Assembly: GCF_016924645.1 (NCBI RefSeq)
Contig: NZ_JAFFJV010000016.1
Location: 124,001 to 188,000, forward strand
Length of the DNA stretch: 64,000 nucleotides
Origin: Rufibacter psychrotolerans
GTDB taxonomy: Bacteria > Bacteroidota > Bacteroidia > Cytophagales > Hymenobacteraceae
Direction of reading: 5' to 3'
Below are positions 1-64,000 of the stretch, in pieces. The notes beneath the pieces are model-generated. The model worked only from the letters and a program-made list of their open reading frames with translations. It was not told where the DNA came from and searched no databases. Position numbers and translations under genes: made by a program. Numbering within the stretch: the first letter of the stretch is position 1; every line of letters begins with the position of its first letter.

Positions 1-579
1 AAAAACCGCTCCCAGCTGGACCAGCTGAGCACCGACTTAAAAGCCCGCGAAGAGCGCCTCAATGAACTGGAGCGCATCCTGGCCGAGAAGGACAAAGCCG
101 TGAACGCGCTGCGCACCAAGGTAAGCAACGCCCTGTTGGGCTTTAACAGCAAAGACCTCTCGGTGGATGTGCGCAACGGCAAGGTGTACGTGTCGCTCTC
201 TGAGCAACTGCTGTTCAAGTCGGGCTCTACCAAGGTAGACGTGAAAGGCCAGGATGCCCTCCGTAAGCTCGCCACCGCCCTCAAAGACCAGCAAGACGTG
301 AACGTGCTGGTGGAAGGCCACACCGATGACGTTCCGGTGGCCCGGGGCACTGCCGGCATGCAAGACAACTGGGACCTGAGCGTGCTACGCGCCACCGAGA
401 TCACCCGCATTCTTACCACCGCCGGGCTGGCCGGCACCAAAATCACGCCCTCCGGCCGCGCCGACAACGTTCCGCTGGATGCGGCCAAAACCGCCGATGC
501 CCGCCAGAAAAACCGCCGCACCGAGATCATCCTCACGCCGAAGCTAGACGAGCTGTTCCAGATCTTGGAGGCCAACTAA
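1..579 (+). CDS. OmpA-family protein, 3' part
   Basis: The reading frame is open from the first base, so the start lies upstream of the window; 192 residues are visible. The first 40 or so form a charged heptad-like coiled coil rich in Leu, Glu and Arg. The rest is an OmpA/MotB C-terminal domain, with the EGHTDDVPV strand, the NWDLSVLRA helix and the NRRTEI segment that family members use to bind diaminopimelate of peptidoglycan. The protein probably tethers the outer membrane or a periplasmic coiled coil to the cell wall. A strong hairpin terminator follows the stop, so it ends its transcription unit. The family is clear; the specific partner is not visible. Confidence 0.9.
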   Translation, partial: KNRSQLDQLSTDLKAREERLNELERILAEKDKAVNALRTKVSNALLGFNSKDLSVDVRNGKVYVSLSEQLLFKSGSTKVDVKGQDALRKLATALKDQQDVNVLVEGHTDDVPVARGTAGMQDNWDLSVLRATEITRILTTAGLAGTKITPSGRADNVPLDAAKTADARQKNRRTEIILTPKLDELFQILEAN

Positions 580-616
580 GCCAACGTATTAGAAAACCGC
601 TAAGGGGCCTTTGTCG

Positions 617-651
617 TTTCCGGCCTGTTTTCTGAAGATACTCCCCAAAAC
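617..651 (+). repeat. Dispersed intergenic hairpin motif, copy 1
   Basis: A GGCCTGTTTTCTGAAGATAC core followed by CCCCAAAAC. It matches the recurring pattern described in the findings and leads directly into the terminator stem downstream. Confidence 0.5.
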
Positions 652-682
652 GCCGGTTCCCAGAGCCGGCGTTTTGGGTTTT
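644..682 (+). terminator. Intrinsic terminator after the OmpA gene
   Basis: A 13-bp stem, CCCAAAACGCCGG paired with CCGGCGTTTTGGG, closes a 9-nt loop and is followed by T-rich sequence. Confidence 0.8.
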
Positions 683-858
683 ACCTTGTCTGGCATTTGC
701 CCCATACAATAGCTACTGCTGCCCCGGTGCGGAGCCTGGTAACGGCGCCCCTCTGCTTCTCCTGCTGGCCTGCTTTTACAATCAAGGAAAAGAGGCTACC
801 TTTAACCGCCCTCCCTTAGCTATGACCGAGGGCACGCTAACCCAATTATATTGTTTCC

Positions 859-1323
859 ATGAGCAAGATCACCATCCGCAGCTTTGCCGACCTTCAGCAC
901 TATGAAGGCACCGAAATAGGCGTTTCAGACTACCATACCATCACCCAGGAGCAAATCAACCTTTTCGCCGATGCCACGCTGGACCACCAGTGGATTCACC
1001 TGGACGCGGAGCGGGCGGCCACTGAGTCGCCGTTCAAGAGCACCATTGCGCACGGCTACCTAACCGTATCGCTCCTACCTTACCTGTGGGGGCAGATTAT
1101 CTCCATTGAGAACCTCAAAATGCAGGTGAACTATGAAATTGAGAGCCTCAGGTTTAACCAGGCCGTGGCGGTAAACAGCGCCTTGCGCCTGCGCGTGAAG
1201 CTTCTTTCGGCCAAAGACCTGCGGGGCGTGATCAAGGCGCGGCTAGAGGTAACCATGGAAATAGAAGGCAGCAAGAAACCCGCCTTCACGGGCATCATCA
1301 CGTTCCTGTACCATTTCAACTAA
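859..1323 (+). CDS. MaoC-family (R)-specific enoyl-CoA hydratase-like protein
   Basis: This 154-residue single hot-dog-fold protein is the usual size for MaoC/NodN-type dehydratases. The FADATLDHQWIHLD stretch matches the family hydratase motif, in which an Asp and a following His (here D of LDHQ and H of WIH) activate water. The downstream IAHGYLTVSLLP segment is the typical loop and helix. The expected reaction is reversible hydration of an enoyl-CoA in the cytoplasm. The true acyl substrate cannot be read from sequence. It stands alone, with no fatty-acid genes beside it. A TACCTTTA box about 55 bases upstream is one mismatch from the Bacteroidota -7 element. Confidence 0.88.
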   Translation: MSKITIRSFADLQHYEGTEIGVSDYHTITQEQINLFADATLDHQWIHLDAERAATESPFKSTIAHGYLTVSLLPYLWGQIISIENLKMQVNYEIESLRFNQAVAVNSALRLRVKLLSAKDLRGVIKARLEVTMEIEGSKKPAFTGIITFLYHFN

Positions 1324-1473
1324 TATTTCCCCTTATTAACAGGCCCCGGCCTGGCATGAACCACCCGTTTTTGCATTGATTTTACCTAAACGCTGTAAAA
1401 TCCATAGCAAAGGGTGGTTCATTTTTGTATATTAGTTTTTCAGATTGCTCAACCCCCAAACTCATTTCGCACC

Positions 1474-2169
1474 ATGAACAAATTCTTAACCGTAGCGGCA
1501 GGTATAGCATGCTGCGTCTTTACCTGCACCTTAGAGGCAGTGGCCCAGGGAGTGGAGGTGTCTGCCAGCCCCCAGAACATAGGGTACGTGGGCAGAACCT
1601 ACAACGGCATTGCGGGCAGTCCCTACCTGTTCCCCGACTGGGCGAACGGCCGGGTGAAAATGGCAAACGGAACCGTGTACGAGGGCCTCAAGCTACGGTA
1701 TGACCAACTCAACGACGAGCTGATCTTTACCCTGGAAGACGGCCGCCCCAAAGCCTTCATGCACCCGGTGCAGGAATTCACCATCAAAAACGAGAGCACA
1801 GCCGGGGTAATTGATGAGCGCCTGTTCAGAAACGGCTTTGCCGCCATAGATGGGGCCACGGAGAAATCGTTCTACGAGGTGCTCCAGGAGGGAAAAACCT
1901 CACTGGTGAAAAGAACCACCAAGGCAATAGTGGAAGAACGGGCCGCAGGCAACCGGTACGCCACCAAGCAGATTAAACCCACCGAACGGTACTACCTGGC
2001 CATCGGCCCTACCCTTACCAAGATCAGGAAGGACAAAAAAGCCCTGCTGGGGGCCTTGCCAGACCAGGCCAAAGCCAAACAGGTAGAAAAATTCATCTCA
2101 GACAGAAAGCTCAACCTGAAGCATGATTCGGCACTGGCCCAGGCCGTTGCGCATTACAACTCCCTATAA
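1474..2169 (+). CDS. Exported protein of unknown function
   Basis: I do not recognise this 231-residue protein. I chose the ATG at 1474 because it opens a clear signal peptide (Lys, then a hydrophobic run ending around AVAQG), whereas an in-frame ATG 60 bases upstream would bury the signal. The mature part is mixed alpha/beta, with Phe/Tyr/Lys-rich repeats, a VYEGLKLRYD-type strand and a Lys-rich C-terminus. A hairpin terminator follows 12 bases after the stop. It is probably periplasmic or surface-facing. No operon partner is apparent. Confidence 0.75.
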   Translation: MNKFLTVAAGIACCVFTCTLEAVAQGVEVSASPQNIGYVGRTYNGIAGSPYLFPDWANGRVKMANGTVYEGLKLRYDQLNDELIFTLEDGRPKAFMHPVQEFTIKNESTAGVIDERLFRNGFAAIDGATEKSFYEVLQEGKTSLVKRTTKAIVEERAAGNRYATKQIKPTERYYLAIGPTLTKIRKDKKALLGALPDQAKAKQVEKFISDRKLNLKHDSALAQAVAHYNSL

Positions 2170-2180
2170 GCCTGTAAGAG

Positions 2181-2215
2181 AACGCTACCCCGCCCACGCT
2201 TGGTAGCGTTTTTTG
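2181..2215 (+). terminator. Intrinsic terminator
   Basis: Stem AACGCTACC/GGTAGCGTT with a 12-nt spacer and a TTTTT tail, just after the exported-protein gene. Confidence 0.85.
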
Positions 2216-2270
2216 TTTCCTGGCCTTCAGGCGCCGGTAACGCCCCGCAGCGCAAGTCCCGGCACCCGCC

Positions 2271-2305
2271 GTTTGGGGGCCGTTTTCCCAAAAACAGGCG
2301 AAAAC
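2271..2305 (+). repeat. Dispersed intergenic hairpin motif, copy 2
   Basis: GGGGGCCGTTTTCCCAAAAA followed by CAGGCGAAAAC, in the leader of the reductase gene. Confidence 0.45.
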
Positions 2306-2398
2306 CCAGCACCTCGCCCCAACCCCGACTGGCTGGCCACCGGTAAACCCTTGGGGGCAGGAAGAAGTATGAAAAACCTGGCAAAAGACCCTATACCT

Positions 2399-3466
2399 AT
2401 GAGCAAACTCTTCACTCCTCTTCAGATCAAAAGCATTCAGCTGAAAAACCGAATTGTGGTATCGCCCATGTGCCAGTACTCCAGCCAGGACGGCTTTGCC
2501 AACGACTGGCACCTGGTGCACCTGGGCAGCCGGGCAGTGGGCGGCGCCAGCCTGATCATCCTGGAGGCCACCGCCGTTTCGCCCGAGGGCAGGATCACGC
2601 CCGGCGACCTGGGCATCTGGAAAGACGAGCACCTGCCGGAGCTGAAACGGATTGTGCGCTTTCTGGAGTCGCAGGGGGCGGTGGCGGGCATCCAGTTGGC
2701 CCACGCCGGCCGCAAGGCCAGCCACCGCGCGCCCTGGGAGGGTGGCACCGCGCTTCACCCTGGTGAGGAAGGCGCCTGGACCACCGTAGCCCCCAGCGCT
2801 ATCCCGTTTCAGGAAGGTGGCATCACGCCCCTGGAGTTAGACCAGGCGGGCATCCAGAAGGTAGTCTCAGATTTCAGGGCGGCCGCCGCGCGGGCCCTGG
2901 AGGCCGGGTTCAAGGTGGTGGAAATCCACGGGGCGCACGGCTACCTGCTGCACGAGTTCTACTCGCCGCTCAGCAACCACCGCACCGACCAATACGGCGG
3001 CAGCTTTGAGAACCGCGTGCGCCTGCTGCTGGAAGTGGTAGCTGGCGTGCAGGAAGTCTGGCCCAAAGAATATCCCTTGTTTGTGCGCATCTCGGCCACC
3101 GACTGGACCGACGACGGCTGGACCGAAGACGACTCCGTGGCCCTGGCCCGCCTCCTAAAGGAAAAAGGCATAGACGTGATAGACACCTCCACGGGCGGCA
3201 ACGTGCCCAAAGTGCGCATTCCCATTGCCCCGGGGTATCAGGTTAGGTTTGCGGAGAAAATAAAAAGGGAAACCGGCATTATGACCGGCGCCGTAGGCTT
3301 GATCACCACGCCCAAGGAAGCCGAGATCATTGTTGCCTCGGGCCAGGCAGACCTGATCCTGCTGGCTCGCGAGTTCCTGCGCGACCCGTACTTCCCGCTG
3401 CGGGCCGCCAAGAGCCTGGGCGTAGAGGTAGAATGGCCGGTGCAATACCAACGGGCCAAGAACTAA
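2399..3466 (+). CDS. namA: NADPH dehydrogenase, old yellow enzyme family (YqjM/NamA type)
   Basis: This 355-residue FMN-dependent TIM-barrel oxidoreductase would reduce activated alkenes such as enones and nitro-alkenes with NADPH. It carries the YqjM-branch signatures: PMCQYSSQDG with the redox-tuning Cys and Tyr, EATAVSPEGRITPGDLGIW, the substrate-binding QLAHAGRK, and HGAHGYLLHEFYSPLSNHR followed by QYGG. The C-terminal LLAREFLRDPYFPLRAA is the usual phosphate-binding end. I chose ATG 2399 because the FTPLQI start matches family proteins. An in-frame ATG at 2369 would add ten non-conserved residues. It is monocistronic and ends at the long palindrome shared with the convergent sensor gene. 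Confidence 0.93.
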   Translation: MSKLFTPLQIKSIQLKNRIVVSPMCQYSSQDGFANDWHLVHLGSRAVGGASLIILEATAVSPEGRITPGDLGIWKDEHLPELKRIVRFLESQGAVAGIQLAHAGRKASHRAPWEGGTALHPGEEGAWTTVAPSAIPFQEGGITPLELDQAGIQKVVSDFRAAAARALEAGFKVVEIHGAHGYLLHEFYSPLSNHRTDQYGGSFENRVRLLLEVVAGVQEVWPKEYPLFVRISATDWTDDGWTEDDSVALARLLKEKGIDVIDTSTGGNVPKVRIPIAPGYQVRFAEKIKRETGIMTGAVGLITTPKEAEIIVASGQADLILLAREFLRDPYFPLRAAKSLGVEVEWPVQYQRAKN

Positions 3467-3520
3467 CCGCCTGGAACAGGATTGGGAAACCTCCCTGGCT
3501 GGGAAGCACCTTGGGAAAAT

Positions 3521-3582
3521 AAGCGCTCTGCCCGTTTCGGGGCTGATTTTACGGAATCAGCCCCGAAACGGGCAGAGCGCTT
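3521..3582. terminator. Bidirectional terminator with perfect 28-bp arms
   Basis: Arms 3521-3548 and 3555-3582 are exact reverse complements around a 6-nt loop (TTACGG). The element fills the gap between two convergent genes, and its right arm abuts the stop codon of the minus-strand sensor. The A/T ends suit termination in both directions. Confidence 0.85.
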
Positions 3583-6480
3583 TCAGAACTTCAGCATAAA
3601 GTCGGTGAGGTTGTCGCTGCGGTCCAGGTGGAGGCGTTTTCTGAGGCGGTACCGGCTTATTTCCACCCCGCGCACCGAGATGTTGAGCAGCTGGGCAATG
3701 TCTTTGGTGGTGAGGTTGAGGCGCAGGTAGGTGCTGAGCTTGATTTCCTGCGGCGTAAGGTCTGGGTAATGCTCCTGCAGGCGGTGAATAAAGTCGCCGT
3801 GCACGTGGTTGAAGTGCAGCTCAAACTGTTTCCAGTCTACCTCGCTGGTGATGTTCTGGTCAATGCTGCGGATGATCTTTTTGAGCTCTTCCTGCGGGGC
3901 GGTGCGGCCGCCGTTCTTCAGGATTTCCTGCAGCTCCAGCTTCACGCTGTTGAGCAGCTCGTTCTTGTTGATGAGGTGGATGGTGGAGTAGGTCAGTTCG
4001 CGGTTTTTGTGGTCCAACTCGGCCTGGAACTTCTCGTTGCGCAGCCGGTCAATCTCCTGCTCGCTCTGGTTGGTGATCTGCCTGATCTCAATTTCCTTCT
4101 GGCCCAGCTTGCGCTCTTTCTCCAGCAGGATTTTGCGTTTCTCGGTCTTAAACCGCTTGTCTACCTGGTAAAAGGCCGCCCCCAGCAGCAGGAGACCCAG
4201 CAGCGTGTACAGGGCATAGGCCCAGCTGCTGCGGTAAAATGGCGGCTCCACCACAAACGCAAAGGGTCTGGCCTCGCTCACCTGCCCGTAGATGTTGCGG
4301 GCCCGCACCTTGAACACATACTTGCCTTCGGGCAGGTTGGTGTACTCCTTCTCGGTTTTGGTGGTCCACTCAGACCAGCGGCTGTCAAAGTTCTCCAGAA
4401 AGTACTGGAACTGCGTTTTCTCGGGCTTTTCGTAAAAAGAGGCCGCATACACAAAGCGCAGCGAGTTGAACGCGTACGGCAGCTCCGTATGGGTGGCCTT
4501 GTCTAGCCGGCGGCCCGAGAGCAAGAGCGAATCTGCCTCCTGCGCGATGGAAAGCACCTGGGCCAGCCGCGTATGGAACGGCACCAGGCGCTTAGCCTTG
4601 CCGGCGTTGTAATGGATGAACCCTTCCTTGGCCCCGAAGAGCACATTGTTGAGGTCCAGCACCTGGATAAAGCTGAGGTCATCGTTCAGCTGCTCGCGCA
4701 GGTTCTGGAACAGCCGGTCTTCCAGCGTGGGTTTCCCGAACTGGTCGAACTGGATTTTGCCTACCCGCTGGTTGGAGATGAAATAGATGGTGCCCTGCAC
4801 GTCTTCCTCCATCTCAATGATGTGCTCATCGGGGGCAAACAGGGCCGAGTACTGCGGGTCCAGCACAAACCGGTCTTTGCCCTGGTCAAAGCGGTACACG
4901 CCGTACAAGGCCGGGAAAATCAACTCGTTCCGGATCTTCTCCATGTTCACCAGTTGGTCTGAGGGCAGCCCGTGCCGGGAGTTGTAGAACTTCACCCCCA
5001 CAATGTGCTCGTAGCTGGGGTCAAACTTGATCCTGAACAGGCCCTTGTAGCCGTGGGCCATCCAGAGCTCGCCGTTCTTGTCAAACTCCAGCACCCTGGA
5101 CGACTCCTCCAGCCCTTTGTACTGCTTCCGGAAGGCAAGGCCGTCTGCCGTGACGTCAAACAGGCAAATGCCCTTGTAGGTGCCCACCATCACCTTGTCG
5201 GGGTGGTTGGGCACCGGCACAAACTCCCAGGCCCCGCTTTCAGGAATGACCAGACTGGCCTGCCCTTCCCTGAGCACGTACGGGCCGTTGTGGTGCCCCA
5301 GCAGAGTATGGCTTCCGATCTGGTTGAGGTGGTAAACCTGCCCGGTACTGTGGGGCACCGGCAGAAAGCTTTTCCTGGCCAGGGCTACGTCTGACCTGAA
5401 CAGCCCGCTGTTGGTACCTAAATACAGCGCATTTCCCCGCTGCAGGGCGGCATACCCGGTGCCCGACAAGCCCATGGTTCCGTCTAGCCGACTGAAGGGC
5501 GAGCTTAGCTCTACCATGGAAATGCCGTTGTTCATGCCCAGCCAGAGGTTGTCCTGGGTGTCCTGGTAAATAGAATGGACGGTGTTGTCCAGCAGGCCCT
5601 CGCGCAGGGTAGTGTTCAGCAGGACCTTGCCCCTGGCATCCATCAGGACCAGGCCTTTGTTCTGCGTGGCCAGGGCAAAGGTACCGTCCCGGAGCAGGAG
5701 CGCCTGGTTAATGATCAGGCCGTCATACAAGGGGTCCTCGGCCAGCCTGAACGGGGTCACCGCGTGCTGGTCGTAGAGGTACACGCCATCTTTAATGGTA
5801 AAGATGATGAGCCGGGTTTTGTCATAGGGCAAGATGGAGGCAATCTGCCGGTGGGCGAAGAACTCCCCGCTGGGCAGCAGCCGCAGCCGGTGGTTCTCCA
5901 GCAAGGAAAGGCCTTTTCCCCACACCAGAGAATACAGCTCCTTGTTTACCTGAAACGAAAACTCCAGCGGGTGCGCGGGGGCAATTACCTGCACAGGCTT
6001 GCCGGGCCGGTAGGCGTAGATATTCTTGAAGGTGAAGAAGTAGGTGGTGCCACCCTGCTCATAGATGCGCCAGACCTCGTCAAAGTTGCGGTACTTCTGG
6101 GGCAGGCTGTCGGCCAGCGAGAAGTACTGCAGCAAGCCCCGTGGGTCGGGCTCAAAATACCCAAAATCGGCCTGGCAGCCTACGTAGATCCGGTCATTGG
6201 CCCCCACCAACACAGAGCGCACCTTGGTGCCCCGCTTGGGGCTGTGCAGGCTCCAGGTGGCCCCGTCAAACTCCAGCAGCCCGAAGTTATTGGCGATGTA
6301 AAGCAGCTCCCGGTCGTCTTGCACAATGCCCCAGCTCTGGATGCCTCCCTTGAACTCCTCGGGCTTGAAATTGCGGAGCATGGGGTTGCCAAAGAAGTAG
6401 TGCTGCGCCTGGCTTGTTGAGGTTAGTGCACCCAGCAGGCAAATCAGAAAAAGCCCCCAAAAAGCCCCTTGCTTTAGCAT
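3583..6480 (-). CDS. Membrane sensor-regulator: beta-propeller, Y_Y_Y domain, LuxR HTH
   Basis: This 965-residue protein starts with a signal peptide. It has a long periplasmic region built from Reg_prop-type beta-propeller repeats (for example LWLGMNNGISMVE and LYLGTNSGLF) and a Y_Y_Y domain ending near residue 745. One membrane helix follows at about 752-772, then a cytoplasmic coiled coil to about residue 830 and a LuxR-type helix-turn-helix at about 907-957 (LTPQEIKL, TKDIAQLLNISVRGVEISRYRLRKRL). There is no histidine kinase or receiver, so signal sensing and DNA binding sit in one chain, as in SusR-like regulators. It is divergent from susC, and the shared gap carries phased repeats that are its likely operator. 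It should sense a glucan fragment and activate the downstream locus. Confidence 0.9.
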   Translation of the reverse strand: MLKQGAFWGLFLICLLGALTSTSQAQHYFFGNPMLRNFKPEEFKGGIQSWGIVQDDRELLYIANNFGLLEFDGATWSLHSPKRGTKVRSVLVGANDRIYVGCQADFGYFEPDPRGLLQYFSLADSLPQKYRNFDEVWRIYEQGGTTYFFTFKNIYAYRPGKPVQVIAPAHPLEFSFQVNKELYSLVWGKGLSLLENHRLRLLPSGEFFAHRQIASILPYDKTRLIIFTIKDGVYLYDQHAVTPFRLAEDPLYDGLIINQALLLRDGTFALATQNKGLVLMDARGKVLLNTTLREGLLDNTVHSIYQDTQDNLWLGMNNGISMVELSSPFSRLDGTMGLSGTGYAALQRGNALYLGTNSGLFRSDVALARKSFLPVPHSTGQVYHLNQIGSHTLLGHHNGPYVLREGQASLVIPESGAWEFVPVPNHPDKVMVGTYKGICLFDVTADGLAFRKQYKGLEESSRVLEFDKNGELWMAHGYKGLFRIKFDPSYEHIVGVKFYNSRHGLPSDQLVNMEKIRNELIFPALYGVYRFDQGKDRFVLDPQYSALFAPDEHIIEMEEDVQGTIYFISNQRVGKIQFDQFGKPTLEDRLFQNLREQLNDDLSFIQVLDLNNVLFGAKEGFIHYNAGKAKRLVPFHTRLAQVLSIAQEADSLLLSGRRLDKATHTELPYAFNSLRFVYAASFYEKPEKTQFQYFLENFDSRWSEWTTKTEKEYTNLPEGKYVFKVRARNIYGQVSEARPFAFVVEPPFYRSSWAYALYTLLGLLLLGAAFYQVDKRFKTEKRKILLEKERKLGQKEIEIRQITNQSEQEIDRLRNEKFQAELDHKNRELTYSTIHLINKNELLNSVKLELQEILKNGGRTAPQEELKKIIRSIDQNITSEVDWKQFELHFNHVHGDFIHRLQEHYPDLTPQEIKLSTYLRLNLTTKDIAQLLNISVRGVEISRYRLRKRLHLDRSDNLTDFMLKF

Positions 6481-6518
6481 GACAAATACAAGTTTATCAT
6501 ATACAGGTTTAAATATAA

Positions 6519-6657
6519 TGATGTAGTTGACAAATATTAATTGCTTACCGCATATTTTTAAAAAAACGGCATAAAAACGCTACACAAGGCATTTTACCGC
6601 CTTTGATGTAATCCTGATGTAGTGGTTTGCACCCATCTGATGTAGTATTGATGTATT
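6519..6657 (+). promoter_or_regulatory. Array of TGATGTAGT-type repeats upstream of susC
   Basis: Nonamers related to TGATGTAGT start at 6519, 6604, 6615, 6638 and 6649. The last four are spaced 11, 23 and 11 bp, which places them on one face of the helix. They lie between the divergent LuxR-type sensor and susC and are the best candidate binding sites for that regulator. Confidence 0.6.
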
Positions 6658-6732
6658 CTAAGGTTAGGCAAGAAGCCCTCCTTCCGCCTACTTTTAGGGC
6701 AGCATACCCGCTAACTCCTAAAAACCTAACAC

Positions 6733-9700
6733 ATGAAGAAAAAACTACTTACCCTATTGCTGTCTCTCTGCTGGGGGATAGCGCTGGCCCAGACCTCCAT
6801 CACTGGGCGTGTCACCTCGGCCAGGGGCGGCGAGCCGCTTCCCGGCGTCAGCGTGGTGGTAAAGGGCACCACGGCCGGCACCTCCACCGACGTGGACGGC
6901 CGGTTCCAGCTTCAGGCGCCCGCCACCGGCACCACGTTAGTTTTCTCTTATATAGGATATGTCTCCCGGGAAGAGCCCATTGGCGGAAGAACCACCATTG
7001 ATGTCACCCTGCAAGACGACCAGCAGGCCCTGGAGGAAGTAGTGGTGGTGGGCTACGGCACCCAGTTAAGGAGAGAGGTAAGTACCGCTATTTCATCAGT
7101 ATCTGCCGAGGAAATTACCCAGACCCCGGTTACTCGGGTGGAGCAGGCCCTGCAGGGCCGCGTGGCCGGGGTGCAGGTCACCAACCTCTCGGGCCAGCCC
7201 GGCGACGCGCCCACGGTGCGTATCCGGGGGATCGGTTCTACCGGCAACTCCAGCCCTATCTTTATTGTGGACGGATTTCCGGTGGGCGGCATTGACTACC
7301 TCAACCCCGGCGACATTGAGTCCATTGATGTATTGAAAGACGCCGCCTCTGCCGCCATTTACGGGGCCCGGGGTGGCAACGGGGTGGTGATCATCACCAC
7401 CCGACAAGGCCGTCGAGACGGTACCATGCACGTGTCTTATGACGGCTACGTGGGCATCCAGAACCCCTGGCGCCGGCTGGAGCTGCTCAACGCCCGCGAG
7501 TATGCCACCCTCATGAACGAAGGCGCCGCCAATGCGGGCATGGCCCCGCCCTACGCAGACCCCAGCCAGTTTGGCGAAGGCACCGACTGGCAGGACGCCA
7601 TCTTTGAGAAAAACGCCCCCATCCAGAACCACCAGATCACCGTGACCGGCGGCACCGAGAAGTCGGCCTACTCGGCGGCCCTCTCCTACTTTGACCAGGA
7701 CGGGATTGTGGGCGGCGACAAATCTAACTTCCGGCGCTACACCGCCCGCGTCAACGCCGACAACCAGGTAAAAAGCTGGCTCAAGTTTGGCACCAACCTG
7801 GCGTACACCCATCTGAGGAGACGGTCCTTTGACCCCAACCAGGAGTTTGGCGGTATTCTGAACAACGCCCTCAACATAGACCCGCTCACGCCCGTTTATG
7901 AGACAGATCCTGAAAAACTGGCCCAAACCACGTACACCCTCAACCCCGTGGTGCGCGACGGCCAGGGCCGCGTGTTTGCCATCTCGCCCTACGTGTCGCA
8001 GGAAGTGGTGAACCCCCTGGCCCGCCTGCAGGTGATGAACGGCCTAACCAACGTAGACAAGTTTGTAGGCAACATCTACGGCGAGGTGAAACTGCTGGAG
8101 GGCCTCACGTTCCGGTCTACCCTGGGCATTGACCTGGCCTACGTGGTTACCACCAACTACAACCCGGTGTACTTCCTCAACGCCGCGCAGCAAAACGCCA
8201 CGGCCCTGGTATCAAGGGGCACCGACCGCTACTACACCTGGCAGACAGAGAACTACTTTAACTACAACAAGACCTTCGGGGACCACAGCCTGGGGCTGAC
8301 GGCGGGTACGTCTGCCCTCAGAACCCGCAACGAGACCCTGTTTGCCTCCAATACCGGGCTGGTGACGGAAGACCCTAACATGGCCTTTCTGAACAACGCC
8401 GTGGGCGTGACCAACGTGCGGGCCACTGGCGGCATTGGCGAACGGTCACTGCTCTCCTTCTTTGGCCGGGCAAACTACAGCTATATGGGCAAGTACCTCT
8501 TTACGGCCACCGTACGGCGAGACGGCTCCTCCCGGTTTGGCCGCAACAACCAATTTGCCACGTTCCCTTCTTTCTCAGTGGGCTGGATTCTTTCAGATGA
8601 GGCGTTCTTCCCGCAGGGCAATCTGGTGAGCCTGGCCAAGGTAAGGGCCTCGTGGGGCCAGAACGGCAACGAGGAGATAGGGGGCACTTTCTATCCCTGG
8701 GCCGCCCAGATAGGGGTAGGCAGAGGATACACTTTCTTTAACCCAGATGGCGGCAAAGGCTACATTAGCGGAGCGGCCCCGGTAGACGCCCCCAACCCAG
8801 AGCTGAAGTGGGAGACCTCTGAGCAGACTAACCTTGGGTTAGACCTGGCCTTCTTCAACAGCGCGCTTTCGGTTACGGCCGATTACTACATCAAAACCAC
8901 CAAAGGCTTGCTGGTGCGGCCGCCCATTCTGGGGCATACGGGCTACAACGCTCCCTTCGTGAACGGCGGCTCGGTGCGAAACACGGGCGTGGAGCTGGCC
9001 ATTTCTTACCAGGGCGAGGCAAGGGGCCTGGGCTACAACATTGGCCTGAACGGAAGCTTCAACAAGAACAAAGTCACCAGCATTGAGAACGCCGAGAAGA
9101 AACTGCTGGGGGCCAACTTCATCACCTACGGCACCGCCTCGCAAAGCACCGTGGGCCTGCCCATCGGGTACTTTTACGGGTACAGAACCGCCGGTATCTT
9201 CCAGAACCAGGCCGACGTGGAGGCTCAGTCTTTACAGCCCACGGCGGTGCCCGGCGACGTGCGGTTTGTGGACTTGAACAATGACGGCAAGCTGGATGAG
9301 ACCGACCGCACCATGATCGGGAACCCCACTCCCAAAACGGTGCTGGGCCTAAACCTGGGGTTTGACTTCAAGGGCTTTGACCTGAGTGCGTTTGCCACCG
9401 GGGCGTTTGGGCACCAGATTTTCAACGGCACCCGGCGCTATGACATTACCCGGGCCAACCAGCAGTCCAGGTTCCTGAACCGCTGGACCGGCGAGGGCAG
9501 CACCAATGAATACCCCCGGTTCACCTGGAACGACACCAACGGCAACTACACCCGGGTCTCTGACCTGTTCATAGAAGACGGCGACTATGTGCGCCTGAAA
9601 ACCTTGCAACTGGGCTACAGCCTACCGGCCGGAGTGCTTTCTAAGGTACACATGCAGAAACTGCGCGTCTATGTTTCGGCCGACAACCTGGTCACCTTCA

Positions 9701-9819
9701 CCGATTACTCGGGGTTTGATCCGGAGATCGGGGCCCGGAACAGCTTAGACATTGGGTTTGACCGCGGGGTGTACCCGCAGTCCAGAACGTTCAGACTTGG
9801 AGTAAACGCCACTTTCTAA
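6733..9819 (+). CDS. SusC/RagA-type TonB-linked outer-membrane transporter
   Basis: This 1028-residue outer-membrane importer has a signal peptide (residues 1-20) and a carboxypeptidase-regulatory-like domain at about 21-100 (ITGRVTSA, GVSVVVKGTTAG, SYIGYVSREE). The TonB box EEVVVVGYGTQ comes next, then the plug (RIRGIGST, FIVDGFPVGG, DAASAAIYGARGGNGVVIIT) and a 22-strand-type barrel ending in LGVNATF. It imports oligosaccharides with energy from TonB-ExbBD. It starts the operon and is followed 12 bases later by its SusD partner. From the GH16 and GH3 genes behind it I infer that the cargo is beta-1,3-linked gluco-oligosaccharide. Confidence 0.96.
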   Translation: MKKKLLTLLLSLCWGIALAQTSITGRVTSARGGEPLPGVSVVVKGTTAGTSTDVDGRFQLQAPATGTTLVFSYIGYVSREEPIGGRTTIDVTLQDDQQALEEVVVVGYGTQLRREVSTAISSVSAEEITQTPVTRVEQALQGRVAGVQVTNLSGQPGDAPTVRIRGIGSTGNSSPIFIVDGFPVGGIDYLNPGDIESIDVLKDAASAAIYGARGGNGVVIITTRQGRRDGTMHVSYDGYVGIQNPWRRLELLNAREYATLMNEGAANAGMAPPYADPSQFGEGTDWQDAIFEKNAPIQNHQITVTGGTEKSAYSAALSYFDQDGIVGGDKSNFRRYTARVNADNQVKSWLKFGTNLAYTHLRRRSFDPNQEFGGILNNALNIDPLTPVYETDPEKLAQTTYTLNPVVRDGQGRVFAISPYVSQEVVNPLARLQVMNGLTNVDKFVGNIYGEVKLLEGLTFRSTLGIDLAYVVTTNYNPVYFLNAAQQNATALVSRGTDRYYTWQTENYFNYNKTFGDHSLGLTAGTSALRTRNETLFASNTGLVTEDPNMAFLNNAVGVTNVRATGGIGERSLLSFFGRANYSYMGKYLFTATVRRDGSSRFGRNNQFATFPSFSVGWILSDEAFFPQGNLVSLAKVRASWGQNGNEEIGGTFYPWAAQIGVGRGYTFFNPDGGKGYISGAAPVDAPNPELKWETSEQTNLGLDLAFFNSALSVTADYYIKTTKGLLVRPPILGHTGYNAPFVNGGSVRNTGVELAISYQGEARGLGYNIGLNGSFNKNKVTSIENAEKKLLGANFITYGTASQSTVGLPIGYFYGYRTAGIFQNQADVEAQSLQPTAVPGDVRFVDLNNDGKLDETDRTMIGNPTPKTVLGLNLGFDFKGFDLSAFATGAFGHQIFNGTRRYDITRANQQSRFLNRWTGEGSTNEYPRFTWNDTNGNYTRVSDLFIEDGDYVRLKTLQLGYSLPAGVLSKVHMQKLRVYVSADNLVTFTDYSGFDPEIGARNSLDIGFDRGVYPQSRTFRLGVNATF

Positions 9820-9831
9820 AAGACTTGACAG

Positions 9832-11415
9832 ATGAAAAATATAGCAAAAAAGACCTCTACCCTGTTGCTGGCGGCCTTGTTTCTGGGGGCTTCTACCAGC
9901 TGCAACGATTTCCTGGACCTTGACCCCAAAGACACCAGAACCGAAGACAATTTCTACCGCACCCAGGCCGATGCCACCGAGGCCCTCATTGGCGTGTACG
10001 ACGTGCTGCAGTGGAACACCCTGAGCGGCTTCCATCCTACCCCTATGGTGCTGGACATTCTCTCTGACGACTCCTACTCGGGCGGGCAGCCCAGCTCAGA
10101 GCCCAACCTGCTGCAGATGGACCGCCACCAAATGCTCACCACCAACGGCGAGATCTATGGCCTCTGGCGCCGGAACTACATTGGCATTGCCCGGGCCAAC
10201 ACGCTGCTGCATCGCATGCAAAACATAGACGCGCCCGAGGACTTCAAGAAAAGGACCATCGCCGAGGCGAAATTCCTGCGGGCCCACTTCTACCTGGACC
10301 TGGTGCGCTTTTTTGAGAACATTCCCCTGCACCTGGAGCCCCTGGCCCCCAGCGACTACAACCAGCCGCAGGCCAGCCCCAAAGCGGTGTATGACCAGAT
10401 TGCCCTGGACCTGACCGAAGCCATGCCCGACCTGCCGGCTTCTGACCTGCGCGCCAGCATGGGCAGGGCTACCCGGTGGTCGGCCAAAGCGCTGCTGGCC
10501 AAAACCTACCTGTTCCACAAAGGCGTGTACAACCAGGACCTGCAAGCCGGGGGCACGGCCGTTACCGCCCAGGTGGCCCTGCAGCACCTCAACGACATCA
10601 TCACCTCCAGCGGCCATGATCTGCTGCCCAATTACGCCGACAACTTCACCCGGGCCAATGAGTTCAGCATAGAGTCGGTGTGGGAAATCTCCTACTCAGA
10701 CGACAACCCCTGGTGGGACTGGGGCTACGTGCAGGGCGGCGAAGGCAACATGCAGCCGCAGCAGCAAGGCCCCCGCATCAAGAACACGGCCACCGAGAAT
10801 TACCTGGCCGGCTGGAGCACCGCCACCCCTACCCAGGAGCTGTATAACGCCTTTGAGGCCAATGACCCGCGCCGCGACGCCACCATCCTGGCCGAGACCG
10901 AACTGGCCGGCGGCAAGGACAACCTGAACATCGGCTACCAGCACACCGGGTACTTCAGCCAGAAATACACCACCTCCAAAGAGTACGCCCCGTCGGGCGG
11001 GCAGCTGGAGCTGAACTGGGGCAACAACTACCGCGCCATCCGCTTCTCAGACGTGCTCCTCATGGCCTCTGAGCTTATGCTGATGACCGGCACCGGCGAT
11101 GCCCAGGCCCCGTTGACGAGGGTAAGAGCCCGCGTGGGCCTGGGCCCCGTGCCGGCCACGCTGGACAATATCTTCCGGGAGCGCCGGGTAGAGCTGGCCC
11201 TAGAGGGGCACCGCTACTGGGACCTGCTGCGCCAGGGAACGGCGGCGGCCAGTGCAGCCATCACCGTGAACAAGACTACCCTGCCAGAGAACTACGAAGG
11301 CTCCCTCACCGACTTCAACCTGCAGTTCAACACCGCCCGAAGAGGCTTCCTGCCCATTCCGCAGAGTGAGATTGACCTTTCAGCAGGAGTGCTCAAGCCA
11401 AATGCCGGTTACTAA
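9832..11415 (+). CDS. SusD/RagB-family surface glycan-binding lipoprotein
   Basis: The protein has 527 residues. The signal peptide ends in a lipobox, ASTSC, so the mature protein is lipidated and probably surface exposed. The N-terminal NDFLDLDPKDTRTEDNFYRT matches the SusD start. The TPR-rich alpha-helical body includes the IAEAKFLRAHFYLDLVRFF helix, and the C-terminal part has RERRVELALEGHRYWDLLRQG. It caps the SusC pore and hands over oligosaccharide. It starts 12 bases after susC, and the next gene follows 26 bases downstream, so they are co-transcribed. Confidence 0.96.
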   Translation: MKNIAKKTSTLLLAALFLGASTSCNDFLDLDPKDTRTEDNFYRTQADATEALIGVYDVLQWNTLSGFHPTPMVLDILSDDSYSGGQPSSEPNLLQMDRHQMLTTNGEIYGLWRRNYIGIARANTLLHRMQNIDAPEDFKKRTIAEAKFLRAHFYLDLVRFFENIPLHLEPLAPSDYNQPQASPKAVYDQIALDLTEAMPDLPASDLRASMGRATRWSAKALLAKTYLFHKGVYNQDLQAGGTAVTAQVALQHLNDIITSSGHDLLPNYADNFTRANEFSIESVWEISYSDDNPWWDWGYVQGGEGNMQPQQQGPRIKNTATENYLAGWSTATPTQELYNAFEANDPRRDATILAETELAGGKDNLNIGYQHTGYFSQKYTTSKEYAPSGGQLELNWGNNYRAIRFSDVLLMASELMLMTGTGDAQAPLTRVRARVGLGPVPATLDNIFRERRVELALEGHRYWDLLRQGTAAASAAITVNKTTLPENYEGSLTDFNLQFNTARRGFLPIPQSEIDLSAGVLKPNAGY

Positions 11416-11441
11416 TTCCAAGTCCTAAACCAAACATGACC

Positions 11442-12824
11442 ATGAAGAAATATATCCAGTATATCACGCTCCTGTTTCTGGCCTCTTTTGCGTGGGTGGG
11501 CTGCGAACTGGAAGACCCGGAGCTGGGCCTGCCGCCCACTCCCGAGCAGGTAACCTTCACCTATGCGTATGATGACGAGAACCCCAACATTGTGCACTTC
11601 AAGAGCACGGCGCCCGGGTTCAAGGCCCTCTGGGACTTCGGGAACGGCAAAACCGCCGAAGGCACCGAGGTAGAAGGCGCCTTCCCGCTCAAGGGCGACT
11701 ACACCGTTAAACTCACCATCTACACCGCGGGGGGCTCGGCCTCCAACACGCAAACGGTGGCCATTGCCCAGACCAACCCGGCCATGCTCAACCGCGAAGA
11801 CTACAACTTCCTCACGGGCGGTGCCAACCAGCTGGAGGGCAAAACCTGGGTGTTCAGCCCGGTGGGGCCCATGAACTTCGGCGGTGAGCCGGCCAACGGG
11901 GGCAACAACTGGTGGAGCCAGACCCTGGCCCAGCAAGACCCCTGCATGCAGGATGACGAGTACACCTTCTCGCTGGCGGGCTTCAAATTTGAGAACAAGA
12001 GCAAAGGCGCCATGTGGGGCATAGACAACGGCACCGAGAACGTCTGCGTGCCGCAGCCCGGCACACCGGTAGCCAGCACCTGGAACCTGTATGAGGCCAA
12101 CGGCAAAGTCATGCTCTCCTTGAGCAACGGCGAAACCATTGCCTGGGACGACAACGAGGGCGTGTACGAGGTGATGGAACTCTCTGAGAACCGCCTGCAC
12201 ATCAGAAAAGTGTGCTGTGGCGGGGCGGGCGTGCGCAACTACGTGCTGGTGCCCAAGGGCTACACCCCGCCGGTGGTTGAAAAACCCTACAAAGCGGCCG
12301 ACCTGTTTGACAACTTTGACGATGCGGGCAACTTCACCTGGGTTTTGGACCACGTGCTGTTCAATGAGAGCTTTGACAACCCCGCCCAGCTGGGCAACAA
12401 CACCTCGGCCAAGGTGGCCCGCTACATCAAAGAAGCCGGTCAGGTGAACGAGTTCGCCAACCTCTCCATTGACCTGGGTTACCGCATGGACCTCACGCAG
12501 CGCCATGTCTTCAAGCTGAAGGTCTTCCTGCCCAGCTACAATGACTACGTGACCCAGAACGGTGAAGACTGGTCGCCCACCAAAAGCCTGGCCAAGCAGG
12601 TAGCCGTGAAGCTGCAGAACTCGCTCCTGGGCGGCAATGCCTGGACTACCCAGGCCGAGGTAATCCAGCAGGTGACCCAGCTGGACCAGTGGGTGGAGTT
12701 AACGTTTGACTTCGGCGCCCACACCGCCCGCACCGACTTTGACAAAGTAGTGGTGCAGATTGGCGGCGAAGCCCACTTCAACCCCGGAATATTCTACCTG
12801 GACGATTTCCGCCTCATGCCTTAA
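11442..12824 (+). CDS. PKD-domain surface lipoprotein (SusE/F position)
   Basis: This 460-residue protein has a lipoprotein signal ending FAWVGC. A PKD-like domain sits at about residues 35-110 (GFKALWDFGNGKTAEGTEVEG, then KGDYTVKLTIYTAGG). The C-terminal half looks like a carbohydrate-binding jelly roll with Trp- and Asn-rich loops. Position and architecture suggest an auxiliary surface glycan-binding protein like SusE/SusF, although it is not an obvious homologue of either. ATG 11442 gives the compact MKKY signal; an ATG two codons earlier is possible. The gene sits between susD and the GH16 gene in the same direction. Confidence 0.8.
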   Translation: MKKYIQYITLLFLASFAWVGCELEDPELGLPPTPEQVTFTYAYDDENPNIVHFKSTAPGFKALWDFGNGKTAEGTEVEGAFPLKGDYTVKLTIYTAGGSASNTQTVAIAQTNPAMLNREDYNFLTGGANQLEGKTWVFSPVGPMNFGGEPANGGNNWWSQTLAQQDPCMQDDEYTFSLAGFKFENKSKGAMWGIDNGTENVCVPQPGTPVASTWNLYEANGKVMLSLSNGETIAWDDNEGVYEVMELSENRLHIRKVCCGGAGVRNYVLVPKGYTPPVVEKPYKAADLFDNFDDAGNFTWVLDHVLFNESFDNPAQLGNNTSAKVARYIKEAGQVNEFANLSIDLGYRMDLTQRHVFKLKVFLPSYNDYVTQNGEDWSPTKSLAKQVAVKLQNSLLGGNAWTTQAEVIQQVTQLDQWVELTFDFGAHTARTDFDKVVVQIGGEAHFNPGIFYLDDFRLMP

Positions 12825-12836
12825 TGTTTCACAAGG

Positions 12837-12866
12837 AGGCAGCCCCAGAGCCTCCGTTTTGGGGCT
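12837..12866 (+). terminator. Weak hairpin between lipoprotein and GH16 genes
   Basis: AGCCCC pairs with GGGGCT around a 14-nt spacer, about 15 bases after the lipoprotein stop, followed by a loose copy of the dispersed motif (12856-12890). It may attenuate rather than end transcription inside the operon. Confidence 0.4.
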
Positions 12867-12889
12867 ACTTTTCCTGAATCTTCCCTAAA

Positions 12890-15001
12890 ATGCAGAAATT
12901 TTACTTTTTGATCTTCTTCCTCTGCCTGCCCTGGGGCTTTCAGGCGGCAGCCCAGACCCCCACCTTCAATGAGCTGGTCTGGAGCGATGAATTTGAAGGC
13001 GAAGGCGCCATTGACCCCACCTGGTGGAACTTTGACCTGGGCAACGGCGACAACGGCTGGGGCAACCGCGAGCTCCAGACCTACACCAACAAGCTGGACA
13101 ACGTGCGCCGATCGGGCGGTAATCTGGTCATAGAGGCCAAGAAACAGAACGGCACCTGGACCTCGGCCCGGGTGAAAACCCAGGGCAAGTTCAAGTTCAC
13201 GTACGGCCGCGTGGAGTTCAGGGCCAAGCTGGCGCCCGGCGTGGGCACCTGGCCCGCGCTCTGGATGCTGGGCGAAAAAATCACCACGCTGGGCTGGCCC
13301 GCCTCCGGCGAGATTGACGTGATGGAATACATTGACCGCAAGCCCGGCGTGGTGCAGTGCGCCCTGCATACCCCCTCCAGCCACGGCAATACCCAGCACG
13401 TGGGCGTCACGCCCGTGCCCGACGCCACCACCGCCTTCCATGTGTACGCCGCCGAGTGGACACAGAACGAGATCAAGTTTTTTGTGGACAACACGCTCTA
13501 CTACACCTACGCCCCTGCCGTGAAAAACCCCAGCACCTGGCCGTTCCATGATGATTTTTTCCTCATCATGAACATCGCCGTGGGCGGAAACATGGGCAGC
13601 GAACCCACCCTGGAAACCGGCGGCCTCAAGAACGGCATAGACCCCAACCTCACCAGCACCCGCATGGAGGTAGACTATGTACGGGTGTACCAGCAGTTCA
13701 AGAGCCTGACCTTGACCGGGCCCTCGGTAGTGAAGCCTTCGGCGCAGAACCTCACGTTTAAGGCCAGCCGCCTGGCCAATGCCACCTACACCTGGACCTT
13801 ACCTACCGGGGCCACCCTGGTGAGCGGGCAGAACTCGCCGGAGGTGGTAGTGAACTGGGGTACCAAATCTGGCCAGGTAAAGGTGCAGATGCAGCACAAC
13901 GGCCAGACCTACACCCAGACCCTGGATGTGAAAACCAAACTGGTACCCAGCGGCAACTCCTTCCTGATTGAGGGCTTCACGCCGTTCCCAGATACGCGCC
14001 TCACCCCTTCGGGCGGCACCTTTGAGATGAGCCAGCACCAGGATGCCCTGCGCCTCAGGTACAACATCACCGCGCCCGCCAACCTGCCCCAGGTGGTGTA
14101 CGCCCTGGAGAGCCCCCTGGACATGACGGGCTACCCGGTACTGGCCGCCGCCGTGAAAACCCAGAACAAAAGCCGAACCGTGGCGTTGCGGCTAGACTTG
14201 ATGGATGCCGCCGGTAGGGTTACCGGCGGCAATCAGGTGTTTAACCTTAGCCCCCTCATTGATGACGGCGAGTTCTACACCTACTACTTCAACTACCAGC
14301 CCCAGTTTGGCACCGGTAACGGCCAGGTAGACCAGACCACCATTGAAAAGATCCGGCTCCTGGTCAACTACGGGCTGCTGGGCAGCCCGGGCCAGGACTC
14401 GGTCTGGCTAGACGATCTCCGCGTGTTACCGGCGCTGCCGGCCACGCCCAACCGCGCCTCGCACGTAGCCGCCTCCATGGCGGCTTCTGGCGTTCAGGTA
14501 GACTGGCGCGACAATGCCGCCAATGAGCAAGGGTTTAGGGTATTCAGGGCCAGCCAAAGCCACGGTGAGTACACCCAGATAGCTTCTCTTGCCGCCAACA
14601 CCAGAACGTTTATAGATGCCGCCGGCACCCGCGAAAGTTTCTACAAGGTGCAGGCCTACAACGCCGCCGGCCCGGCCGCGTTCTCCAACATTGGTACGGT
14701 GGCGGGCATCATCAACGGCACCCAGGAGGAGCGGCTGGCCCAGCAGGTCCTGTTTTACCCCAACCCCGCGCTGGGGAAGTTCTTCATCGCGTTTCCCGCG
14801 GGCCTCAACGTAAAGGCCGTGCGGCTGTTCAACGCGGCGGGCCAGGAAGTTCCGGTGGCGGTTTCGTGGCGCCAACTGGGGAAAACCACCGCGGAGGTGC
14901 AACCCGCCGCAACGGTTGCCGGGGGCCTGTACCTCTGCCAGATCCAAACTGAAACGGCCCTGTTTACCAAACGCATTCTGTTTCAGCGGCAGCTGCTGTA
15001 A
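12890..15001 (+). CDS. Secreted GH16 beta-glucanase (laminarinase type) with T9SS tail
   Basis: The protein has 703 residues and a signal peptide of about 23. The GH16 domain at about 25-265 has the catalytic motif GEIDVMEYI: Glu141 nucleophile, Asp143 and Glu146 acid/base. The beta-bulge EIDVME form is typical of endo-beta-1,3-glucanases/laminarinases and mixed-linkage glucanases. It is followed by a PKD/Ig-like module (about 268-345), a carbohydrate-binding-like region, an Fn3-like module (about 510-605) and a type A T9SS sorting domain (FYPNPALGKFF to the end). The enzyme should reach the cell surface and cut glucan into SusC-sized pieces. It lies 65 bases after the lipoprotein gene. Confidence 0.93.
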   Translation: MQKFYFLIFFLCLPWGFQAAAQTPTFNELVWSDEFEGEGAIDPTWWNFDLGNGDNGWGNRELQTYTNKLDNVRRSGGNLVIEAKKQNGTWTSARVKTQGKFKFTYGRVEFRAKLAPGVGTWPALWMLGEKITTLGWPASGEIDVMEYIDRKPGVVQCALHTPSSHGNTQHVGVTPVPDATTAFHVYAAEWTQNEIKFFVDNTLYYTYAPAVKNPSTWPFHDDFFLIMNIAVGGNMGSEPTLETGGLKNGIDPNLTSTRMEVDYVRVYQQFKSLTLTGPSVVKPSAQNLTFKASRLANATYTWTLPTGATLVSGQNSPEVVVNWGTKSGQVKVQMQHNGQTYTQTLDVKTKLVPSGNSFLIEGFTPFPDTRLTPSGGTFEMSQHQDALRLRYNITAPANLPQVVYALESPLDMTGYPVLAAAVKTQNKSRTVALRLDLMDAAGRVTGGNQVFNLSPLIDDGEFYTYYFNYQPQFGTGNGQVDQTTIEKIRLLVNYGLLGSPGQDSVWLDDLRVLPALPATPNRASHVAASMAASGVQVDWRDNAANEQGFRVFRASQSHGEYTQIASLAANTRTFIDAAGTRESFYKVQAYNAAGPAAFSNIGTVAGIINGTQEERLAQQVLFYPNPALGKFFIAFPAGLNVKAVRLFNAAGQEVPVAVSWRQLGKTTAEVQPAATVAGGLYLCQIQTETALFTKRILFQRQLL

Positions 15002-15081
15002 GCCTTTGAAACCCAACTTTCCTTTCTCCTTCCGGGGAGAACAGGATCTCTATTGTCTTTTCTCCACCCAAAACATGCTGT

Positions 15082-17343
15082 ATGAAAAGGTTTCCCCTCT
15101 CTGTTTTCGCCCTTGGCCTTCTCCTGTTCACGTTTACCTCTTTCACCCCGCCGCAGAAAAAAGACCCTCCAGAAAAGCGCATTGAAGACTTGCTGGCCAA
15201 GATGACGCTGGAAGAAAAGGTGGGCCAGCTCAACTTTGTGGTAGGCGATCTGTTCAATACCGGGCCCACGGTGCGAACGGCGCAGTCAGACAAGTTCAAT
15301 GAGGCCATTAAGAACGGCCAGATCACGGGCATCTTCAACATTCACGGGGCCGAGTACATTGGCAAGCTGCAGCGCATGGCGGTGAAAGAGTCCCGGCTGG
15401 GCATTCCGCTCCTGATTGGGGCCGACATTATCCACGGCTTTAAGACCATTTTCCCCATTCCGCTGGGCGAGTCGGCCAGCTGGGACCTGGCCGCCATTGA
15501 AAACGGCGCGCGGGTGGCAGCCCTGGAGTCATCGGCCGGCGGCATCAACCTCACCTTTGCCCCCATGGTAGACATTACCCGTGACTCGCGCTGGGGCCGC
15601 ACCGCCGAGGGCGCCGGCGAAGACCCGTATCTGGGCTCCCTCATTGCGGCCGCCCGCGTGAAGGGCTTTCAGGGCAAGGACCTGGCCGACCCCAGAACCA
15701 TTGCCGCCTGCGTGAAGCACTTTGTGGCCTACGGCGCCGCCGAGGCCGGCCGCGACTACAACACCACCGATATGTCGGAGTATCTGCTGCGGGATGTGTA
15801 CCTGCCGCCCTTCAAAGCCGCTCTGGACGCCGGTTCGGCCACGCTCATGACGTCCTTCAACGAGCTGAACGGCGTGCCGGCCACGGGCAACATGTTCATC
15901 CTGCAGCAGATCCTGCGCAAAGAGTGGGGCTTTACCGGCACCGTGATCTCAGACTGGCAGAACATCACTGAGATGGTGCAGCACGGCTATTCCAAAGACC
16001 ACGCCCAGGCTGCCGAGCAGGCCCTGCAGGCGGGTACTGACGTGGACATGATGGGCGAAGCCTACCTCAAATTTGTGCCCGGCCTGGTACGAAGCGGCAA
16101 GCTGGACCAGAAAATCCTGGACGAGTCTGTGCGGCGCGTGCTGTGGCTCAAATTCAAGCTGGGCCTGTTTGACAACCCGTACCGGTATTCAGACTCCAAA
16201 CGCGAGAAGCGCGAAATCCGGTCCAGGGAAAACCTGGCCGTCGCCTTTGACATGGCCCGCAAATCTATTGTGCTGCTCAAGAACCAGGGCAACGCGCTGC
16301 CGCTTTCGGCCAGTACCAAAAAGATTGCGGTCATCGGCCCGCTGGGCAATAACAAAGCCGACATGAACGGCACCTGGTCTTTCTTCGGGGAGGAGCAGCA
16401 CGCGGTGAGCTTTCTGGAAGGCATCAGGAAATACGCCAAAGGCGCCCAGGTGACCTTTGCCCAAGGTTGCGACCTGTACTCCAATTCCACTGCTGGCTTT
16501 GCCGAGGCCGTTACTGCCGCCCGCAACGCCGATGTGGTGATCATGGCCCTGGGCGAGAGCGCGGTGATGAACGGCGAAGGCGCCTCCCGCGCCGACATTG
16601 GCTTGCCCGGCGTGCAGCTGGACCTGGTGAAGGAAATCCACAAGACGGGCAAACCCATTGTGGCCCTGGTGAGCAGCGGCCGCGCCCTGGAGCTGACCTG
16701 GCTGGACCAGCACATTCCGGCTATTCTGGCCACCTGGTCGTTGGGTTCTGAGGCCGGAAACGCCGCCGCCAGCGTGCTGTGGGGCGAGTACAATCCGGCA
16801 GGCAAGCTGCCGCTGTCTTTCCCGCGCCACGTGGGCCAGTTGCCGCTGTACTACAACCACAAAAACACCGGCCGCATGTACGAGGGCGACCACTCTGAGC
16901 CGGGCAGCGAGCGGGTGTACAAGTCGCGCTACCGCGATGTGCCCAATACGCCGCTTTACCCCTTCGGTTACGGGTTAAGCTACACCACGTTTGCGTACGG
17001 CGCGCCCACCCTCAGCAAGAGCAGCATTACGGGCGCTGAAACCCTCACCGTCACCGTAGAAGTGACCAACACCGGCAAGGTCCCCGGCGAAGAAGTGGTG
17101 CAGTTGTACATCCAGGATCTGGTGGGCAGCACCGCCCGCCCCGTGAAACAGCTCAAGAAGTTCCAGAAACTAGCCTTCGCCCCCGGCGAGAAGAAAACCG
17201 TCACGTTTACGCTCAACGCCGCTGATCTGGCTTTCTGGCGCCAGGACATGACCTTCGGCGCAGAACCCGGCGACTTCAAAGTGATGGTGGGCGGAAACTC
17301 CAGAGACGTACAGGCCCTGCCATTCACCCTTACCTCACTATAG
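15082..17343 (+). CDS. bglX: GH3 beta-glucosidase
   Basis: The protein has 753 residues. After a signal peptide come the GH3 N-terminal TIM barrel with RTAEGAGEDPYLG and the nucleophile Asp291 in VISDWQ, the GH3 C-terminal sandwich (KSIVLLKNQGNALPL, IAVIGPLG), and a fibronectin-III-like tail (NTGKVPGEEVVQLYI). It should release glucose from the non-reducing ends of imported oligosaccharides in the periplasm, finishing what the GH16 enzyme begins. It is the last gene of the operon, 80 bases after GH16, and is followed by a strong terminator. The BglX name reflects domain order and size; the linkage preference is not proven. Confidence 0.93.
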   Translation: MKRFPLSVFALGLLLFTFTSFTPPQKKDPPEKRIEDLLAKMTLEEKVGQLNFVVGDLFNTGPTVRTAQSDKFNEAIKNGQITGIFNIHGAEYIGKLQRMAVKESRLGIPLLIGADIIHGFKTIFPIPLGESASWDLAAIENGARVAALESSAGGINLTFAPMVDITRDSRWGRTAEGAGEDPYLGSLIAAARVKGFQGKDLADPRTIAACVKHFVAYGAAEAGRDYNTTDMSEYLLRDVYLPPFKAALDAGSATLMTSFNELNGVPATGNMFILQQILRKEWGFTGTVISDWQNITEMVQHGYSKDHAQAAEQALQAGTDVDMMGEAYLKFVPGLVRSGKLDQKILDESVRRVLWLKFKLGLFDNPYRYSDSKREKREIRSRENLAVAFDMARKSIVLLKNQGNALPLSASTKKIAVIGPLGNNKADMNGTWSFFGEEQHAVSFLEGIRKYAKGAQVTFAQGCDLYSNSTAGFAEAVTAARNADVVIMALGESAVMNGEGASRADIGLPGVQLDLVKEIHKTGKPIVALVSSGRALELTWLDQHIPAILATWSLGSEAGNAAASVLWGEYNPAGKLPLSFPRHVGQLPLYYNHKNTGRMYEGDHSEPGSERVYKSRYRDVPNTPLYPFGYGLSYTTFAYGAPTLSKSSITGAETLTVTVEVTNTGKVPGEEVVQLYIQDLVGSTARPVKQLKKFQKLAFAPGEKKTVTFTLNAADLAFWRQDMTFGAEPGDFKVMVGGNSRDVQALPFTLTSL

Positions 17344-17354
17344 AACCCGGTCTG

Positions 17355-17390
17355 TTTTACGGCTCTTTTCCTGAAAACCCGCCCCAAACG
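17355..17390 (+). repeat. Dispersed intergenic hairpin motif, copy 4
   Basis: TTTTACGGCTCTTTTCCTG followed by AAAACCCGCCCCAAACG. Its right half forms the left arm of the terminator of the glucan operon. Confidence 0.5.
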
Positions 17391-17429
17391 CCCGCTATGG
17401 CTGCGGGTGCTTGGGGCGGGTTTCTTTTG
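17375..17429 (+). terminator. Terminator of the glucan operon
   Basis: AAACCCGCCCCAA pairs with TTGGGGCGGGTTT, with an inner CGCCCGC/GCGGGTG stem, and TTTCTTTTG follows. Confidence 0.85.
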
Positions 17430-17615
17430 TAGATGGCCGCCGTTTACCAAGGCCCGCGCTCCCTTGCTGCTGCCCCACCCTATGGCCTGGTCATGGAGTC
17501 GCCGGCAAGAACGCCGCTGCTGTTTTAAGCGTGTTTTCTAGGATTTAGGCCCAAAACGCATTTCGCCTCTTTGCATCCGCAGTTGGAGTTTGAACCAGAT
17601 GCGGGCCGCATGTGC

Positions 17616-18302
17616 CTACAGCGTGAAGGGAGGTTTGTCCTGGGTCTTCCAGATGGTGTGGGCCAGTTCGTTCAGGGCCAGGCGGGCATCCCGGAAGCCT
17701 TCGGCCAACAGGCCGTACACCTGGGCCAGCTCCAGTTGATACGCTAGTTTATGGCTGGCCGCCGTTCTAAAGCTAGACCGCCCCACCGATTCGTAGAACG
17801 AGGGATCTGGCGCGCCGCGCTGCTGCCGTCGTTCAATCCAGGCGTGGAACATGCCTGACAGGAACAGCGCATAATTGCCGATGTGCACCCGGATGAGGAA
17901 CGCCTCCGCCGCCGATGCCTTGGACAACGCCTCCAGCATTTCCACGATGTACTGGAACCGGTGCGGCAGCTTCTCATGGGGCGAGTGCATGCGCTGCACG
18001 GTGGAGAATTGCCAGAGCAGGGCCCCGATGTAATCGGCTAGTTCGCGGTCTTCTATGCCCTGCCGCCGTAGCACGGTGCGGGCCAGCACGTAGAAATACA
18101 ACTGCTGCGACACGCCTACCTGGCCTTCCTTGGAGAGCAGGGCTTTGGGCAGGGCCTCATGGTCCAGCATCTCGTCGCGGCACTCGGGGTCGCTGAGCAG
18201 CTCCACCAGCCCGATGCTGGGCCCGCCCTGGCGGGACAACACGCTGGCCACAAACTCAAAATCGGTGGCGGTGAATTGGGCTCGGCAATTGGCTAATACC
18301 AT
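17616..18302 (-). CDS. Unknown protein, isolated gene with strong Shine-Dalgarno
   Basis: I do not recognise this 228-residue, mostly helical, soluble protein. It lacks a signal peptide and membrane helices. It contains a TVLRRQG segment near residue 80 and a run of amphipathic helices to the end. ATG 18302 is chosen because AAAGGAG (18316-18310) sits exactly 7 bases before it. A GTG two codons earlier would leave one base of spacing. A textbook Shine-Dalgarno is unusual among these neighbours and hints that the gene came from outside the Bacteroidota. There are no neighbours on its strand and no motif from which to guess a function. Confidence 0.7.
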   Translation of the reverse strand: MVLANCRAQFTATDFEFVASVLSRQGGPSIGLVELLSDPECRDEMLDHEALPKALLSKEGQVGVSQQLYFYVLARTVLRRQGIEDRELADYIGALLWQFSTVQRMHSPHEKLPHRFQYIVEMLEALSKASAAEAFLIRVHIGNYALFLSGMFHAWIERRQQRGAPDPSFYESVGRSSFRTAASHKLAYQLELAQVYGLLAEGFRDARLALNELAHTIWKTQDKPPFTL

Positions 18303-19141
18303 CGTCACGCTCCTTTCTGTTGGTAAGACTCTGATTAGATTCTAATAAGCGCAGGGGGCTTCTGCTTCTTTCTTTATAGAAACGAAGTAGTATTTTAGAA
18401 GGTTATCACCCGAGGGGAAATGCTTGACGGCTTTCTTTTTTGTCTTTGTTTGAGGGGAGGGCGGATGGGTGCTTTTGGTTTGTCTGCCGTTGCTGGCTTG
18501 GGGTTATCGCTGGCGTGGTGCCGTTAGCCTATGCTTAGACTGCTAATTCATATATTAGGCCTTTGCTAGCGAAGTGGCGGTTTGTCTATGGACTTAAGGG
18601 CTGTGTTGTTTCATCTTCTCTGAAAAGCGCTCATGGCCGCGGGGCCCCGTCTTTGCCCCTCGCACTGCCCTTGCGGCCCACCTCTGTAGTTTGTGCTTAG
18701 CTTCTGTTCCTCAGGGGCCACAAGCGAGGCGCTCGAGCCAAAGACTGGAATCGGGATCTTCCAGCTGTGAACTTGCATAGCAGCGGTTTAGCTAATCATT
18801 ACTTAAACCCTTACTTTCTATGGCGCGGATTTACTTCCGTGACTTACGTTCAAAAGTCACGGAAGTAAATCTACTCCATAGTTGTAGCTAGACCCTATAT
18901 GCTTTGAAAACCTGTAGGGTCTCCCCCGATTTGCCACGCTGGTCAATTCAAATACCTCGCAGTGTCTTCCAGACCCGCGAGCGTCTATCCGCAATTACTT
19001 CTAATACCTTCACTCTTCCCATGGTTCAAGTCTGTGACTTGGCCCCATTCTGTGAGCAGTTTGTAACTGCCAATGCACGTTGTTCCCTTTTGGGCCAACT
19101 TTGAAAAAAACAGGCTTCAAACAGACGGTGATGCTATCACA
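18303..19141. other. Long intergenic stretch without a convincing gene
   Basis: About 840 bases between two minus-strand genes. I see a GC-rich block near 18630-18780, one long palindrome (18819-18880) and a loose copy of the dispersed motif (19087-19123). Short open frames here lack family signatures. Confidence 0.5.
18819..18880. repeat. Long imperfect palindrome
   Basis: Perfect 18-bp arms at 18828-18845 and 18854-18871 (GATTTACTTCCGTGACTT and its complement) enclose an 8-nt loop. After a 7- and 4-base interruption an outer TATGG/CCATA pair extends it. There is no T tract, so it is not a standard terminator. Confidence 0.75.
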
Positions 19142-19178
19142 CAAAAAAGCCTGCCCGGCACACACCAGACAGGCTCTT
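19142..19178 (-). terminator. Terminator of the gamma-synthase gene
   Basis: Read on the minus strand, AGCCTGTCTGG and CCGGGCAGGCT form a stem followed by TTTTTTG, about 75 bases after the stop. Confidence 0.75.
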
Positions 19179-19210
19179 TCAGCTATTCACAGGAATTCAG
19201 TGCTCCAAAT

Positions 19211-19240
19211 TCACTCATTCACTCCATCACTCATTCACTC
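19211..19240. repeat. Two copies of TCACTCATTCACTC
   Basis: The 14-base unit occurs at 19211-19224 and 19227-19240, between the terminator hairpin and the stop codon of the minus-strand gene. It is a simple-sequence tandem in the 3' untranslated region. Confidence 0.7.
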
Positions 19241-19249
19241 AATTTCACA

Positions 19250-20389
19250 TTACCCAATCGCTTGCTCCAAATCAGCGATGAGGTCTTCTACGTCTTCGAT
19301 GCCTACGCTCAGACGTATTAAGGAATCAGACAAGCCGCCTTTCAGGCGCTCTACCTGCGGGATGCTGGCGTGCGTCATGGTGGCCGGATGTCCGCAGAGT
19401 GATTCCACGCCTCCCAGCGACTCGGCCAGGGCGAAGTAGTGCAGTTTCTCCAGTACCTGGATGGCGGCCTCAATGCGGTCTTCCTTCAGCTCAAACGAGA
19501 TCATGCCCCCGAAATCGCGCATCTGCTCCTGGGCGATCTGGTGGTTAGGATGGTCCTGGAAACCGGGCCAGAACACTTTGCCCACTTTGGGGTGCTGCCG
19601 GAGGTACTCGGCAATTTTGCGGCCGTTCTCGCAGTGACGCTGCATGCGCACATGCAGCGTCTTGAGGCCGCGCAGCACCAGGAAGCAGTCCTGCGGACCG
19701 GGCGTGCCCCCACAGGCATTCTGGATGAACGCCAGGCGCTCGGCCAGGGCATCTTCCTTCACCACAATGGCGCCCATGACCACGTCTGAGTGACCGGCCA
19801 TGTACTTGGTGAGCGAGTGCATCACAATGTCGGCGCCCAGGTCCAGGGGCGTTTGCAGGTAGGGCGTGGAGAAGGTGTTGTCCACCACCAGCGTCAACTG
19901 GTGGCGCTTGCAGATCTCGGCGGCGCCTTTGATGTCAATGATGTTCAGGAGCGGGTTGGTAGGCGTTTCCACCCACACCATCTTGGTATTGGCGGTGATG
20001 TATTGCTCAATGGTGCCAATCTCGCCCATGGGCACGAAAGAGAACTTGATGCCGTAGTCCTGGAACACCTTGGTGAAGATGCGGTACGTGCCGCCGTACA
20101 GGTCGTTGGTGGAGATCACCTCGTCGCCAGGCTTCAGGAGTTTGATGATGCAGTCGGTAGCGGCCATCCCCGAGGCGAAGCAAAGCCCGTGCACCCCGTT
20201 CTCCAGGGCCGCGATGGCGCTTTGCAGGGCACTGCGCGTGGGGTTATGGGTGCGGGAATACTCATAGCCGTTGTGGTTACCGGGCGAGCGCTGCACGTAC
20301 GTAGACGTCTGGTAGATGGGCGTCATGATGGCGCCGGTGGTGGGGTCTGGCATCACGCCAGCATGTATGGTCTTGGTTCCGAATTTCAT
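19250..20389 (-). CDS. metB: Cystathionine gamma-synthase / beta-lyase family PLP enzyme
   Basis: This 379-residue cytoplasmic protein belongs to the Cys/Met-metabolism PLP fold. GYEYSRTHNPTR near residue 41, SGMAATDC near 73, NDLYGGTYR near 95 and ETPTNPLLNI near 141 are the standard blocks. The PLP Lys is Lys195 in HSLTKYMAGHSD. These enzymes exchange or eliminate sulfur-amino-acid side chains. The sequence resembles gamma-synthases most, but gamma-lyase or beta-lyase activity cannot be excluded without structure-guided comparison. The gene is divergent from the VTT-family gene with a 125-base shared promoter region and is not in a methionine operon. Confidence 0.88.
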   Translation of the reverse strand: MKFGTKTIHAGVMPDPTTGAIMTPIYQTSTYVQRSPGNHNGYEYSRTHNPTRSALQSAIAALENGVHGLCFASGMAATDCIIKLLKPGDEVISTNDLYGGTYRIFTKVFQDYGIKFSFVPMGEIGTIEQYITANTKMVWVETPTNPLLNIIDIKGAAEICKRHQLTLVVDNTFSTPYLQTPLDLGADIVMHSLTKYMAGHSDVVMGAIVVKEDALAERLAFIQNACGGTPGPQDCFLVLRGLKTLHVRMQRHCENGRKIAEYLRQHPKVGKVFWPGFQDHPNHQIAQEQMRDFGGMISFELKEDRIEAAIQVLEKLHYFALAESLGGVESLCGHPATMTHASIPQVERLKGGLSDSLIRLSVGIEDVEDLIADLEQAIG

Positions 20390-20514
20390 AGCCTCTTATA
20401 CGGTAGTAGCGGCGCAAGATAGAGAAATTGCCCACAAGTTTCCAACGCAACTTACGGGCAGCCCTGAAGGCGTTTTCCGCGTACTTTCCCCAAAATACCC
20501 GATATTCGGCGCTT

Positions 20515-21210
20515 ATGTGGAAGAAACTCCTTAAACAAAATACCGGCACGCTCCTGTACTCGCTCCTGCTGGTGGTCATTCCGGTGCTGGCCAGCTCTGG
20601 CCTGGCGCTGTGGCTGTACCACAACCAGGACTTACTGGAGTCTCTTACGTGGGCCCAGCAGATCTTGTACTTCCTGGCGGTCTCGCTCACCATGGCTTTC
20701 GCTATCACGCCCACCACGTTTGTGGCGCTGGCCACGGGTTTCTTCTTTGGGTGGAACGCTTTCCCGGGGGTGGTGGTCTCGTACGGGGCCGCCGCCCTGA
20801 TTGGCTACGCCATGGCCCGCCTCATTGACCACGGCAAACTGACAGCCTTCCTGCACCAGTTCCCCAAAGCCGAAGGGGTGATGAACGAGCTGCGGGAGCA
20901 CAGCTGGAGCCTGATCATTCTGACGCGCATCTCGCCGGTGCTGCCTTTTGCGTTTATGACCTTTGTGCTGTCGCTGGTGCAGGTGCCGCGGGGCCGTTTC
21001 CTGCTGGCCAGCATGGCGGGCATGTTGCCGCGCACGCTGTTCTTCTTCTGGGTGGGCACCCAGGCCCAGGACCTGCTGGCCCTTCTGCGTGACCCCAATG
21101 CGGGCACCTCGGGCAAGCTTTTGCTGGGCGCACTGGTGGTGATTTCCCTGGGCGGGCTCTATGTCTTACTCAACCGGGCAATTAAAAAAGCCTTAGCCAG
21201 AGGCATATAG
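20515..21210 (+). CDS. TVP38/TMEM64 (VTT/SNARE-associated) membrane protein
   Basis: This 231-residue polytopic inner-membrane protein has about five or six hydrophobic segments. The VTT-domain core includes FVALATGFFFGWNAFPGVV, the YGAAALIGYAMARL helix and the RISPVLPFAFMTFVLSL re-entrant region. The family is linked to lipid scrambling and membrane homeostasis, and to the E. coli YdjX/YdjZ proteins; the substrate here is unknown. ATG 20515 opens the conserved hydrophilic-then-membrane start. An upstream in-frame ATG would add 29 residues overlapping the divergent promoter. Confidence 0.87.
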   Translation: MWKKLLKQNTGTLLYSLLLVVIPVLASSGLALWLYHNQDLLESLTWAQQILYFLAVSLTMAFAITPTTFVALATGFFFGWNAFPGVVVSYGAAALIGYAMARLIDHGKLTAFLHQFPKAEGVMNELREHSWSLIILTRISPVLPFAFMTFVLSLVQVPRGRFLLASMAGMLPRTLFFFWVGTQAQDLLALLRDPNAGTSGKLLLGALVVISLGGLYVLLNRAIKKALARGI

Positions 21211-21240
21211 CATTTTTTTTAAGTTTTTTTCAGGCGAGTA

Positions 21241-21272
21241 CTTGCGCAATTCAAACCGAGTATCTACCTTTG
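21241..21272 (+). promoter_or_regulatory. Promoter of tRNA-Arg
   Basis: CTTG at 21241 and TACCTTTG (TAnnTTTG consensus) at 21265-21272 are 20 bases apart, as in the Bacteroidota sigma-ABfr promoter. The tRNA starts 20 bases downstream. Confidence 0.7.
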
Positions 21273-21291
21273 CAACACTAAATCAAACAAT

Positions 21292-21365
21292 GGTCACGTA
21301 GCTCAACTGGATAGAGCATCTGACTACGAATCAGAAGGTTTGGGGTTCGACTCCCTACGCGACCA
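21292..21365 (+). tRNA. tRNA-Arg(ACG)
   Basis: The cloverleaf folds by hand: D arm GCTC/GAGC, anticodon stem TCTGA/TCAGA with loop CTACGAA (anticodon 21326-21328) and T stem TGGGG/CCCTA. The acceptor stem GGTCACG/CGCGACC has one A-C mismatch at pair 5:68. CCA is not encoded. Confidence 0.92.
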
Positions 21366-21369
21366 CCTA

Positions 21370-21413
21370 AAAAAAGCCACTTACGAGATAAAACTTGTGA
21401 GTGGCTTTTTTCT
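21370..21413 (+). terminator. Terminator after tRNA-Arg
   Basis: AAAAGCCACTTACGAG pairs, with two G-U pairs, to CTTGTGAGTGGCTTTT and runs into TTTTTC. Confidence 0.8.
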
Positions 21414-21432
21414 TTGCACACATTTTGCACAC
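21414..21432. other. CACACATT-type sequence after tRNA-Arg (possible att-linked site)
   Basis: CACACATT-TTG-CACAC lies just after the tRNA terminator. A near copy lies after the tRNA-Ala at 62409. Both mark the start of lower-GC DNA, which fits the edge of an integrated element. No integrase gene is visible. Confidence 0.35.
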
Positions 21433-21623
21433 GAAATCTTTTCAATTCTGTAATCCCAAGTGTTATGAGGCGAAGTGAATGTTGATGTTGTTAATGAGTT
21501 TCATTGCGTTAACCATCAATCCGGTCAATAAAGGATAACTTATCCTTCTCAAGCAGGGATTCACTTGTCAGAATTCAGCAAATCATATTCAACAAAAAAG
21601 TACTTACCAGGTTGTGTTAACAA

Positions 21624-21889
21624 TTAAGTCAAAAGAGTCATAGTAGCAGTCAGATGTAAGAAAGCCATGTAGTTTGTGGCAGTTTTATCATACCTGGTTG
21701 CTATTCTACGGTAGTGTTTGAACAGGTTAAAGAAGCGTTCTATCTTATGGCACCGCTGCGCCCTATCCACAGCATTGCATTTACAAAGAGCCGGTTGTCT
21801 GCCGCACTCCGCCCTACATCTTCAGGCTTACCTGCAAGCAATGGCGCCAATCGCACCCATTCTTCATCCTTGGTCTCGTAAGGCCGCAT
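21624..21889 (-). pseudogene. IS5-family transposase remnant, internally deleted
   Basis: Translating the minus strand from ATG 21889 gives a typical IS5/IS427-type N-terminus (MRPYETKDEEWVRLAPLLAG) that continues to about residue 48. In another frame the sequence then matches the transposase C-terminus: IERFFNLFKHYRRIATRYDK followed by TATNYMAFLHLTATMTLL and a stop. The catalytic DDE core is gone, so the two ends were joined out of frame by a deletion of several hundred bases. It lies between tRNA-Arg and the low-GC island, evidence of past mobile-element traffic at this boundary. It cannot transpose by itself. Confidence 0.75.
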
Positions 21890-22027
21890 ATTGTTTTTAG
21901 CCCTAAAATACTACCGATACCTTTTATTCATTTATTTGTCAACACAGCCTAGTCATATCAACACCAATAACCAAAGTAGAAGCAACCTATTGCATCAAGA
22001 ACAGCTTCAAAACCCTTCCTATTTATA

Positions 22028-23842
22028 TCACTGCACAAGTATCTTTGAAAAGAAGCGGCCACTGTTTGTGTAAACGTGTACATAATAGAGCCCCTTTGAA
22101 CAACCGGTTACATCCAGTTTGTCCAACAAAGACGCGCTCCCACTTTTTTCAAAAACCAACTTACCCACAGCATTTATTAGTTGGACTTTCTTTACGTTGT
22201 AAGTACCACTTGTGTGTATGTTGATAATGCCGGAAGTTGGGTTTGGGAAAACACGTACGCCGGTTGAGCTTTCCTCGTTGACCCCTAAGGGATTTCTCTC
22301 TAAGTAGCCGGTGATATTCTCTGCCACAATACGATCAAACATGATTTTATGGGCGGCATCATTCATGTGCACACCATCGCCACTATCAAATGCGGGCTGC
22401 ATGGTATTGCCTGGGGTTTGAAATCCTGTCCAGAAGTCTACGGTGAAAACTTCTCCAAACTTGCCATAGGTAGCATCAATCATCCCCAGTTGAATCTGGA
22501 CTTTGTCCTGTGAAAAGTTTCTGGGTTGTGGCGTTGTTACCCAAAGGGGTATGTTGGCTTGGGCTGCTTTTTCAATGATTATTTCATAATTTTTCATCTG
22601 ATCCTCAACGGTCCGGCCCGCAGCTGCGTCATTAGAAGGCAAATTGACAATAAGAGCATCTGGGTTGAAGCCAAGGGCTTTTGTGATGTTGTGCTCTGGG
22701 TTATTTTCAGGAAGAATGCTGGCGGTGGTATATCCGCCCACGGCTAAATTAATCACATTGAATTCACTTGGCTGATGGTTTAGATAGTTTCTATACCTCC
22801 ACACCCACGCACTGTCTGGTTTGGAAACTTTTGCTCCTGCCGCCGTTGAGGAGCCCAAAACCACAATGGTAAATTGTTTCGTGTTTCCCTGGAAAATAGA
22901 GAAAGGTCTGGCGCTGACATCATGCAGGCCAGGCTCACCAGCGTCAGCCACCCGGACTAACGCGTGTTCTGCAACAATGGTTGGAAGTGTCCAGGTGTAC
23001 GCTTTGTCAGTGGCGGCAACCGATGCAACAATGGGCAACCAATTAACTCCGTTATCTACAGAATAATCCAGGCGCACAAAGACAACGTTGTCTGCTTTCC
23101 ATTAAATGGAGGTCACCTTACCAGCCTTTAACTGCTCCTCGCCATTGGGTGATTGCAAGGTGATGGCCTTAGGTCCTGGGGCCACTTTGTTGACATAGGC
23201 TATTTTCATGGCGCCTAAGTAGAAAAAGACTGTCGCGTTGTTGTTGTTGTTGTTGTTGTTGTTGCTGCCCTTCTCAACCGTGATTTTTATGGTTCCGTCT
23301 TCCTTAGGAATAACCGGGATAGTTCTAACAACTTTGGAGGTATTTTTTGAGGCATTCAGCTTTACCACCACGGTAGTTTCCCCTTCAACAAGGTATTGGG
23401 TTTCTCTATTGTCGGTTACATTACCGCGGGAGGCAAAAAAGGTGAAAGAGTAAGCTGTCTCTAAGTGCAGGTTGGACAATGAGACTTCTGAAGAAGGCAC
23501 TACAGCGCCATTGAATCTGGTTGTGTTTCCATAAAAACTATCCTTTGAGGCATTGGCAGGAATACCCAACGTATCATCGGCGACAAGGCCGTTAGGGTTG
23601 AAGGTGTTGAATGGTCTGGTGACAGCAATTGAGATACCGGTAGAGAGCTGCTTTGTATTAACCAAGTTTTCTATTGTGCCTGTCTTTGCATTGGTGACGT
23701 TGTTCCAACCGGCAGGAGAAACGGTGGCTGCCGCTCCGAAATCAATGTTAATGGTATCATTCTTCTCCTGGGCAAAGCTCCTATGCATACCAAGGAGCAA
23801 CGAGAGCAATAGAAGCAAATGGAAGAGGGGTTTGTTTTTCAT
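22028..23842 (-). pseudogene. SGNH/GDSL esterase with T9SS tail, interrupted by an in-frame TAA
   Basis: Two open segments join in one frame across a single TAA at 23102-23104 (codons KVTSI-stop-WKADNV). Upstream lie a signal peptide, a beta-sandwich domain with nine consecutive Asn codons, and the start of an Ig-like module. Downstream come the rest of that module (WKADNVVFVRLDYSVDNG), an SGNH hydrolase with all four blocks (VLGSSTAAG Ser, LAVGGYTT Gly, NLPSND Asn, DGVHMND Asp/His) and a type A T9SS tail (FPNPTSGIINI). An intact protein of about 604 residues would be a secreted carbohydrate or lipid esterase. The stop falls where relatives have the Thr of a TITW-like strand. It could be a recent nonsense mutation, a sequencing error or readthrough. 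It is the last gene of the island operon. Confidence 0.8.
23237..23263. repeat. (GTT)9 trinucleotide repeat
   Basis: Nine GTT units encode nine Asn on the minus strand inside the esterase gene. Length changes would keep frame and vary a linker. Confidence 0.9.
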
Positions 23843-23875
23843 AATCTTGCAAATCTGGGTAGAGGGCTCTGGTGG

Positions 23876-23911
23876 GTTTTATGGTTGATTTTCGGAAAAA
23901 AGCCGGAAAAC
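23876..23911 (+). repeat. Dispersed intergenic hairpin motif, copy 8
   Basis: GGTTGATTTTCGGAAAAAAG followed by CCGGAAAAC lies between the hexosaminidase and esterase genes, on the strand opposite to them. Confidence 0.4.
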
Positions 23912-24014
23912 AGGCTGGGTGGAGGCAGTGGCTTTCCAGTCTGCCGAATTGCTCCAGCAGTTAGCTTGTATATTCTACAAAAGGCAATGGAAACGGGGCT
24001 TACCAGAACCCGCC

Positions 24015-25679
24015 TTACGGTGTGCTCTGGTAATACTTAGAATAATTTACCTTTAGTTTATCCAGATGTTGAATATTACTATTCAACCTTTTGAGGAAAT
24101 CCTGGTAATTCTTCTGAGCCAGGGGGGTCCAGGTAATTTCTGCCAAGGCACAGATTCTGGGGAAAGACATAAATTCGGCGTGGTCGCTGGTTGGGATGTA
24201 CTCCGTCCAGAGGTTTGCCTGCGCGCCTAAAACCAGTTTACCTTCTTCGGGCGTTAAACTCTTGGGGACCGGATTATACGAATACACTTTTTCTAACGGC
24301 AGGTAACGGCCAATTGCCAGGGGCTCCCCTTTTCTGCCTGCTTTTGTTTGGTAAGAATCAATGTACAAATGAGAACTTGGCGACATGATTACTTTATGGC
24401 CCTGTTTTGCCGCGGCAATTCCCCCCTTTTCGCCCCGCCATGACATCACCGTGGCGTTTGGTGCTAAACCGCCCTCCAAGATCTCGTCCCACCCAATGAT
24501 AGACCGACCTTTGGAATTAAGGAACTTCTCCATTCTTTGAATGAAGTAGCTCTGCAGCTCATGTTCGTCTTTCAGGCCCTCTCTCTTGATGACCTCCTGC
24601 GCGTAGGCAGATTTCTTCCAGGCGTCTTTGGGCGCTTCATCGCCGCCAATGTGAATGTATTTGCTCGGGAAAATGGCCATTACCTCGGTGAGTACATCCT
24701 CCAGAAATGTGAAAGTGGCTTCATTGGGGCAGTAGATATCCTTGAATATGCCCCAATGGGTGGCTACTTCATAATTTGCATCTGGTGAGCAGCCCAGCTC
24801 TGGGTAAGCGGCCAGCGCGGCCTGCGAATGCCCGGGCATTTCAATCTCAGGAATAATGGTGATAAACCGGTCCTGGGCATATTTGACGAGCTCTTTCAGT
24901 TCTTCCTGGGTATAATACCCCCCGTAGCGTTTCCCATCGTACTGGCGGGGCTTGTCGTTGTTGTGCCCTATGAGGGTTTCTTTCCGCCATGCTCCTACTT
25001 GCTGTAACTTAGGGTACTTCTTTATCTCAATGCGCCACCCCTGGTCTTCGGTTAAATGGAAATGGAAGGTATTGATTTTATAGAAGGCAAGTAAGTCAAT
25101 GTACTTCTTAATGAAGTTTAGGGGCATGAAATGACGGGCTACATCCAGCATGACGCCCCGGTAAGCAAAGCGGGGTTCATCCTGGATATGAACTGCCGGA
25201 ATGGTGAAGCGCTTTAGGTTGGTTGAGGCTTCAATGTCTGCCGGAAAGAGCTGGCGGAGGGATTGCACAGCCAGGAATGCCCCGGCGGGCGTTTTCGCCT
25301 TGATTTGGATTGATTTACTGGAAACCGTCAGCTCATATCCCTCCTGGTGGGTAATGGAACTATCCAGGCTCACGTGAATAGAATTCTTTTTTGCTGCTTT
25401 GTCTGTGTACATCAACGGGTTTCCGGTAGCATTTCGCACCAAATCAGAAAGGAAATCAGTTGCCTTCTTAAGATCAGCAGTAGCACTGGAAAGGTAGATA
25501 GTGGTTTTCTTGTTTAGCGTAAACTCCCCTTCCCTCTCTTCCAGCTTCACCGGTTTAGGGATAATAGCATAGCGGTATTTTTCCTGTGCACTAGCACGAA
25601 GGTGCAGCATTAAGAAGCAACTAAAAGCAATGATTACTTGCACTGCAGTACGTCTGAACATGTTCCTTTCTATCATCAT
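24015..25679 (-). CDS. GH20 beta-N-acetylhexosaminidase
   Basis: This 554-residue exported enzyme has a signal peptide ending around LRASAQ, a GH20b-type N-terminal domain (about 35-165) and a GH20 TIM barrel (from RFAYRGVMLDVARHF on). The catalytic pair is Asp347-Glu348 in HIGGDEAPKDAW. The Asp positions the substrate acetamido group for anchimeric assistance and the Glu is the acid. It removes terminal GlcNAc or GalNAc. Beside phosphodiesterases it may strip hexosamine side groups from a phosphate-linked polymer. MMIERN is the first Met; the second Met is an equally possible start. The gene is 144 bases downstream of a glycerophosphodiesterase gene on the same strand. Confidence 0.93.
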   Translation of the reverse strand: MMIERNMFRRTAVQVIIAFSCFLMLHLRASAQEKYRYAIIPKPVKLEEREGEFTLNKKTTIYLSSATADLKKATDFLSDLVRNATGNPLMYTDKAAKKNSIHVSLDSSITHQEGYELTVSSKSIQIKAKTPAGAFLAVQSLRQLFPADIEASTNLKRFTIPAVHIQDEPRFAYRGVMLDVARHFMPLNFIKKYIDLLAFYKINTFHFHLTEDQGWRIEIKKYPKLQQVGAWRKETLIGHNNDKPRQYDGKRYGGYYTQEELKELVKYAQDRFITIIPEIEMPGHSQAALAAYPELGCSPDANYEVATHWGIFKDIYCPNEATFTFLEDVLTEVMAIFPSKYIHIGGDEAPKDAWKKSAYAQEVIKREGLKDEHELQSYFIQRMEKFLNSKGRSIIGWDEILEGGLAPNATVMSWRGEKGGIAAAKQGHKVIMSPSSHLYIDSYQTKAGRKGEPLAIGRYLPLEKVYSYNPVPKSLTPEEGKLVLGAQANLWTEYIPTSDHAEFMSFPRICALAEITWTPLAQKNYQDFLKRLNSNIQHLDKLKVNYSKYYQSTP

Positions 25680-25720
25680 TTTAAAATTTACTTTTGATCA
25701 ACTCAGGCTTTGTGGCTACC

Positions 25721-25738
25721 GCCCCCGCCTGAGGGGGC
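25721..25738. repeat. GC-rich palindrome
   Basis: GCCCCCGCCTGAGGGGGC lies in AT-rich intergenic DNA upstream of the hexosaminidase. It resembles 28998-29016. Confidence 0.6.
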
Positions 25739-25823
25739 AGAAACTCAGCGTTTGCGTACCGCCTGGGGGAAAGTTGCCTTTTAGGCATGTTTTAAGAAAA
25801 CTAGAGCAAAAACCCAGTAGCAA

Positions 25824-26753
25824 CTAGTGATGCAAACCGCGCTTTCTTAAATAGGCAATCAGTTCTACCGGACGATCTGTTTGTATGATGTTAAAGCCCT
25901 GGTCAAGTAACCAACCCCAACTTTCCTCTACTTTTCCCTCTTCCACTGCCAGGTCATCATGGTGGCTTGCATTTAAACTAGGCCATAACGCATTTACCCA
26001 GACACGGGCACCAGCTTGTTTTAAAGCGCTCAACTCGTTTAAGATGGAGGAGGTATCTGCTCTGAACACAATCTCAAACGCTGCGGGCTTGAGTTCGCGC
26101 TGATACTCTCTGATGATCTGCCGCGCATTCTTGTTCCCCAAGTTCACTACCGGCATGAAGGGCACTTGATACATGATTCTGCCTTTTTCTGCCCGCACTT
26201 TTGCAAAAGTATGGCTGCTTTTGATGATGGTTTGCCCTGTAGTACCCGTTGCCTCTAAGATGGCCTGGGCTTCTTCAAAAAAGTCGTAGCCCTTGTCTAG
26301 ATTCACCATCACCTTGCCTTTCATCAACCGCATGGCTTCTTCCAGGGTAGGAATACGGTGCCCGGTAGCAACGCCGTGACCACCTTTCAGGTAGAGCTGC
26401 CTGAGCTCGGCTAGCGTGTGGTCTTCTACCCTGCCCTGGCCCGTAGTGGTGCGGTCAATGGTTTTATCATGCATCAGCACCAGATGCCCGTCTTTGGTTC
26501 TCTGAATATCTATCTCCACGACATCTACTCCCATGGCCATGGCGTTCTTAATTGCCTGCAGCGAGTTCTCTGGGGCATTGCGCCAATCACCACGGTGCGC
26601 AACCACAAGTACCTGCTTTCCATTAGGTGCATGGTATTCTTTCAAAATCTCGGCCAGCGTATTGCTTTTAGGAGGCACTGCCCCCTGTTTTGAGGCGCTA
26701 CAGCTCAGCACTAGAAACAAGGGTAGCAAGAAGTAAAAGGCTCTGTATTTCAT
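25824..26753 (-). CDS. Glycerophosphodiester phosphodiesterase, lipoprotein (first of two)
   Basis: The protein has 309 residues, with a lipoprotein signal (hydrophobic run ending VLSCSAS). The GDPD core is complete: VVAHRGDWRNAPENSL gives the His-Arg-Glu set, EIDIQRTKDGHLVLMHD the metal-binding Glu/Asp and the second His, and DRTTTGQG follows. It should cut glycerophosphodiesters to sn-glycerol-3-phosphate and an alcohol, using a divalent metal in the periplasm or at the outer membrane. The start is ATG 26753, because it gives the signal peptide. An extended frame to 27023 has no such signal and would overlap the next GDPD gene. Confidence 0.9.
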   Translation of the reverse strand: MKYRAFYFLLPLFLVLSCSASKQGAVPPKSNTLAEILKEYHAPNGKQVLVVAHRGDWRNAPENSLQAIKNAMAMGVDVVEIDIQRTKDGHLVLMHDKTIDRTTTGQGRVEDHTLAELRQLYLKGGHGVATGHRIPTLEEAMRLMKGKVMVNLDKGYDFFEEAQAILEATGTTGQTIIKSSHTFAKVRAEKGRIMYQVPFMPVVNLGNKNARQIIREYQRELKPAAFEIVFRADTSSILNELSALKQAGARVWVNALWPSLNASHHDDLAVEEGKVEESWGWLLDQGFNIIQTDRPVELIAYLRKRGLHH

Positions 26754-26853
26754 GGTCTTTGCCAAGTTAACGATCAGCGACAACAGGTAAGGTGCTGGGA
26801 AAAGCGCTGTGCTTACCGTGAACCCCACCTTTGTAAAGGGCCACATGCCCTTC

Positions 26854-27795
26854 TTACTGCCTGGCTCTACCGAAGAATTTCTTCTTGCTGGATTTTGCAG
26901 GAAACAGGCCCAAAACGGCTTCCGCCACTTTAACCGGGTAATCCGATTCCAGAATATCGGCCCCACCCTGGAATACTCCCCGATACGCCTGGGCTTGCGC
27001 CTCTGTATCTGTAAGTTTATCATAACTGGGTGCCGCCGAAATCATACACATGACCCCACGCTGATGCAGCAGGTCAAAAAGCACTTTATTCTCTGGTTTA
27101 TTCTGAGGGCCTATGTAAGCAATCATGTGTGACCAGGGTATTCCTGCCGCCTCATACTCTTCCAGGGCTTTTCTGGTCTTCACAAAGGCCGAAAACATAA
27201 TGTCTTTGTTTCGGTCATAGTAGAATTTAGCTTGCGCGGCAGTATGCACCGTAACCATGACATGGGCTTCAGCTTTCTGCTTTTGTAGCAGGGCTGCCGT
27301 CATTTCAAGCGGTACATCTTTCTTGTCAAGGTTTAGGATGGTCTTGCCTTTGCTCCATGCAATGGCTTCTTCCAGGGTAGGAATTCTGTGTTCTGTCACA
27401 TTCCCCTTTACATCTTTAAGCCGCAGTGCCTTTAGCTCCTCCCAGGTATGGTCAGATACTTTACCGCTCCCCGTGGTGGTCCGATCAAGGGTAGCGTCGT
27501 GCATCAGCACAATGACACTGTCTTTGGTGAGGCGGGGATCTACCTCAAAAAAGGCTGGTGTGGCGCGAAGCGTCTGCTCCATCGCCGCAATGCTATTTTC
27601 AGGAAATCCTTCCACCACCCCACCCCGATGCCCACTGATAATGGGAATGTCCTGGCCCGTGTACTTGAAAAAGGCTCTTATGTCTTTGGGTTTGCTGACT
27701 TTTATGGTATGTAGGGTTTGCTGGGCGTAAGTGTCGGCCCCCAGGAGAAAACCGGCTAACAAAAGAGCGGCACGAAAAGAGGTAGGTAATTGCAT
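26854..27795 (-). CDS. Glycerophosphodiester phosphodiesterase, exported (second of two)
   Basis: The 313-residue protein has a Sec signal peptide (LLAGFLLGADTYAQQ). The GDPD motif set is intact: ISGHRGGVVEGFPENSI, FFEVDPRLTKDSVIVLMHD and LDRTTTGSG. Sequence similarity to the neighbouring GDPD is mostly limited to the motifs, and there is no lipobox. A long segment with YEAAGIPWSHMIAYIGPQN suggests a different substrate pocket. The pair may act on different head groups or at different places. The gene is 100 bases upstream of the other in one transcription direction. Confidence 0.9.
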   Translation of the reverse strand: MQLPTSFRAALLLAGFLLGADTYAQQTLHTIKVSKPKDIRAFFKYTGQDIPIISGHRGGVVEGFPENSIAAMEQTLRATPAFFEVDPRLTKDSVIVLMHDATLDRTTTGSGKVSDHTWEELKALRLKDVKGNVTEHRIPTLEEAIAWSKGKTILNLDKKDVPLEMTAALLQKQKAEAHVMVTVHTAAQAKFYYDRNKDIMFSAFVKTRKALEEYEAAGIPWSHMIAYIGPQNKPENKVLFDLLHQRGVMCMISAAPSYDKLTDTEAQAQAYRGVFQGGADILESDYPVKVAEAVLGLFPAKSSKKKFFGRARQ

Positions 27796-27883
27796 AAGAG
27801 GTTATCAATCAAGTACTGGAATGATTCTTAAAGGAAGTTCATTGAAGGACAGGCAGCTTAACTTTTGCCCATGGCCATGTAAT

Positions 27884-28849
27884 TCACTTAAGCTCTACCC
27901 TGGCCAAAACCGGCAAATGGTCAGAGGGGTAAATCGTGTCTTTCGCTTCCTTGAGCACCTTATATGCTAACACGCGAAAGAGATTGTTAGTGAAGACATA
28001 ATCTATGCGCCTATTCAATGGCCTGTTGTAGTCCATGGCATTGTAAGTTCCTTCCGGACCTTCCGGGGCAGCCATACTCACGTCTTTACTGTCCACCATA
28101 AATGATTTTAAAACCGTGATAGGCGCTGTAGCAGGGGTAGTATTCATATCACCCGCCAGAATAACTGGTTTTCCTTCTGCTATCTTCTGTATCCTCTCTT
28201 TTAAGAGTTCGGCAGATTTCAAGCGTGCTTCGCTGCCAACATGATCAAGATGCGTATTAAACACAAAGAATTCTTGCCCGGTATTCTTGTCGTGAAACTG
28301 GGCCCAGTTACAGATTCTAAGCACGGCCGCATCCCAACTTTTAGACGGCACCTCGGGGGTTTCAGACATCCAGAAATGTCCCCATTTCCTCACTGTGAAC
28401 CGGGCCTTGTTATAATAGATTGCTACAAACTCACCACTTCCAGATGCTTTGCCCGTGTTTCTGGCCACGCCTACTTTGTAAAAACCGGTTGCCCGGCTGA
28501 TATCTTCACCCTGGTTCTGGTAATCTTCCTGCGCACAAAGAATATCTACCTTGTTTATTTTAATCTGGGAGATGACTCGGTCTTTCCGTTCTGCCCAGGA
28601 ATACCCTCTTGGCCGGCCGGAGTCATCTTGCAGTACATTATAGCTCATGACCTGAACAGCTGAACTCTTGGATGGGCCCTCCCCGGAATCAACAATAGGG
28701 GAAGGATCATGCTCTGAGCTGTTTTTGCAGGCATGCAGTGCCGTTGCCAAGCTTAGCAACATCAACAGCAGCAATCTTTGCAGAGGTAGAATACATCTAC
28801 GGCTTTGCGTTTTAGTAAAGGGGAAGTAACAGATCTTGTAATTATTCAC
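27884..28849 (-). CDS. EEP-family phosphodiesterase/phosphatase lipoprotein, active site intact
   Basis: The 321-residue protein has a signal ending ALHAC41, a lipobox. It shows all active-site elements of the endonuclease/exonuclease/phosphatase fold: Asn71 in MSYNVLQ, Glu108 in CAQEDY, His200 in FNTHLDHVG, Asp234 and Asn236 in LAGDMNTTP, RIDYVF, and the Asp-His of PSDHLPVL. Members include sphingomyelinases, inositol-phosphate phosphatases and DNases. A membrane-anchored form inside an uptake locus is more likely to cleave phosphodiesters or phosphomonoesters of a nutrient than to repair DNA. The long Arg-rich n-region is unusual. ATG at codon 30 would be the alternative start. Confidence 0.88.
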   Translation of the reverse strand: MNNYKICYFPFTKTQSRRCILPLQRLLLLMLLSLATALHACKNSSEHDPSPIVDSGEGPSKSSAVQVMSYNVLQDDSGRPRGYSWAERKDRVISQIKINKVDILCAQEDYQNQGEDISRATGFYKVGVARNTGKASGSGEFVAIYYNKARFTVRKWGHFWMSETPEVPSKSWDAAVLRICNWAQFHDKNTGQEFFVFNTHLDHVGSEARLKSAELLKERIQKIAEGKPVILAGDMNTTPATAPITVLKSFMVDSKDVSMAAPEGPEGTYNAMDYNRPLNRRIDYVFTNNLFRVLAYKVLKEAKDTIYPSDHLPVLARVELK

Positions 28850-28905
28850 TGAAAGCAGTAATTAAGAGAAAGGACCAGACGGTACATCTTGCCCAGGGAG
28901 AAACG

Positions 28906-28965
28906 CTGCCAGCTATTGAGGTGGGTACCCATTTTTGATTCAGATTCCACCTCAATAGCTGGCAG
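28906..28965. repeat. Intercistronic 19-bp inverted repeat
   Basis: Arms 28906-28924 and 28947-28965 are perfect complements (CTGCCAGCTATTGAGGTGG), with a 22-nt spacer and no T tract. Between two same-strand genes of the island operon it may stabilise or process the mRNA. Confidence 0.75.
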
Positions 28966-28997
28966 ATGAACAGGTGTCTTCAAACTACCACCGCGTG

Positions 28998-29016
28998 GTC
29001 CCCACCAGCGGGGGAC
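28998..29016. repeat. GC-rich palindrome
   Basis: GTCCCCACCAGCGGGGGAC forms a short hairpin 33 bases after the oxidoreductase stop. It is similar in kind to 25721-25738. Confidence 0.6.
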
Positions 29017-29049
29017 AAGTTTATCTATGCGGGCTCCAGCACTTTTGCC

Positions 29050-30438
29050 TTACACCTTCACCTCCATAAACTTGTTCCGCTTACGACTTTCTTCTGCCAT
29101 AAAGCCCATGATGTGGCTTTCAATAGATTCATCAATAGTAGAGGTCAACAAGGCAGGATTCTGCTGAGACACTGCCTGCACAAAATCACGCACTAACAGC
29201 CAATCTCCCCCTCCGTGGCCGCTGTTCTTGTAGCCTTCCACATCTTCGGCCTTGGGTTTGAGTTTAAGTTCTTTCCCTGTTCTGAAATCTTTCACCACCA
29301 ACTCATTCATGTCGCCTACCATATCTCCCATGGCCCCCATTATACGGGTTCTTCTTCCGTGGTAAGAAGTAAAGGCCTCCATGGAGAAACTGGCGGTTAC
29401 ATTGTCTTCAAACTGAATGGTGGTTACATAATGGTCTGGCTGATCATTCTCCATTCTGTAAACACAACGCCCGTAATTCGTGGTTTTTAGGCGCTCCATG
29501 ATCACCTCGCTGAGCTTGCTTTTATCAGCTGGCAGATCAAGCACAAACGTTCTTTTTCTATTGTCATGATAATGCCTGATTGCCGAATAAGGACATTCGC
29601 GTTCCACCGCACACCCGTCTGTACAACGAGCGGTACTTCCTGCCGGGGCATTCTCTTTACGGAACCATTTCAGGTCGCCCATGGCCGCAATGCGCTCACT
29701 TTTCTTGTTTATGACCCATTTCACAATGTCTAAATCGTGGCAAGACTTTGCCAAAATGATTGGGCTTGTTTCCTTGGAGTTATGCCAGTTACCACGCACG
29801 TAAGAGTGTGCCATGTGTAAATGCTCAATAGGCTCAAAGTGTTGCACGCTTATCACCTCGCCAATTGCTCCTGCGGCTATCAGCTCCCGCATTTTTACAA
29901 AGTAGGGCGCATAACGCAGCACATGGCACACAGCCACAATGCGGCCAGTTTTCTTTGCCAGTTTGTAGATATCGCGGCACTCCTTTTCTGTGGGTGCAAT
30001 TGGCTTTTCCAACAATACATCATACCCCATGGCCAATGCTTTCATGCAAGGCGCATAGTGCAGGTTATCTGGCGTGGAGATGATAACAGCATCGGCGAAC
30101 TTGGGCCGTTTGAACACATCTTCCCAGGTTTCAAATCTGTTCTCGTCTGCTATGTTGTGCTGTTTGGCATAGCGGTCGTTCCGGAATGGAAGAGGCTCTG
30201 CTACTCCAACAATATCTAATTGATCGGGAAATTTAGAGGCAAAGTTTCCGTAAACAGTTCCCCTGCTCCCGGCACCAAGTGTAATGGCAGTCACAGGTTT
30301 AGCAAGCGGCTTGTGTAAGGGATTAACCGGGAGCGTGTAAGCGTAGGTGTTATCCGCTAATTTAGCTAGTGCCTCCGTGCTGATAACGGCGGCACCTATA
30401 CTCAGCCCCAATGATTTAAGAAGTTTACGGCGGTTCAT
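29050..30438 (-). CDS. Gfo/Idh/MocA-family oxidoreductase, exported
   Basis: The 462-residue protein has a start resembling a Tat signal, MNRRKLLKSLGLS, followed by a hydrophobic stretch. The Rossmann NAD(P) fold begins at about residue 50 (ITLGAGSRGTVYGNFASKF). LLEKPIAPTEKEC supplies the EKP motif near residue 145. A Cys cluster (CTDGCAVERECPYS) near residue 275 is notable and may bind a metal. Family members oxidise inositols and sugars, and GH109 glycosidases share this exported layout, so a glycosidase-like NAD mechanism is possible. The gene lies in the phosphodiesterase/hexosaminidase operon. The substrate is not determined. Confidence 0.85.
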   Translation of the reverse strand: MNRRKLLKSLGLSIGAAVISTEALAKLADNTYAYTLPVNPLHKPLAKPVTAITLGAGSRGTVYGNFASKFPDQLDIVGVAEPLPFRNDRYAKQHNIADENRFETWEDVFKRPKFADAVIISTPDNLHYAPCMKALAMGYDVLLEKPIAPTEKECRDIYKLAKKTGRIVAVCHVLRYAPYFVKMRELIAAGAIGEVISVQHFEPIEHLHMAHSYVRGNWHNSKETSPIILAKSCHDLDIVKWVINKKSERIAAMGDLKWFRKENAPAGSTARCTDGCAVERECPYSAIRHYHDNRKRTFVLDLPADKSKLSEVIMERLKTTNYGRCVYRMENDQPDHYVTTIQFEDNVTASFSMEAFTSYHGRRTRIMGAMGDMVGDMNELVVKDFRTGKELKLKPKAEDVEGYKNSGHGGGDWLLVRDFVQAVSQQNPALLTSTIDESIESHIMGFMAEESRKRNKFMEVKV

Positions 30439-30612
30439 GTACGTGTATTTTTTGTAATGCTTTGCTTTTAGTGGTTACCCAAGCCAACTCCCCTTGGGAA
30501 AATTAATCTAGAATGCTTTTATGAAGACCTTCCCCCTCCTATGACCAGCAAAGGAATAGTCTTTAGAGAGACAGGTACTTTCTGCACTTCTTTTCTAAAG
30601 TAGGTAGGAAAC

Positions 30613-30647
30613 AGCGATGTTTCTCCGGCATTTGGAGGAACATCGCT
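30613..30647 (-). terminator. Hairpin after the TIG/EEP-like lipoprotein gene
   Basis: Stem AGCGATGTTTCTCC/GGAGGAACATCGCT (one G-U) lies 13 bases past the stop, with only a weak T run. It could be partial termination or mRNA protection inside the operon. Confidence 0.55.
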
Positions 30648-30659
30648 TTGCCTGTGACA

Positions 30660-31745
30660 TTATTTCCGGGTGATTCTAATCTCAGAAATTACCGGCTTTT
30701 TATTGTTCAGCACGTCCTCCTCACTCCCTACTGTATAACTTACCACTTCCATCTTTACCCCTAACCCTTCTCTGAACATGATGTGATCTACCACAAAGGC
30801 TGGGGCATTGGCAGGGAATGTTAACGTACATCCCAGGCAACCAGGAGTAAACTGGCTGTAGAGGGTTTGCATGTGGGGAGCGGTTTGTGAATCAAAATAG
30901 AAATTACCTCCCATGATGACAGGTAACTGAGTAGTACCTAAGATTTCCAGCAATCTCTGGGCTTGTAAGGGTTGGTCCCTGTTTCGGTTAGTAGCAGAGC
31001 CATCTTCCATCTGTACGGCTACAAACATTAAATCAAACCCTTCTACCACCTCAACGGTAGCGTACCCAAGCGGACGAGTTGTGGCTCCAGGCAAAAGAGT
31101 AGGCCCAAACTTCTCCTTGATAGGAAAACGAGACAAAAGTGAAGGACCATATTCCCCTCCTCTGTATGGCCACCCAGATGCAAAAAGATAGTTCATGCCC
31201 AGTTTATCTGCAATTACCTTCCCCTGGTCAATTGCTGGATCCGTTCGGGTATTGTAACTATCAATTTCCCGCAAGGCCACCAAATCTGGATTATACTTCC
31301 TGATCAATGCTTCAACCTCCTCTAGATTGGCCTTGCTGTTGGAGATTCCAAAAGACATTACTTTCAACGTGACATCAACGGGAACAGGCTTCTTGAGTAC
31401 GGTAAAGCTTGCAACAGTAGTGCCGTCTCCGTTGGTGAGGGCAATGGGTTGCGCTCCTACCGCTGCATTGACAGGAACAGTTACTGTAATCTTGGAGGCT
31501 ATAGAATCTAAAGTATATTCAGTGGCTTCTGTACTACCAATCATTACAGAGATAACATCTTTGAAGTTAAAACCAGTAATAGTCACTGTACTCCCCTGTA
31601 CGCTTTCTGCGGGAGCAACTGAATAGATAACTGGTTTATAGATCTGGGGTGGTTCATAGTCTGCCCACGGCCCTGCACTGTCACATGAGGACACTAAAAG
31701 CAGAAGGAAGGCAAAAATTGTATTGATACTCAACAGCTTTTTCAT
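30660..31745 (-). CDS. Surface lipoprotein: IPT/TIG domain plus degenerate EEP fold
   Basis: This 361-residue protein has a lipobox LVSSC21. An IPT/TIG Ig-like domain (about 38-117) precedes a domain that clearly follows the EEP phosphodiesterase fold: KYNPDLVALREID with the usual Glu160, YGPSLLSRFPI and PVIMGGNF. Most catalytic residues are replaced. The Asn of TYN is absent in MSFGIS (129-134), the THL His is VQM (244-246), the GDFN Asp and Asn are GGNF (279-282), and the terminal SDH is NKK (348-350). I infer a non-catalytic binding protein at the SusE/F position, 25 bases after susD. Compare the intact EEP enzyme encoded at 27884-28849. Confidence 0.85.
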   Translation of the reverse strand: MKKLLSINTIFAFLLLLVSSCDSAGPWADYEPPQIYKPVIYSVAPAESVQGSTVTITGFNFKDVISVMIGSTEATEYTLDSIASKITVTVPVNAAVGAQPIALTNGDGTTVASFTVLKKPVPVDVTLKVMSFGISNSKANLEEVEALIRKYNPDLVALREIDSYNTRTDPAIDQGKVIADKLGMNYLFASGWPYRGGEYGPSLLSRFPIKEKFGPTLLPGATTRPLGYATVEVVEGFDLMFVAVQMEDGSATNRNRDQPLQAQRLLEILGTTQLPVIMGGNFYFDSQTAPHMQTLYSQFTPGCLGCTLTFPANAPAFVVDHIMFREGLGVKMEVVSYTVGSEEDVLNNKKPVISEIRITRK

Positions 31746-31770
31746 ACAAACAATTGAACAGTAATGGGGA

Positions 31771-33357
31771 TTAATAATTGGGATTTTGCTCCATGTTGGG
31801 ATTTGCCATTATCTCATTCTGAGGAATAGGCCAATAATAGTCCCTGTTGGCCCTGGCAGTTCTCTGCTCTACTAGTATGGCCTGTTCGGTTTCTGGGTGA
31901 ACTGCACCGTATACAGGTCCATTCATCACCGCTTCAAAAATCCCCCACCTACGAATGTCAAAATAGCGCACTGCTTCAAAGGCTAGCTCAACTTGCCGCT
32001 CCCTTCTAACAAGTTCCCGCATTTTTTCCTGTGAGTTGTAGGCAGCTACATCCACATCTGGCATGCCAGCCCTGTTACGAATGGCATTCAGGTATTTCAA
32101 AACATCAGGATGATTCCATTCCCCCTCTTCTACCAGTGCCTCCACATAATTCAACAGAACCTCTGCGTATCTGATAATCATGTAGTCCAGAGTCCGGGAA
32201 CCATTCCTGTCTTTCGGGTCCAGGTATTTGTTTATCCAAAAGCCTGTTGCTGTAGAATATTGATCGCCAATTCTGTCTGCGTTTTTAGGGTCAGAATTAA
32301 ACGGATCCAAAACATTTGTATCATATTCTTGCCCTGGAAGTAGGACTGACGCGGCTAGCCGGGGGTCTCTGTTGTTTTTATAAGTAGGATCACGCTGATA
32401 AATGGCAGCAGAGTCAGGGCCTAATTCCCAGATGGTTTTGCCTTGCTTGGTCTCAAAACTATTAACAATGGCGGCGGTGGGCGACACAACGGTTTCCCCG
32501 CCTATCCCTTTCGGGGCGAAAGTGTTCCAAGCGCCTGAAGAGCCAGACTCCCGGTAGAAAATCCGTTCTTTGTTGAGCTCACCCGTGTAGGTGAAAAGAT
32601 CAGCATAGCTGTTTTTTTTGTCTACACTCTCATACAACTCATATAGGTTAGAGTCAATTATCTTCCTGGCCGCCATTCTGGCATCATCATACTTATGATG
32701 GAACAGAGCCAATCTGCTGATCAACGCCCAACAAATGCCAGAAGTAATTCTGGTCCTGTCATTAAAGCTATACTCGGCAGGCAGATTGTTGGCGGCAGCA
32801 GTTAGTTCTGACACCACAAACTCGTATACTTCCTCTTTCGTGTTTCTTGGCAGTGCGCTCTCATTAGGAGTAACGGCCGAGGTTACAATAGGAACCCCAC
32901 CGAAAAGCATCAGCAACTCCAGATGGTAATAGGCCCTAAGCGCCCTTGCTTCGTATTTATAGCGGGCTTTCAGAGATTCGTCCATGTAGACCTTGTCTAC
33001 ATGGTCAAGAAAGCGGGCTGCTCTCCTGATTGTTTTATAATTGTCTTGCCATATGTGCAACGACTTGTCAAAACTAGGACCTTGCAAGCCTTTTACATAC
33101 GCTTCATAGTCACCCCGGGTGCTTTGCCTGGCCACCGCATCATCGCTCAAGGCAGATAAGAACTGCACTTGCCTGCCTGTTGCACCATGCGGAATTCCTA
33201 CATATACACTTGCAAGGGCGGCCGTTGCATCTGCTTCGGTGTTCCACCATACTTCATCTGTCACGCTGGTAGGGTGGTCGTGGGTCAGGAAATCTTCACA
33301 ACCAGAGAGTGACAGCAACAGCGCAGCACCCATTATATAGTAATACTTCTTATTCAT
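31771..33357 (-). CDS. SusD/RagB-family surface binding lipoprotein
   Basis: The 528-residue protein has a signal ending LSLSGC and a GCEDFLTHDHPTSVTDEVWW start typical of SusD. TPR-like helices follow (ARALRAYYHLELLMLFGGVP), then the C-terminal RRERQVELAFEAVRYFDIRRW and the final WPIPQNEIMANPNMEQNPNY. It should form the lid of the adjacent SusC and select the island's substrate at the surface. The gap to susC is 10 bases. Confidence 0.96.
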   Translation of the reverse strand: MNKKYYYIMGAALLLSLSGCEDFLTHDHPTSVTDEVWWNTEADATAALASVYVGIPHGATGRQVQFLSALSDDAVARQSTRGDYEAYVKGLQGPSFDKSLHIWQDNYKTIRRAARFLDHVDKVYMDESLKARYKYEARALRAYYHLELLMLFGGVPIVTSAVTPNESALPRNTKEEVYEFVVSELTAAANNLPAEYSFNDRTRITSGICWALISRLALFHHKYDDARMAARKIIDSNLYELYESVDKKNSYADLFTYTGELNKERIFYRESGSSGAWNTFAPKGIGGETVVSPTAAIVNSFETKQGKTIWELGPDSAAIYQRDPTYKNNRDPRLAASVLLPGQEYDTNVLDPFNSDPKNADRIGDQYSTATGFWINKYLDPKDRNGSRTLDYMIIRYAEVLLNYVEALVEEGEWNHPDVLKYLNAIRNRAGMPDVDVAAYNSQEKMRELVRRERQVELAFEAVRYFDIRRWGIFEAVMNGPVYGAVHPETEQAILVEQRTARANRDYYWPIPQNEIMANPNMEQNPNY

Positions 33358-33367
33358 TTTTGTGAGG

Positions 33368-36300
33368 TTAAAATCTTACACTCAGTCCTACTGTGTAGAC
33401 TTCCATAATGCTGTATGTCCATTGATTACCACGGCTCTCAGGGTCTGTAAGCTTCAGGGAAGTGAAGGTTAAAGGGTTCTGCGCATTGACATAGAGGCGC
33501 GCATTGCTCACTCCCAGGCGTGCTAAAGAGGCGGGCTGCAGATTGTAGCCTAACTGTACATACTTGACCCGCAGGTAAGCCCCGTTCTGAAACCAAAAGT
33601 CTGATGATTCTCTATTGTTGATGGGAGAGGTACTGATTCTAGGAAACCTGGCATTGGTGCGTTGAGGGGTCCAGTAATTGCCGGCGTAATAAGTGGTAGG
33701 TACGCCACCGTCTCTGCTCATATCCAAAGGCAGGGCGAACATTCCTGTTAAGGGCACATCGCTCTTACCTGTTCCCTGGAGGAGGAATTCAAAATCAAAG
33801 TTTCTATAGGCAATCTGAAAATTAGAGAAGTAATTTAATCTTGGCACAGGATTACCAATGCGGGTCTGATCATTGGTGGCGTCAATCACGCCATCACCGT
33901 TGAGGTCCAGGTATTTGATATCACCAGGTGCCGCATCAGGCCGTAAGGGCACCAGGGGGTTTCCCTCAGCATCAAAATCACTTTCTTGTAAAAGACCGTT
34001 GGTTCTATATCCGTAGATGCTTCCAATAGCGCCACCCACCTCATTAATGGTAGTAGAAGTGGTACCCACAAAGTTGGGTACAAGGTAGGTTATCTCATTG
34101 CTGTTGTAGGTTACACCCGGCCTCACAGAAAAGCTGAGATGATTACTGATTTTATCATTATAGTTCAATGAGGCTTCCCATCCTCTGTTCCTTACTTCGC
34201 CCGCATTGATTGGCACCTCCCCTTGAAAACCGCCCACATCTGGTAACAGCGGGCTAAGGATGATATCCTTGGTTCGTTTGTCATAGACATCAACAATAAG
34301 TTCTACCTTATTATCATGGAATAAACCTATATCCAAGCCCACATTGAACATGTTCACCGTTTCCCAGGTGATGCCAGGGTTGCCATAGGTGCTCTCCAGA
34401 CCGTTGGAGGGACTAATGATTGTCTGGTACCGGTATAAGCCAATGTTCTCGTTGCCTAACTGGCCATATGAAGCCCTAAGCTTCAGGTTATTGATCACAT
34501 CTACCCCCTGCAGAAACGATTCATTGTGTATGTTCCAACCAACTGCCGCAGAAGGGAAGTAACCAAATTTGTGGCCAGGGCCGAATTTAGAGGAGCCATC
34601 CATCCGGATAGTTCCTTCCAACAGATACCTGTCTTTGAAGGAGTAGTTTAGCTTGGCATAGGCAGATACCATTGAGTTGATATTCCAGTCGCCTCTGTTG
34701 TTCTCCTCTTGAGAGTATCCGGCCATGGCAAAGATGTAATGGTCATCCAAATCAAGGGTGTAATCTGCATTGGCGGCCATGTAGTAATAGGTGGTCCTAT
34801 CCATGGAAGCTTCTCTCTGCGTATCCCAGGTCCTCAGCAATTGGCCCGTGTAATAATCAAAGAAGTTTGTATTCTCGCGGGTAGTTCTGTTGGCGTCGCT
34901 GTTCAGCCTGAAACTGAATTGTCCGTTCAGGTTAAAGTTTGGAAACACTTCCCACTTGGGCTGCAGGTTAAGGCTAGTCTGGCTGTCTTCCGCTTTGATG
35001 GCACCGCCTCTTTCAGCAAAGGCCAGTGGGTTTACGATGTCAACATAATGTCCATAGTGGCTGACCCCGTTCACGGCCGGATACCTGGGCAGAATGGTTG
35101 GGGGTACTCTGTAGATATCTTCCAGCAGCCTGCTTCCCCCGGCCCTGGTAGCTTTGTTGGGCTGACTTGTGTTTCTTCTGATAGCCAGTAGATCAAGGTT
35201 AACCAAAAACTTATCACTGAGGGAGAAAGAAGAATTAGCCCGGATGTTGAATCTGCTCATGCTCGTATTGGGGAGCATTCCCTCCTGATCCATGTAATTC
35301 GCCGTTACGGCAAACCGGGCCAGGCTATTTCCCCCACTCAGTGAAAGCGAATGGCTGGTGATGGGTGCTGCCCGGTTTATCATCAGGTTTCGCCAGTTTG
35401 TATTTGGGTACTTCACCGGGTCTGCCCCAGATCTGGTGAGTTGGATATCTTCTTCTGTAAAATTGGGAGACTGCCCTGCGTTTAACTGCCCCTCATTGTA
35501 CATGCTCATATAAGTAGGAGCATCAACTACTTCAGGCAAATTGGTAGGGCTCTGCACTCCATAAAACCCATCATACCCTACCGTAACCTTGCCAGGCACC
35601 CCTCTTTTGGTGGTAACCAGAATTACGCCGTTTGCGGCCCTGGCCCCATAGATGGCTGCCGCAGCCGCGTCTTTTAGCACCGTCACGCTCTCTACAGTGA
35701 CCGGATCTATGTGGTTCATGTCCATAGGTACCCCATCTACCAGCACCAATGGATTGGAATTTCCTAATGTGCTTACCCCTCTTATCTTGATAGCGGCGGC
35801 ATCGCCCCCCGGCAAACCTGAGCTTTGCGTTACCTGCAGGCCTGTCACCCCCCCTTGCAGGGATTGCGACAGGGTAGTTATGGGCTTGCCCACAATGTTT
35901 GAGGCAACATCTAAGGTGGCAATTGAACTGGCAATGTGTCTCTTCTTTTGCTCTGAAAGACCTACCACCACTACTTCATTCAGCGCGGCAACATCTTCCC
36001 TTAAGGAAAGAACAAAGTTGCTTTCATTCTTTTGCACCGTATATTCCTCGCCCACAAAGCTTACCATGGAAAAGGTGAGTACTTCCCCTTTCCTGACTTT
36101 GATTGAAAAGTTTCCATCTATGTCTGTCACGGTGCCTCTATCTGTACCTTTAACAATGACAGAAACACCTGGCAGGGCACCTGGCGGCTCATTAGTGTCA
36201 AACACCCGCCCCTTCACGGTGAGGGGTTCAGAGCTTTGTTCTACCTGTGCCTTGGGTTTCGGAGATTTGCGTACCACAATCGTATTAGGCAATACCGTAA

Positions 36301-36616
36301 ATTCCAGTCCCTCCTTATCCCGCAGAAACCTTAGAACCTCACTTAGGGGTGCCCCTTTGAAGTCTATTATTGAAATTTTAGAACCCTCAAGGGAGGCTTT
36401 GTCGTAAGTAAAAGAAATAGCGGTTTGTCTGTTGAGCTCTTTGATGACCGTCTCAGCCGAAGTGTTTCTAAGTGTGATGCTTACTTTTTTCTGCAGGTCA
36501 TGTGCCTGTGCGTGTAGTACCGCTACTGAGCCCCAAAGCACAAGCACGAACAGGAGGATTTTAAATCCCGCCTTCTGTAAGACAGGATATTGAAAAGAAT
36601 TGGTTACTTTTATCAT
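33368..36616 (-). CDS. SusC/RagA TonB-linked transporter with STN domain
   Basis: The protein has 1082 residues. Unlike the first SusC it carries an STN (secretin/TonB short N-terminal) domain at about 40-115 (VSITLRNTSAETVIKELNRQ to NTIVVRKS). That domain lets the transporter signal to a FecR-type anti-sigma factor when it is loaded. A carboxypeptidase-regulatory domain (about 130-215), the TonB box LNEVVVVGL, the plug (KIRGVSTLGNSNPLVLVDG) and the barrel follow. The two genes upstream encode exactly that FecR and an ECF sigma factor, so transport and gene control are coupled. It is co-oriented with susD. Confidence 0.96.
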   Translation of the reverse strand: MIKVTNSFQYPVLQKAGFKILLFVLVLWGSVAVLHAQAHDLQKKVSITLRNTSAETVIKELNRQTAISFTYDKASLEGSKISIIDFKGAPLSEVLRFLRDKEGLEFTVLPNTIVVRKSPKPKAQVEQSSEPLTVKGRVFDTNEPPGALPGVSVIVKGTDRGTVTDIDGNFSIKVRKGEVLTFSMVSFVGEEYTVQKNESNFVLSLREDVAALNEVVVVGLSEQKKRHIASSIATLDVASNIVGKPITTLSQSLQGGVTGLQVTQSSGLPGGDAAAIKIRGVSTLGNSNPLVLVDGVPMDMNHIDPVTVESVTVLKDAAAAAIYGARAANGVILVTTKRGVPGKVTVGYDGFYGVQSPTNLPEVVDAPTYMSMYNEGQLNAGQSPNFTEEDIQLTRSGADPVKYPNTNWRNLMINRAAPITSHSLSLSGGNSLARFAVTANYMDQEGMLPNTSMSRFNIRANSSFSLSDKFLVNLDLLAIRRNTSQPNKATRAGGSRLLEDIYRVPPTILPRYPAVNGVSHYGHYVDIVNPLAFAERGGAIKAEDSQTSLNLQPKWEVFPNFNLNGQFSFRLNSDANRTTRENTNFFDYYTGQLLRTWDTQREASMDRTTYYYMAANADYTLDLDDHYIFAMAGYSQEENNRGDWNINSMVSAYAKLNYSFKDRYLLEGTIRMDGSSKFGPGHKFGYFPSAAVGWNIHNESFLQGVDVINNLKLRASYGQLGNENIGLYRYQTIISPSNGLESTYGNPGITWETVNMFNVGLDIGLFHDNKVELIVDVYDKRTKDIILSPLLPDVGGFQGEVPINAGEVRNRGWEASLNYNDKISNHLSFSVRPGVTYNSNEITYLVPNFVGTTSTTINEVGGAIGSIYGYRTNGLLQESDFDAEGNPLVPLRPDAAPGDIKYLDLNGDGVIDATNDQTRIGNPVPRLNYFSNFQIAYRNFDFEFLLQGTGKSDVPLTGMFALPLDMSRDGGVPTTYYAGNYWTPQRTNARFPRISTSPINNRESSDFWFQNGAYLRVKYVQLGYNLQPASLARLGVSNARLYVNAQNPLTFTSLKLTDPESRGNQWTYSIMEVYTVGLSVRF

Positions 36617-36680
36617 TACAGTAAAATGAAGGATAAGCGATAAAACCTGGCAGGGTCATATCTTTTTTGAATTCATGGAG

Positions 36681-36707
36681 AGGCATCGGTGCAACGATGC
36701 CTTTTTT
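36681..36707 (+). terminator. Hairpin between fecR and susC, T tract on the plus strand
   Basis: AGGCATCG and CGATGCCT flank a 6-nt loop, followed on the plus strand by TTTTTTT. It would stop antisense transcription rather than the fecR-to-susC message. Confidence 0.5.
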
Positions 36708-36709
36708 TA

Positions 36710-37666
36710 TTAGAGATTAGTTATTTCCAGTGCTCCCCCTTTCCTGACTAGTTTCAAATTGTGAAGTAGCAATATGGCCTCCAACGCTTGCTCGGCTTCA
36801 GCACTTTTGTACTCCCCTGTTACCTTTTTTCCTTTCAGGGAAAGAGCGGGGTCTATGTGTATAGTGAGGTGATGGAGGTGCTGCACCCGCTTTATGGCAT
36901 CCAGCAGAGGGATGTCATTGAAGATGATTTTATTCTCCAGCCAGGCACCTATGTGCTGCCTGGCTACAGGCTGAATGGTTCCCAGCTGCCCGCTTCGGTC
37001 GTAGACCAACATTTGGCCGGGGTCCAGAGCATAATGCCGTTTGTCGGCGCCCTCTACCAGTACTTTGCCCCGGAGCAGCGCTACACGTACCTGTTCTTCT
37101 CCTTCGTAAGCCTCCACGTTGAAGGCGGTGCCCAGTACATGGGTGCTGGTGTGATGGGTTTCTACGATGAATGGCCGCTGGCTGTCTTTCTTCACGTCGA
37201 AGAAGGCCTCACCGCTAAGCCTTACTTTTCGGTTTGTTTTATTGTAGGTTTCATCAAACTCCAGCGTAGCGTACTTGTTGAGTGTCACCTGGGTGCCATC
37301 TGGCAGCGCCACCTTTCTCAGGTCGCTTCCATCTGATGCTACCACCGTAACAGCTGGGGTATTGAAGTATCTATCCCCTAGAAACAGCCCTAGCAACAGC
37401 AAGATAGAGGCTGCCACAGCCCTGAGCCATGTCGGGAAGGGATTTAACTTTCTAACTGGTGCTTCCGCAGGGCGGATACGGGCATGAATGTTTCGCTGTA
37501 TCTCTTGCCGAACCTTTTCCTCTTCTGCGAAGTCCCGGAAAACAACCTGATCGCTCACATCAAGGTGGCGAACCCACTTTTGGAGAAGAATGGCTTCTTC
37601 CTCACTGGCCAGTCCTTTGAGGTATTGGTCCAGCAGATGCTCTAGTTGTTCTTTTTCAGGTTGCAT
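36710..37666 (-). CDS. FecR-family anti-sigma factor
   Basis: The protein has 318 residues. A cytoplasmic N-terminus with helices (LEHLLDQYLKGLASEEEAILL) should hold the sigma factor. One membrane helix sits at about 82-98. The periplasmic FecR domain (VALPDGTQVTLNKYATLEF, VRLSGEAFFDVKKD, VLGTAFNVEAY) and a C-terminal DUF4974-like domain (DIPLLDAIKRVQHLHHL) receive the signal from the STN domain of SusC. It lies 58 bases downstream of the ECF sigma gene on the same strand. This is a classic FecIR-type pair. Confidence 0.94.
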   Translation of the reverse strand: MQPEKEQLEHLLDQYLKGLASEEEAILLQKWVRHLDVSDQVVFRDFAEEEKVRQEIQRNIHARIRPAEAPVRKLNPFPTWLRAVAASILLLLGLFLGDRYFNTPAVTVVASDGSDLRKVALPDGTQVTLNKYATLEFDETYNKTNRKVRLSGEAFFDVKKDSQRPFIVETHHTSTHVLGTAFNVEAYEGEEQVRVALLRGKVLVEGADKRHYALDPGQMLVYDRSGQLGTIQPVARQHIGAWLENKIIFNDIPLLDAIKRVQHLHHLTIHIDPALSLKGKKVTGEYKSAEAEQALEAILLLHNLKLVRKGGALEITNL

Positions 37667-37724
37667 ACACTAGGTAGTGCCATGCCACGCTAAAAAGTAC
37701 TATGCCTTTTGTGTTACCTTTATG

Positions 37725-38351
37725 TTACTTATTGAACACCAGAATCAGCAGCATACTCACGGGTAGTTCATATGCATGTTCCTGCACGGCCTTGCGCAGC
37801 CGTTGCATGGCTGTACCGGTCTGGTTCTTAACCGTTTGCGGAGATATATTCAGAGCTACAGCTACTTCGGCCACAGATCGTTCGCCAGACCTCATCATCT
37901 GGAAAACGTTCCGCATCTTCTCGGGCATCTCCTGGATTGCCTGATTGATAATCACTTGCAACTGTTCAAACTCTACCTCAAACTCGTGCTGTGATACCGA
38001 ACCAGGAGCATACTCTTGCTGGGTGCTTTGTTGCGTAAACTCCTGGAAAATACGGATATGTTTGTCCTGTACCCCTTTGCTACGAAAGTGGTGAAAGGCT
38101 TTGTAGTAAAGGCTTGAAATAAGGTAGGTACTTAAGGAAGAAGTGATCAAAACCTTGTCACGCTTGTTCCAGAACTCCACAAACAGGTCCTGCACCAGGT
38201 CCATGGCATCCTCTTTACACCCTACCTTTTTTATGGCCGCTGCATACAGCTTTTTCCAATAGCGGTTATAAAGTTCATCAAAGGCCTCGTCATCTCCCCG
38301 GCGGATTTGCTGAAGAAGAGTCTGTTCGTCTATTTGCGCTAAACGTCCCAT
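37725..38351 (-). CDS. ECF sigma-70 factor (FecI-like)
   Basis: The protein has 208 residues. Region 2 lies at about 20-85 (DEAFDELYNRYWKKLY, then EDAMDLVQDLFVEFWNKRD). Region 4 lies at about 140-195 (MPEKMRNVFQMMRSGERSVAEVAVALNISPQTVKN). I use ATG 38351 (MGRLAQIDEQ), which gives the standard ECF length. A longer frame to 38498 adds 49 non-conserved residues. It should drive the SusC/D operon once released from FecR. It is the first gene of the island's minus-strand series and the likely master regulator. Confidence 0.93.
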   Translation of the reverse strand: MGRLAQIDEQTLLQQIRRGDDEAFDELYNRYWKKLYAAAIKKVGCKEDAMDLVQDLFVEFWNKRDKVLITSSLSTYLISSLYYKAFHHFRSKGVQDKHIRIFQEFTQQSTQQEYAPGSVSQHEFEVEFEQLQVIINQAIQEMPEKMRNVFQMMRSGERSVAEVAVALNISPQTVKNQTGTAMQRLRKAVQEHAYELPVSMLLILVFNK

Positions 38352-39170
38352 CCTGCCAAAATTAACGGCCTCGCTAAGCAGACACAACGGCAGAGGCATT
38401 ATCAAATTATTAACATACAGTTTGTTCTGACAGGGCCCGCATTCTTGGAGTGAGGTAACTAGCTTGGTAGAGGTCTTTGATTCAACCCTTGTTACCACCT
38501 ATGCTTTATGTAGTGTGTAAGCTTCCCGTATGATGAGCCATTGCAGAGTTGTTTTTCAAGTTGCCATTCCCTCCAGGAACTCCGCTGGGGACTCTAAAAT
38601 TAAGCACCTGATGTAGCCGACGTTGGTCAATTCCTGTTTCTATCTACCTTCTGGCGCACGCCCCCAAGCAGCCACGAATTAAATTTAAAACAACCTATAA
38701 ATAAGCAACTTACAGGCTGCTTTGCTTTTATACACACCTAAAAAGGTAAAGCTCCCCATCAACAGACCTCATAGAACCAATCTTCAAAGCTAAAGATTAG
38801 AAGCAGCTATCGGCAGCTACTCAACTTTATCAGCTTTTATCATAATCCCCCCTGTGGGCAACTAACCTCGGTAATGCCGCTTTCAGGGCAACATTGGACT
38901 GGTATGACATGCGATGGAGCCCGTCTACCATTTGTCTTATTAGCTTTTAAAACAAGGAAATAAAGATCCGGCGGTTCCCGGCTTAAGGTGACGTTGCACA
39001 TACCCCAAGCAGGTGTTTCAAGCCTCTTTTCAGATTGGAGGATTGCTCAACTGCCCCATTGAAATACCTAATAGTCAAGGAGATACTTGGGCCCCTTGAA
39101 TGCAGCTAAACCAGAGGCGGCCAGGTTTACCCACAACTAACGCAATTGCCAGTTATTCATAAGTGGGCGG
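38352..39170. other. Intergenic stretch at the right edge of the island
   Basis: About 820 bases without a convincing gene. GC content rises again beyond it. I looked for a second copy of the tRNA-Arg 3' end, which would mark the other attachment site, and did not see one. The promoter of the sigma gene must lie at its left end. Confidence 0.45.
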
Positions 39171-39566
39171 CTATTGTTTCAGCCATTCAATGGCCGGTTC
39201 TACCTCTGAGAAGCTCTCGAACTGAATGGGAAGGTAATTGGAATTGAACACCTTGCTTACCAGGTGCTCCCTGAAGACGCTGGAGGAAACAACCCGGGCC
39301 ACCTTCTGTACGCGCGTGGCCGCCAGGTCCTGCACAAATTTCGAAATCAACGGCGCAAACACGTCTTCCTGCACATCCACCTGGGTTTCGCGGGCATCAA
39401 ACAGGAGTTTCTTTATGTCGTAGTTGCGGGCATGTTCCACAATAATGCCAAAGGACCGGCTAATCTCGGGGAGGAGAATATCACGTACCGGCGGCAAGTT
39501 AACCGAAAGAATATCTGTGCCGGGGTCAAACTCCAGGGTCAGGAACCCACTGTTGTAGAGGATCAT
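39171..39566 (-). CDS. STAS/SpoIIAA-like small protein A
   Basis: The 131-residue cytoplasmic protein has an alternating beta-alpha layout, LTLEFDPGTDILSVNLPPV, then IKKLLFDARETQVDVQEDV and a closing EVEPAIEWLKQ, like STAS-type domains such as SpoIIAA-like proteins of Bacteroidota. No kinase or transporter partner lies beside it. ATG 39566 is preferred to a GC-rich upstream extension. A second protein of the same plan lies 2 kb away (41617-42054). STAS domains often act as switches in partner-phosphorylation modules, but this subgroup's role is unknown. Confidence 0.65.
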   Translation of the reverse strand: MILYNSGFLTLEFDPGTDILSVNLPPVRDILLPEISRSFGIIVEHARNYDIKKLLFDARETQVDVQEDVFAPLISKFVQDLAATRVQKVARVVSSSVFREHLVSKVFNSNYLPIQFESFSEVEPAIEWLKQ

Positions 39567-39746
39567 GGTGGTATCAGCTGAGACACTACGCAAACGGCCC
39601 CAGGGGGCCAATCGTTACACCATGCTGCTAACAGGAAAGACTGGCACATACACTTTCCGGGGTTGACGCGCCCGGGCGGACTTCCCGGCCCCGAGCAAGG
39701 CTTGGGAGCCATGACGCAAAAAGGCAAGGCACAATGCCGGAAAGGC

Positions 39747-40853
39747 TTAAGCGCCTCTTGCGTACCGTCTCCTCCAGAATAAACGCTTCACGCCCAGCAG
39801 AACAGGCTTTTCAACCAGGAAAGTCAGGAAAGAAGATACCCCAATGGCGGTGGCGGTCATGAGGACGACTTGAAGGAGCATGGGCAACGCGTGCAGGTAA
39901 GGCTTCAGGAAGAAGGAACCCATCACGTTGTGGATCAGGTACAGACAATAGGAAACGGAGGCGAGGTACAGCATGGCCTTATTGGTGATGAAAGCAAGGC
40001 CTTTGTTGATGGCCAGGTAAAACACCGCGTAGTAGAGACCCGTCATGGCTACATGCTCCGGCATGAGCAGGTTCTGGGCGTGGTACTTACGGGTATAATG
40101 CTGGAACACCGCCAGGGTGGTGAAAAAGCAGAACGAGAGCAGGAGCCACCTCAGCCTGGTTGCGCCGTGGTACTTAAGCTTGTTGAAGATGATGCCGGCG
40201 TAAAAGGCGGGCCACACGGGCAACAACGGAAAGTACCCCATCAATTGCCAATGCACCTTGCCAAACCAGCCCAGGGGAACGGCACTGGCAACAAACAAGT
40301 ACAGCAGCACCGCGGCCCCAATCCACTCCAGCTGTTTTACCCAACCCAGAAACAGGGCCGCTCCCATGGCCACGTAGAAGAGCACCTCTATCAACAGGGT
40401 CCAGTACACTCCATCTAAGTAAGGTATTTTGAGGTAGTAGTTGACAAACGTGAGGTTGGTGAGGTACTGCACCAGAAGGCTCCCCAGGGGCATGCCATAG
40501 TTGATCCTGTACACCAGAAACATCAAAAAGGTGATGGAAACACACAGCCAGAAGGTGGGAACCAGGCGCAGGAAGCGCTTTTTGAAGTAGTCAGAAACGG
40601 TGGGCCGGGCAGTCACCAAATTGTACCCCACAAAACCGCTGATGATAAAGAACAAATCGGTGCCGCTGGAGAATAGGTCTACGTAGGCCCGGTAAGGAGT
40701 GCCTTTGGTGAAATGGAAAATCACCACCAGGAAGGCAGTCAGCCCCCGGATGCAATCAAGCTCCACTATGCGCTTAGAGGCCGTGCTGGCCCTGGCGCGC
40801 GGGCGAATCTGAAATTCAGAAGCAATCTTAGGCTCTAGTACCGTTTGACTCAT
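39747..40853 (-). CDS. Acyltransferase 3 family membrane protein
   Basis: The 368-residue protein has about ten membrane helices. The opening ELDCIRGLTAFLVVIFHFTKG carries the RG...H motif of acyltransferase-3 enzymes, which move acetyl or other acyl groups from the cytoplasm onto sugars outside. GTDLFFIISGFVGYN is the second conserved block. The start is ATG 40853 (MSQTVLEPK); a 21-residue extension to 40916 is less likely. The target could be exopolysaccharide, LPS or peptidoglycan. No glycan-synthesis genes adjoin it, so the substrate cannot be inferred. Confidence 0.88.
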   Translation of the reverse strand: MSQTVLEPKIASEFQIRPRARASTASKRIVELDCIRGLTAFLVVIFHFTKGTPYRAYVDLFSSGTDLFFIISGFVGYNLVTARPTVSDYFKKRFLRLVPTFWLCVSITFLMFLVYRINYGMPLGSLLVQYLTNLTFVNYYLKIPYLDGVYWTLLIEVLFYVAMGAALFLGWVKQLEWIGAAVLLYLFVASAVPLGWFGKVHWQLMGYFPLLPVWPAFYAGIIFNKLKYHGATRLRWLLLSFCFFTTLAVFQHYTRKYHAQNLLMPEHVAMTGLYYAVFYLAINKGLAFITNKAMLYLASVSYCLYLIHNVMGSFFLKPYLHALPMLLQVVLMTATAIGVSSFLTFLVEKPVLLGVKRLFWRRRYARGA

Positions 40854-41351
40854 AGGCTTACCAAGAATTTGCCAACTACTTATTTTTACTGGCTCCTTTT
40901 CCGCAAAGGGAACCAAGGATTTGCTTTCGCCCCAGGCGTGGGCACAGGTAACCCTTTAGTCCTCAAGCTACTGCAAAGGAGCCCTAATATTAAATATTTT
41001 ACATATAAAATCTAATTTCTCGCTCCCGACACTTTTTACCAACCCCAAATACTCCTACTTACCGGTCTCTGCCAGTCCCCAAAAGGGCCTCTCCCGAAAG
41101 CGGCTTGATTTCTGAAAAACAGACCAAAAACACTTGCTCAAAGAAATACTTCTGCTCTGAATGGAGAGAAAAGAGGGCCATTGGGTCTAAATTCCAAAAG
41201 CGGAACTGGTCTATTGCAAACAGGCCGCTTTGGGGAGAAACAGGAGACCGCGGCCCCTCAGAATTGAAATTTTACAACAAAAAATTTTTACTGGACCCTA
41301 AAATGGTAAGATGCCGATGGCCCCCTTCCGGCAAGGATACCCTTGGCACAA

Positions 41352-41381
41352 AAAAAGGAGGGCTCTGGGGCCCTCCTTTTT
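41352..41381. terminator. Bidirectional terminator
   Basis: AAAAAGGAGGGC pairs perfectly with GCCCTCCTTTTT over a 6-nt loop. It lies 235 bases past the stop of the minus-strand STAS gene. Confidence 0.85.
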
Positions 41382-41512
41382 CTGTGCACGCACTCTTATA
41401 TCGTGCTCTCGTGTATGGAAGTATGTTCTGGTAACCAGGCTTTTATTGGTAGGCGTATCCTAAAGAAAACGAAGCAACCGATACATCACCGGTTCTGTTT
41501 CTGGCCAAGCTG

Positions 41513-41551
41513 CTTTGAGGCAGATTTCAGGAAAAAGGGCAGAAAATAGCC
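41513..41551 (+). repeat. Dispersed intergenic hairpin motif, copy 10
   Basis: TTTGAGGCAGATTTCAGGAA followed by AAAGGGCAGAAAATAGC. Confidence 0.45.
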
Positions 41552-41616
41552 CGTGATGCTACAACCTGCAAAGTGCCGACTGGATTGTACGGCAAGGCGC
41601 AGGGGTGTACTGGCGG

Positions 41617-42054
41617 TTAATGATACTCAAAGGCGGCCAGGGCCGGGGTTCTTTTGCTGATGCGGTTGCCCTGCAGCCATCTTTCGGCGGCCAGAATGCT
41701 GTCAAAGATGCAAACGTTCACATTCTCCACATTCAGCCTTCTTACGTAATCGGCATCCATGGTACTCATGGGCGGCTTCACCCAAGCGAAACACTTGCAG
41801 GTGGTATTGTCCAGGGCCTTGAACCCGTCGGTGAAGGCCCATTGGGCGGTTGCTTTCCAGTGGCTGTGTACGCGGGTATTGATGTTCAACACCTTGGTGC
41901 ACTTTTCCTGGTCCAGCATCTGCAGCATGAGCGCACTCCCATCCAGGACATTCTGCTTGGTCACATCGCCCCACCAATCAATGTACATGGTATCCAAGTC
42001 GGCGTCTACCCCAATGGTCAGGTAAGGCTCAATCAACAAGATCGTTTTGGCCAT
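41617..42054 (-). CDS. STAS/SpoIIAA-like small protein B
   Basis: The 145-residue protein has the same beta-alpha plan as the one at 39171-39566: LTIGVDADLDTMYIDWWGDV, then CTKVLNINTRVHSHW and a closing NVCIFDSILAAERWLQG. Pairwise identity by eye is low, but the order of strands and the final Trp-Leu helix agree, so I treat them as distant paralogues. ATG 42054 (MAKTILLIEP) opens directly on the first strand. No regulatory partner is nearby. A role as a small signalling or stress switch is only a guess. Confidence 0.65.
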   Translation of the reverse strand: MAKTILLIEPYLTIGVDADLDTMYIDWWGDVTKQNVLDGSALMLQMLDQEKCTKVLNINTRVHSHWKATAQWAFTDGFKALDNTTCKCFAWVKPPMSTMDADYVRRLNVENVNVCIFDSILAAERWLQGNRISKRTPALAAFEYH

Positions 42055-42369
42055 AAAATTGAGTTTATGGAGGTGGGGGCCTCTGGTTTGAGTATTATTT
42101 AAAGAATAGTTTACAGGTACATACAGCAAACGGGTGGCTAGGGTTCCTGTTCGCAGCCAATAATTTAGAGATTCAGGCGCAGGAATGCAAAGGATTTTGG
42201 GGGCATTTTTTTAGAACTAAGCGTAAAACAGTCCTACTTCCCACCAAACTGCTCCAACTTGGCCTAGGTGATAAGTACGCTCTAAGCAGATCCGTTTTTA
42301 CCGCAAAACAGTCTTACAGCAGGCAAAGCCGTACCTACCCCAACACTTGGGGTTTCGCCCTAAGTCCTG

Positions 42370-42397
42370 TTAACAATTACTTAACACAGCAGTAACA
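42370..42397 (+). promoter_or_regulatory. Candidate Pho box: three TTAACA-type repeats at 11-bp spacing
   Basis: TTAACA at 42370, TTAACA at 42381 and GTAACA at 42392 are each 11 bp apart, as in PhoB binding sites (two or more 7-mers with 4-bp spacers). They end 20 bases before a TACTTTTG -7 element, where an activator would contact polymerase. Confidence 0.65.
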
Positions 42398-42417
42398 TTC
42401 AGGCAATACGCTTCCTC

Positions 42418-42425
42418 TACTTTTG
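42418..42425 (+). promoter_or_regulatory. -7 element TACTTTTG of the phosphate operon
   Basis: It matches TAnnTTTG exactly and predicts a start near 42432, leaving a leader of about 170 bases before the porin ATG at 42605. Confidence 0.6.
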
Positions 42426-42604
42426 CAGCAGAAAAAAATAAGGGAAGAACTATTTACAAGAGATTACAGAACAGCTCTTCTCCTATTTTCATCTGGCAAA
42501 TGATTCTGACTAAATCTATTACCAGAGACTAACGTTTACCTTGTTTAGGTTGCTGACTACTTCCTAAAGATTGTAGACTGAACATCCACCTTTTAACACC
42601 TGTT

Positions 42605-43828
42605 ATGTTCTCACCCATAACAAAGAGCTTCTTGCTACAAAGCAAGTACACCAGGTATGCCTTTTTATTCGCCACCGTTTTCATGCTATTGACAGAAACC
42701 GTGTGCGCGCAGTCTGTAAATAAGACCAAGGGAGGCAAGGGACTTCAATTTGTTTCCGCGGACTCATTATTTTCTACCAAAATCAACCTCCGCATTCAGT
42801 CTCTGTATGTAGGGGAGTATAATCTAGATTCAGAAGAGTATACAGACCAGGTACAGATCAGGAGATCGCGCCTCAAGTTTGAGGGGTTTGCCTATGGCCC
42901 ACAGTTTGAGTATAAACTGGAACTAGGGCTTAGCAACTCAGATATTGGCGGGGGCAACCAACGCGCCAATAACAATACCGCCAACATAATCCTGGATGCC
43001 TTCGTCAGATGGAACATCACCAGTAATCTGGGACTGGTCTTTGGCCAGACCAAATTGCCAGGCAACCGCGAACGAGTAATCTCCTCCCAAAAGATGCAGT
43101 TTGTAGACCGAAGTTTGCTGAACGCCCGCTACAACATTGACCGTGATGCCGGGGTGCAACTGCACCACCAGTTTGCGGTGGGGCCAGTGGTGTTCCGCGA
43201 GGTAGCGGCCGTTTCTATGGGAGAGGGACGCAACATCACCGCAGACAATGTGGGGGGCTATGATTTTACTGGCCGCTTTGAGGTGTTGCCATTTGGGGAG
43301 TTTGAGGGGGACGGTGACTACGTGGGCGCAGACCTGGCCCGGGAAGAAACCCCCAAGTTAGCAGTTGGAGTAACGTATGACTTCAACAAAGGCGCATCGC
43401 GTGAAAGAGGCCAGTTGGGAAGTTTCCTCTCCCAACAACGTGACCTCAAGACTTTCTTCGCCGACGCCATGTTCAAATACAGAGGTTTCTCTGCCATGGC
43501 CGAGTACGCCGACAAGCGGTCCTCAGGCTCTCCGGTGGTGGAGACAGACCCTGTAACCGGCGATGTCACCGATGCTTTCTTCACAGGCACTGGGTTCAAC
43601 ATCCAGGCAGGCTATCTGTTCAAGAACAACTTTGAAATAGCCGGTCGTTACACCTCCATCAACCCCGAAGCCCTTACACAGGACGCGGAAAACAAGCAAT
43701 ACACTTTAGGCTTATCTAAGTACATTCTAGGACACACCGTTAAAGCGCAAACAGATGTAAGTCTGTTGCGTGAGCAGCAAGACTGGAGCAACCTGATGTA
43801 CCGCTTTCAATTTGAGATTGGCTTCTAA
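42605..43828 (+). CDS. Phosphate-selective porin O/P-like outer-membrane porin
   Basis: The 407-residue protein has a signal peptide ending about residue 36 (TETVCAQS). It then has a 16-strand-type barrel pattern with the OprO/OprP family marks: IRRSRLKFEGFAYGPQFEYK, FGQTKLPGNRERVISS, and a terminal MYRFQFEIGF closing with Phe. These porins pass phosphate or polyphosphate. It is the first gene behind the Pho box and 62 bases upstream of pstS, which supports a phosphate-uptake role over a general one. Confidence 0.88.
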   Translation: MFSPITKSFLLQSKYTRYAFLFATVFMLLTETVCAQSVNKTKGGKGLQFVSADSLFSTKINLRIQSLYVGEYNLDSEEYTDQVQIRRSRLKFEGFAYGPQFEYKLELGLSNSDIGGGNQRANNNTANIILDAFVRWNITSNLGLVFGQTKLPGNRERVISSQKMQFVDRSLLNARYNIDRDAGVQLHHQFAVGPVVFREVAAVSMGEGRNITADNVGGYDFTGRFEVLPFGEFEGDGDYVGADLAREETPKLAVGVTYDFNKGASRERGQLGSFLSQQRDLKTFFADAMFKYRGFSAMAEYADKRSSGSPVVETDPVTGDVTDAFFTGTGFNIQAGYLFKNNFEIAGRYTSINPEALTQDAENKQYTLGLSKYILGHTVKAQTDVSLLREQQDWSNLMYRFQFEIGF

Positions 43829-43890
43829 CCTATTTTGGACCAAAAGCCAGCCCCTTACCTCACAGAGTTAATTTGACCAACCATACCAAT

Positions 43891-44787
43891 ATGAAAAGCA
43901 ACATTCTAAACCTATCTTCACTCAAAGCAGCCCTCCTGATCAGCGGAGCCTTATTCCTGGGCGCTTGCGGCGGCGATGCCAAGAAAGAGAACACCGAGGC
44001 CGACAAGGGTTCTTCCGGCGCTGCCGCGGTCACCATCAAAGGCAGTGACACGGTGCTTCCCCTGGCCCAGCAGGAGGCTGAGCGGTTCATGGCCAAAAAC
44101 CCGGGCGCTTCCATCACCGTGGTGGGCGGGGGTACCGGCGTAGGCCTCTCGGCCCTGCAGGAAGGCACCACCGACATTGCCATGGCTTCGCGCGAGCTGA
44201 AGACCGAGGAAAAACTGAAGCTCAAGGGAGCCAAGAAAGACGTAAAAGAGGCGCTTATTGCCTATGACGCCCTCTCAGTGATCGTGCACCCCAACAACCC
44301 GGTTACCCAGCTTACCCGCGAGCAGCTGGAAGGCATTTTCACCGGCAAAATTGCGAACTGGAAAGAAGTAGGCGGGAACGATGAGAAGATTGTGGCTTAC
44401 TCCCGAGAGACCAGCTCAGGCACGTATGAGTTCTTCCGGGAGCACGTACTGGATAAGAAAAACTACGCCAACGGCATTCTCATGATGCCCGCCACCGGCT
44501 CCATCGTACAGTCGGTGGGCCAGACCCAGGGCGCCATTGGGTACGTGGGCCTGGCCTATGAGACCAAAGAGGTAAAGCCCCTGGCTATTTCCTATGACCA
44601 GGGCAAAACGTTTGTGGCCCCCAGCGTAGAGGCCGCCATGGACAAGACTTACCCTATCTCCCGCCCTCTGTTCTTCTTCTATGATGCCACCGCTGAAAGC
44701 AAAGTGAAGCCGTTCATTGACTATGTGCTATCAGAAGAGGGCCAGAAAACAGTGCAGGAGATTGGCTACATTCCCCTGAGCAAGTAA
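43891..44787 (+). CDS. pstS: Phosphate-binding protein PstS
   Basis: The 298-residue lipoprotein (signal to GACGG, Cys26) has a type-2 periplasmic-binding fold. Ligand blocks are IKGSDTVLPLAQ (51-60), GGGTGVG (79-85) and SRETSSGTYEFF (171-182), whose Ser, Thr and Gly amides hold phosphate. The start is ATG 43891; an ATG six codons earlier is less likely. It delivers phosphate to the PstCA channel encoded next. Residues 129-170 are also mirrored inside PstC (see findings). Confidence 0.95.
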   Translation: MKSNILNLSSLKAALLISGALFLGACGGDAKKENTEADKGSSGAAAVTIKGSDTVLPLAQQEAERFMAKNPGASITVVGGGTGVGLSALQEGTTDIAMASRELKTEEKLKLKGAKKDVKEALIAYDALSVIVHPNNPVTQLTREQLEGIFTGKIANWKEVGGNDEKIVAYSRETSSGTYEFFREHVLDKKNYANGILMMPATGSIVQSVGQTQGAIGYVGLAYETKEVKPLAISYDQGKTFVAPSVEAAMDKTYPISRPLFFFYDATAESKVKPFIDYVLSEEGQKTVQEIGYIPLSK

Positions 44788-44811
44788 TATTTACCGCCTA
44801 ATTGCATTCTC

Positions 44812-46020
44812 TTGAAAAGGTACTTCAACAACTTTGGCGAAAGAGTAATAGAAGGAATAATCACGCTCAGCGGCACGGTGACCAGTATTACCGTGCTGTT
44901 GATTGTTTTTTTCCTGTTCAAAGAAGGCTTGGGCGTTTTCAGTCAGACGCCGGTAGCGGAAGGCTCCGTTATTGCCGTGAACAAGCAGAACCCGGTCAAG
45001 GAACTAACCGCGCACCAGGTTAAGGAAATTTGGGACCAGAACATCACCAACTGGAAACAGCTGGGCGGCCAGGATGCTCCCATCAAGCTGTTTGAGGTGG
45101 ATGACATCACCGACTACTACACCGACGAGCAGATTGGCGCCGAGTTTGAGTACCTGCCCCAGCGCCTGAGTGAACTGGTGGCCAAGGAACCCCATATCCT
45201 GGCCTTCTTTCCAGACGAGTACCTGCCCAAGGAGTTTGCCGGCCGCCAGATCAAGTTGGACAACGTCTCCCCGGGCAGTTTTCTGGGCGGGCGCGAGTGG
45301 TACCCCACCATTCAGCCGGCGGTACAGTTGGGCGTCTTGCCCCTTATTCTGGGCACGCTCTGGGTAAGCCTGGGCGCCATTCTGATCGCATTGCCCTTGG
45401 GCCTGGCCACTTCTATCTACCTGGCCGAGATTGCCAACCCCAAAGTAAGGAACTTCCTGAAACCGGTGATTGAGCTGCTGGCGGGCATTCCGTCGGTGGT
45501 GTACGGGTTCTTTGGGCTGGTAGTGGTGGTGCCCCTCATCCAGGATGTGTTTGGCCTGCCGGTAGGCGAGACAGCCCTGGCCGGCAGCATTATCCTGGGC
45601 ATCATGGCCCTGCCTACCATTATCTCGGTGTCTGAGGATGCCATGCGCACCACGCCGCGAGCCATGAAGGAAGCCAGCCTGGCGCTGGGGGCCAACAAGT
45701 GGCAAACCATTTACCGGGTCATCATTCCGTATTCCATCTCGGGCATTTCCACGGCGGCCATCCTGGGCATTGGGCGCGCCATTGGCGAGACCATGGCCGT
45801 GCTGATGGTCACCGGCAACGCCTCGGTAATTCCGCACACGTTCCTGGAGCCGGTCAGGACCATTCCGGCCACCATTGCCGCCGAGTTGGGCGAGGCCCCG
45901 CAGGGAGGCATCCACTTTCAGGCGCTTTTTGCCCTGGGCTGCATCCTGTTCCTGATGACCCTGGCCATTAACATGACGGTAGATTTGGTATCGGCTAAAA
46001 AGAAAGCAAACAGATCATGA
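44812..46020 (+). CDS. pstC: Phosphate ABC transporter permease PstC with PstS-like insertion
   Basis: The predicted start is TTG 44812, 24 bases after pstS, giving 402 residues against about 320 in E. coli. The first membrane helix is at about 18-37. The usual five-helix permease core begins near residue 172 and contains the coupling EAA-type loop EASLALGANKWQTIYRVIIP. Between them lies an extracytoplasmic segment (about 52-157) whose start aligns with PstS: NPVKELTAHQVKEIWDQNIT then NWKQLGGQDAPI. It lacks the PstS ligand residues. The stop overlaps the pstA start by four bases (ATGA), so translation is coupled. Confidence 0.92.
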   Translation: MKRYFNNFGERVIEGIITLSGTVTSITVLLIVFFLFKEGLGVFSQTPVAEGSVIAVNKQNPVKELTAHQVKEIWDQNITNWKQLGGQDAPIKLFEVDDITDYYTDEQIGAEFEYLPQRLSELVAKEPHILAFFPDEYLPKEFAGRQIKLDNVSPGSFLGGREWYPTIQPAVQLGVLPLILGTLWVSLGAILIALPLGLATSIYLAEIANPKVRNFLKPVIELLAGIPSVVYGFFGLVVVVPLIQDVFGLPVGETALAGSIILGIMALPTIISVSEDAMRTTPRAMKEASLALGANKWQTIYRVIIPYSISGISTAAILGIGRAIGETMAVLMVTGNASVIPHTFLEPVRTIPATIAAELGEAPQGGIHFQALFALGCILFLMTLAINMTVDLVSAKKKANRS

Positions 46021-46901
46021 GTTTCGGCAACACTCCCTCCGCGCACAGAAAGAAGCGCCTTACGCAAAACATCGCCTTCTTTATCTTCCGGCTGCTCAGT
46101 TTCTCGGTGGTGGCCATTCTGGTGGTGATCCTGGGTTTTATCCTGGTGCGGGGCATCTCGGTGATCAGCTGGGAATTCCTCTCCGAGGCGCCCCGCGAGG
46201 GTATGACCGAGGGCGGTATCTTCCCGGCCATTGTGGGTACGCTGTGCCTGGTGGTGGGCAGCATGCTGTTCGCCTTCCCCATTGGCATTCTCTCTGGCAT
46301 TTACATCAATGAGTACGCCAAGGACAGCTGGTTCAAGCGGTTTGTGAAGCTCATGACCAACAACCTGGCGGGCATTCCGTCCATTGTCTTCGGTCTGTTC
46401 GGGATGGCCTTGTTTGTGCACCAGTTTGGGTTTGGCGACTCTATCCTGGCGGGCTCCCTCACCCTGGGGCTGCTGGCCCTGCCCGTGGTGATCAGGACCA
46501 CCGAGGAAGCCTTGAAAGCCATTGACAACTCGTTCAGGATTGGCTCCCTGGCCCTGGGTGCCACCAAGTGGCAAACTACCCGGCGCGTGGTGCTGCCCAT
46601 GGCGTTCCCCAACATCATCACCGGCCTGATCCTGTCCATCGGGCGGGTGTCGGGTGAGACGGCGCCCATCCTGTTCACGGTGGCGGCCTACTTCCTGCCC
46701 AAGCTGCCCAGCAGCGTTTTTGACCAGGTCATGGCCTTGCCGTACCATTTGTACGTAATCTCCACCAGCGGCACCAACATTGAGGCCTCCCGGGCCATGG
46801 CCTACGGTACCGCCTTCGTGCTGATTGTGATTGTGCTTCTGGCGAACTTGCTGGCCAACTGGCTCCGGCGGTATTTCGGGAAGAAAGTGAAAATGAATTA
46901 A
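46017..46901 (+). CDS. pstA: Phosphate ABC transporter permease PstA
   Basis: The 294-residue protein has six membrane helices. EGGIFPAIVGTLCLVVGS starts the permease core, and ALGATKWQTTRRVVLPMAFP is the coupling loop contacted by PstB. It pairs with PstC to form the channel. The ATGA overlap with pstC indicates one message. A hairpin made of the dispersed motif follows the stop before pstB. Confidence 0.95.
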   Translation: MSFGNTPSAHRKKRLTQNIAFFIFRLLSFSVVAILVVILGFILVRGISVISWEFLSEAPREGMTEGGIFPAIVGTLCLVVGSMLFAFPIGILSGIYINEYAKDSWFKRFVKLMTNNLAGIPSIVFGLFGMALFVHQFGFGDSILAGSLTLGLLALPVVIRTTEEALKAIDNSFRIGSLALGATKWQTTRRVVLPMAFPNIITGLILSIGRVSGETAPILFTVAAYFLPKLPSSVFDQVMALPYHLYVISTSGTNIEASRAMAYGTAFVLIVIVLLANLLANWLRRYFGKKVKMN

Positions 46902-46907
46902 CCGGCC

Positions 46908-46942
46908 GTTTTAGGCCCCTTTTTAGAGAAACAGCCCCAAAA
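46908..46942 (+). repeat. Dispersed intergenic hairpin motif, copy 11
   Basis: GTTTTAGGCCCCTTTTTAGA followed by GAAACAGCCCCAAAA. With the next bases AGGGGCC it can fold into an intercistronic hairpin (46913-46948) between pstA and pstB. Confidence 0.55.
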
Positions 46943-46983
46943 GGGGCCAAAGGACTCCTCAGCGCTGCCTCTTTTTGACTGAT

Positions 46984-47736
46984 ATGAATAGTGTAGAAAC
47001 CAAAGACGTTCACCTTTACTACGGCGACTTCCACGCCCTCAAGGGCATTACCATGGCCATGCGCAAAAACCAGGTCACGGCGTTCATCGGCCCCTCGGGC
47101 TGCGGAAAGTCCACGTACCTGCGGTGCTTCAACCGCATGAATGACCTTATTGACGGCGTGCGCATTGAAGGCGAGATCCTGATTGACGGGGTTGACATCT
47201 ACAAGAGCAGCATTCAGGTAGATGACCTGCGCAAGCACGTGGGCATGGTGTTCCAGAAGCCCAACCCGTTCCCCAAGTCTATCTTTGAGAACGTGGCCTA
47301 CGGCCTGCGCGTGAACGGCACCAAAGACCGGCAGTTCATTGAAGAACGGGTAGAGCGCTCCCTTAAACAGGCCGCCCTCTGGGACGAGGTGAAGGACAAA
47401 CTCAAGAAAAGCGCGTTTGAGCTTTCGGGGGGGCAGCAGCAGCGCCTGTGCATTGCCCGCGCCCTGGCCATTGAGCCCTCGGTCCTGCTCATGGACGAGC
47501 CCACCTCGGCCCTGGACCCGCTCTCCACCGCCAAGACCGAGGAGCTGATCCACGAGCTGAAGGAGAATTACACCATTGTGATTGTGACGCACAACATGCA
47601 GCAGGCCGGCCGGGTGAGCGACTACACCGCCTTCTTCTACCTGGGCGAACTGGTGGAGTACGCCAAGACCAAAACCCTGTTCACCAACCCCAAAGACCAG
47701 CGCACCCAGAATTACATCACCGGCCGCTTTGGTTAA
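46984..47736 (+). CDS. pstB: Phosphate ABC transporter ATPase PstB
   Basis: The 250-residue ATPase has Walker [10 protein letters not shown], a Q loop in [20 protein letters not shown], the signature [16 protein letters not shown], Walker [14 protein letters not shown] and the H loop VTHNMQQA. It powers the PstCA channel. I start at ATG 46984; a TTG three codons upstream is possible. It is followed by a nested palindrome and phoU. Confidence 0.96.
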
Positions 47737-47753
47737 GGGTCCTGGCAGGTAGC

Positions 47754-47805
47754 CGCGCCGGGTTTCAGGCCCTTTTTCAGGAAAAAAGCCTTAAAACCCG
47801 GCGCG
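47754..47805. repeat. Nested palindrome containing dispersed motif copy 12
   Basis: Outer arms CGCGCCGGGTTT (47754-47765) and AAACCCGGCGCG (47794-47805) enclose an inner AGGCCCTTTTTC/GAAAAAAGCCTT hairpin, between pstB and phoU. Confidence 0.7.
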
Positions 47806-47891
47806 CCGCTCACGCCCAACGAACCAGCCCCGGGCAGCGGGTAGTAAAATTGCGTAACTTAAAGTACCTTCCTTATCCAGAACCAGGTTGT

Positions 47892-48593
47892 ATGAATCAA
47901 TTAGATAAAGAGCTTCTCCGGATTAAAAACAAAGTGGAAGAAATGTGGGACTTGGTGGACTTCCAGCTGCAGTCTGGCCACGAAGCCCTGCTCAACCCCG
48001 ACCCTGACCTGACCAAGAAAATCATCAAGAGCGGCAAGAAAGTAAACGCCTACGACATCAAGATTGACCGCATGTGCGAGAACATCTTCGCCCTGTTCAA
48101 TCCGGTGGCGGTAGACCTGCGCTGGGTCTTGGCCATTCTTAAGATCAACGCTAACCTGGAGCGCATTGGCGATTACGGCGAGAGCATTGCCCAGATGCTG
48201 AAGGAAGCCACCCCGCCCATTGAGCCCAACCTGCTGGAGAACAGCCGGGTGCTGGAGATGTACGAGGCCACCACCGCTATGCTGCGAAACATACGGCAGG
48301 CCTTTCTGGAAGAGAACACCGAGCTGGCCCGCCAGGTGATCAAGCAAGACAAGCTCCTGAACAAGATCAACGCCAAGACCGACAAAATGCTCCTGAAGTA
48401 TTTCCAGGAACACCCCACCAACATTCACCAGAGCCTGAAGGTGGCCGGCATCATCCGGAAACTGGAGCGCATTGGCGACCACACCACCAACATAGCCGAG
48501 GAAATTGTATTCTACGTAGACGCCAAGGTAGTAAAACACAAACAGAAGAAAAAGAAGAAAGACAAAGGTCAGGAAGACAAAGCCCAGGAGTAG
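47892..48593 (+). CDS. phoU: Phosphate signalling protein PhoU
   Basis: The 233-residue protein is two three-helix PhoU repeats. The metal-binding stretches are DRMCENIFALFNPVAVDLRW with NANLERIGDYGESIAQ, and AGIIRKLERIGDHTTNIAEE with LERIGDH. It dampens the phosphate-sensing kinase when the Pst system is saturated. The last 20 residues are an unusual Lys-rich tail beyond the normal end of the fold. ATG 47892 is chosen to match the MNQLDKELLRIK start of relatives. It closes the pst operon. Confidence 0.94.
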   Translation: MNQLDKELLRIKNKVEEMWDLVDFQLQSGHEALLNPDPDLTKKIIKSGKKVNAYDIKIDRMCENIFALFNPVAVDLRWVLAILKINANLERIGDYGESIAQMLKEATPPIEPNLLENSRVLEMYEATTAMLRNIRQAFLEENTELARQVIKQDKLLNKINAKTDKMLLKYFQEHPTNIHQSLKVAGIIRKLERIGDHTTNIAEEIVFYVDAKVVKHKQKKKKKDKGQEDKAQE

Positions 48594-48622
48594 ACCGCGT
48601 CTCTTTTCCCAGCCCCAAACTG

Positions 48623-48659
48623 CAAGCGCCCGGCCCATTGCCCGGGCGCTTGCGGTTTA
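48623..48659 (+). terminator. Terminator of the pst-phoU operon
   Basis: CAAGCGCCCGG and CCGGGCGCTTG pair over an 8-nt loop about 30 bases after phoU; the T run is short (GCGGTTT). Confidence 0.7.
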
Positions 48660-48672
48660 GGGCGTTCTTGCC

Positions 48673-48714
48673 GGCCTGATTCTCACCTGTTTTGCCGAAA
48701 ATGGCCCCAAAACG
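48673..48714 (+). repeat. Dispersed intergenic hairpin motif, copy 13
   Basis: GGCCTGATTCTCACCTGTTT, then TGCCGAAAATGGCCCCAAAA. Confidence 0.45.
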
Positions 48715-48822
48715 TCTTTGCCTCCGGGAGCGTCCAGGAGCGGGCGAAGGCGTACCCCGCAAGTTTACGTTTATTTAATACGAGTTTCGGCAACATTCTT
48801 ATTCAAAGAAAGGGATGGTTCT

Positions 48823-48830
48823 TACCTTTG
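48823..48830 (+). promoter_or_regulatory. -7 element of the endonuclease gene
   Basis: TACCTTTG matches TAnnTTTG, 23 bases before the ATG. I saw no Pho-box repeat upstream of it. Confidence 0.6.
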
Positions 48831-48852
48831 CAGCTCAACAGTCTTTCTTCTC

Positions 48853-51240
48853 ATGATTAAAAACTTACGCTCCCTCCTGACTGCCGTCCTGTTGGGCTGG
48901 CTTGGCATTTCTGCCGCCCTGGCCCAGACGGCCCCTCCGGCAAACCTTAGCGGCAGTACCCTCAGGTCCTGGCTCCGGCAGAACTGGTATGACGGCAAAC
49001 GCGTGGTCCTGGATTACAGCACCGCCCGCGGCCGGATGTACAACTTCGTAGACAACTACAACAACAAGGTCACCTGCGTGTACTCGGGGTACGAGCAAAC
49101 CCAGCCGTACAGCGAAACCAATACCTCGCCCAGCATTGCCTCCATCAACTGTGAGCACACGGTTCCCCAATCCTGGTTTAACCAGGTGGAACGCATGCGC
49201 ACCGACATCCACCACCTCTTCCCTACCGTGGAGCAGTGGAACAGCGACCGGGGCAGCGATCCGTTTGCCGAGATCCCAGACAACCAGACCGTGAAATGGA
49301 TCAGGTTGCTTTCTGCGCAGTCTACCATCCCTACCAGCAACATTGACGAGTACAGCGAGGACACCAACACCCACTTTGAGCCCCGCGAGGTACACAAGGG
49401 CAACCTGGCCCGCGCCATCTTCTACTTCTACACCATGCACGAGGGGCAAACCTTTGACCCCGGCAAGAACACCATCAGCGCCGTGGCCGACATGCAGACC
49501 CTGTACCAGTGGCACCTGCAAGACCCCGTAGACGCCCGCGAGCAGGAGCGCAACAACCGCGTGGAACGCGCGCAAGGCAACCGCAACCCGTTCATTGACT
49601 ATCCGGAGTTGGTGGCCTCGGCCTGGGGCTTTACCCCGGCGGTCTGCTCGCCTGCCACGCAGGCCAGCCAGGTAGCCATCACAGAGGCTACCCAAACTTC
49701 TTTCAAGGTTAGCTGGGCCAACGGCAGCGGTAACCGCCGCCTGGTGGTGGTGCGCGAAGGCAGCGCCGCCGCTTTCAGCCCCTCGGGCAGCTACACCGCC
49801 GGCATCAGTGCAGATTTCTCTCAGGCCACCGACCAGGGCACCGGCCACCGCATTGTGTACAGCGGCTCGGGCAGTTCAGTGGTAGTGACCGGCCTAACCG
49901 CCACCCGTACCTACCATGTGCAGGTATTTGAGTTCTGCAGCACAGACAATACGTACAACACCACCGCGGCACCCGCTGCCCAGACTACCTTGCCAGACTA
50001 CACCTGTTCTGGGGTTCCGGCGCAGGGCGTGACCAATCTGGTGGCCTCCAGCGTGAATACCAGCGGCTTTACCCTCACGTTTACCGCCGGGGCCGGCGAC
50101 AACCGCCTGGTGCTGGTGAAAGAAGCCAGTGCCCCAACGGCCACGCCGCAGACCGGCACCAGCTATGCCACCGCCACTGCCAACTTCGCCAGCGCTCCCA
50201 CCCTGGGCGACGCCAAGGTAGTGTACAGCGGCAGCGGCACCACGGTGAACATCATCGGCCTGAAATCAAACACCGAGTACTACGTGGTGGCCTTTGAAAG
50301 CTGCTCCAACGGCTGGCAGTACGCCACCGGTTCGGCAGCCCTGCTGGTGAAGACCGAGGTGGCCGGGGGCAACCTGCCTACCGGGGTTGTGGCCAGACAA
50401 GACTTTGAGAACAGCGCCGATGACGGATGGGCAGTGGCTTCGGGCTTCAGCAGTTCTACAGACAACACCGGCGTTCCGGCTGGGCAAAGAATCCGGGGCG
50501 GCGCCCGGTCTTTCCAGCTGAACCCTGCCGAGAACATGCCGGTAACCGCAGAGCTAATCTTTGAAAGCGTGAACACCACCGGTTACCAGGACCTGGCGGT
50601 GGAGCTTTTCAACAGCTCTATCTCCAAGACCTCTGGCAACGGCATGGACCTGGGCGACTTTGTGGAGGTCTATGTGGCCTTGAACGACGCCGATTTCTCA
50701 GCCACCCCTGACATCCGGATCGCGGCCAGCGCGAACAACAGCAACATCCGCTACGGCATGAACGGCACCGGTACGCTGGAGACCACCGCCGGCACGACCC
50801 TCACCAAAACGTTTGACGTGATGAACGAGGTAACCGGTGATGCCGCTCCCTCGCGCCTGCTCATTCGTATCCCCAACGGCACCTCCTCGGTACAGCTGAA
50901 AGTGGTATTGAAGAACAACGCCAGCAATGAAATACTCAACATTGATGACGTAACGCTGTACGGCACGTCTACCGTGACCGGTATCTCCAAAGAACTGGAG
51001 GAGCAGTTTAGCCTCTTCCCGAACCCTACCACCGGTACCGTCACGGTGAAAGCTCCGGCCGGCTTGCGTTTGCAGGAAGCCACCGTATTCAGTGCGCTGG
51101 GCCAACTGGTTGCCACTAGGAAAGTAACCAACGCCCATCAGCCCGTTACCATCAACCTGCAGCAGCTGCCCAAAGGCATCTACTTCATTCAGTTGAAGAC
51201 CGACAAAGGCACCCTGGTGCGCCGCGTAGTGGTACAGTAA
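48853..51240 (+). CDS. Secreted endonuclease I family nuclease with T9SS tail
   Basis: The protein has 795 residues. The signal peptide ends ALAQ (about 25). The endonuclease I (EndA/NucM-like, His-Me finger) domain spans about 35-300, with the catalytic region INCEHTVPQSWF (His102) and the RTDIHHLFPTVEQWNSDRG block. Two Fn3-like modules follow, then a jelly-roll-like region and a type A T9SS sorting domain (FSLFPNPTTGTV to the end). It degrades DNA outside the cell. ATG 48853 sits just after a clear promoter. The gene directly follows the phosphate operon, which suggests a role in phosphate from DNA, though its own promoter argues against strict co-expression. Confidence 0.92.
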   Translation: MIKNLRSLLTAVLLGWLGISAALAQTAPPANLSGSTLRSWLRQNWYDGKRVVLDYSTARGRMYNFVDNYNNKVTCVYSGYEQTQPYSETNTSPSIASINCEHTVPQSWFNQVERMRTDIHHLFPTVEQWNSDRGSDPFAEIPDNQTVKWIRLLSAQSTIPTSNIDEYSEDTNTHFEPREVHKGNLARAIFYFYTMHEGQTFDPGKNTISAVADMQTLYQWHLQDPVDAREQERNNRVERAQGNRNPFIDYPELVASAWGFTPAVCSPATQASQVAITEATQTSFKVSWANGSGNRRLVVVREGSAAAFSPSGSYTAGISADFSQATDQGTGHRIVYSGSGSSVVVTGLTATRTYHVQVFEFCSTDNTYNTTAAPAAQTTLPDYTCSGVPAQGVTNLVASSVNTSGFTLTFTAGAGDNRLVLVKEASAPTATPQTGTSYATATANFASAPTLGDAKVVYSGSGTTVNIIGLKSNTEYYVVAFESCSNGWQYATGSAALLVKTEVAGGNLPTGVVARQDFENSADDGWAVASGFSSSTDNTGVPAGQRIRGGARSFQLNPAENMPVTAELIFESVNTTGYQDLAVELFNSSISKTSGNGMDLGDFVEVYVALNDADFSATPDIRIAASANNSNIRYGMNGTGTLETTAGTTLTKTFDVMNEVTGDAAPSRLLIRIPNGTSSVQLKVVLKNNASNEILNIDDVTLYGTSTVTGISKELEEQFSLFPNPTTGTVTVKAPAGLRLQEATVFSALGQLVATRKVTNAHQPVTINLQQLPKGIYFIQLKTDKGTLVRRVVVQ

Positions 51241-51248
51241 CCTAATAC

Positions 51249-51285
51249 TGTTTTAGGGCTGTTTTCCCCAAAACAGCCCCAAAAG
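51249..51285 (+). repeat. Dispersed intergenic hairpin motif, copy 14
   Basis: GTTTTAGGGCTGTTTTCCCC, then AAAACAGCCCCAAAAG. GGGCTGTTTT/AAAACAGCCC is a perfect 10-bp stem. Confidence 0.6.
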
Positions 51286-51286
51286 C

Positions 51287-51322
51287 AAGGCCGTCTCTGC
51301 AGAGAGACGGCCTTTCTTTTTT
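51287..51322 (+). terminator. Terminator after the endonuclease gene
   Basis: AAGGCCGTCTCT/AGAGACGGCCTT, a 12-bp perfect stem with a GCAG loop, followed by TCTTTTTT. Confidence 0.9.
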
Positions 51323-51360
51323 AGTATCGCTCATGAAATATTTTTCCTGGACAGCTCCTG

Positions 51361-51582
51361 TTAGCTATGGTTGGCGGAGGCCGGGGAGGTTTGACCGTCG
51401 GTTTGGCCTTCGTCCAGCCCCAGGCGCTGCAGGTACAAGGCCTTTAGGGCATTGAGTCGGGCCTGCGAATACCTGGCCAACTGCTCACCCGTCAGGAACC
51501 CGTCTCCTTCCGTAGACGCCTCTTGCGGCAGGGAAACTACTTCCTGGCTTACGCTTTGTTCCTCCTTTTCCTGGTACAGCAT
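51361..51582 (-). CDS. Small protein of unknown function
   Basis: A 73-residue acidic frame, Gln/Glu/Ser-rich, with one helix (FLTGEQLARYSQARLNALKA). I recognise no family. Its composition is protein-like and it sits between a terminator and the divergent YheT promoter, so it has room for its own promoter. It could be a small regulatory or hypothetical protein, or not expressed. Confidence 0.4.
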   Translation of the reverse strand: MLYQEKEEQSVSQEVVSLPQEASTEGDGFLTGEQLARYSQARLNALKALYLQRLGLDEGQTDGQTSPASANHS

Positions 51583-51730
51583 GCCTTGCGGGTTTAAATC
51601 TGGTTAAAATTAGCTGGTGCCGGAAAACCTTGCCTGGAATTTAGGCCTATCTGCCCAACCAGCCGCCGAATGCCCCAGAATGCCGGCCAAACCTTAAAAG
51701 TACAATTACGGCCACTTACGGCTGACCGCT

Positions 51731-51762
51731 TTTGCGCCTGGCCCTTAAAAGTGTTATTTTTG
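51731..51762 (+). promoter_or_regulatory. Promoter of the YheT-like hydrolase
   Basis: TTTG at 51731-51734 and TATTTTTG at 51755-51762 are 20 bases apart. The predicted start near 51769 precedes ATG 51790 and excludes the longer upstream frame. Confidence 0.7.
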
Positions 51763-51789
51763 CAGGGCTTACCACCGCCGCTGCTTCCC

Positions 51790-52755
51790 ATGCCTTTACT
51801 TCCCAGCCCCGACTACCGACCGCCGCGCTACATGCTCAACGGGCATTTGCAGACCATCTTTCCCAGCACCCTGCGGCGGACCCCGGCTTTCAACTACAGG
51901 CGGGAGCGCATCCAGACCCCCGACAAGGATTTCCTGGACCTGGACTGGTCCACCGTGGGGTCTTCTGACACGCTGGTGGTGCTGTGCCACGGCCTGGAGG
52001 GCGATTCGCACCGGCCGTACATGAAGGGCATGGTGGTGGCCCTGAACAAAGCCGGCTGGGACGCCCTGGCCTGGAACTTCAGAAGCTGCAGCGGCGAGCC
52101 TAACCTGCTGTTGCGCTCCTACCACATGGGGGCCATGGATGACCTGGACCTGGTGGTGCGCTACGCCCTCACGCAGAAGCAGTATCAGAGGGTGTTTCTG
52201 GTGGGCTTTAGCATGGGGGGCAACCTTATCCTGAATTACCTTTCGCAGTGGCCCGCCAAAGTGCCCGAGCAGGTGAAACGGGCGGCGGTGTTCTCGGTGC
52301 CCTGCCACTTAAAGAGCGCGTGCCTGCAGTTGGCCAAGCCCCAGAACCGCATCTACATGAAGCGCTTTTTGAAAAGCCTGCACCTAAAGCTGCAGGAGAA
52401 AGCCCAGCGCTTCCCCCTGGACCTGGCCGACTACCACCTGATCACCACTTTCCAGGAGTTTGATGACCGGTACACGGCCTCGCTGCACGGGTTCAGGAAC
52501 GCCGATGAGTATTACCAGAAGTGCAGCTCGGTGCAGCACCTGCCTAAGATCACGGTGCCCACCCTGCTGGTAAACGCCAAGAACGACCCGTTTCTCTCGC
52601 CCCAATGCTTCCCGGTGGAGCAGGCGCTGCAGAACCCTAACCTGTACCTGGAGATACCCAGCGCCGGCGGGCACGTGGGGTTTTCAGAGAGTTTTTTCAA
52701 AAACCTGTATTATTCAGAACGCCGGGCGGTGGAGTTCCTGCAGGGCGAGTCTTAA
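51790..52755 (+). CDS. YheT-family alpha/beta hydrolase
   Basis: The 321-residue cytoplasmic protein starts with the family hallmark YRPPRYMLNGHLQTIFPSTL-type opening. It carries the nucleophile elbow GFSMGGN, LVVLCHGLEGDSHRPYMKG as the oxyanion strand, and likely Asp/His from NAKNDPFLS and GGHVGF. YheT members are esterases of unclear physiological substrate. The start is fixed by the promoter just upstream. It is monocistronic. Confidence 0.88.
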   Translation: MPLLPSPDYRPPRYMLNGHLQTIFPSTLRRTPAFNYRRERIQTPDKDFLDLDWSTVGSSDTLVVLCHGLEGDSHRPYMKGMVVALNKAGWDALAWNFRSCSGEPNLLLRSYHMGAMDDLDLVVRYALTQKQYQRVFLVGFSMGGNLILNYLSQWPAKVPEQVKRAAVFSVPCHLKSACLQLAKPQNRIYMKRFLKSLHLKLQEKAQRFPLDLADYHLITTFQEFDDRYTASLHGFRNADEYYQKCSSVQHLPKITVPTLLVNAKNDPFLSPQCFPVEQALQNPNLYLEIPSAGGHVGFSESFFKNLYYSERRAVEFLQGES

Positions 52756-52759
52756 CCTT

Positions 52760-52796
52760 GTTTCAGGGCTTGTTTTTGAAAAACAGGCCAAAAACC
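52760..52796 (+). repeat. Dispersed intergenic hairpin motif, copy 15
   Basis: GTTTCAGGGCTTGTTTTTGA, then AAAACAGGCCAAAAACC, immediately after the hydrolase stop. Confidence 0.55.
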
Positions 52797-52876
52797 GGGT
52801 TTCTGCTTAGAGAAAGCGGCCCTAATGCTCCAGAAACAATTTTAGGTAGCCAACTCTTTGAGAGTCAAAAGCCTAT

Positions 52877-53017
52877 CTACCAACCCGGTTTGGCTTGCAT
52901 TTTTTTGGATACTGATTTAATATTGAAGGCGTTACCATAGGGGTTACCGGTACCTGGGGTGTCTACAGAATACTTTTCCAGCGTGCGGGTGCAGGAGCGG
53001 CAAGGTTGGAAACTCAT
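52877..53017 (-). CDS. Possible 46-residue protein with a CxxC pair
   Basis: A short minus-strand frame starting at ATG 53017 encodes MSFQPCRSCTRTLEKY and ends in KMQAKPGW. The Cys-x-x-Cys near the N-terminus could bind a metal or act in redox. There is no family match I can name and no clear ribosome site, so it may be chance. Confidence 0.3.
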   Translation of the reverse strand: MSFQPCRSCTRTLEKYSVDTPGTGNPYGNAFNIKSVSKKMQAKPGW

Positions 53018-53056
53018 AAAAAGAATTGATTGCTCTACCATTGACAGAACAGAAAT

Positions 53057-53758
53057 ATGCGTTGCCAGAAAGTAGCTTTAAACCACGTCACTAAAACCTA
53101 TTCCTTCTTTCTTTTCAGCCTGATGGTCTTTTTAGGCTCCTGCGGAAAATCCTCCTACTCCACGTTCAGCAAACCCAATGAGGAATACCGGTCGGCCAGG
53201 GAAATTGCCGAACTCAAGAAAAAAGAGCGCCGTGCGCGCCGGGGTGGCAGCTACGCCGGCACCCGCAAACCCCTCAAAGAAATACACCTCTCCAGCAAGG
53301 GCAAGAAAAGCCCCCGGTCTATCCATATTTCCAGCGGCAGGGCCAGCGCCGGTAGCCGGGCCGTTCGGCGCGACATTGAGACCGTGATCTCCACGGCCCG
53401 TTCGTACACCGGCACCCCGTACCAATTGGGCGGCACCAGCCGCTTTGGCATGGACTGCTCTGGCCTGTTGTGCACCTCTTTCCAGGCCATTGACGTGCAG
53501 CTTCCGCGGACCTCCAGTGAGCAAAGTCTGTTTGGCCCCGCTATCTCTACCCGTGAGCTGCAGGCCGGCGACCTGGTGTTCTTCAGCTCCTCCAAAAGCG
53601 AATACAACATCACGCACGTGGGCATGGTCACTGAGGTAAAGAACGACAATGAGATCTATTTCATCCATGCCTCCACTTCTTTGGGCGTGAAGGAAGACAA
53701 CCTGTTTACCCCCTACTACCAGAAGATATTTGTGAAGGCGGTACGGCCCAGTATTTAA
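53057..53758 (+). CDS. NlpC/P60 (C40) cell-wall peptidase lipoprotein
   Basis: The 233-residue protein has a lipobox FLGSC29 and a basic, Ser/Lys/Arg-rich linker to about residue 105. The NlpC/P60 domain then carries catalytic Cys134 in FGMDCSGL, His187 in NITHVGMV and His204 in YFIHAS. Such enzymes cut D-Glu-diaminopimelate bonds in stem peptides. It is outer-membrane anchored and probably trims peptidoglycan. It has its own strong terminator. Confidence 0.92.
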   Translation: MRCQKVALNHVTKTYSFFLFSLMVFLGSCGKSSYSTFSKPNEEYRSAREIAELKKKERRARRGGSYAGTRKPLKEIHLSSKGKKSPRSIHISSGRASAGSRAVRRDIETVISTARSYTGTPYQLGGTSRFGMDCSGLLCTSFQAIDVQLPRTSSEQSLFGPAISTRELQAGDLVFFSSSKSEYNITHVGMVTEVKNDNEIYFIHASTSLGVKEDNLFTPYYQKIFVKAVRPSI

Positions 53759-53802
53759 TACACTCCCTCTAAGAGGCCTTTTCCAGCGCATCATGAAACA
53801 GG

Positions 53803-53857
53803 AAAGCCTCCCTTCTCTCAAGCAAAGATCAACGCTTGGGAGAAGGGAGGCTTTTTT
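53803..53857. terminator. Strong terminator after the NlpC/P60 gene
   Basis: The 21-nt arms 53803-53823 and 53834-53854 (AAAGCCTCCCTTCTCTCAAGC and partner, one G-U) are followed by TTTTTT. Confidence 0.9.
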
Positions 53858-54124
53858 ATACGCAACAAAGGTCTGTTCAAGACGCTGGCTTACCGAAGCG
53901 TACATGTTAGACCGATGCCTTTCAATTGTGCTGCCGCCAACTTTCTGGGCTGCGGAGGAGAGTTCAATCTATTCTCTTGGTCCGTGTTTATCCCTTTTGG
54001 CTATATTCCTTTCAGCATCACAGCAGCGGTTTTACCAAGCGTAATAACCACAATAGTTTAGGGGGCTACCTTTACTATCAGCAGGCATTATTACTTTGAC
54101 GGAGAAATCGGAAAAAGGCATAAA

Positions 54125-54153
54125 AAAAGCTCCGTCATGGTGACGGAGCTTTT
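54125..54153. terminator. Bidirectional terminator after the minus-strand lipoprotein gene
   Basis: AAAAGCTCCGTCA and TGACGGAGCTTTT pair over a TGG loop, 20 bases past the stop. The 300-base stretch to its left holds only this and the previous hairpin. Confidence 0.88.
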
Positions 54154-54172
54154 CTATCAGGAGTCAGTTTGG

Positions 54173-55396
54173 TTACTTAACTTCCTCGTAATTGCCAGAT
54201 GCTTTCTTTTCAAAGGTAGTGAGTACGGTGGTGTTGCTTCCTCTGTAAACGATGTAGCTTAACTGGTACTTCTGTCCTACCTCGGCGTTCGGGAACTTAA
54301 CTTTCAGGAGTTCCGCCAGTCCGGCTTTGATCTGGGCATCTGTCCAGTATCTGCCGTCGGTGCTGCTTCCAGCCTGGTAGAAGTTTCTGAACTGCTTCAG
54401 GTTGGCTCTGTTAGACTCCGTTCCTACATTGGTGAAACCGGCAATGGTCTCGTAGTCTGCCTGCACCAGCGTGTATTTGATGGTTAAGTCAGGCACAAAC
54501 TTGCCGTTCTTCTTGGCAAACAACAAGGTGACAGGTCTTACGATGTCCTGCTTCAGCTCATACCAGTTGGTGCCGTTAAACGCCATGGTCATGATTCGTT
54601 GTGAGTTGCTGCCAGAAGCGAAGTAGTTGTAGCTTACGTACTGCACATCGTTCACCTTGGCGCCGGTAATGGCATTGCTCAGGAATCTGTCAAAGTAAGC
54701 GGGCAGCAGCTCGTTGTCAATGGCCTCAAAGTTGTTGTAACGTCCGCGGTTCACGGCAGTGTAATCTGCAGGAGTAACATGGTAGGCGTTTCTCCAGGCA
54801 CCGTTCTTATAGTAGTAAGAATCTGTGGTTACAGCGGCAGTGCCGCTCACGCGGCTGTTGTAGGCATTGAAAGTGAAAACTACCAGTTGGTTCTCTACCG
54901 GGGCAGGATACTTGTAGTTCAGGAATTTGATCACGTCTCCATCATTGTTGGAGATGTTCAGACGGGTGTTTGAGACACCAATGTTGGTGTAGTCCTCGTC
55001 AGTAAGGGTGTAGATGGGCAGCGGCGTGGCAGGAGAAGTCTCAGTAGCGGCCGTGGTGGCTACGTTGTTGTTGGTGTAATCAAACACTAACTGGTTGTAG
55101 GTCACCGCCACAGAAGATCTCTCATCCAAATGCGGGTACGTGGCATCTAAATAAAGCGGGATCAACTCCCCGGCCTGCTCTTCACTGATGAAGTAAAAGC
55201 TGGTGTTCACGTAGGAAGGAACCCCGGGCTTGTCTTTCAATGACTGGTAGTTGGCGTTGGTCAGGGTAATGGCCAAATCCCGCACATTGGTAGCGCCTCT
55301 GGCTTCATCCAGCTCTTTGTACGTGTCTTCCAATGGATCACATGCACTCACCAGCACGGCCATCATGGAGAAGAATAAATAAAATACCTTTTTCAT
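54173..55396 (-). CDS. Surface lipoprotein of unknown function, partner of the TonB receptor
   Basis: The 407-residue protein has a lipobox VLVSAC. The mature part is beta-rich, with Tyr/Asn-rich loops and the repeated TLTDEDYTNIG/TLVQADYETIAG pattern, suggesting two related subdomains near residues 130 and 330. I do not recognise a family. It starts 24 bases after the TonB-receptor stop in the same direction, so it is likely that receptor's surface partner, in the position a SusD would hold but without SusD motifs. A role in binding the receptor's ligand is an inference. Confidence 0.8.
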   Translation of the reverse strand: MKKVFYLFFSMMAVLVSACDPLEDTYKELDEARGATNVRDLAITLTNANYQSLKDKPGVPSYVNTSFYFISEEQAGELIPLYLDATYPHLDERSSVAVTYNQLVFDYTNNNVATTAATETSPATPLPIYTLTDEDYTNIGVSNTRLNISNNDGDVIKFLNYKYPAPVENQLVVFTFNAYNSRVSGTAAVTTDSYYYKNGAWRNAYHVTPADYTAVNRGRYNNFEAIDNELLPAYFDRFLSNAITGAKVNDVQYVSYNYFASGSNSQRIMTMAFNGTNWYELKQDIVRPVTLLFAKKNGKFVPDLTIKYTLVQADYETIAGFTNVGTESNRANLKQFRNFYQAGSSTDGRYWTDAQIKAGLAELLKVKFPNAEVGQKYQLSYIVYRGSNTTVLTTFEKKASGNYEEVK

Positions 55397-55420
55397 CTTA
55401 ATCTTATTAGAAAAATCTTA

Positions 55421-57991
55421 TTAGAAGTTAATTCTCAGGGTTGTAGTCCATGATCTACCTGTACCGAAGTACACCCAGGTGTTGCTGGCGTTGCTCACGT
55501 AAGGCTGGTCTGAGGTAGCACGCGTGTAGTTAGACAAAGCATCTGAAATGTACTCAGTGTCAAATACGTTGTTCACATTCCCGATCAATGACGCGTTCAG
55601 GCCGGCAAATTTGAATTTGAATACACCTGTCAGGTCAAGCAGTGAGTAGTTTGGAACTTTCCAAGGGTCATTGGCTCTGTTTTCCTGCAGGGCGGTTGGG
55701 TTAAAGTCTGAGTGGAAATTAGCGTAGTAGTTGTAGTCAGCGCCAATTTTGAAGTCATCAGTCAGGTTAATGTCAAGACCCAGGGCGGCAGTGGTCTGCG
55801 GAGCATCTCCCACTTTCAGGCCAGCCATGGTGATAGGACCTACGGTACCTACTCTGGTCTGGTTCTGGTCAAATACTTCTACCTGGTCCAGGTTGTTCAA
55901 CCAGGTCCAGTCGCCTACAGACACCATACCGGTAAGGGCAACTCTTCTAATAGGCTCGTATCTGAAGTCAACCTCAATCCCTTGGTGCAGGGCGTCAACT
56001 CCTAACAGGTTAGCGTACACTGGGGTACCGTCCTGGCCGGGGATTGATCTGGTGAAAGATCTGTCTTTCCAGGTAGTTCTGTACAGGTTTACGTTACCAG
56101 AAAGTTTGCTGCTTCTGTAGCCGTAGCCTAACTCGTAGCTCAGGATTTTCTCATTCTCAGCGTTCACGTTAGGGATGTTCTGGTTGTTGATGAACACGGC
56201 GTTGAAGAAAGGAGCCTTCTCAAAGTAGCCAATGTTGGCGAACACGTTGTGGTTCTCGTTCAGGTTGTAGTTGGCACCACCTTTTGCCTGATAACCGAAG
56301 AAGTTTACTCTTTCGCTTTCACGCAACGGATCAGACTCTAAATATCTGAAGTAGTCAATTCTCTTGTAAGAGGTGTTAGAGGCGGCAAGGGATACGAAAG
56401 CGGCCAAAGGACCGGTCTTGTATTCTGCCTGCAGGAATCCGCCGCCCCAGCCTACAATACCATCATTGTAGAAACCAATCTTGTCGCCGTTCTGGGCTCT
56501 GAAGTTAGGGTTGTTCACGTTGCCGCTGTTGAGCACATACTCGGCACCCAGCAGGTTTTTCACAGAGTTGTAGTGAATGCCTTTGTAGTATCTCAGGTCA
56601 ACCCCGGCCAACAGGTCAAGATTCTCGGTTAATGACTTCTGGTAAGTGCTCAGCATGCCGTACCATCTGTGGTCATTGCGGTTAGACTGCAGGTACGCCA
56701 CGGCGTTACCGTCTGGGGAGGCCACGTTTTGGTCTACCAGTTTGTCAATGTCAACGGGTGAGTACTCATCACCGGTTCTGGTGCCCAGGAACAGGTTGGC
56801 GTTGTTAGGGAACTCGTTACCGCCGGTACCGAACGAAGCGTAAAGGGCAGTTGACAGGGAAGAAGTCTCGTCAATGGTCCAGTAGTGGTTCAGAGAGAAC
56901 TGTGGCTTGTGGTAGAAGTTACCGCTGATGGTTTTGTTTTCCCCGTTCAGGATACCCCAGTTAGGGTTGAATCGGATGCCTTGCGGAGCATCTCTGTAGT
57001 ACTGAATGTTCTGGCGCTCAAATCTTGAACCGTGGTACTGTGGCGCACCAAAGCCAGTCAATGAAAGCGTATGCTTGGCGTTGATGATTTTAGAAATGTT
57101 GAAGAAATAGCTGTACGCTTCAAACGCTAAGCCTTCAAACCAGCCATCGCCCTCGGTTCTGGAACCAGCTAGGGAGAAAGCCCATCCTTTCTCGGTCAGG
57201 CCAGAAGACAAAGAGAAGGCCGTTTTAGTAAAGTTGTTGTTACCGATAGACTGCGAAACGAAGCCACCTTTCTGGGCATCGGTAGATTTGGTAAGAATGT
57301 TGATGGTACCACCCACGGAAGGCACAGCTACTTTAGAAGCACCTAACCCTCTTTGGGTCTGCATAGAACGGGTCACATCTGTTAAACCAGCCCAGTTAGA
57401 CCAGAACACCCGGCCGCTTTCCATATCGTTCACCGGAATACCGTTGATCAATACGGCAATGTTAGCGCTCTGGAAACCACGCATGTTGATACGGGCATCA
57501 CCGTATCCGCCGCCGGTTCCTCTGGTGGCATACACCCCAGGGGTAGACTTCAACAGCTCAGGGAATTCTTGCTGGCTGGCCTTCTCAATGATCACGTCAC
57601 TGGTGATGGTTGACATAGCCACCGGCGTCTCTCTCTCAATGGCGTAGCTGTTAGCAGTTACAACTACCTCGTTGATACTGTTAGCCGTTGCCTGCATTCT
57701 GATAGTACCCGCGCTGGAGCCTGTAACAGTCACTTCTTGCTGTACATAACCAACGTAGTTTACCACCAGGGTGACGGCGTCACCGTTTACCTTGATGGAA
57801 AACCCACCATCAAGATCAGTGGCCACACCGTCACTTGTGCCTTTTACAGCTACGGAAGCACCAGGCAATGACTCCTGGGTAACCGCATCAATCACTTTTC
57901 CGCTAACTGTTCTCTGTGCAAAAACAGATAGGGTGCTAAAAAACATCAGGACAACTATTATGAATAGTTTCCGTTGTAAAAAGTTTTTCAT
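55421..57991 (-). CDS. TonB-dependent receptor with carboxypeptidase-regulatory domain
   Basis: The 856-residue protein has a signal peptide. A carboxypeptidase-regulatory-like domain lies at about 27-105 (VSGKVIDAVTQESLPGASVAV). The plug has INEVVVTANSYAIERETPVA as TonB box region, ARINMRGFQSANIAVLINGIP and SVGGTINILTK, and the barrel closes in TTLRINF. It is shorter than SusC proteins and lacks a SusD partner, so the ligand may be a siderophore, metal chelate or oligopeptide rather than glycan. It is transcribed with the following lipoprotein gene. Confidence 0.93.
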   Translation of the reverse strand: MKNFLQRKLFIIVVLMFFSTLSVFAQRTVSGKVIDAVTQESLPGASVAVKGTSDGVATDLDGGFSIKVNGDAVTLVVNYVGYVQQEVTVTGSSAGTIRMQATANSINEVVVTANSYAIERETPVAMSTITSDVIIEKASQQEFPELLKSTPGVYATRGTGGGYGDARINMRGFQSANIAVLINGIPVNDMESGRVFWSNWAGLTDVTRSMQTQRGLGASKVAVPSVGGTINILTKSTDAQKGGFVSQSIGNNNFTKTAFSLSSGLTEKGWAFSLAGSRTEGDGWFEGLAFEAYSYFFNISKIINAKHTLSLTGFGAPQYHGSRFERQNIQYYRDAPQGIRFNPNWGILNGENKTISGNFYHKPQFSLNHYWTIDETSSLSTALYASFGTGGNEFPNNANLFLGTRTGDEYSPVDIDKLVDQNVASPDGNAVAYLQSNRNDHRWYGMLSTYQKSLTENLDLLAGVDLRYYKGIHYNSVKNLLGAEYVLNSGNVNNPNFRAQNGDKIGFYNDGIVGWGGGFLQAEYKTGPLAAFVSLAASNTSYKRIDYFRYLESDPLRESERVNFFGYQAKGGANYNLNENHNVFANIGYFEKAPFFNAVFINNQNIPNVNAENEKILSYELGYGYRSSKLSGNVNLYRTTWKDRSFTRSIPGQDGTPVYANLLGVDALHQGIEVDFRYEPIRRVALTGMVSVGDWTWLNNLDQVEVFDQNQTRVGTVGPITMAGLKVGDAPQTTAALGLDINLTDDFKIGADYNYYANFHSDFNPTALQENRANDPWKVPNYSLLDLTGVFKFKFAGLNASLIGNVNNVFDTEYISDALSNYTRATSDQPYVSNASNTWVYFGTGRSWTTTLRINF

Positions 57992-58014
57992 ATAAGGTTG
58001 GTTGTTCTTTGCCG

Positions 58015-58022
58015 CAAAGGTA
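58015..58022 (-). promoter_or_regulatory. -7 element of the TonB-receptor operon
   Basis: On the minus strand it reads TACCTTTG, 24 bases before the ATG, in a strongly AT-rich upstream region. Confidence 0.6.
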
Positions 58023-58913
58023 AGAACGAATTCATAATTTTTTTAATCAACATATTAAGTTTATGTGAACAAAGTAACTCCGTTTCAATGATTTATAGCA
58101 AACCAAGCGCATCATGCCACCTGGTTCTACTAAACTTTTAAGAAAGTATCAAAGAAGCTTTTAAAAATTAACAAAACCTTCTTGATAGCGTATTTCCACT
58201 ATCAGTATCTTATCTTTCAACAATCAAAGGATTACCAGAAAAAAATTTTTTGGCAAATATTTTATTAGAAAGTTTATATAAAATATTTAAACCTAAACTC
58301 ACCGTAGCAGCTTCAGTTCCAAGCCTTACCACATTTCAATTCTACAACCTTGCTGATACAGCCTGATGGAACTTTTACAGCTTAAAGCAGGAGAATAAAG
58401 AGACGCTTAGGACCAAGCCCCATCCAGAAGCACTGAACCAATTAATAGTTGCAGCACGGCACCTTCTTGCTCTTTCCACGGCACCTCACAATGCTTAACC
58501 CAGCTTTGCCATCTGGTAGAAAACGGCCGAACACGCTGGCTTCAACACCCCAAATCTGGAGCGCCTACTTCCTGCCTAATGCAGGTCCATATTCTCGCTT
58601 AAACTCACCCCCTCTCCTTGCAACCAACTTGGGCCAGCCACCGCCATACTTAAAATGGTAACTCAATGATACTCTTGTGGTAAGAACTCGCATGTAGCAA
58701 TTCCGTACAGTATACCGAATTGTATTAAGCGCCTTTCTATGGCTTCTGACCCTAGGTGCGCCACTTGCCTGCTCCCCGCACCAGCCCTGCTGCTGGTTGC
58801 CTCCCCATCTACTCCGGAGGAGTACATCTGCTTCACCTGCTGACTACCTGATTTGTTCACCCTGTTCTCTCTCATTGTAAGCTTACCACCAGTTTTGACC
58901 AAAACTCCCTTCT
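58023..58913. other. Divergent intergenic region of two receptor loci
   Basis: About 890 bases. The left half is AT-rich, and the right half, from about 58440, is richer in GC. I find no gene with family support. Confidence 0.45.
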
Positions 58914-61900
58914 ATGAAAAAATTATTTACTCTCTTCATGATTTGTTTGGCGGTGTGTGCATTGGTTCACTCCAGTTTAGGCCAGGGCGCCACCACGGCC
59001 TCTATGACCGGGGTGATCAATGACGCGGGCGGGGGTGGCCTGGCCGGGGCCACCATTGTGGCCGTACACACGCCTTCTAATACACAGTATGCCGCCTCTG
59101 CCGATGAAAACGGCCGGTTTAACCTGTTGAACCTGCGGGTGGGCGGACCTTACACCATCACGGCCAGTTACATAGGCTACCAGGACCAGCGCCGCGAAAA
59201 TGTGTTCCTCGCCCTTGGACAGACACTCAGGCTGGACATTAACCTCTCGGCCAGCGCGGTAGGCCTGAGCGAAGTACAGGTGGTCTCAGAAAGAGGCGCC
59301 GTGATCAATGCCGACCGCACGGGGGCAGCCACCAACGTATCACGGGAACAGATTGAACGGCTGCCAACCCTGAACCGGTCATTGCAGGACTTCACCCGGC
59401 TTACCCCCCAGGCCTCTGGTAACTCGCTGGGTGGGAGCAACAACCGCTACAACAACATCACCATTGACGGGGCGGTCAACAACGACGTGTTTGGCGTAGG
59501 CAACACGGGTACTCCCGGCGGGCCGGCGGGCACCCAGCCCATCTCCCTTGATGCCATAGACCAGATTCAGGTGGTGTTGGCCCCCTATGACGTGAAGCTG
59601 GGGAACTTCACCGGAGGGGGCATTAACGCCGTTACCCGCTCAGGCACCAACAACTGGGAGGGGTCTGCGTACGCGTTTGGCCGAAATGAAAACACGGTGG
59701 GCAAAGACCCTATCACCGAGCAGGAAACCGCCGAGTTCAAAGACTACCAGACCGGTTTCCGGATTGGCGGGCCCATCCTCAAAGACAAGCTCTTCTTCTT
59801 CCTGAACGGGGAGATCACCCGCCGTACCGAGCCTCTGTTGTTCAACCTGGGCGATCCTGGGTCTATTGTTCCGGCCGAAGACGTACGCCGGCTGGCAGAC
59901 ACGTTGCGCATCAAGTATGGCTATGACCCGGGCACTTTTGGGCCAATCAACCGGCGCACGGAGAGCAACAAGATCTTCGGTCGCCTGGACTGGAACATCA
60001 CCGACCGGCATCAGCTGACCCTGCGCCACAACTTTGTAGATGCGTTTGATGACAACATCACCCGCACCAATACTACCTTCCGGTTTGGCGGCAACGCCTA
60101 CAAGTTTGAGAACACCACCAACAGCACCGTGGCCGAGTTACGGAGCCGTTTCTCTGAAAACCTGTCCAACAACCTCATTGTGGGCTATTCAAGGATCAGA
60201 GACATCCGCACTACCCCGGGTGCCCTTTTTCCGCAGATAACCATCCGGTTCCTGGGAAGCGGCAGCAATACCATCACCGCGGGTACTGAACGGAGCTCGG
60301 CGTTCAATGAGCTGGACCAGGACATCTTTGAGTTTACCGACAACTTAACCATCTTCAGCGGGCGGCATACGTTCACGGTGGGCACCCACAACGAGTTCTT
60401 CAAATTCAGGAACCTCTTTATCAACAACTGGAACGGCTATTACCAGTTCAGGAGCATAGAAGACTTCTACGCCGGCAGGCCTTTCCAGATTGAGCAGATG
60501 TATTCGGCAGACCCGGCCAATCCTACCCCGGCCGCTGAGTTCAAGGCGGCCCAGTTAGGGTTTTACGTGCAGGACGAGATAGACCTCACCGAGAACCTAC
60601 GGGTGACCCTGGGCTTACGGACCGACGTTCCAATTATCCCGGATGAGCCGGGGCGCAACCAGGCCGTGGAAACTGCCTTCGCCAACACCCCGTATGCCGG
60701 CCTGCGGACCGATTTGACCCCAGGCGGCCAGCTGCTGTGGGCTCCCCGCCTGGGCTTCAACTGGGACGTAAGGGGCGACAAGACGTTCCAGGTGCGGGGC
60801 GGTACGGGTATCTTCACGGGGCGGGTGCCGTTTGTGTGGCTGGCCAACCAGTACACCAACAACGGCATTACCTTCAGCTCTTTGCAGCTGCGCAACCAAA
60901 CCCTGCCCAACAGATTTCAGACCGACATCAGCCAGATCCGTAACCTGGGCCAGGCCGCCACTACAGCTGAGATCAACCTGATCACGGAGGACTTCAAGAT
61001 TCCGCAGACGTTCAGGACCAACGTAGCCGTGGACTACACGCTTCCGCTGGGCATTATTGCCACGGTAGAAGGGATCTACTCCAAAACCATGAACGACATT
61101 GTGTACCGCGACATTAACCTGCTGGCCCCCACCGGCAACCTGACCGGGCCAGACCAGCGGCCCCTTTACTCCTCGGGGCGTGTTTCCTCTGCCTTCACCA
61201 ACGTGATCTTGCTGGACAACACCAGCCGGGGGTACACGTACTCCTTAACCGGGCAACTGCAGAAGAACTTCAACAATGGCATTACCACCATGGTGGCCTA
61301 CACCTACGGCAAGTCTGAAGATGTGAACAGCGGCACCAACAGTACCGCCCGCTCTAACTGGCAATTCAACCAGATCTACTGGGACCCAAATGACCCGGAG
61401 CTTTCCTACTCCCGCTTTGACATCCGCCACCGCATCATTGCCTCGGGCGGGTATACCGTGAAATGGCTCAACAACTTCTCTACTTCCATTTCCCTGTTTT
61501 ATGAGGGCCAGTCTGGTCTGCCGTTCACGTACCTGTACGCGGGCGACGTAAACAATGACGGCAGCGTTGCCAACGACCTGATTTACGTGCCCCGCACCTT
61601 TGAGGAAAGCGGTTTGATAGACCTCACCAACTCGTCTGGGGCGGTCACGCGCACCGCCGCCCAGCAGTGGAACGACCTGAACGCCTTTATTGAGAATGAT
61701 GATTACCTGAGAAGCCGCCGCGGCACGTACGCCGCCCGCAACGGGGCCCGCACCCCCTGGACCCACCGGGTAGACCTACGCATTGCCCAGGATATTTTCA
61801 CCAACCTTGGGGGCAAGGCCCATACTCTGCAGCTCACCTTTGACGTTTTCAACGTTGGCAACCTGCTGAACAGAGACTGGGGCCGCAACTACTTTATCAA

Positions 61901-62051
61901 CAACTCGGCGGTGGAGCTGATCCGGTTTGAAAGCCGCAACCAGGATAATCGCCCGCTCTTCACCTTTGCCAACCCTACCACCGATGTCTGGACCACCAGC
62001 TTCTCCTCCAGGTGGCAGGGCCAGGTAGGGCTGCGTTACATTTTTGAATAA
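58914..62051 (+). CDS. Oar-like TonB-dependent receptor
   Basis: The 1045-residue protein has a signal peptide to about residue 24. The carboxypeptidase-regulatory N-domain (about 30-115) has GGGLAGATIVAVHTPSNTQY and GPYTITASYIGYQDQ. The plug has RLPTLNRSLQDFTRLTPQA, NNITIDGAVNNDVFG and GGGINAVTRSGTNNWEGSAY. The large barrel ends in RYIFE. This architecture matches Oar/OmpA-related receptors of Bacteroidota and Myxococcota, which take up protein or peptide ligands or act in surface functions. It stands alone and ends at a strong terminator. Confidence 0.92.
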   Translation: MKKLFTLFMICLAVCALVHSSLGQGATTASMTGVINDAGGGGLAGATIVAVHTPSNTQYAASADENGRFNLLNLRVGGPYTITASYIGYQDQRRENVFLALGQTLRLDINLSASAVGLSEVQVVSERGAVINADRTGAATNVSREQIERLPTLNRSLQDFTRLTPQASGNSLGGSNNRYNNITIDGAVNNDVFGVGNTGTPGGPAGTQPISLDAIDQIQVVLAPYDVKLGNFTGGGINAVTRSGTNNWEGSAYAFGRNENTVGKDPITEQETAEFKDYQTGFRIGGPILKDKLFFFLNGEITRRTEPLLFNLGDPGSIVPAEDVRRLADTLRIKYGYDPGTFGPINRRTESNKIFGRLDWNITDRHQLTLRHNFVDAFDDNITRTNTTFRFGGNAYKFENTTNSTVAELRSRFSENLSNNLIVGYSRIRDIRTTPGALFPQITIRFLGSGSNTITAGTERSSAFNELDQDIFEFTDNLTIFSGRHTFTVGTHNEFFKFRNLFINNWNGYYQFRSIEDFYAGRPFQIEQMYSADPANPTPAAEFKAAQLGFYVQDEIDLTENLRVTLGLRTDVPIIPDEPGRNQAVETAFANTPYAGLRTDLTPGGQLLWAPRLGFNWDVRGDKTFQVRGGTGIFTGRVPFVWLANQYTNNGITFSSLQLRNQTLPNRFQTDISQIRNLGQAATTAEINLITEDFKIPQTFRTNVAVDYTLPLGIIATVEGIYSKTMNDIVYRDINLLAPTGNLTGPDQRPLYSSGRVSSAFTNVILLDNTSRGYTYSLTGQLQKNFNNGITTMVAYTYGKSEDVNSGTNSTARSNWQFNQIYWDPNDPELSYSRFDIRHRIIASGGYTVKWLNNFSTSISLFYEGQSGLPFTYLYAGDVNNDGSVANDLIYVPRTFEESGLIDLTNSSGAVTRTAAQQWNDLNAFIENDDYLRSRRGTYAARNGARTPWTHRVDLRIAQDIFTNLGGKAHTLQLTFDVFNVGNLLNRDWGRNYFINNSAVELIRFESRNQDNRPLFTFANPTTDVWTTSFSSRWQGQVGLRYIFE

Positions 62052-62054
62052 TTG

Positions 62055-62090
62055 ATTCTGGGCCGTTTTTCAGAAGATCGGGCCAAACCA
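62055..62090 (+). repeat. Dispersed intergenic hairpin motif, copy 16
   Basis: TTCTGGGCCGTTTTTCAGAA, then GATCGGGCCAAACCAT. Its right half is the left arm of the terminator. Confidence 0.5.
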
Positions 62091-62115
62091 TCTGGTGGCC
62101 CGATCTTCTGTTTCC
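62071..62115 (+). terminator. Terminator after the Oar-like gene
   Basis: CAGAAGATCGGGCCA and TGGCCCGATCTTCTG, 15-bp perfect arms with a 10-nt loop, then TTTCC. Confidence 0.88.
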
Positions 62116-62239
62116 AACTAAAATTTTTTCTCGCGGCCAATTTCCGCGCACGCACCAAGGTATCAACCACTTACCTGCTTGTCACTCCCATTCTATCACC
62201 CTTGGTCGGAAGAAAAATAGAGAAATGTGCAAAAAAGTT

Positions 62240-62270
62240 TTTGTAGTTACCAAAACACGTTATACATTTG
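62240..62270 (+). promoter_or_regulatory. Promoter of tRNA-Ala
   Basis: TTTG at 62240-62243 and TACATTTG at 62263-62270 with exactly 19 bases between them fit the Bacteroidota consensus. The tRNA starts 13 bases later. Confidence 0.8.
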
Positions 62271-62282
62271 CATCATCAAAAC

Positions 62283-62356
<74 letters not shown>

Positions 62357-62365
62357 CAGTGATTT

Positions 62366-62402
62366 AGAGGCACTTACAAACAATTTGTAAGTGCCTCTTT
62401 TC
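62366..62402 (+). terminator. Terminator after tRNA-Ala
   Basis: Perfect 15-bp stem AGAGGCACTTACAAA/TTTGTAAGTGCCTCT with a 3-nt loop and TTTTC tail. Confidence 0.9.
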
Positions 62403-62408
62403 TTTTGG

Positions 62409-62427
62409 GTCACACATTAGTACACAC
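62409..62427. other. CACACATT-type sequence after tRNA-Ala (possible att-linked site)
   Basis: CACACATT-AGTA-CACAC closely resembles 21414-21432. Beyond it GC content drops sharply and defence-like genes begin. Confidence 0.4.
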
Positions 62428-62610
62428 AACATTATAAAAGGCCTAATTTTAAATACTCGAGCAGACCATAACTAGCTTAATCCTATAACAAGAACGGGTA
62501 AGCAACTGACCGCATTGAAGTATAGTAAAATGATTAGCCTTACATTCTCCCAATGGGGCTTTTCCACCAATTACCTTTGTATGTTGACTAGAGAATGCCC
62601 AGAGCATTCC

Positions 62611-63057
62611 TTAAACCCTTGCTCGCTTCGCTACTTGGATTATATCAAATAAAGCTTTACCAATAACCAATGCAATGGGCTTGAACTCTGCTTCAGTAAA
62701 AAAGTTTGATTTGGCGTTGTTACACCAATAACAACACCAAACAACATTATTCAAGTCATCATATGGAAGAATAGGGTTCTTCCTGTCTAATTCAAGTCTT
62801 CTGCCCCTTTTACCTCCCCTAGTAGCGTTTGGTCGAAATCCCTCAATTTGCAAATCGAAGAGAATACGACTTTCTACATTCGTGAGACCGCAATAATTAC
62901 AGCCTTTGTTGAATACTTCCTCATCAAACCATACTTCGAAATCCTCTAAGGTAGTATTAACAAAACCTGGGGTTATTTTAAGAGTCTTCTTATCTACTTT
63001 CTGCCTTTTCCGATTATAAATAGTTTCTCTTTCCTTTTTTGTTAGCATATGTTCCAA
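62611..63057 (-). CDS. HNH-type nuclease with CxxC zinc pairs
   Basis: The 148-residue protein has Cys53-x-x-Cys56 (GCNYCGLTN) and Cys109-x-x-Cys112 (CCYWCNNAKSN), which probably bind zinc around an HNH-like core. LELDRKNP has Asp91 where the first catalytic His often sits, followed by DDLNNVVWCC. This is the layout of Zn-dependent HNH endonucleases in AT-rich islands. The basic N-terminus probably contacts DNA. It is divergent from the DUF262 gene with a 91-base gap, so the two may share control. A restriction or mobile-element role is inferred. ATG codon 4 is an alternative start. Confidence 0.72.
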   Translation of the reverse strand: MEHMLTKKERETIYNRKRQKVDKKTLKITPGFVNTTLEDFEVWFDEEVFNKGCNYCGLTNVESRILFDLQIEGFRPNATRGGKRGRRLELDRKNPILPYDDLNNVVWCCYWCNNAKSNFFTEAEFKPIALVIGKALFDIIQVAKRARV

Positions 63058-63148
63058 TAAATAATTACCTAGAAAACTTTAGTACAGATATCATTACCAG
63101 TAAAATTATACAAGCACCAGTTAAAATTACTAAAGTCAAAATTTTTAA

Positions 63149-64000
63149 ATGAACTTAATAGAACTTAAACCGGTCGGCAAAATTATCCTGAATGAGAAAA
63201 CACCCGACAGAGAACTACGATTTGAACATTACCTAATCCCATACTATCAAAGAGGCTATAGATGGGATGTGGAACATGTGTCTGCTTTACTGGATGATAT
63301 TCATAACTTCATGCAAACAGACGAAAAAAAGTACTGTCTGCAACCTATCGTAGTTGTGCCAGCAATAGATAAAAACGGGTTTAATATTTGGGAAGTAATT
63401 GATGGTCAACAGCGTTTGATTACAATGAACATCATATTTAACTATTTAAAGCGCCCTAGATATACTATAATATTTGAGAAGAGAGGGAAAAGCACAGAAT
63501 TCTTAGAAAACCTTTCACCGGCAACTTATAATGATAAAAGCCCCGACTTCCATTATATGAGCCAAGCCTACCGAGTAGTCAAAGAATGGTTTGAAGACAA
63601 AACCAAGAATGACGTAGGCTATATTGATGAATTTAATTCCACTCTGACTAAAAGGGTAGAGATAATCTGGTATCAGATAGAAGAGTTGAAGGGCGTTGAA
63701 GATTTGGATGAGGTTGAAAGCAAAAAAATCGACATCTTCAACCGTTTAAATATTGGCAAAATCCCACTGACCGACGCAGAGCTAATCAGAGCATTGTTAC
63801 TTTCAAAAATCAAATTTGGATTAAGTGACAGGGAAGCAATACTAAGGCAGGCGGAAATTTCGAATGACTGGCACCGGATGGAAATGGAGCTCCGAAACGA
63901 AGAATTTTGGTATTTTATAAACAATAAGCCACTAGACGAAACCTCATCCACAATAGAATTCATCTTTAAACTCATAGCAAAAGACAACACAAAAAAATAC
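63149..64000 (+). CDS. DUF262 (GmrS-like) protein, 5' part
   Basis: The frame starts at ATG 63149 and is still open at the window end, giving 284 residues. DUF262 signatures are clear: YLIPYYQRGYRWDVEHVSAL near residue 27, EVIDGQQRLITMNI near residue 83, and IDIFNRLNIGKIPLTDAELI near residue 190. The DGQQR motif supplies nucleotide-dependent catalysis in GmrSD-type modification-dependent restriction enzymes. A C-terminal DUF1524 HNH domain would complete a GmrSD fusion but lies beyond the window. The low GC content and the position after a tRNA gene fit a horizontally acquired phage-defence cargo. Confidence 0.85.
   Translation, partial: MNLIELKPVGKIILNEKTPDRELRFEHYLIPYYQRGYRWDVEHVSALLDDIHNFMQTDEKKYCLQPIVVVPAIDKNGFNIWEVIDGQQRLITMNIIFNYLKRPRYTIIFEKRGKSTEFLENLSPATYNDKSPDFHYMSQAYRVVKEWFEDKTKNDVGYIDEFNSTLTKRVEIIWYQIEELKGVEDLDEVESKKIDIFNRLNIGKIPLTDAELIRALLLSKIKFGLSDREAILRQAEISNDWHRMEMELRNEEFWYFINNKPLDETSSTIEFIFKLIAKDNTKKY

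Follow-up and report, generated by a model that had tools for sequence, protein, structure and literature searches.

Phosphate utilisation systems (PUS) have been described as SusCD loci that carry phosphodiesterases (PDEs), and those of Flavobacterium contain PDEs together with ECF or FecR genes (PMC8115612). A locus of comparable design lies on the minus strand of Rufibacter psychrotolerans contig NZ_JAFFJV010000016.1, in a 64,000-nt stretch that was analysed as a whole and is referred to as the window. Its eleven co-directional genes at 22028-38351 include a SusCD-like pair co-localised with phosphomono-/diesterases, which is the composition expected of a PUS. They also include what defines a polysaccharide utilisation locus (PUL), namely a SusCD pair (TIGR04056 and SusD_RagB over cut-off) and at least one CAZyme (GH20, 6e-125). 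The locus hence counts among the phosphate-scavenging loci, which are known loosely as a class, and the preliminary description, in which no standard class could be named for it, has to be corrected, since the PUS had already been published (PMC8115612). In the literature searched, no description of such a locus was found, and none that joined teichoic acid, SusD and glycerophosph-; the four phosphoesterase terms looked for are absent from PMC11216935. We consider it fairly probable that the locus is of PUS/PUL type and serves the use of a polymer or glycoconjugate that has phosphodiester links and bears N-acetylhexosamine, for which a glycosylated glycerol-phosphate polymer or a related glycerophospho-glycan would be the most likely substrate type. 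The genes are as follows, in the order in which they are read.

37725..38351, minus strand: ECF-type sigma factor, 208 aa (Sigma70_r2 6e-9, r4_2 3e-9; ECF models over cut-off)
36710..37666, minus strand: FecR-type anti-sigma factor, 318 aa (FecR 4e-19)
33368..36616, minus strand: SusC, 1082 aa (TIGR04056 866 bits; TonB_dep_Rec, Plug and CarbopepD_reg_2 over cut-off; N-terminal STN weak)
31771..33357, minus strand: SusD lipoprotein, 528 aa (SusD_RagB 5e-57; lipobox LSGC; relatives up to 70% identity)
30660..31745, minus strand: lipoprotein with TIG and degenerate EEP domains, the pseudo-EEP (TIG 4e-8, Exo_endo_phos 9e-11; lipobox VSSC)
29050..30438, minus strand: Gfo/Idh/MocA oxidoreductase (GFO), 462 aa (GFO_IDH_MocA 4e-18; twin-arginine-like leader by eye)
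27884..28849, minus strand: EEP hydrolase with the full catalytic set (Exo_endo_phos 1e-18; residues EHDNDDH)
26854..27795, minus strand: GDPD phosphodiesterase a, GDPDa (GDPD 4e-23; catalytic motifs; signal peptide by eye)
25824..26753, minus strand: GDPD phosphodiesterase b, GDPDb, a lipoprotein (GDPD 4e-29, DUF4996 2e-34; catalytic motifs; lipobox VLSC)
24015..25679, minus strand: GH20 hexosaminidase (Glyco_hydro_20 6e-125; HIGGDE motif present)
22028..23842, minus strand: interrupted gene of an SGNH esterase, type IX sorting tail (Lipase_GDSL_2 1e-16 and Por_Secre_tail on the C-half)

The open reading frames and the Pfam/NCBIfam domains bear out the earlier observation that one strand carries all eleven genes. 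The transporter gene had been read as STN-SusC, of which the SusC part stands (TIGR04056, 866 bits), but the STN match, at 22.7 bits, falls short of the 28.4 required. Likewise, the SGNH esterase was recovered with its Lipase_GDSL_2 domain and strand, but the gene is broken by an in-frame TAA at 23102-23104; its halves (23102-23842 and 22028-23077) share one frame, and the N-half showed no Pfam match. Both GDPDs have a GDPD domain over the Pfam cut-off and HR..EN..E.D..HD, the catalytic motif of GDPDs, and thus qualify as members of this family; they are 32% identical over 256 aa. The start of GDPDb was placed by eye at 26753 (MKYRAFYF) instead of the mechanical ORF start at 27023. SusC and SusD are separated by 10 bp, SusD and the TIG/EEP gene by 25 bp, and the other gaps measure 58-221 bp (88-221 bp from the lipoprotein gene on). 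GC3 ranges from 0.44 to 0.56 for all eleven genes, whereas six genes at its flanks have 0.71-0.81 and the porin gene has 0.60, so that the locus is a compositionally distinct block, which adjoins a tRNA-Arg gene.

Among 80 loci with a related SusD, homologues of the sigma factor occur in 57 and of FecR in 61, EEPs in 24, and GFO orthologues (75-81%) downstream of SusD in 6; the 20 loci that head the list of SusD relatives include 14 with an EEP or a GFO orthologue. The top-ranked relative (70%), from Cesiribacteraceae YIM B00369 (L122), has an EEP (60%) together with SusCD, two pseudo-EEPs, PLD and metallophosphatase; all enzymes recognised in it belong to phosphoesterase families. No match to an EEP, PLD or metallophosphatase of the search panel was obtained in 54 of the 80. 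Several Dyadobacter SusCDs (56% identity) adjoin no match to the window locus enzymes by homology search, and six Chitinophaga relatives have a Gfo and a 3-keto-hydrolase without a phosphoesterase match. Conserved neighbourhoods free of GDPD and EEP had been named beforehand as evidence against the proposed target, and the outcome is divided: homologues of the GDPDs or GH20 of the locus occur in 0/80 of these loci, and EEPs in 24/80. The related-SusD neighbourhoods thus argue against a fixed eleven-gene unit. Such a pattern might reflect a mosaic formed by transfer, in which a general SusCD system has come to lie next to enzymes unrelated to it, and no one substrate is shared. Consistent with this are the lack of the GDPDs, GH20 and the SGNH C-half in all 80 loci, the wide gaps from the lipoprotein gene onward, the low GC3 beside tRNA-Arg, the interrupted esterase gene, and the GDPDb orthologues (69-70%) that two of 15 other genomes of the genus carry outside any SusCD locus. 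A mosaic is nevertheless quite improbable, as the same enzyme families recur round other SusCDs, both in sister genomes and in the genome itself, where further loci lie on contig 13 (SusCD-EEP-metallophosphatase) and contig 21 (SusCD-SusCD-GH20-Gfo-GH20-SGNH-SGNH-GDPD). The SusD route alone would lead one to dismiss the GDPD/GH20 part; the GH20 and GFO routes reveal other locus types.

Seventeen copies of GFO, that of the window included, are present in 16 of 204 genomes of the family. Fifteen of the 16 others (77-89% identity) are located in SusCD loci, nine with an EEP within ~13 kb and six with GDPD, PLD and metallophosphatase, so that GFO links two locus types of sister species. The first, SusCD-EEP-GFO, has GH89 alpha-GlcNAcases in 5/9 loci; it differs from the window locus type, because its SusC and SusD are merely 28-35% identical to those of the window and all 19 of its EEPs are intact. 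The second, GlpT-SusCD-PLD-metallophosphatase-GDPD-SGNH, contains in its GFO-bearing members GlpT and usually GlpK, GlpF and GlpD besides PLD, metallophosphatase, GDPD and SGNH; the nine loci of this glp type are spread over two genera of the family, and six have GH20 or GH89. In locus L258, a longer antisense ORF covers the GFO gene, and GFO was detected there by tblastn. Orthologues of GH20 at 70-73% reside in three glp-type loci, and the six nearest copies in the genus (60-73%) all fall within SusCD loci with EEP or GDPD. GH20 or GH89 accompanies 11 of the 18 family loci, three of these 18 being without the oxidoreductase, and GlpT accompanies nine of the 18, which fits glycerol-phosphate chemistry. 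GlpT-GDPD-SusCD was also found in four genomes of another family, and no GlpT was detected in the R. psychrotolerans genome at E 1e-80. For these neighbourhoods, 395 genomes drawn from the class and 16 of the genus were covered; other genomes of the family were reached via the oxidoreductase alone. By its gene content, the window locus combines elements of both types. The target of phosphodiester plus hexosamine proposed earlier gains support from the oxidoreductase (15/16 in SusCD-EEP/GDPD loci), from the hexosaminidases (11/18) and from the six nearest GH20s. A glycosylated glycerol-phosphate target seems most likely, because GFO, and in three cases also GH20, sits in GlpT-bearing loci of sister species. 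These loci lean to such a target, with teichoic acid as one among the glycosylated phosphodiester candidates, and among the targets suggested by the related blocks of these relatives are glycerol-phosphate compounds.

The predicted structure of GFO has a mean pLDDT of 43, and its NCBIfam matches to glycoside 3-dehydrogenase are partial. An assignment to the inositol 2-dehydrogenase IolG was rejected (TIGR04380 partial, 4e-21, 75 bits against a cut-off of 355), as was one to GH109, since no Glyco_hydro_109_C match was obtained at E 0.01, while a sister-genome protein matches at 1.6e-41. The Gfo/Idh/MocA family includes inositol dehydrogenases, and a target of glycosyl-phosphoinositol type, such as a GPI anchor or an inositol phosphoryl-ceramide head group, can be envisaged, whose diester would be cut by EEP/GDPD, whose HexNAc would be removed by GH20/GH89 and whose inositol would be oxidised by Gfo. 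Besides the partial TIGR04380 match, such a target would account for the nine loci in which GFO occurs with EEP and without a glp match. It would also suit the pseudo-EEP, which passes the PGAP2IP nuclease-like Pfam model (30.5 bits, cut-off 27) and whose fold resembles that of many EEPs, neutral sphingomyelinase (Z 24.9) being one of them. However, UDP-GlcNAc 3-dehydrogenase heads the NCBIfam matches of GFO, likewise at a score far under the cut-off, and the glp genes beside GFO in six loci are left unexplained (the search panel was one without inositol-catabolism genes). We regard a phosphoinositol target as unlikely, and the glycosylated glycerol-phosphate target is preferred.

The lipoprotein beside SusD has the TIG and EEP domains ascribed to it, but most of its catalytic residues are missing. 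At seven positions that we take to be catalytic, picked from known EEP motifs on the intact EEP's own sequence, the alignment gave EQNYDNK for the pseudo-EEP versus EHDNDDH for the intact EEP. The set E-H-D-N-D-D-H is common to 46 of 69 aligned EEPs, a count that excludes EEPs of up to 200 aa (two fragments from L147, where the EEP next to SusD is broken), as the residue table excludes a weaker EEP match in L194. It is complete in the EEP at 27884-28849, in agreement with its designation as intact, and is not retained by the lipoprotein at 30660-31745. The predicted model of the pseudo-EEP takes the EEP fold (Z 25.8 to 4ruw, 25.5 to 3mpr), with mean pLDDT of at least 80 in each ten-residue block from residue 121 onward and mostly below 60 in the TIG part. 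Eighteen of the 80 related-SusD loci have an EEP beside SusD that is degenerate. The arrangement SusCD-pseudoEEP-EEP is present in the cultured relatives Sphingobacterium gobiense and S. allocomposti. In a tree built without the seven catalytic columns, 22 such proteins, including those of the window and of two sister genomes, form one clade, and one more degenerate EEP (L158_8) falls outside it; the program warned of long branches meeting (the L140_5 group with L253_5/L255_6). This dead phosphodiesterase-fold lipoprotein probably serves the locus as a surface binding protein. Surface binding proteins derived from dead glycosidase-fold enzymes exist in PULs, and the pseudo-EEP clade would provide a phosphoesterase-fold case.

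The solved chains nearest to the intact EEP are 3mpr and 4c1r. The latter, at E 2.9e-44, is titled mannosyl-6-phosphatase, and the intact EEP may therefore cut monoesters. If it were a sugar phosphatase like 4c1r and the GDPDs were passengers, the substrate could be phosphomannan or another phosphomonoester-decorated glycan. This appears very unlikely, as alpha-mannosidase is absent from the eleven genes, two GDPDs would be left unexplained, and the EEP of the top-ranked relative locus (L122) is paired with PLD and metallophosphatase.

A Porin_O_P-Pst-PhoU operon is situated 4 kb away from the locus, and its porin, which stands before pst, has TTAACA-N5-TTAACA-N5-GTAACA (42370-42397). In the window, this pattern occurs nine times with up to two mismatches, some near FecR and sigma, versus 4.2 expected; nine or more occur in 4 of 100 shuffles. 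The genome has 28 matches with up to one mismatch versus nine for the reversed control; six are perfect, and by eye in 3-kb stretches the other five of these do not precede recognisable phosphate genes. As a Pho box, the pattern was set aside, being enriched yet unspecific for phosphate genes. The operon and the Flavobacterium loci, which bear PDEs and ECF/FecR genes (PMC8115612), would suit a classical PUS, one that simply obtains phosphate from nucleic acids or from glycerophosphodiesters of phospholipid origin, with GH20 and SGNH as incidental members. However, hexosaminidases recur in the related family loci at the frequency given above, and a Pho box was not established. Furthermore, porin-PstSCAB-PhoU is present in a relative, G138, at 59-87% identity, and the 20 kb upstream of it are free of the locus genes, so that the pst neighbourhood is possibly a coincidence; two others, G145 and G132, show the porin but, over the part that was read, no pst genes. 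Plain scavenging is thus also an unlikely explanation, and a glycosylated phosphodiester remains the favoured substrate.

For such a substrate, the following order of events can be proposed. The TIG-bearing pseudo-EEP would bind the phosphodiester uncut at the surface and pass it to SusD. From what is known of their families, TonB-powered SusC would import the fragments, and SusC, FecR and the ECF sigma factor would switch the operon on upon arrival of the substrate. The EEP and the two GDPDs, whose activities are suggested by their families and whose catalytic residues are present by alignment or motif, would break phosphodiester or phosphomonoester links. Lastly, GH20 would take off terminal beta-HexNAc, the SGNH enzyme, its gene being interrupted here, would strip ester groups, and the Gfo/Idh/MocA enzyme would work on the sugar or polyol thus released.

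Teichoic acids, like other phospho-glycans, supply organic phosphorus and carbon. As a further and rather unlikely possibility, Bacteroidota might possess undescribed loci for glycosylated glycerol-phosphate polymers (e.g., Gram-positive teichoic acids), which would combine GlpT/K/F/D uptake and catabolism with SusCD, PLD, metallophosphatase, GDPD, GH89/GH20/GH36 and SGNH. In a parallel branch, a dedicated clade of dead-EEP lipoproteins beside SusD would act as phosphodiester-binding surface proteins, and the window locus would join that front to glycerol-phosphate-type enzymes. If so, the PUL idea would cover glycosylated phosphodiester polymers as well as glycans, and testable genes would be named in genera with isolated strains, e.g., Sphingobacterium and Pedobacter.

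Compared with known systems, the locus resembles PUSI and PUSII of Flavobacterium johnsoniae in having a SusCD-like pair by predicted phosphodiesterases or phosphatase, with an ECF sigma factor (PUSI) or FecR (PUSII), as given in the available text (PMC8115612). In that text, their enzymes are two PDEs or PhoA1, whereas the hexosaminidase, the GDPD pair, the Gfo and the pseudo-EEP are features of the window locus; moreover, the PUS were recognised via induction at low phosphate (PMC8115612). Among solved proteins, the intact EEP is closest in sequence to the Bacteroides EEPs 3mpr and 4c1r (Bt3783, mannosyl-6-phosphatase), whose fold is shared by the pseudo-EEP; the latter differs in being without most of the catalytic residues. 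GDPDb finds its nearest solved structure in 3i10, titled putative GDPD, in a comparison of sequences (E 3.5e-82, 270 residues matched). With Bacteroidota PULs, the locus shares the order ECF sigma-FecR-SusC-SusD-lipoprotein and the exported hydrolases; in contrast to them, its SusD-adjacent lipoprotein is a dead phosphodiesterase, and three of its five hydrolases are phosphoesterases.

The eleven genes of the locus were confirmed by gene calls and domain matches as the preliminary description had them, all on one strand. The features of the window are as follows.

22028-38351, minus strand, in transcription order from 38351: ECF sigma factor, FecR, SusC, SusD, TIG-EEP lipoprotein (EEP, Exo_endo_phos hydrolase), Gfo/Idh/MocA oxidoreductase (GFO), EEP, two GDPDs, GH20 and SGNH esterase
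30660-31745, minus strand: the SusD-adjacent TIG-EEP lipoprotein (pseudo-EEP)
26854-27795 and 25824-26753, minus strand: GDPDa and GDPDb
about 23237-23262: an (AAC)n run in the SGNH esterase gene, upstream of the TAA below, encoding about nine asparagines
23102-23104: an in-frame TAA that splits the SGNH esterase gene
21292-21367: tRNA-Arg
6733-17343: left flank, a distinct SusCD locus that includes GH16 and GH3 (glycosidases by Pfam, SusCD by eye)
42370-42397: three TTAACA-like repeats at 11-bp spacing, then a TACTTTTG element, before the porin-pst genes

SusC, SusD and the lipoprotein are near-contiguous (gaps of 10 and 25 bp), and the remaining gaps are 58–221 bp. GC3 is 0.44–0.56 across all eleven genes, versus 0.71–0.81 in six neighbours and 0.60 in the porin. 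The right flank encodes Porin_O_P, Pst proteins and PhoU (Pfam supports the porin, PhoU and some of the Pst genes; the exact Pst names were read by eye), and the TTAACA-like repeats are a possible candidate for a Bacteroidota Pho box. The target of the left-flank locus may be a beta-glucan, for example laminarin.

A SusD alignment was scanned against a collection of one genome per species (84,980 species), giving 173 relatives, and the best 80 loci were searched by tblastn with the window proteins. Among these best 80 of 173, SusC matched in 79, FecR in 61, the sigma factor in 57, TIG-EEP in 24, GFO in 11 (six full-length at 75–81%) and EEP in 10; the N-terminal half of SGNH matched in two, and GDPDa, GDPDb, GH20 and the C-terminal half of SGNH each in none. 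A wider panel on the same 80 loci gave any EEP in 24, 3-keto-hydrolase in 15, metallophosphatase in four, and PLD and GH89 in one each, with at least one of EEP, metallophosphatase and PLD in 26. The preliminary description had let its reading depend on GDPD and EEP being kept in conserved neighbourhoods; among these 80 loci an EEP is kept in 24 and a homologue of the window's GDPDs in none. The top-ranked relative, L122 (70%), carries SusCD, a pair of degenerate EEPs, PLD, metallophosphatase and an EEP that shares 60% identity with the intact one of the window. A GFO orthologue directly follows SusCD in four Niastella/Longitalea loci (L123–L126), and no window enzyme matched by tblastn next to several Dyadobacter SusCDs. 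In seven loci, from Chitinophaga and a single Sphingobacterium (L139, L141, L145, L146, L158, L163 and L165), the Gfo is of another kind and is accompanied by a match to 3-keto-disaccharide hydrolase (Pfam confirmed both in L139 and the hydrolase in L158); these loci appear to share a 3-keto-glycoside theme.

At seven catalytic positions defined from the intact EEP of the window (EHDNDDH), the pseudo-EEP reads EQNYDNK. Such a degenerate SusD-adjacent EEP occurs in 18 of the best 80 of 173 loci, 16 of which encode a second EEP with the full catalytic set further downstream. In two sister genomes SusD is followed by a longer EEP lipoprotein that is likewise degenerate; in L253 it contains PF08522, formerly DUF1735, and EEP by Pfam. 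When 69 EEPs were placed in a tree that left out the catalytic columns, 22 of 23 degenerate EEPs formed one group (support 100/98). The dead EEP is not universal in such loci, since the SusD-adjacent EEP is single and intact in L127, L128, L130, L196 and L087 (own genome), and every one of the 19 EEPs is intact in the nine loci of the type SusCD-EEP-GFO that sister genomes carry (B loci). The AlphaFold model of the pseudo-EEP contains the EEP domain at high confidence and matches 4ruw (Z 25.8), 3mpr (25.5), neutral sphingomyelinase (24.9) and 4c1r (24.5). The retained fold, the lost catalytic residues and the constant place after SusD together suggest a putative binding protein.

GFO is present in 16 of 204 family genomes, in 17 copies including that of the window, to which the other 16 are 77–89% identical. 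Nine of these lie in B loci, six in glp-type A loci and one among sulfatase matches (G179). The B loci are ordered SusC-SusD-EEP(1–3)-GFO, with ROK proteins in seven of nine, one or two GH89 enzymes in five and a glucosamine-6-phosphate isomerase/PIG-L protein in one (G183). Glycerate kinase and GntP permease accompany three (G143, L312/L313; G137, L308/L309; G140, L314/L315), a hint that glycerate may be a product there. Downstream of GFO in L304 and L306 (G165, G190), a GMC-type oxidoreductase and a gluconate-dehydrogenase-subunit-3-like protein were seen by eye, together with a weak 3-keto-hydrolase match.

The nine A loci comprise the six with GFO and three without it, reached via GlpT. 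All nine match glpT, SusC, SusD, DUF5689, PLD, metallophosphatase, GDPD and SGNH, with GH20 in three, GH89 in four and GH36 in four (Pfam names of PLD, metallophosphatase, GDPD, SGNH, DUF5689 and GH36 from one representative each; GH89 by Pfam in three proteins, two from a single B locus and the third from an A locus). An A-locus representative scored 740 bits for GlpT (TIGR00712, cut-off 633), 741 for GlpK (TIGR01311, 590) and 186 for MIP (171); its GlpD was under the cut-off (295 versus 360), and its divergent regulator was barely above that of AgaR. A glycerol-phosphate substrate is implied for A loci. GlpT occurs in 10 of 395 genomes sampled from the class. SusCD and GDPD lie next to it in four, all members of a single family; five have a GDPDb-like match and no SusCD within the stretch examined, and one has neither. 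The window's own genome gave no GlpT match at E 1e-80.

GH20 is found in all 16 genus genomes, and the six copies closest to that of the window (60–73%) lie in three A loci, in the SusCD-EEP loci L253 and L255, and in a contig-21 locus of the own genome that has GDPD. In L253 (G140) and L255 (G133), SusCD, degenerate EEP and EEP stand opposite a divergently oriented gene run. That of L253 (GH20, GH109, MFS, CBM9, APH-type kinase, nucleotidyltransferase) resembles the GalNAc genes of B. theta PUL BT4240-50, as far as the available part of the source describes them (PMC11992087). GDPDb orthologues occur in two of 15 other genus genomes, both outside a SusCD locus; one has a SusCD-EEP pair a few kb away with an unrelated gene in between. 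Contig 13 of the own genome carries an additional SusCD-EEP-metallophosphatase locus.

Judged by sequence comparison, the window locus has a SusCD-pseudoEEP front, as in the SusD relatives, joined to GFO, EEP, GDPDs, GH20 and SGNH. Its GFO and GH20 are close orthologues of A-locus genes (84–85% and 70–73% identical in the three A loci with both), and its GDPDs and SGNH share families with those of A loci and are not close relatives. A phosphodiester and a GFO substrate are common to the locus types, and a hexosaminidase is present in 11 of the 18 family loci. Locus comparison argues well for the previously proposed target of phosphodiesters plus hexosamine and points only faintly to an exact substrate. 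Glycerol phosphate would carry over to the window solely by extension from A loci. The glycosylated glycerol teichoic acid proposed earlier fits, and other glycerophospho-glycans fit as well; a phosphoinositol glycan is less likely, and a phosphomannan less likely still.

The locus had been described as belonging to no standard class. The published concept of phosphate utilisation systems (PUS), SusCD with phosphoesterases, covers its gene content, and the available part of that paper reports six PusCD complexes, every one adjoining PMEs or PDEs (PMC8115612). PUS are further characterised by induction at low phosphate. Since PUS are published, and the literature searched, in which most subscription journals are not included, gave no paper combining teichoic acid, SusD and glycerophosph- and no SusC-GlpT-GDPD locus in Bacteroidetes evident from titles, the locus class is known and the window variant was not found in that literature. 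On genes alone, the window has the SusCD and phosphoesterase content of a PUS.
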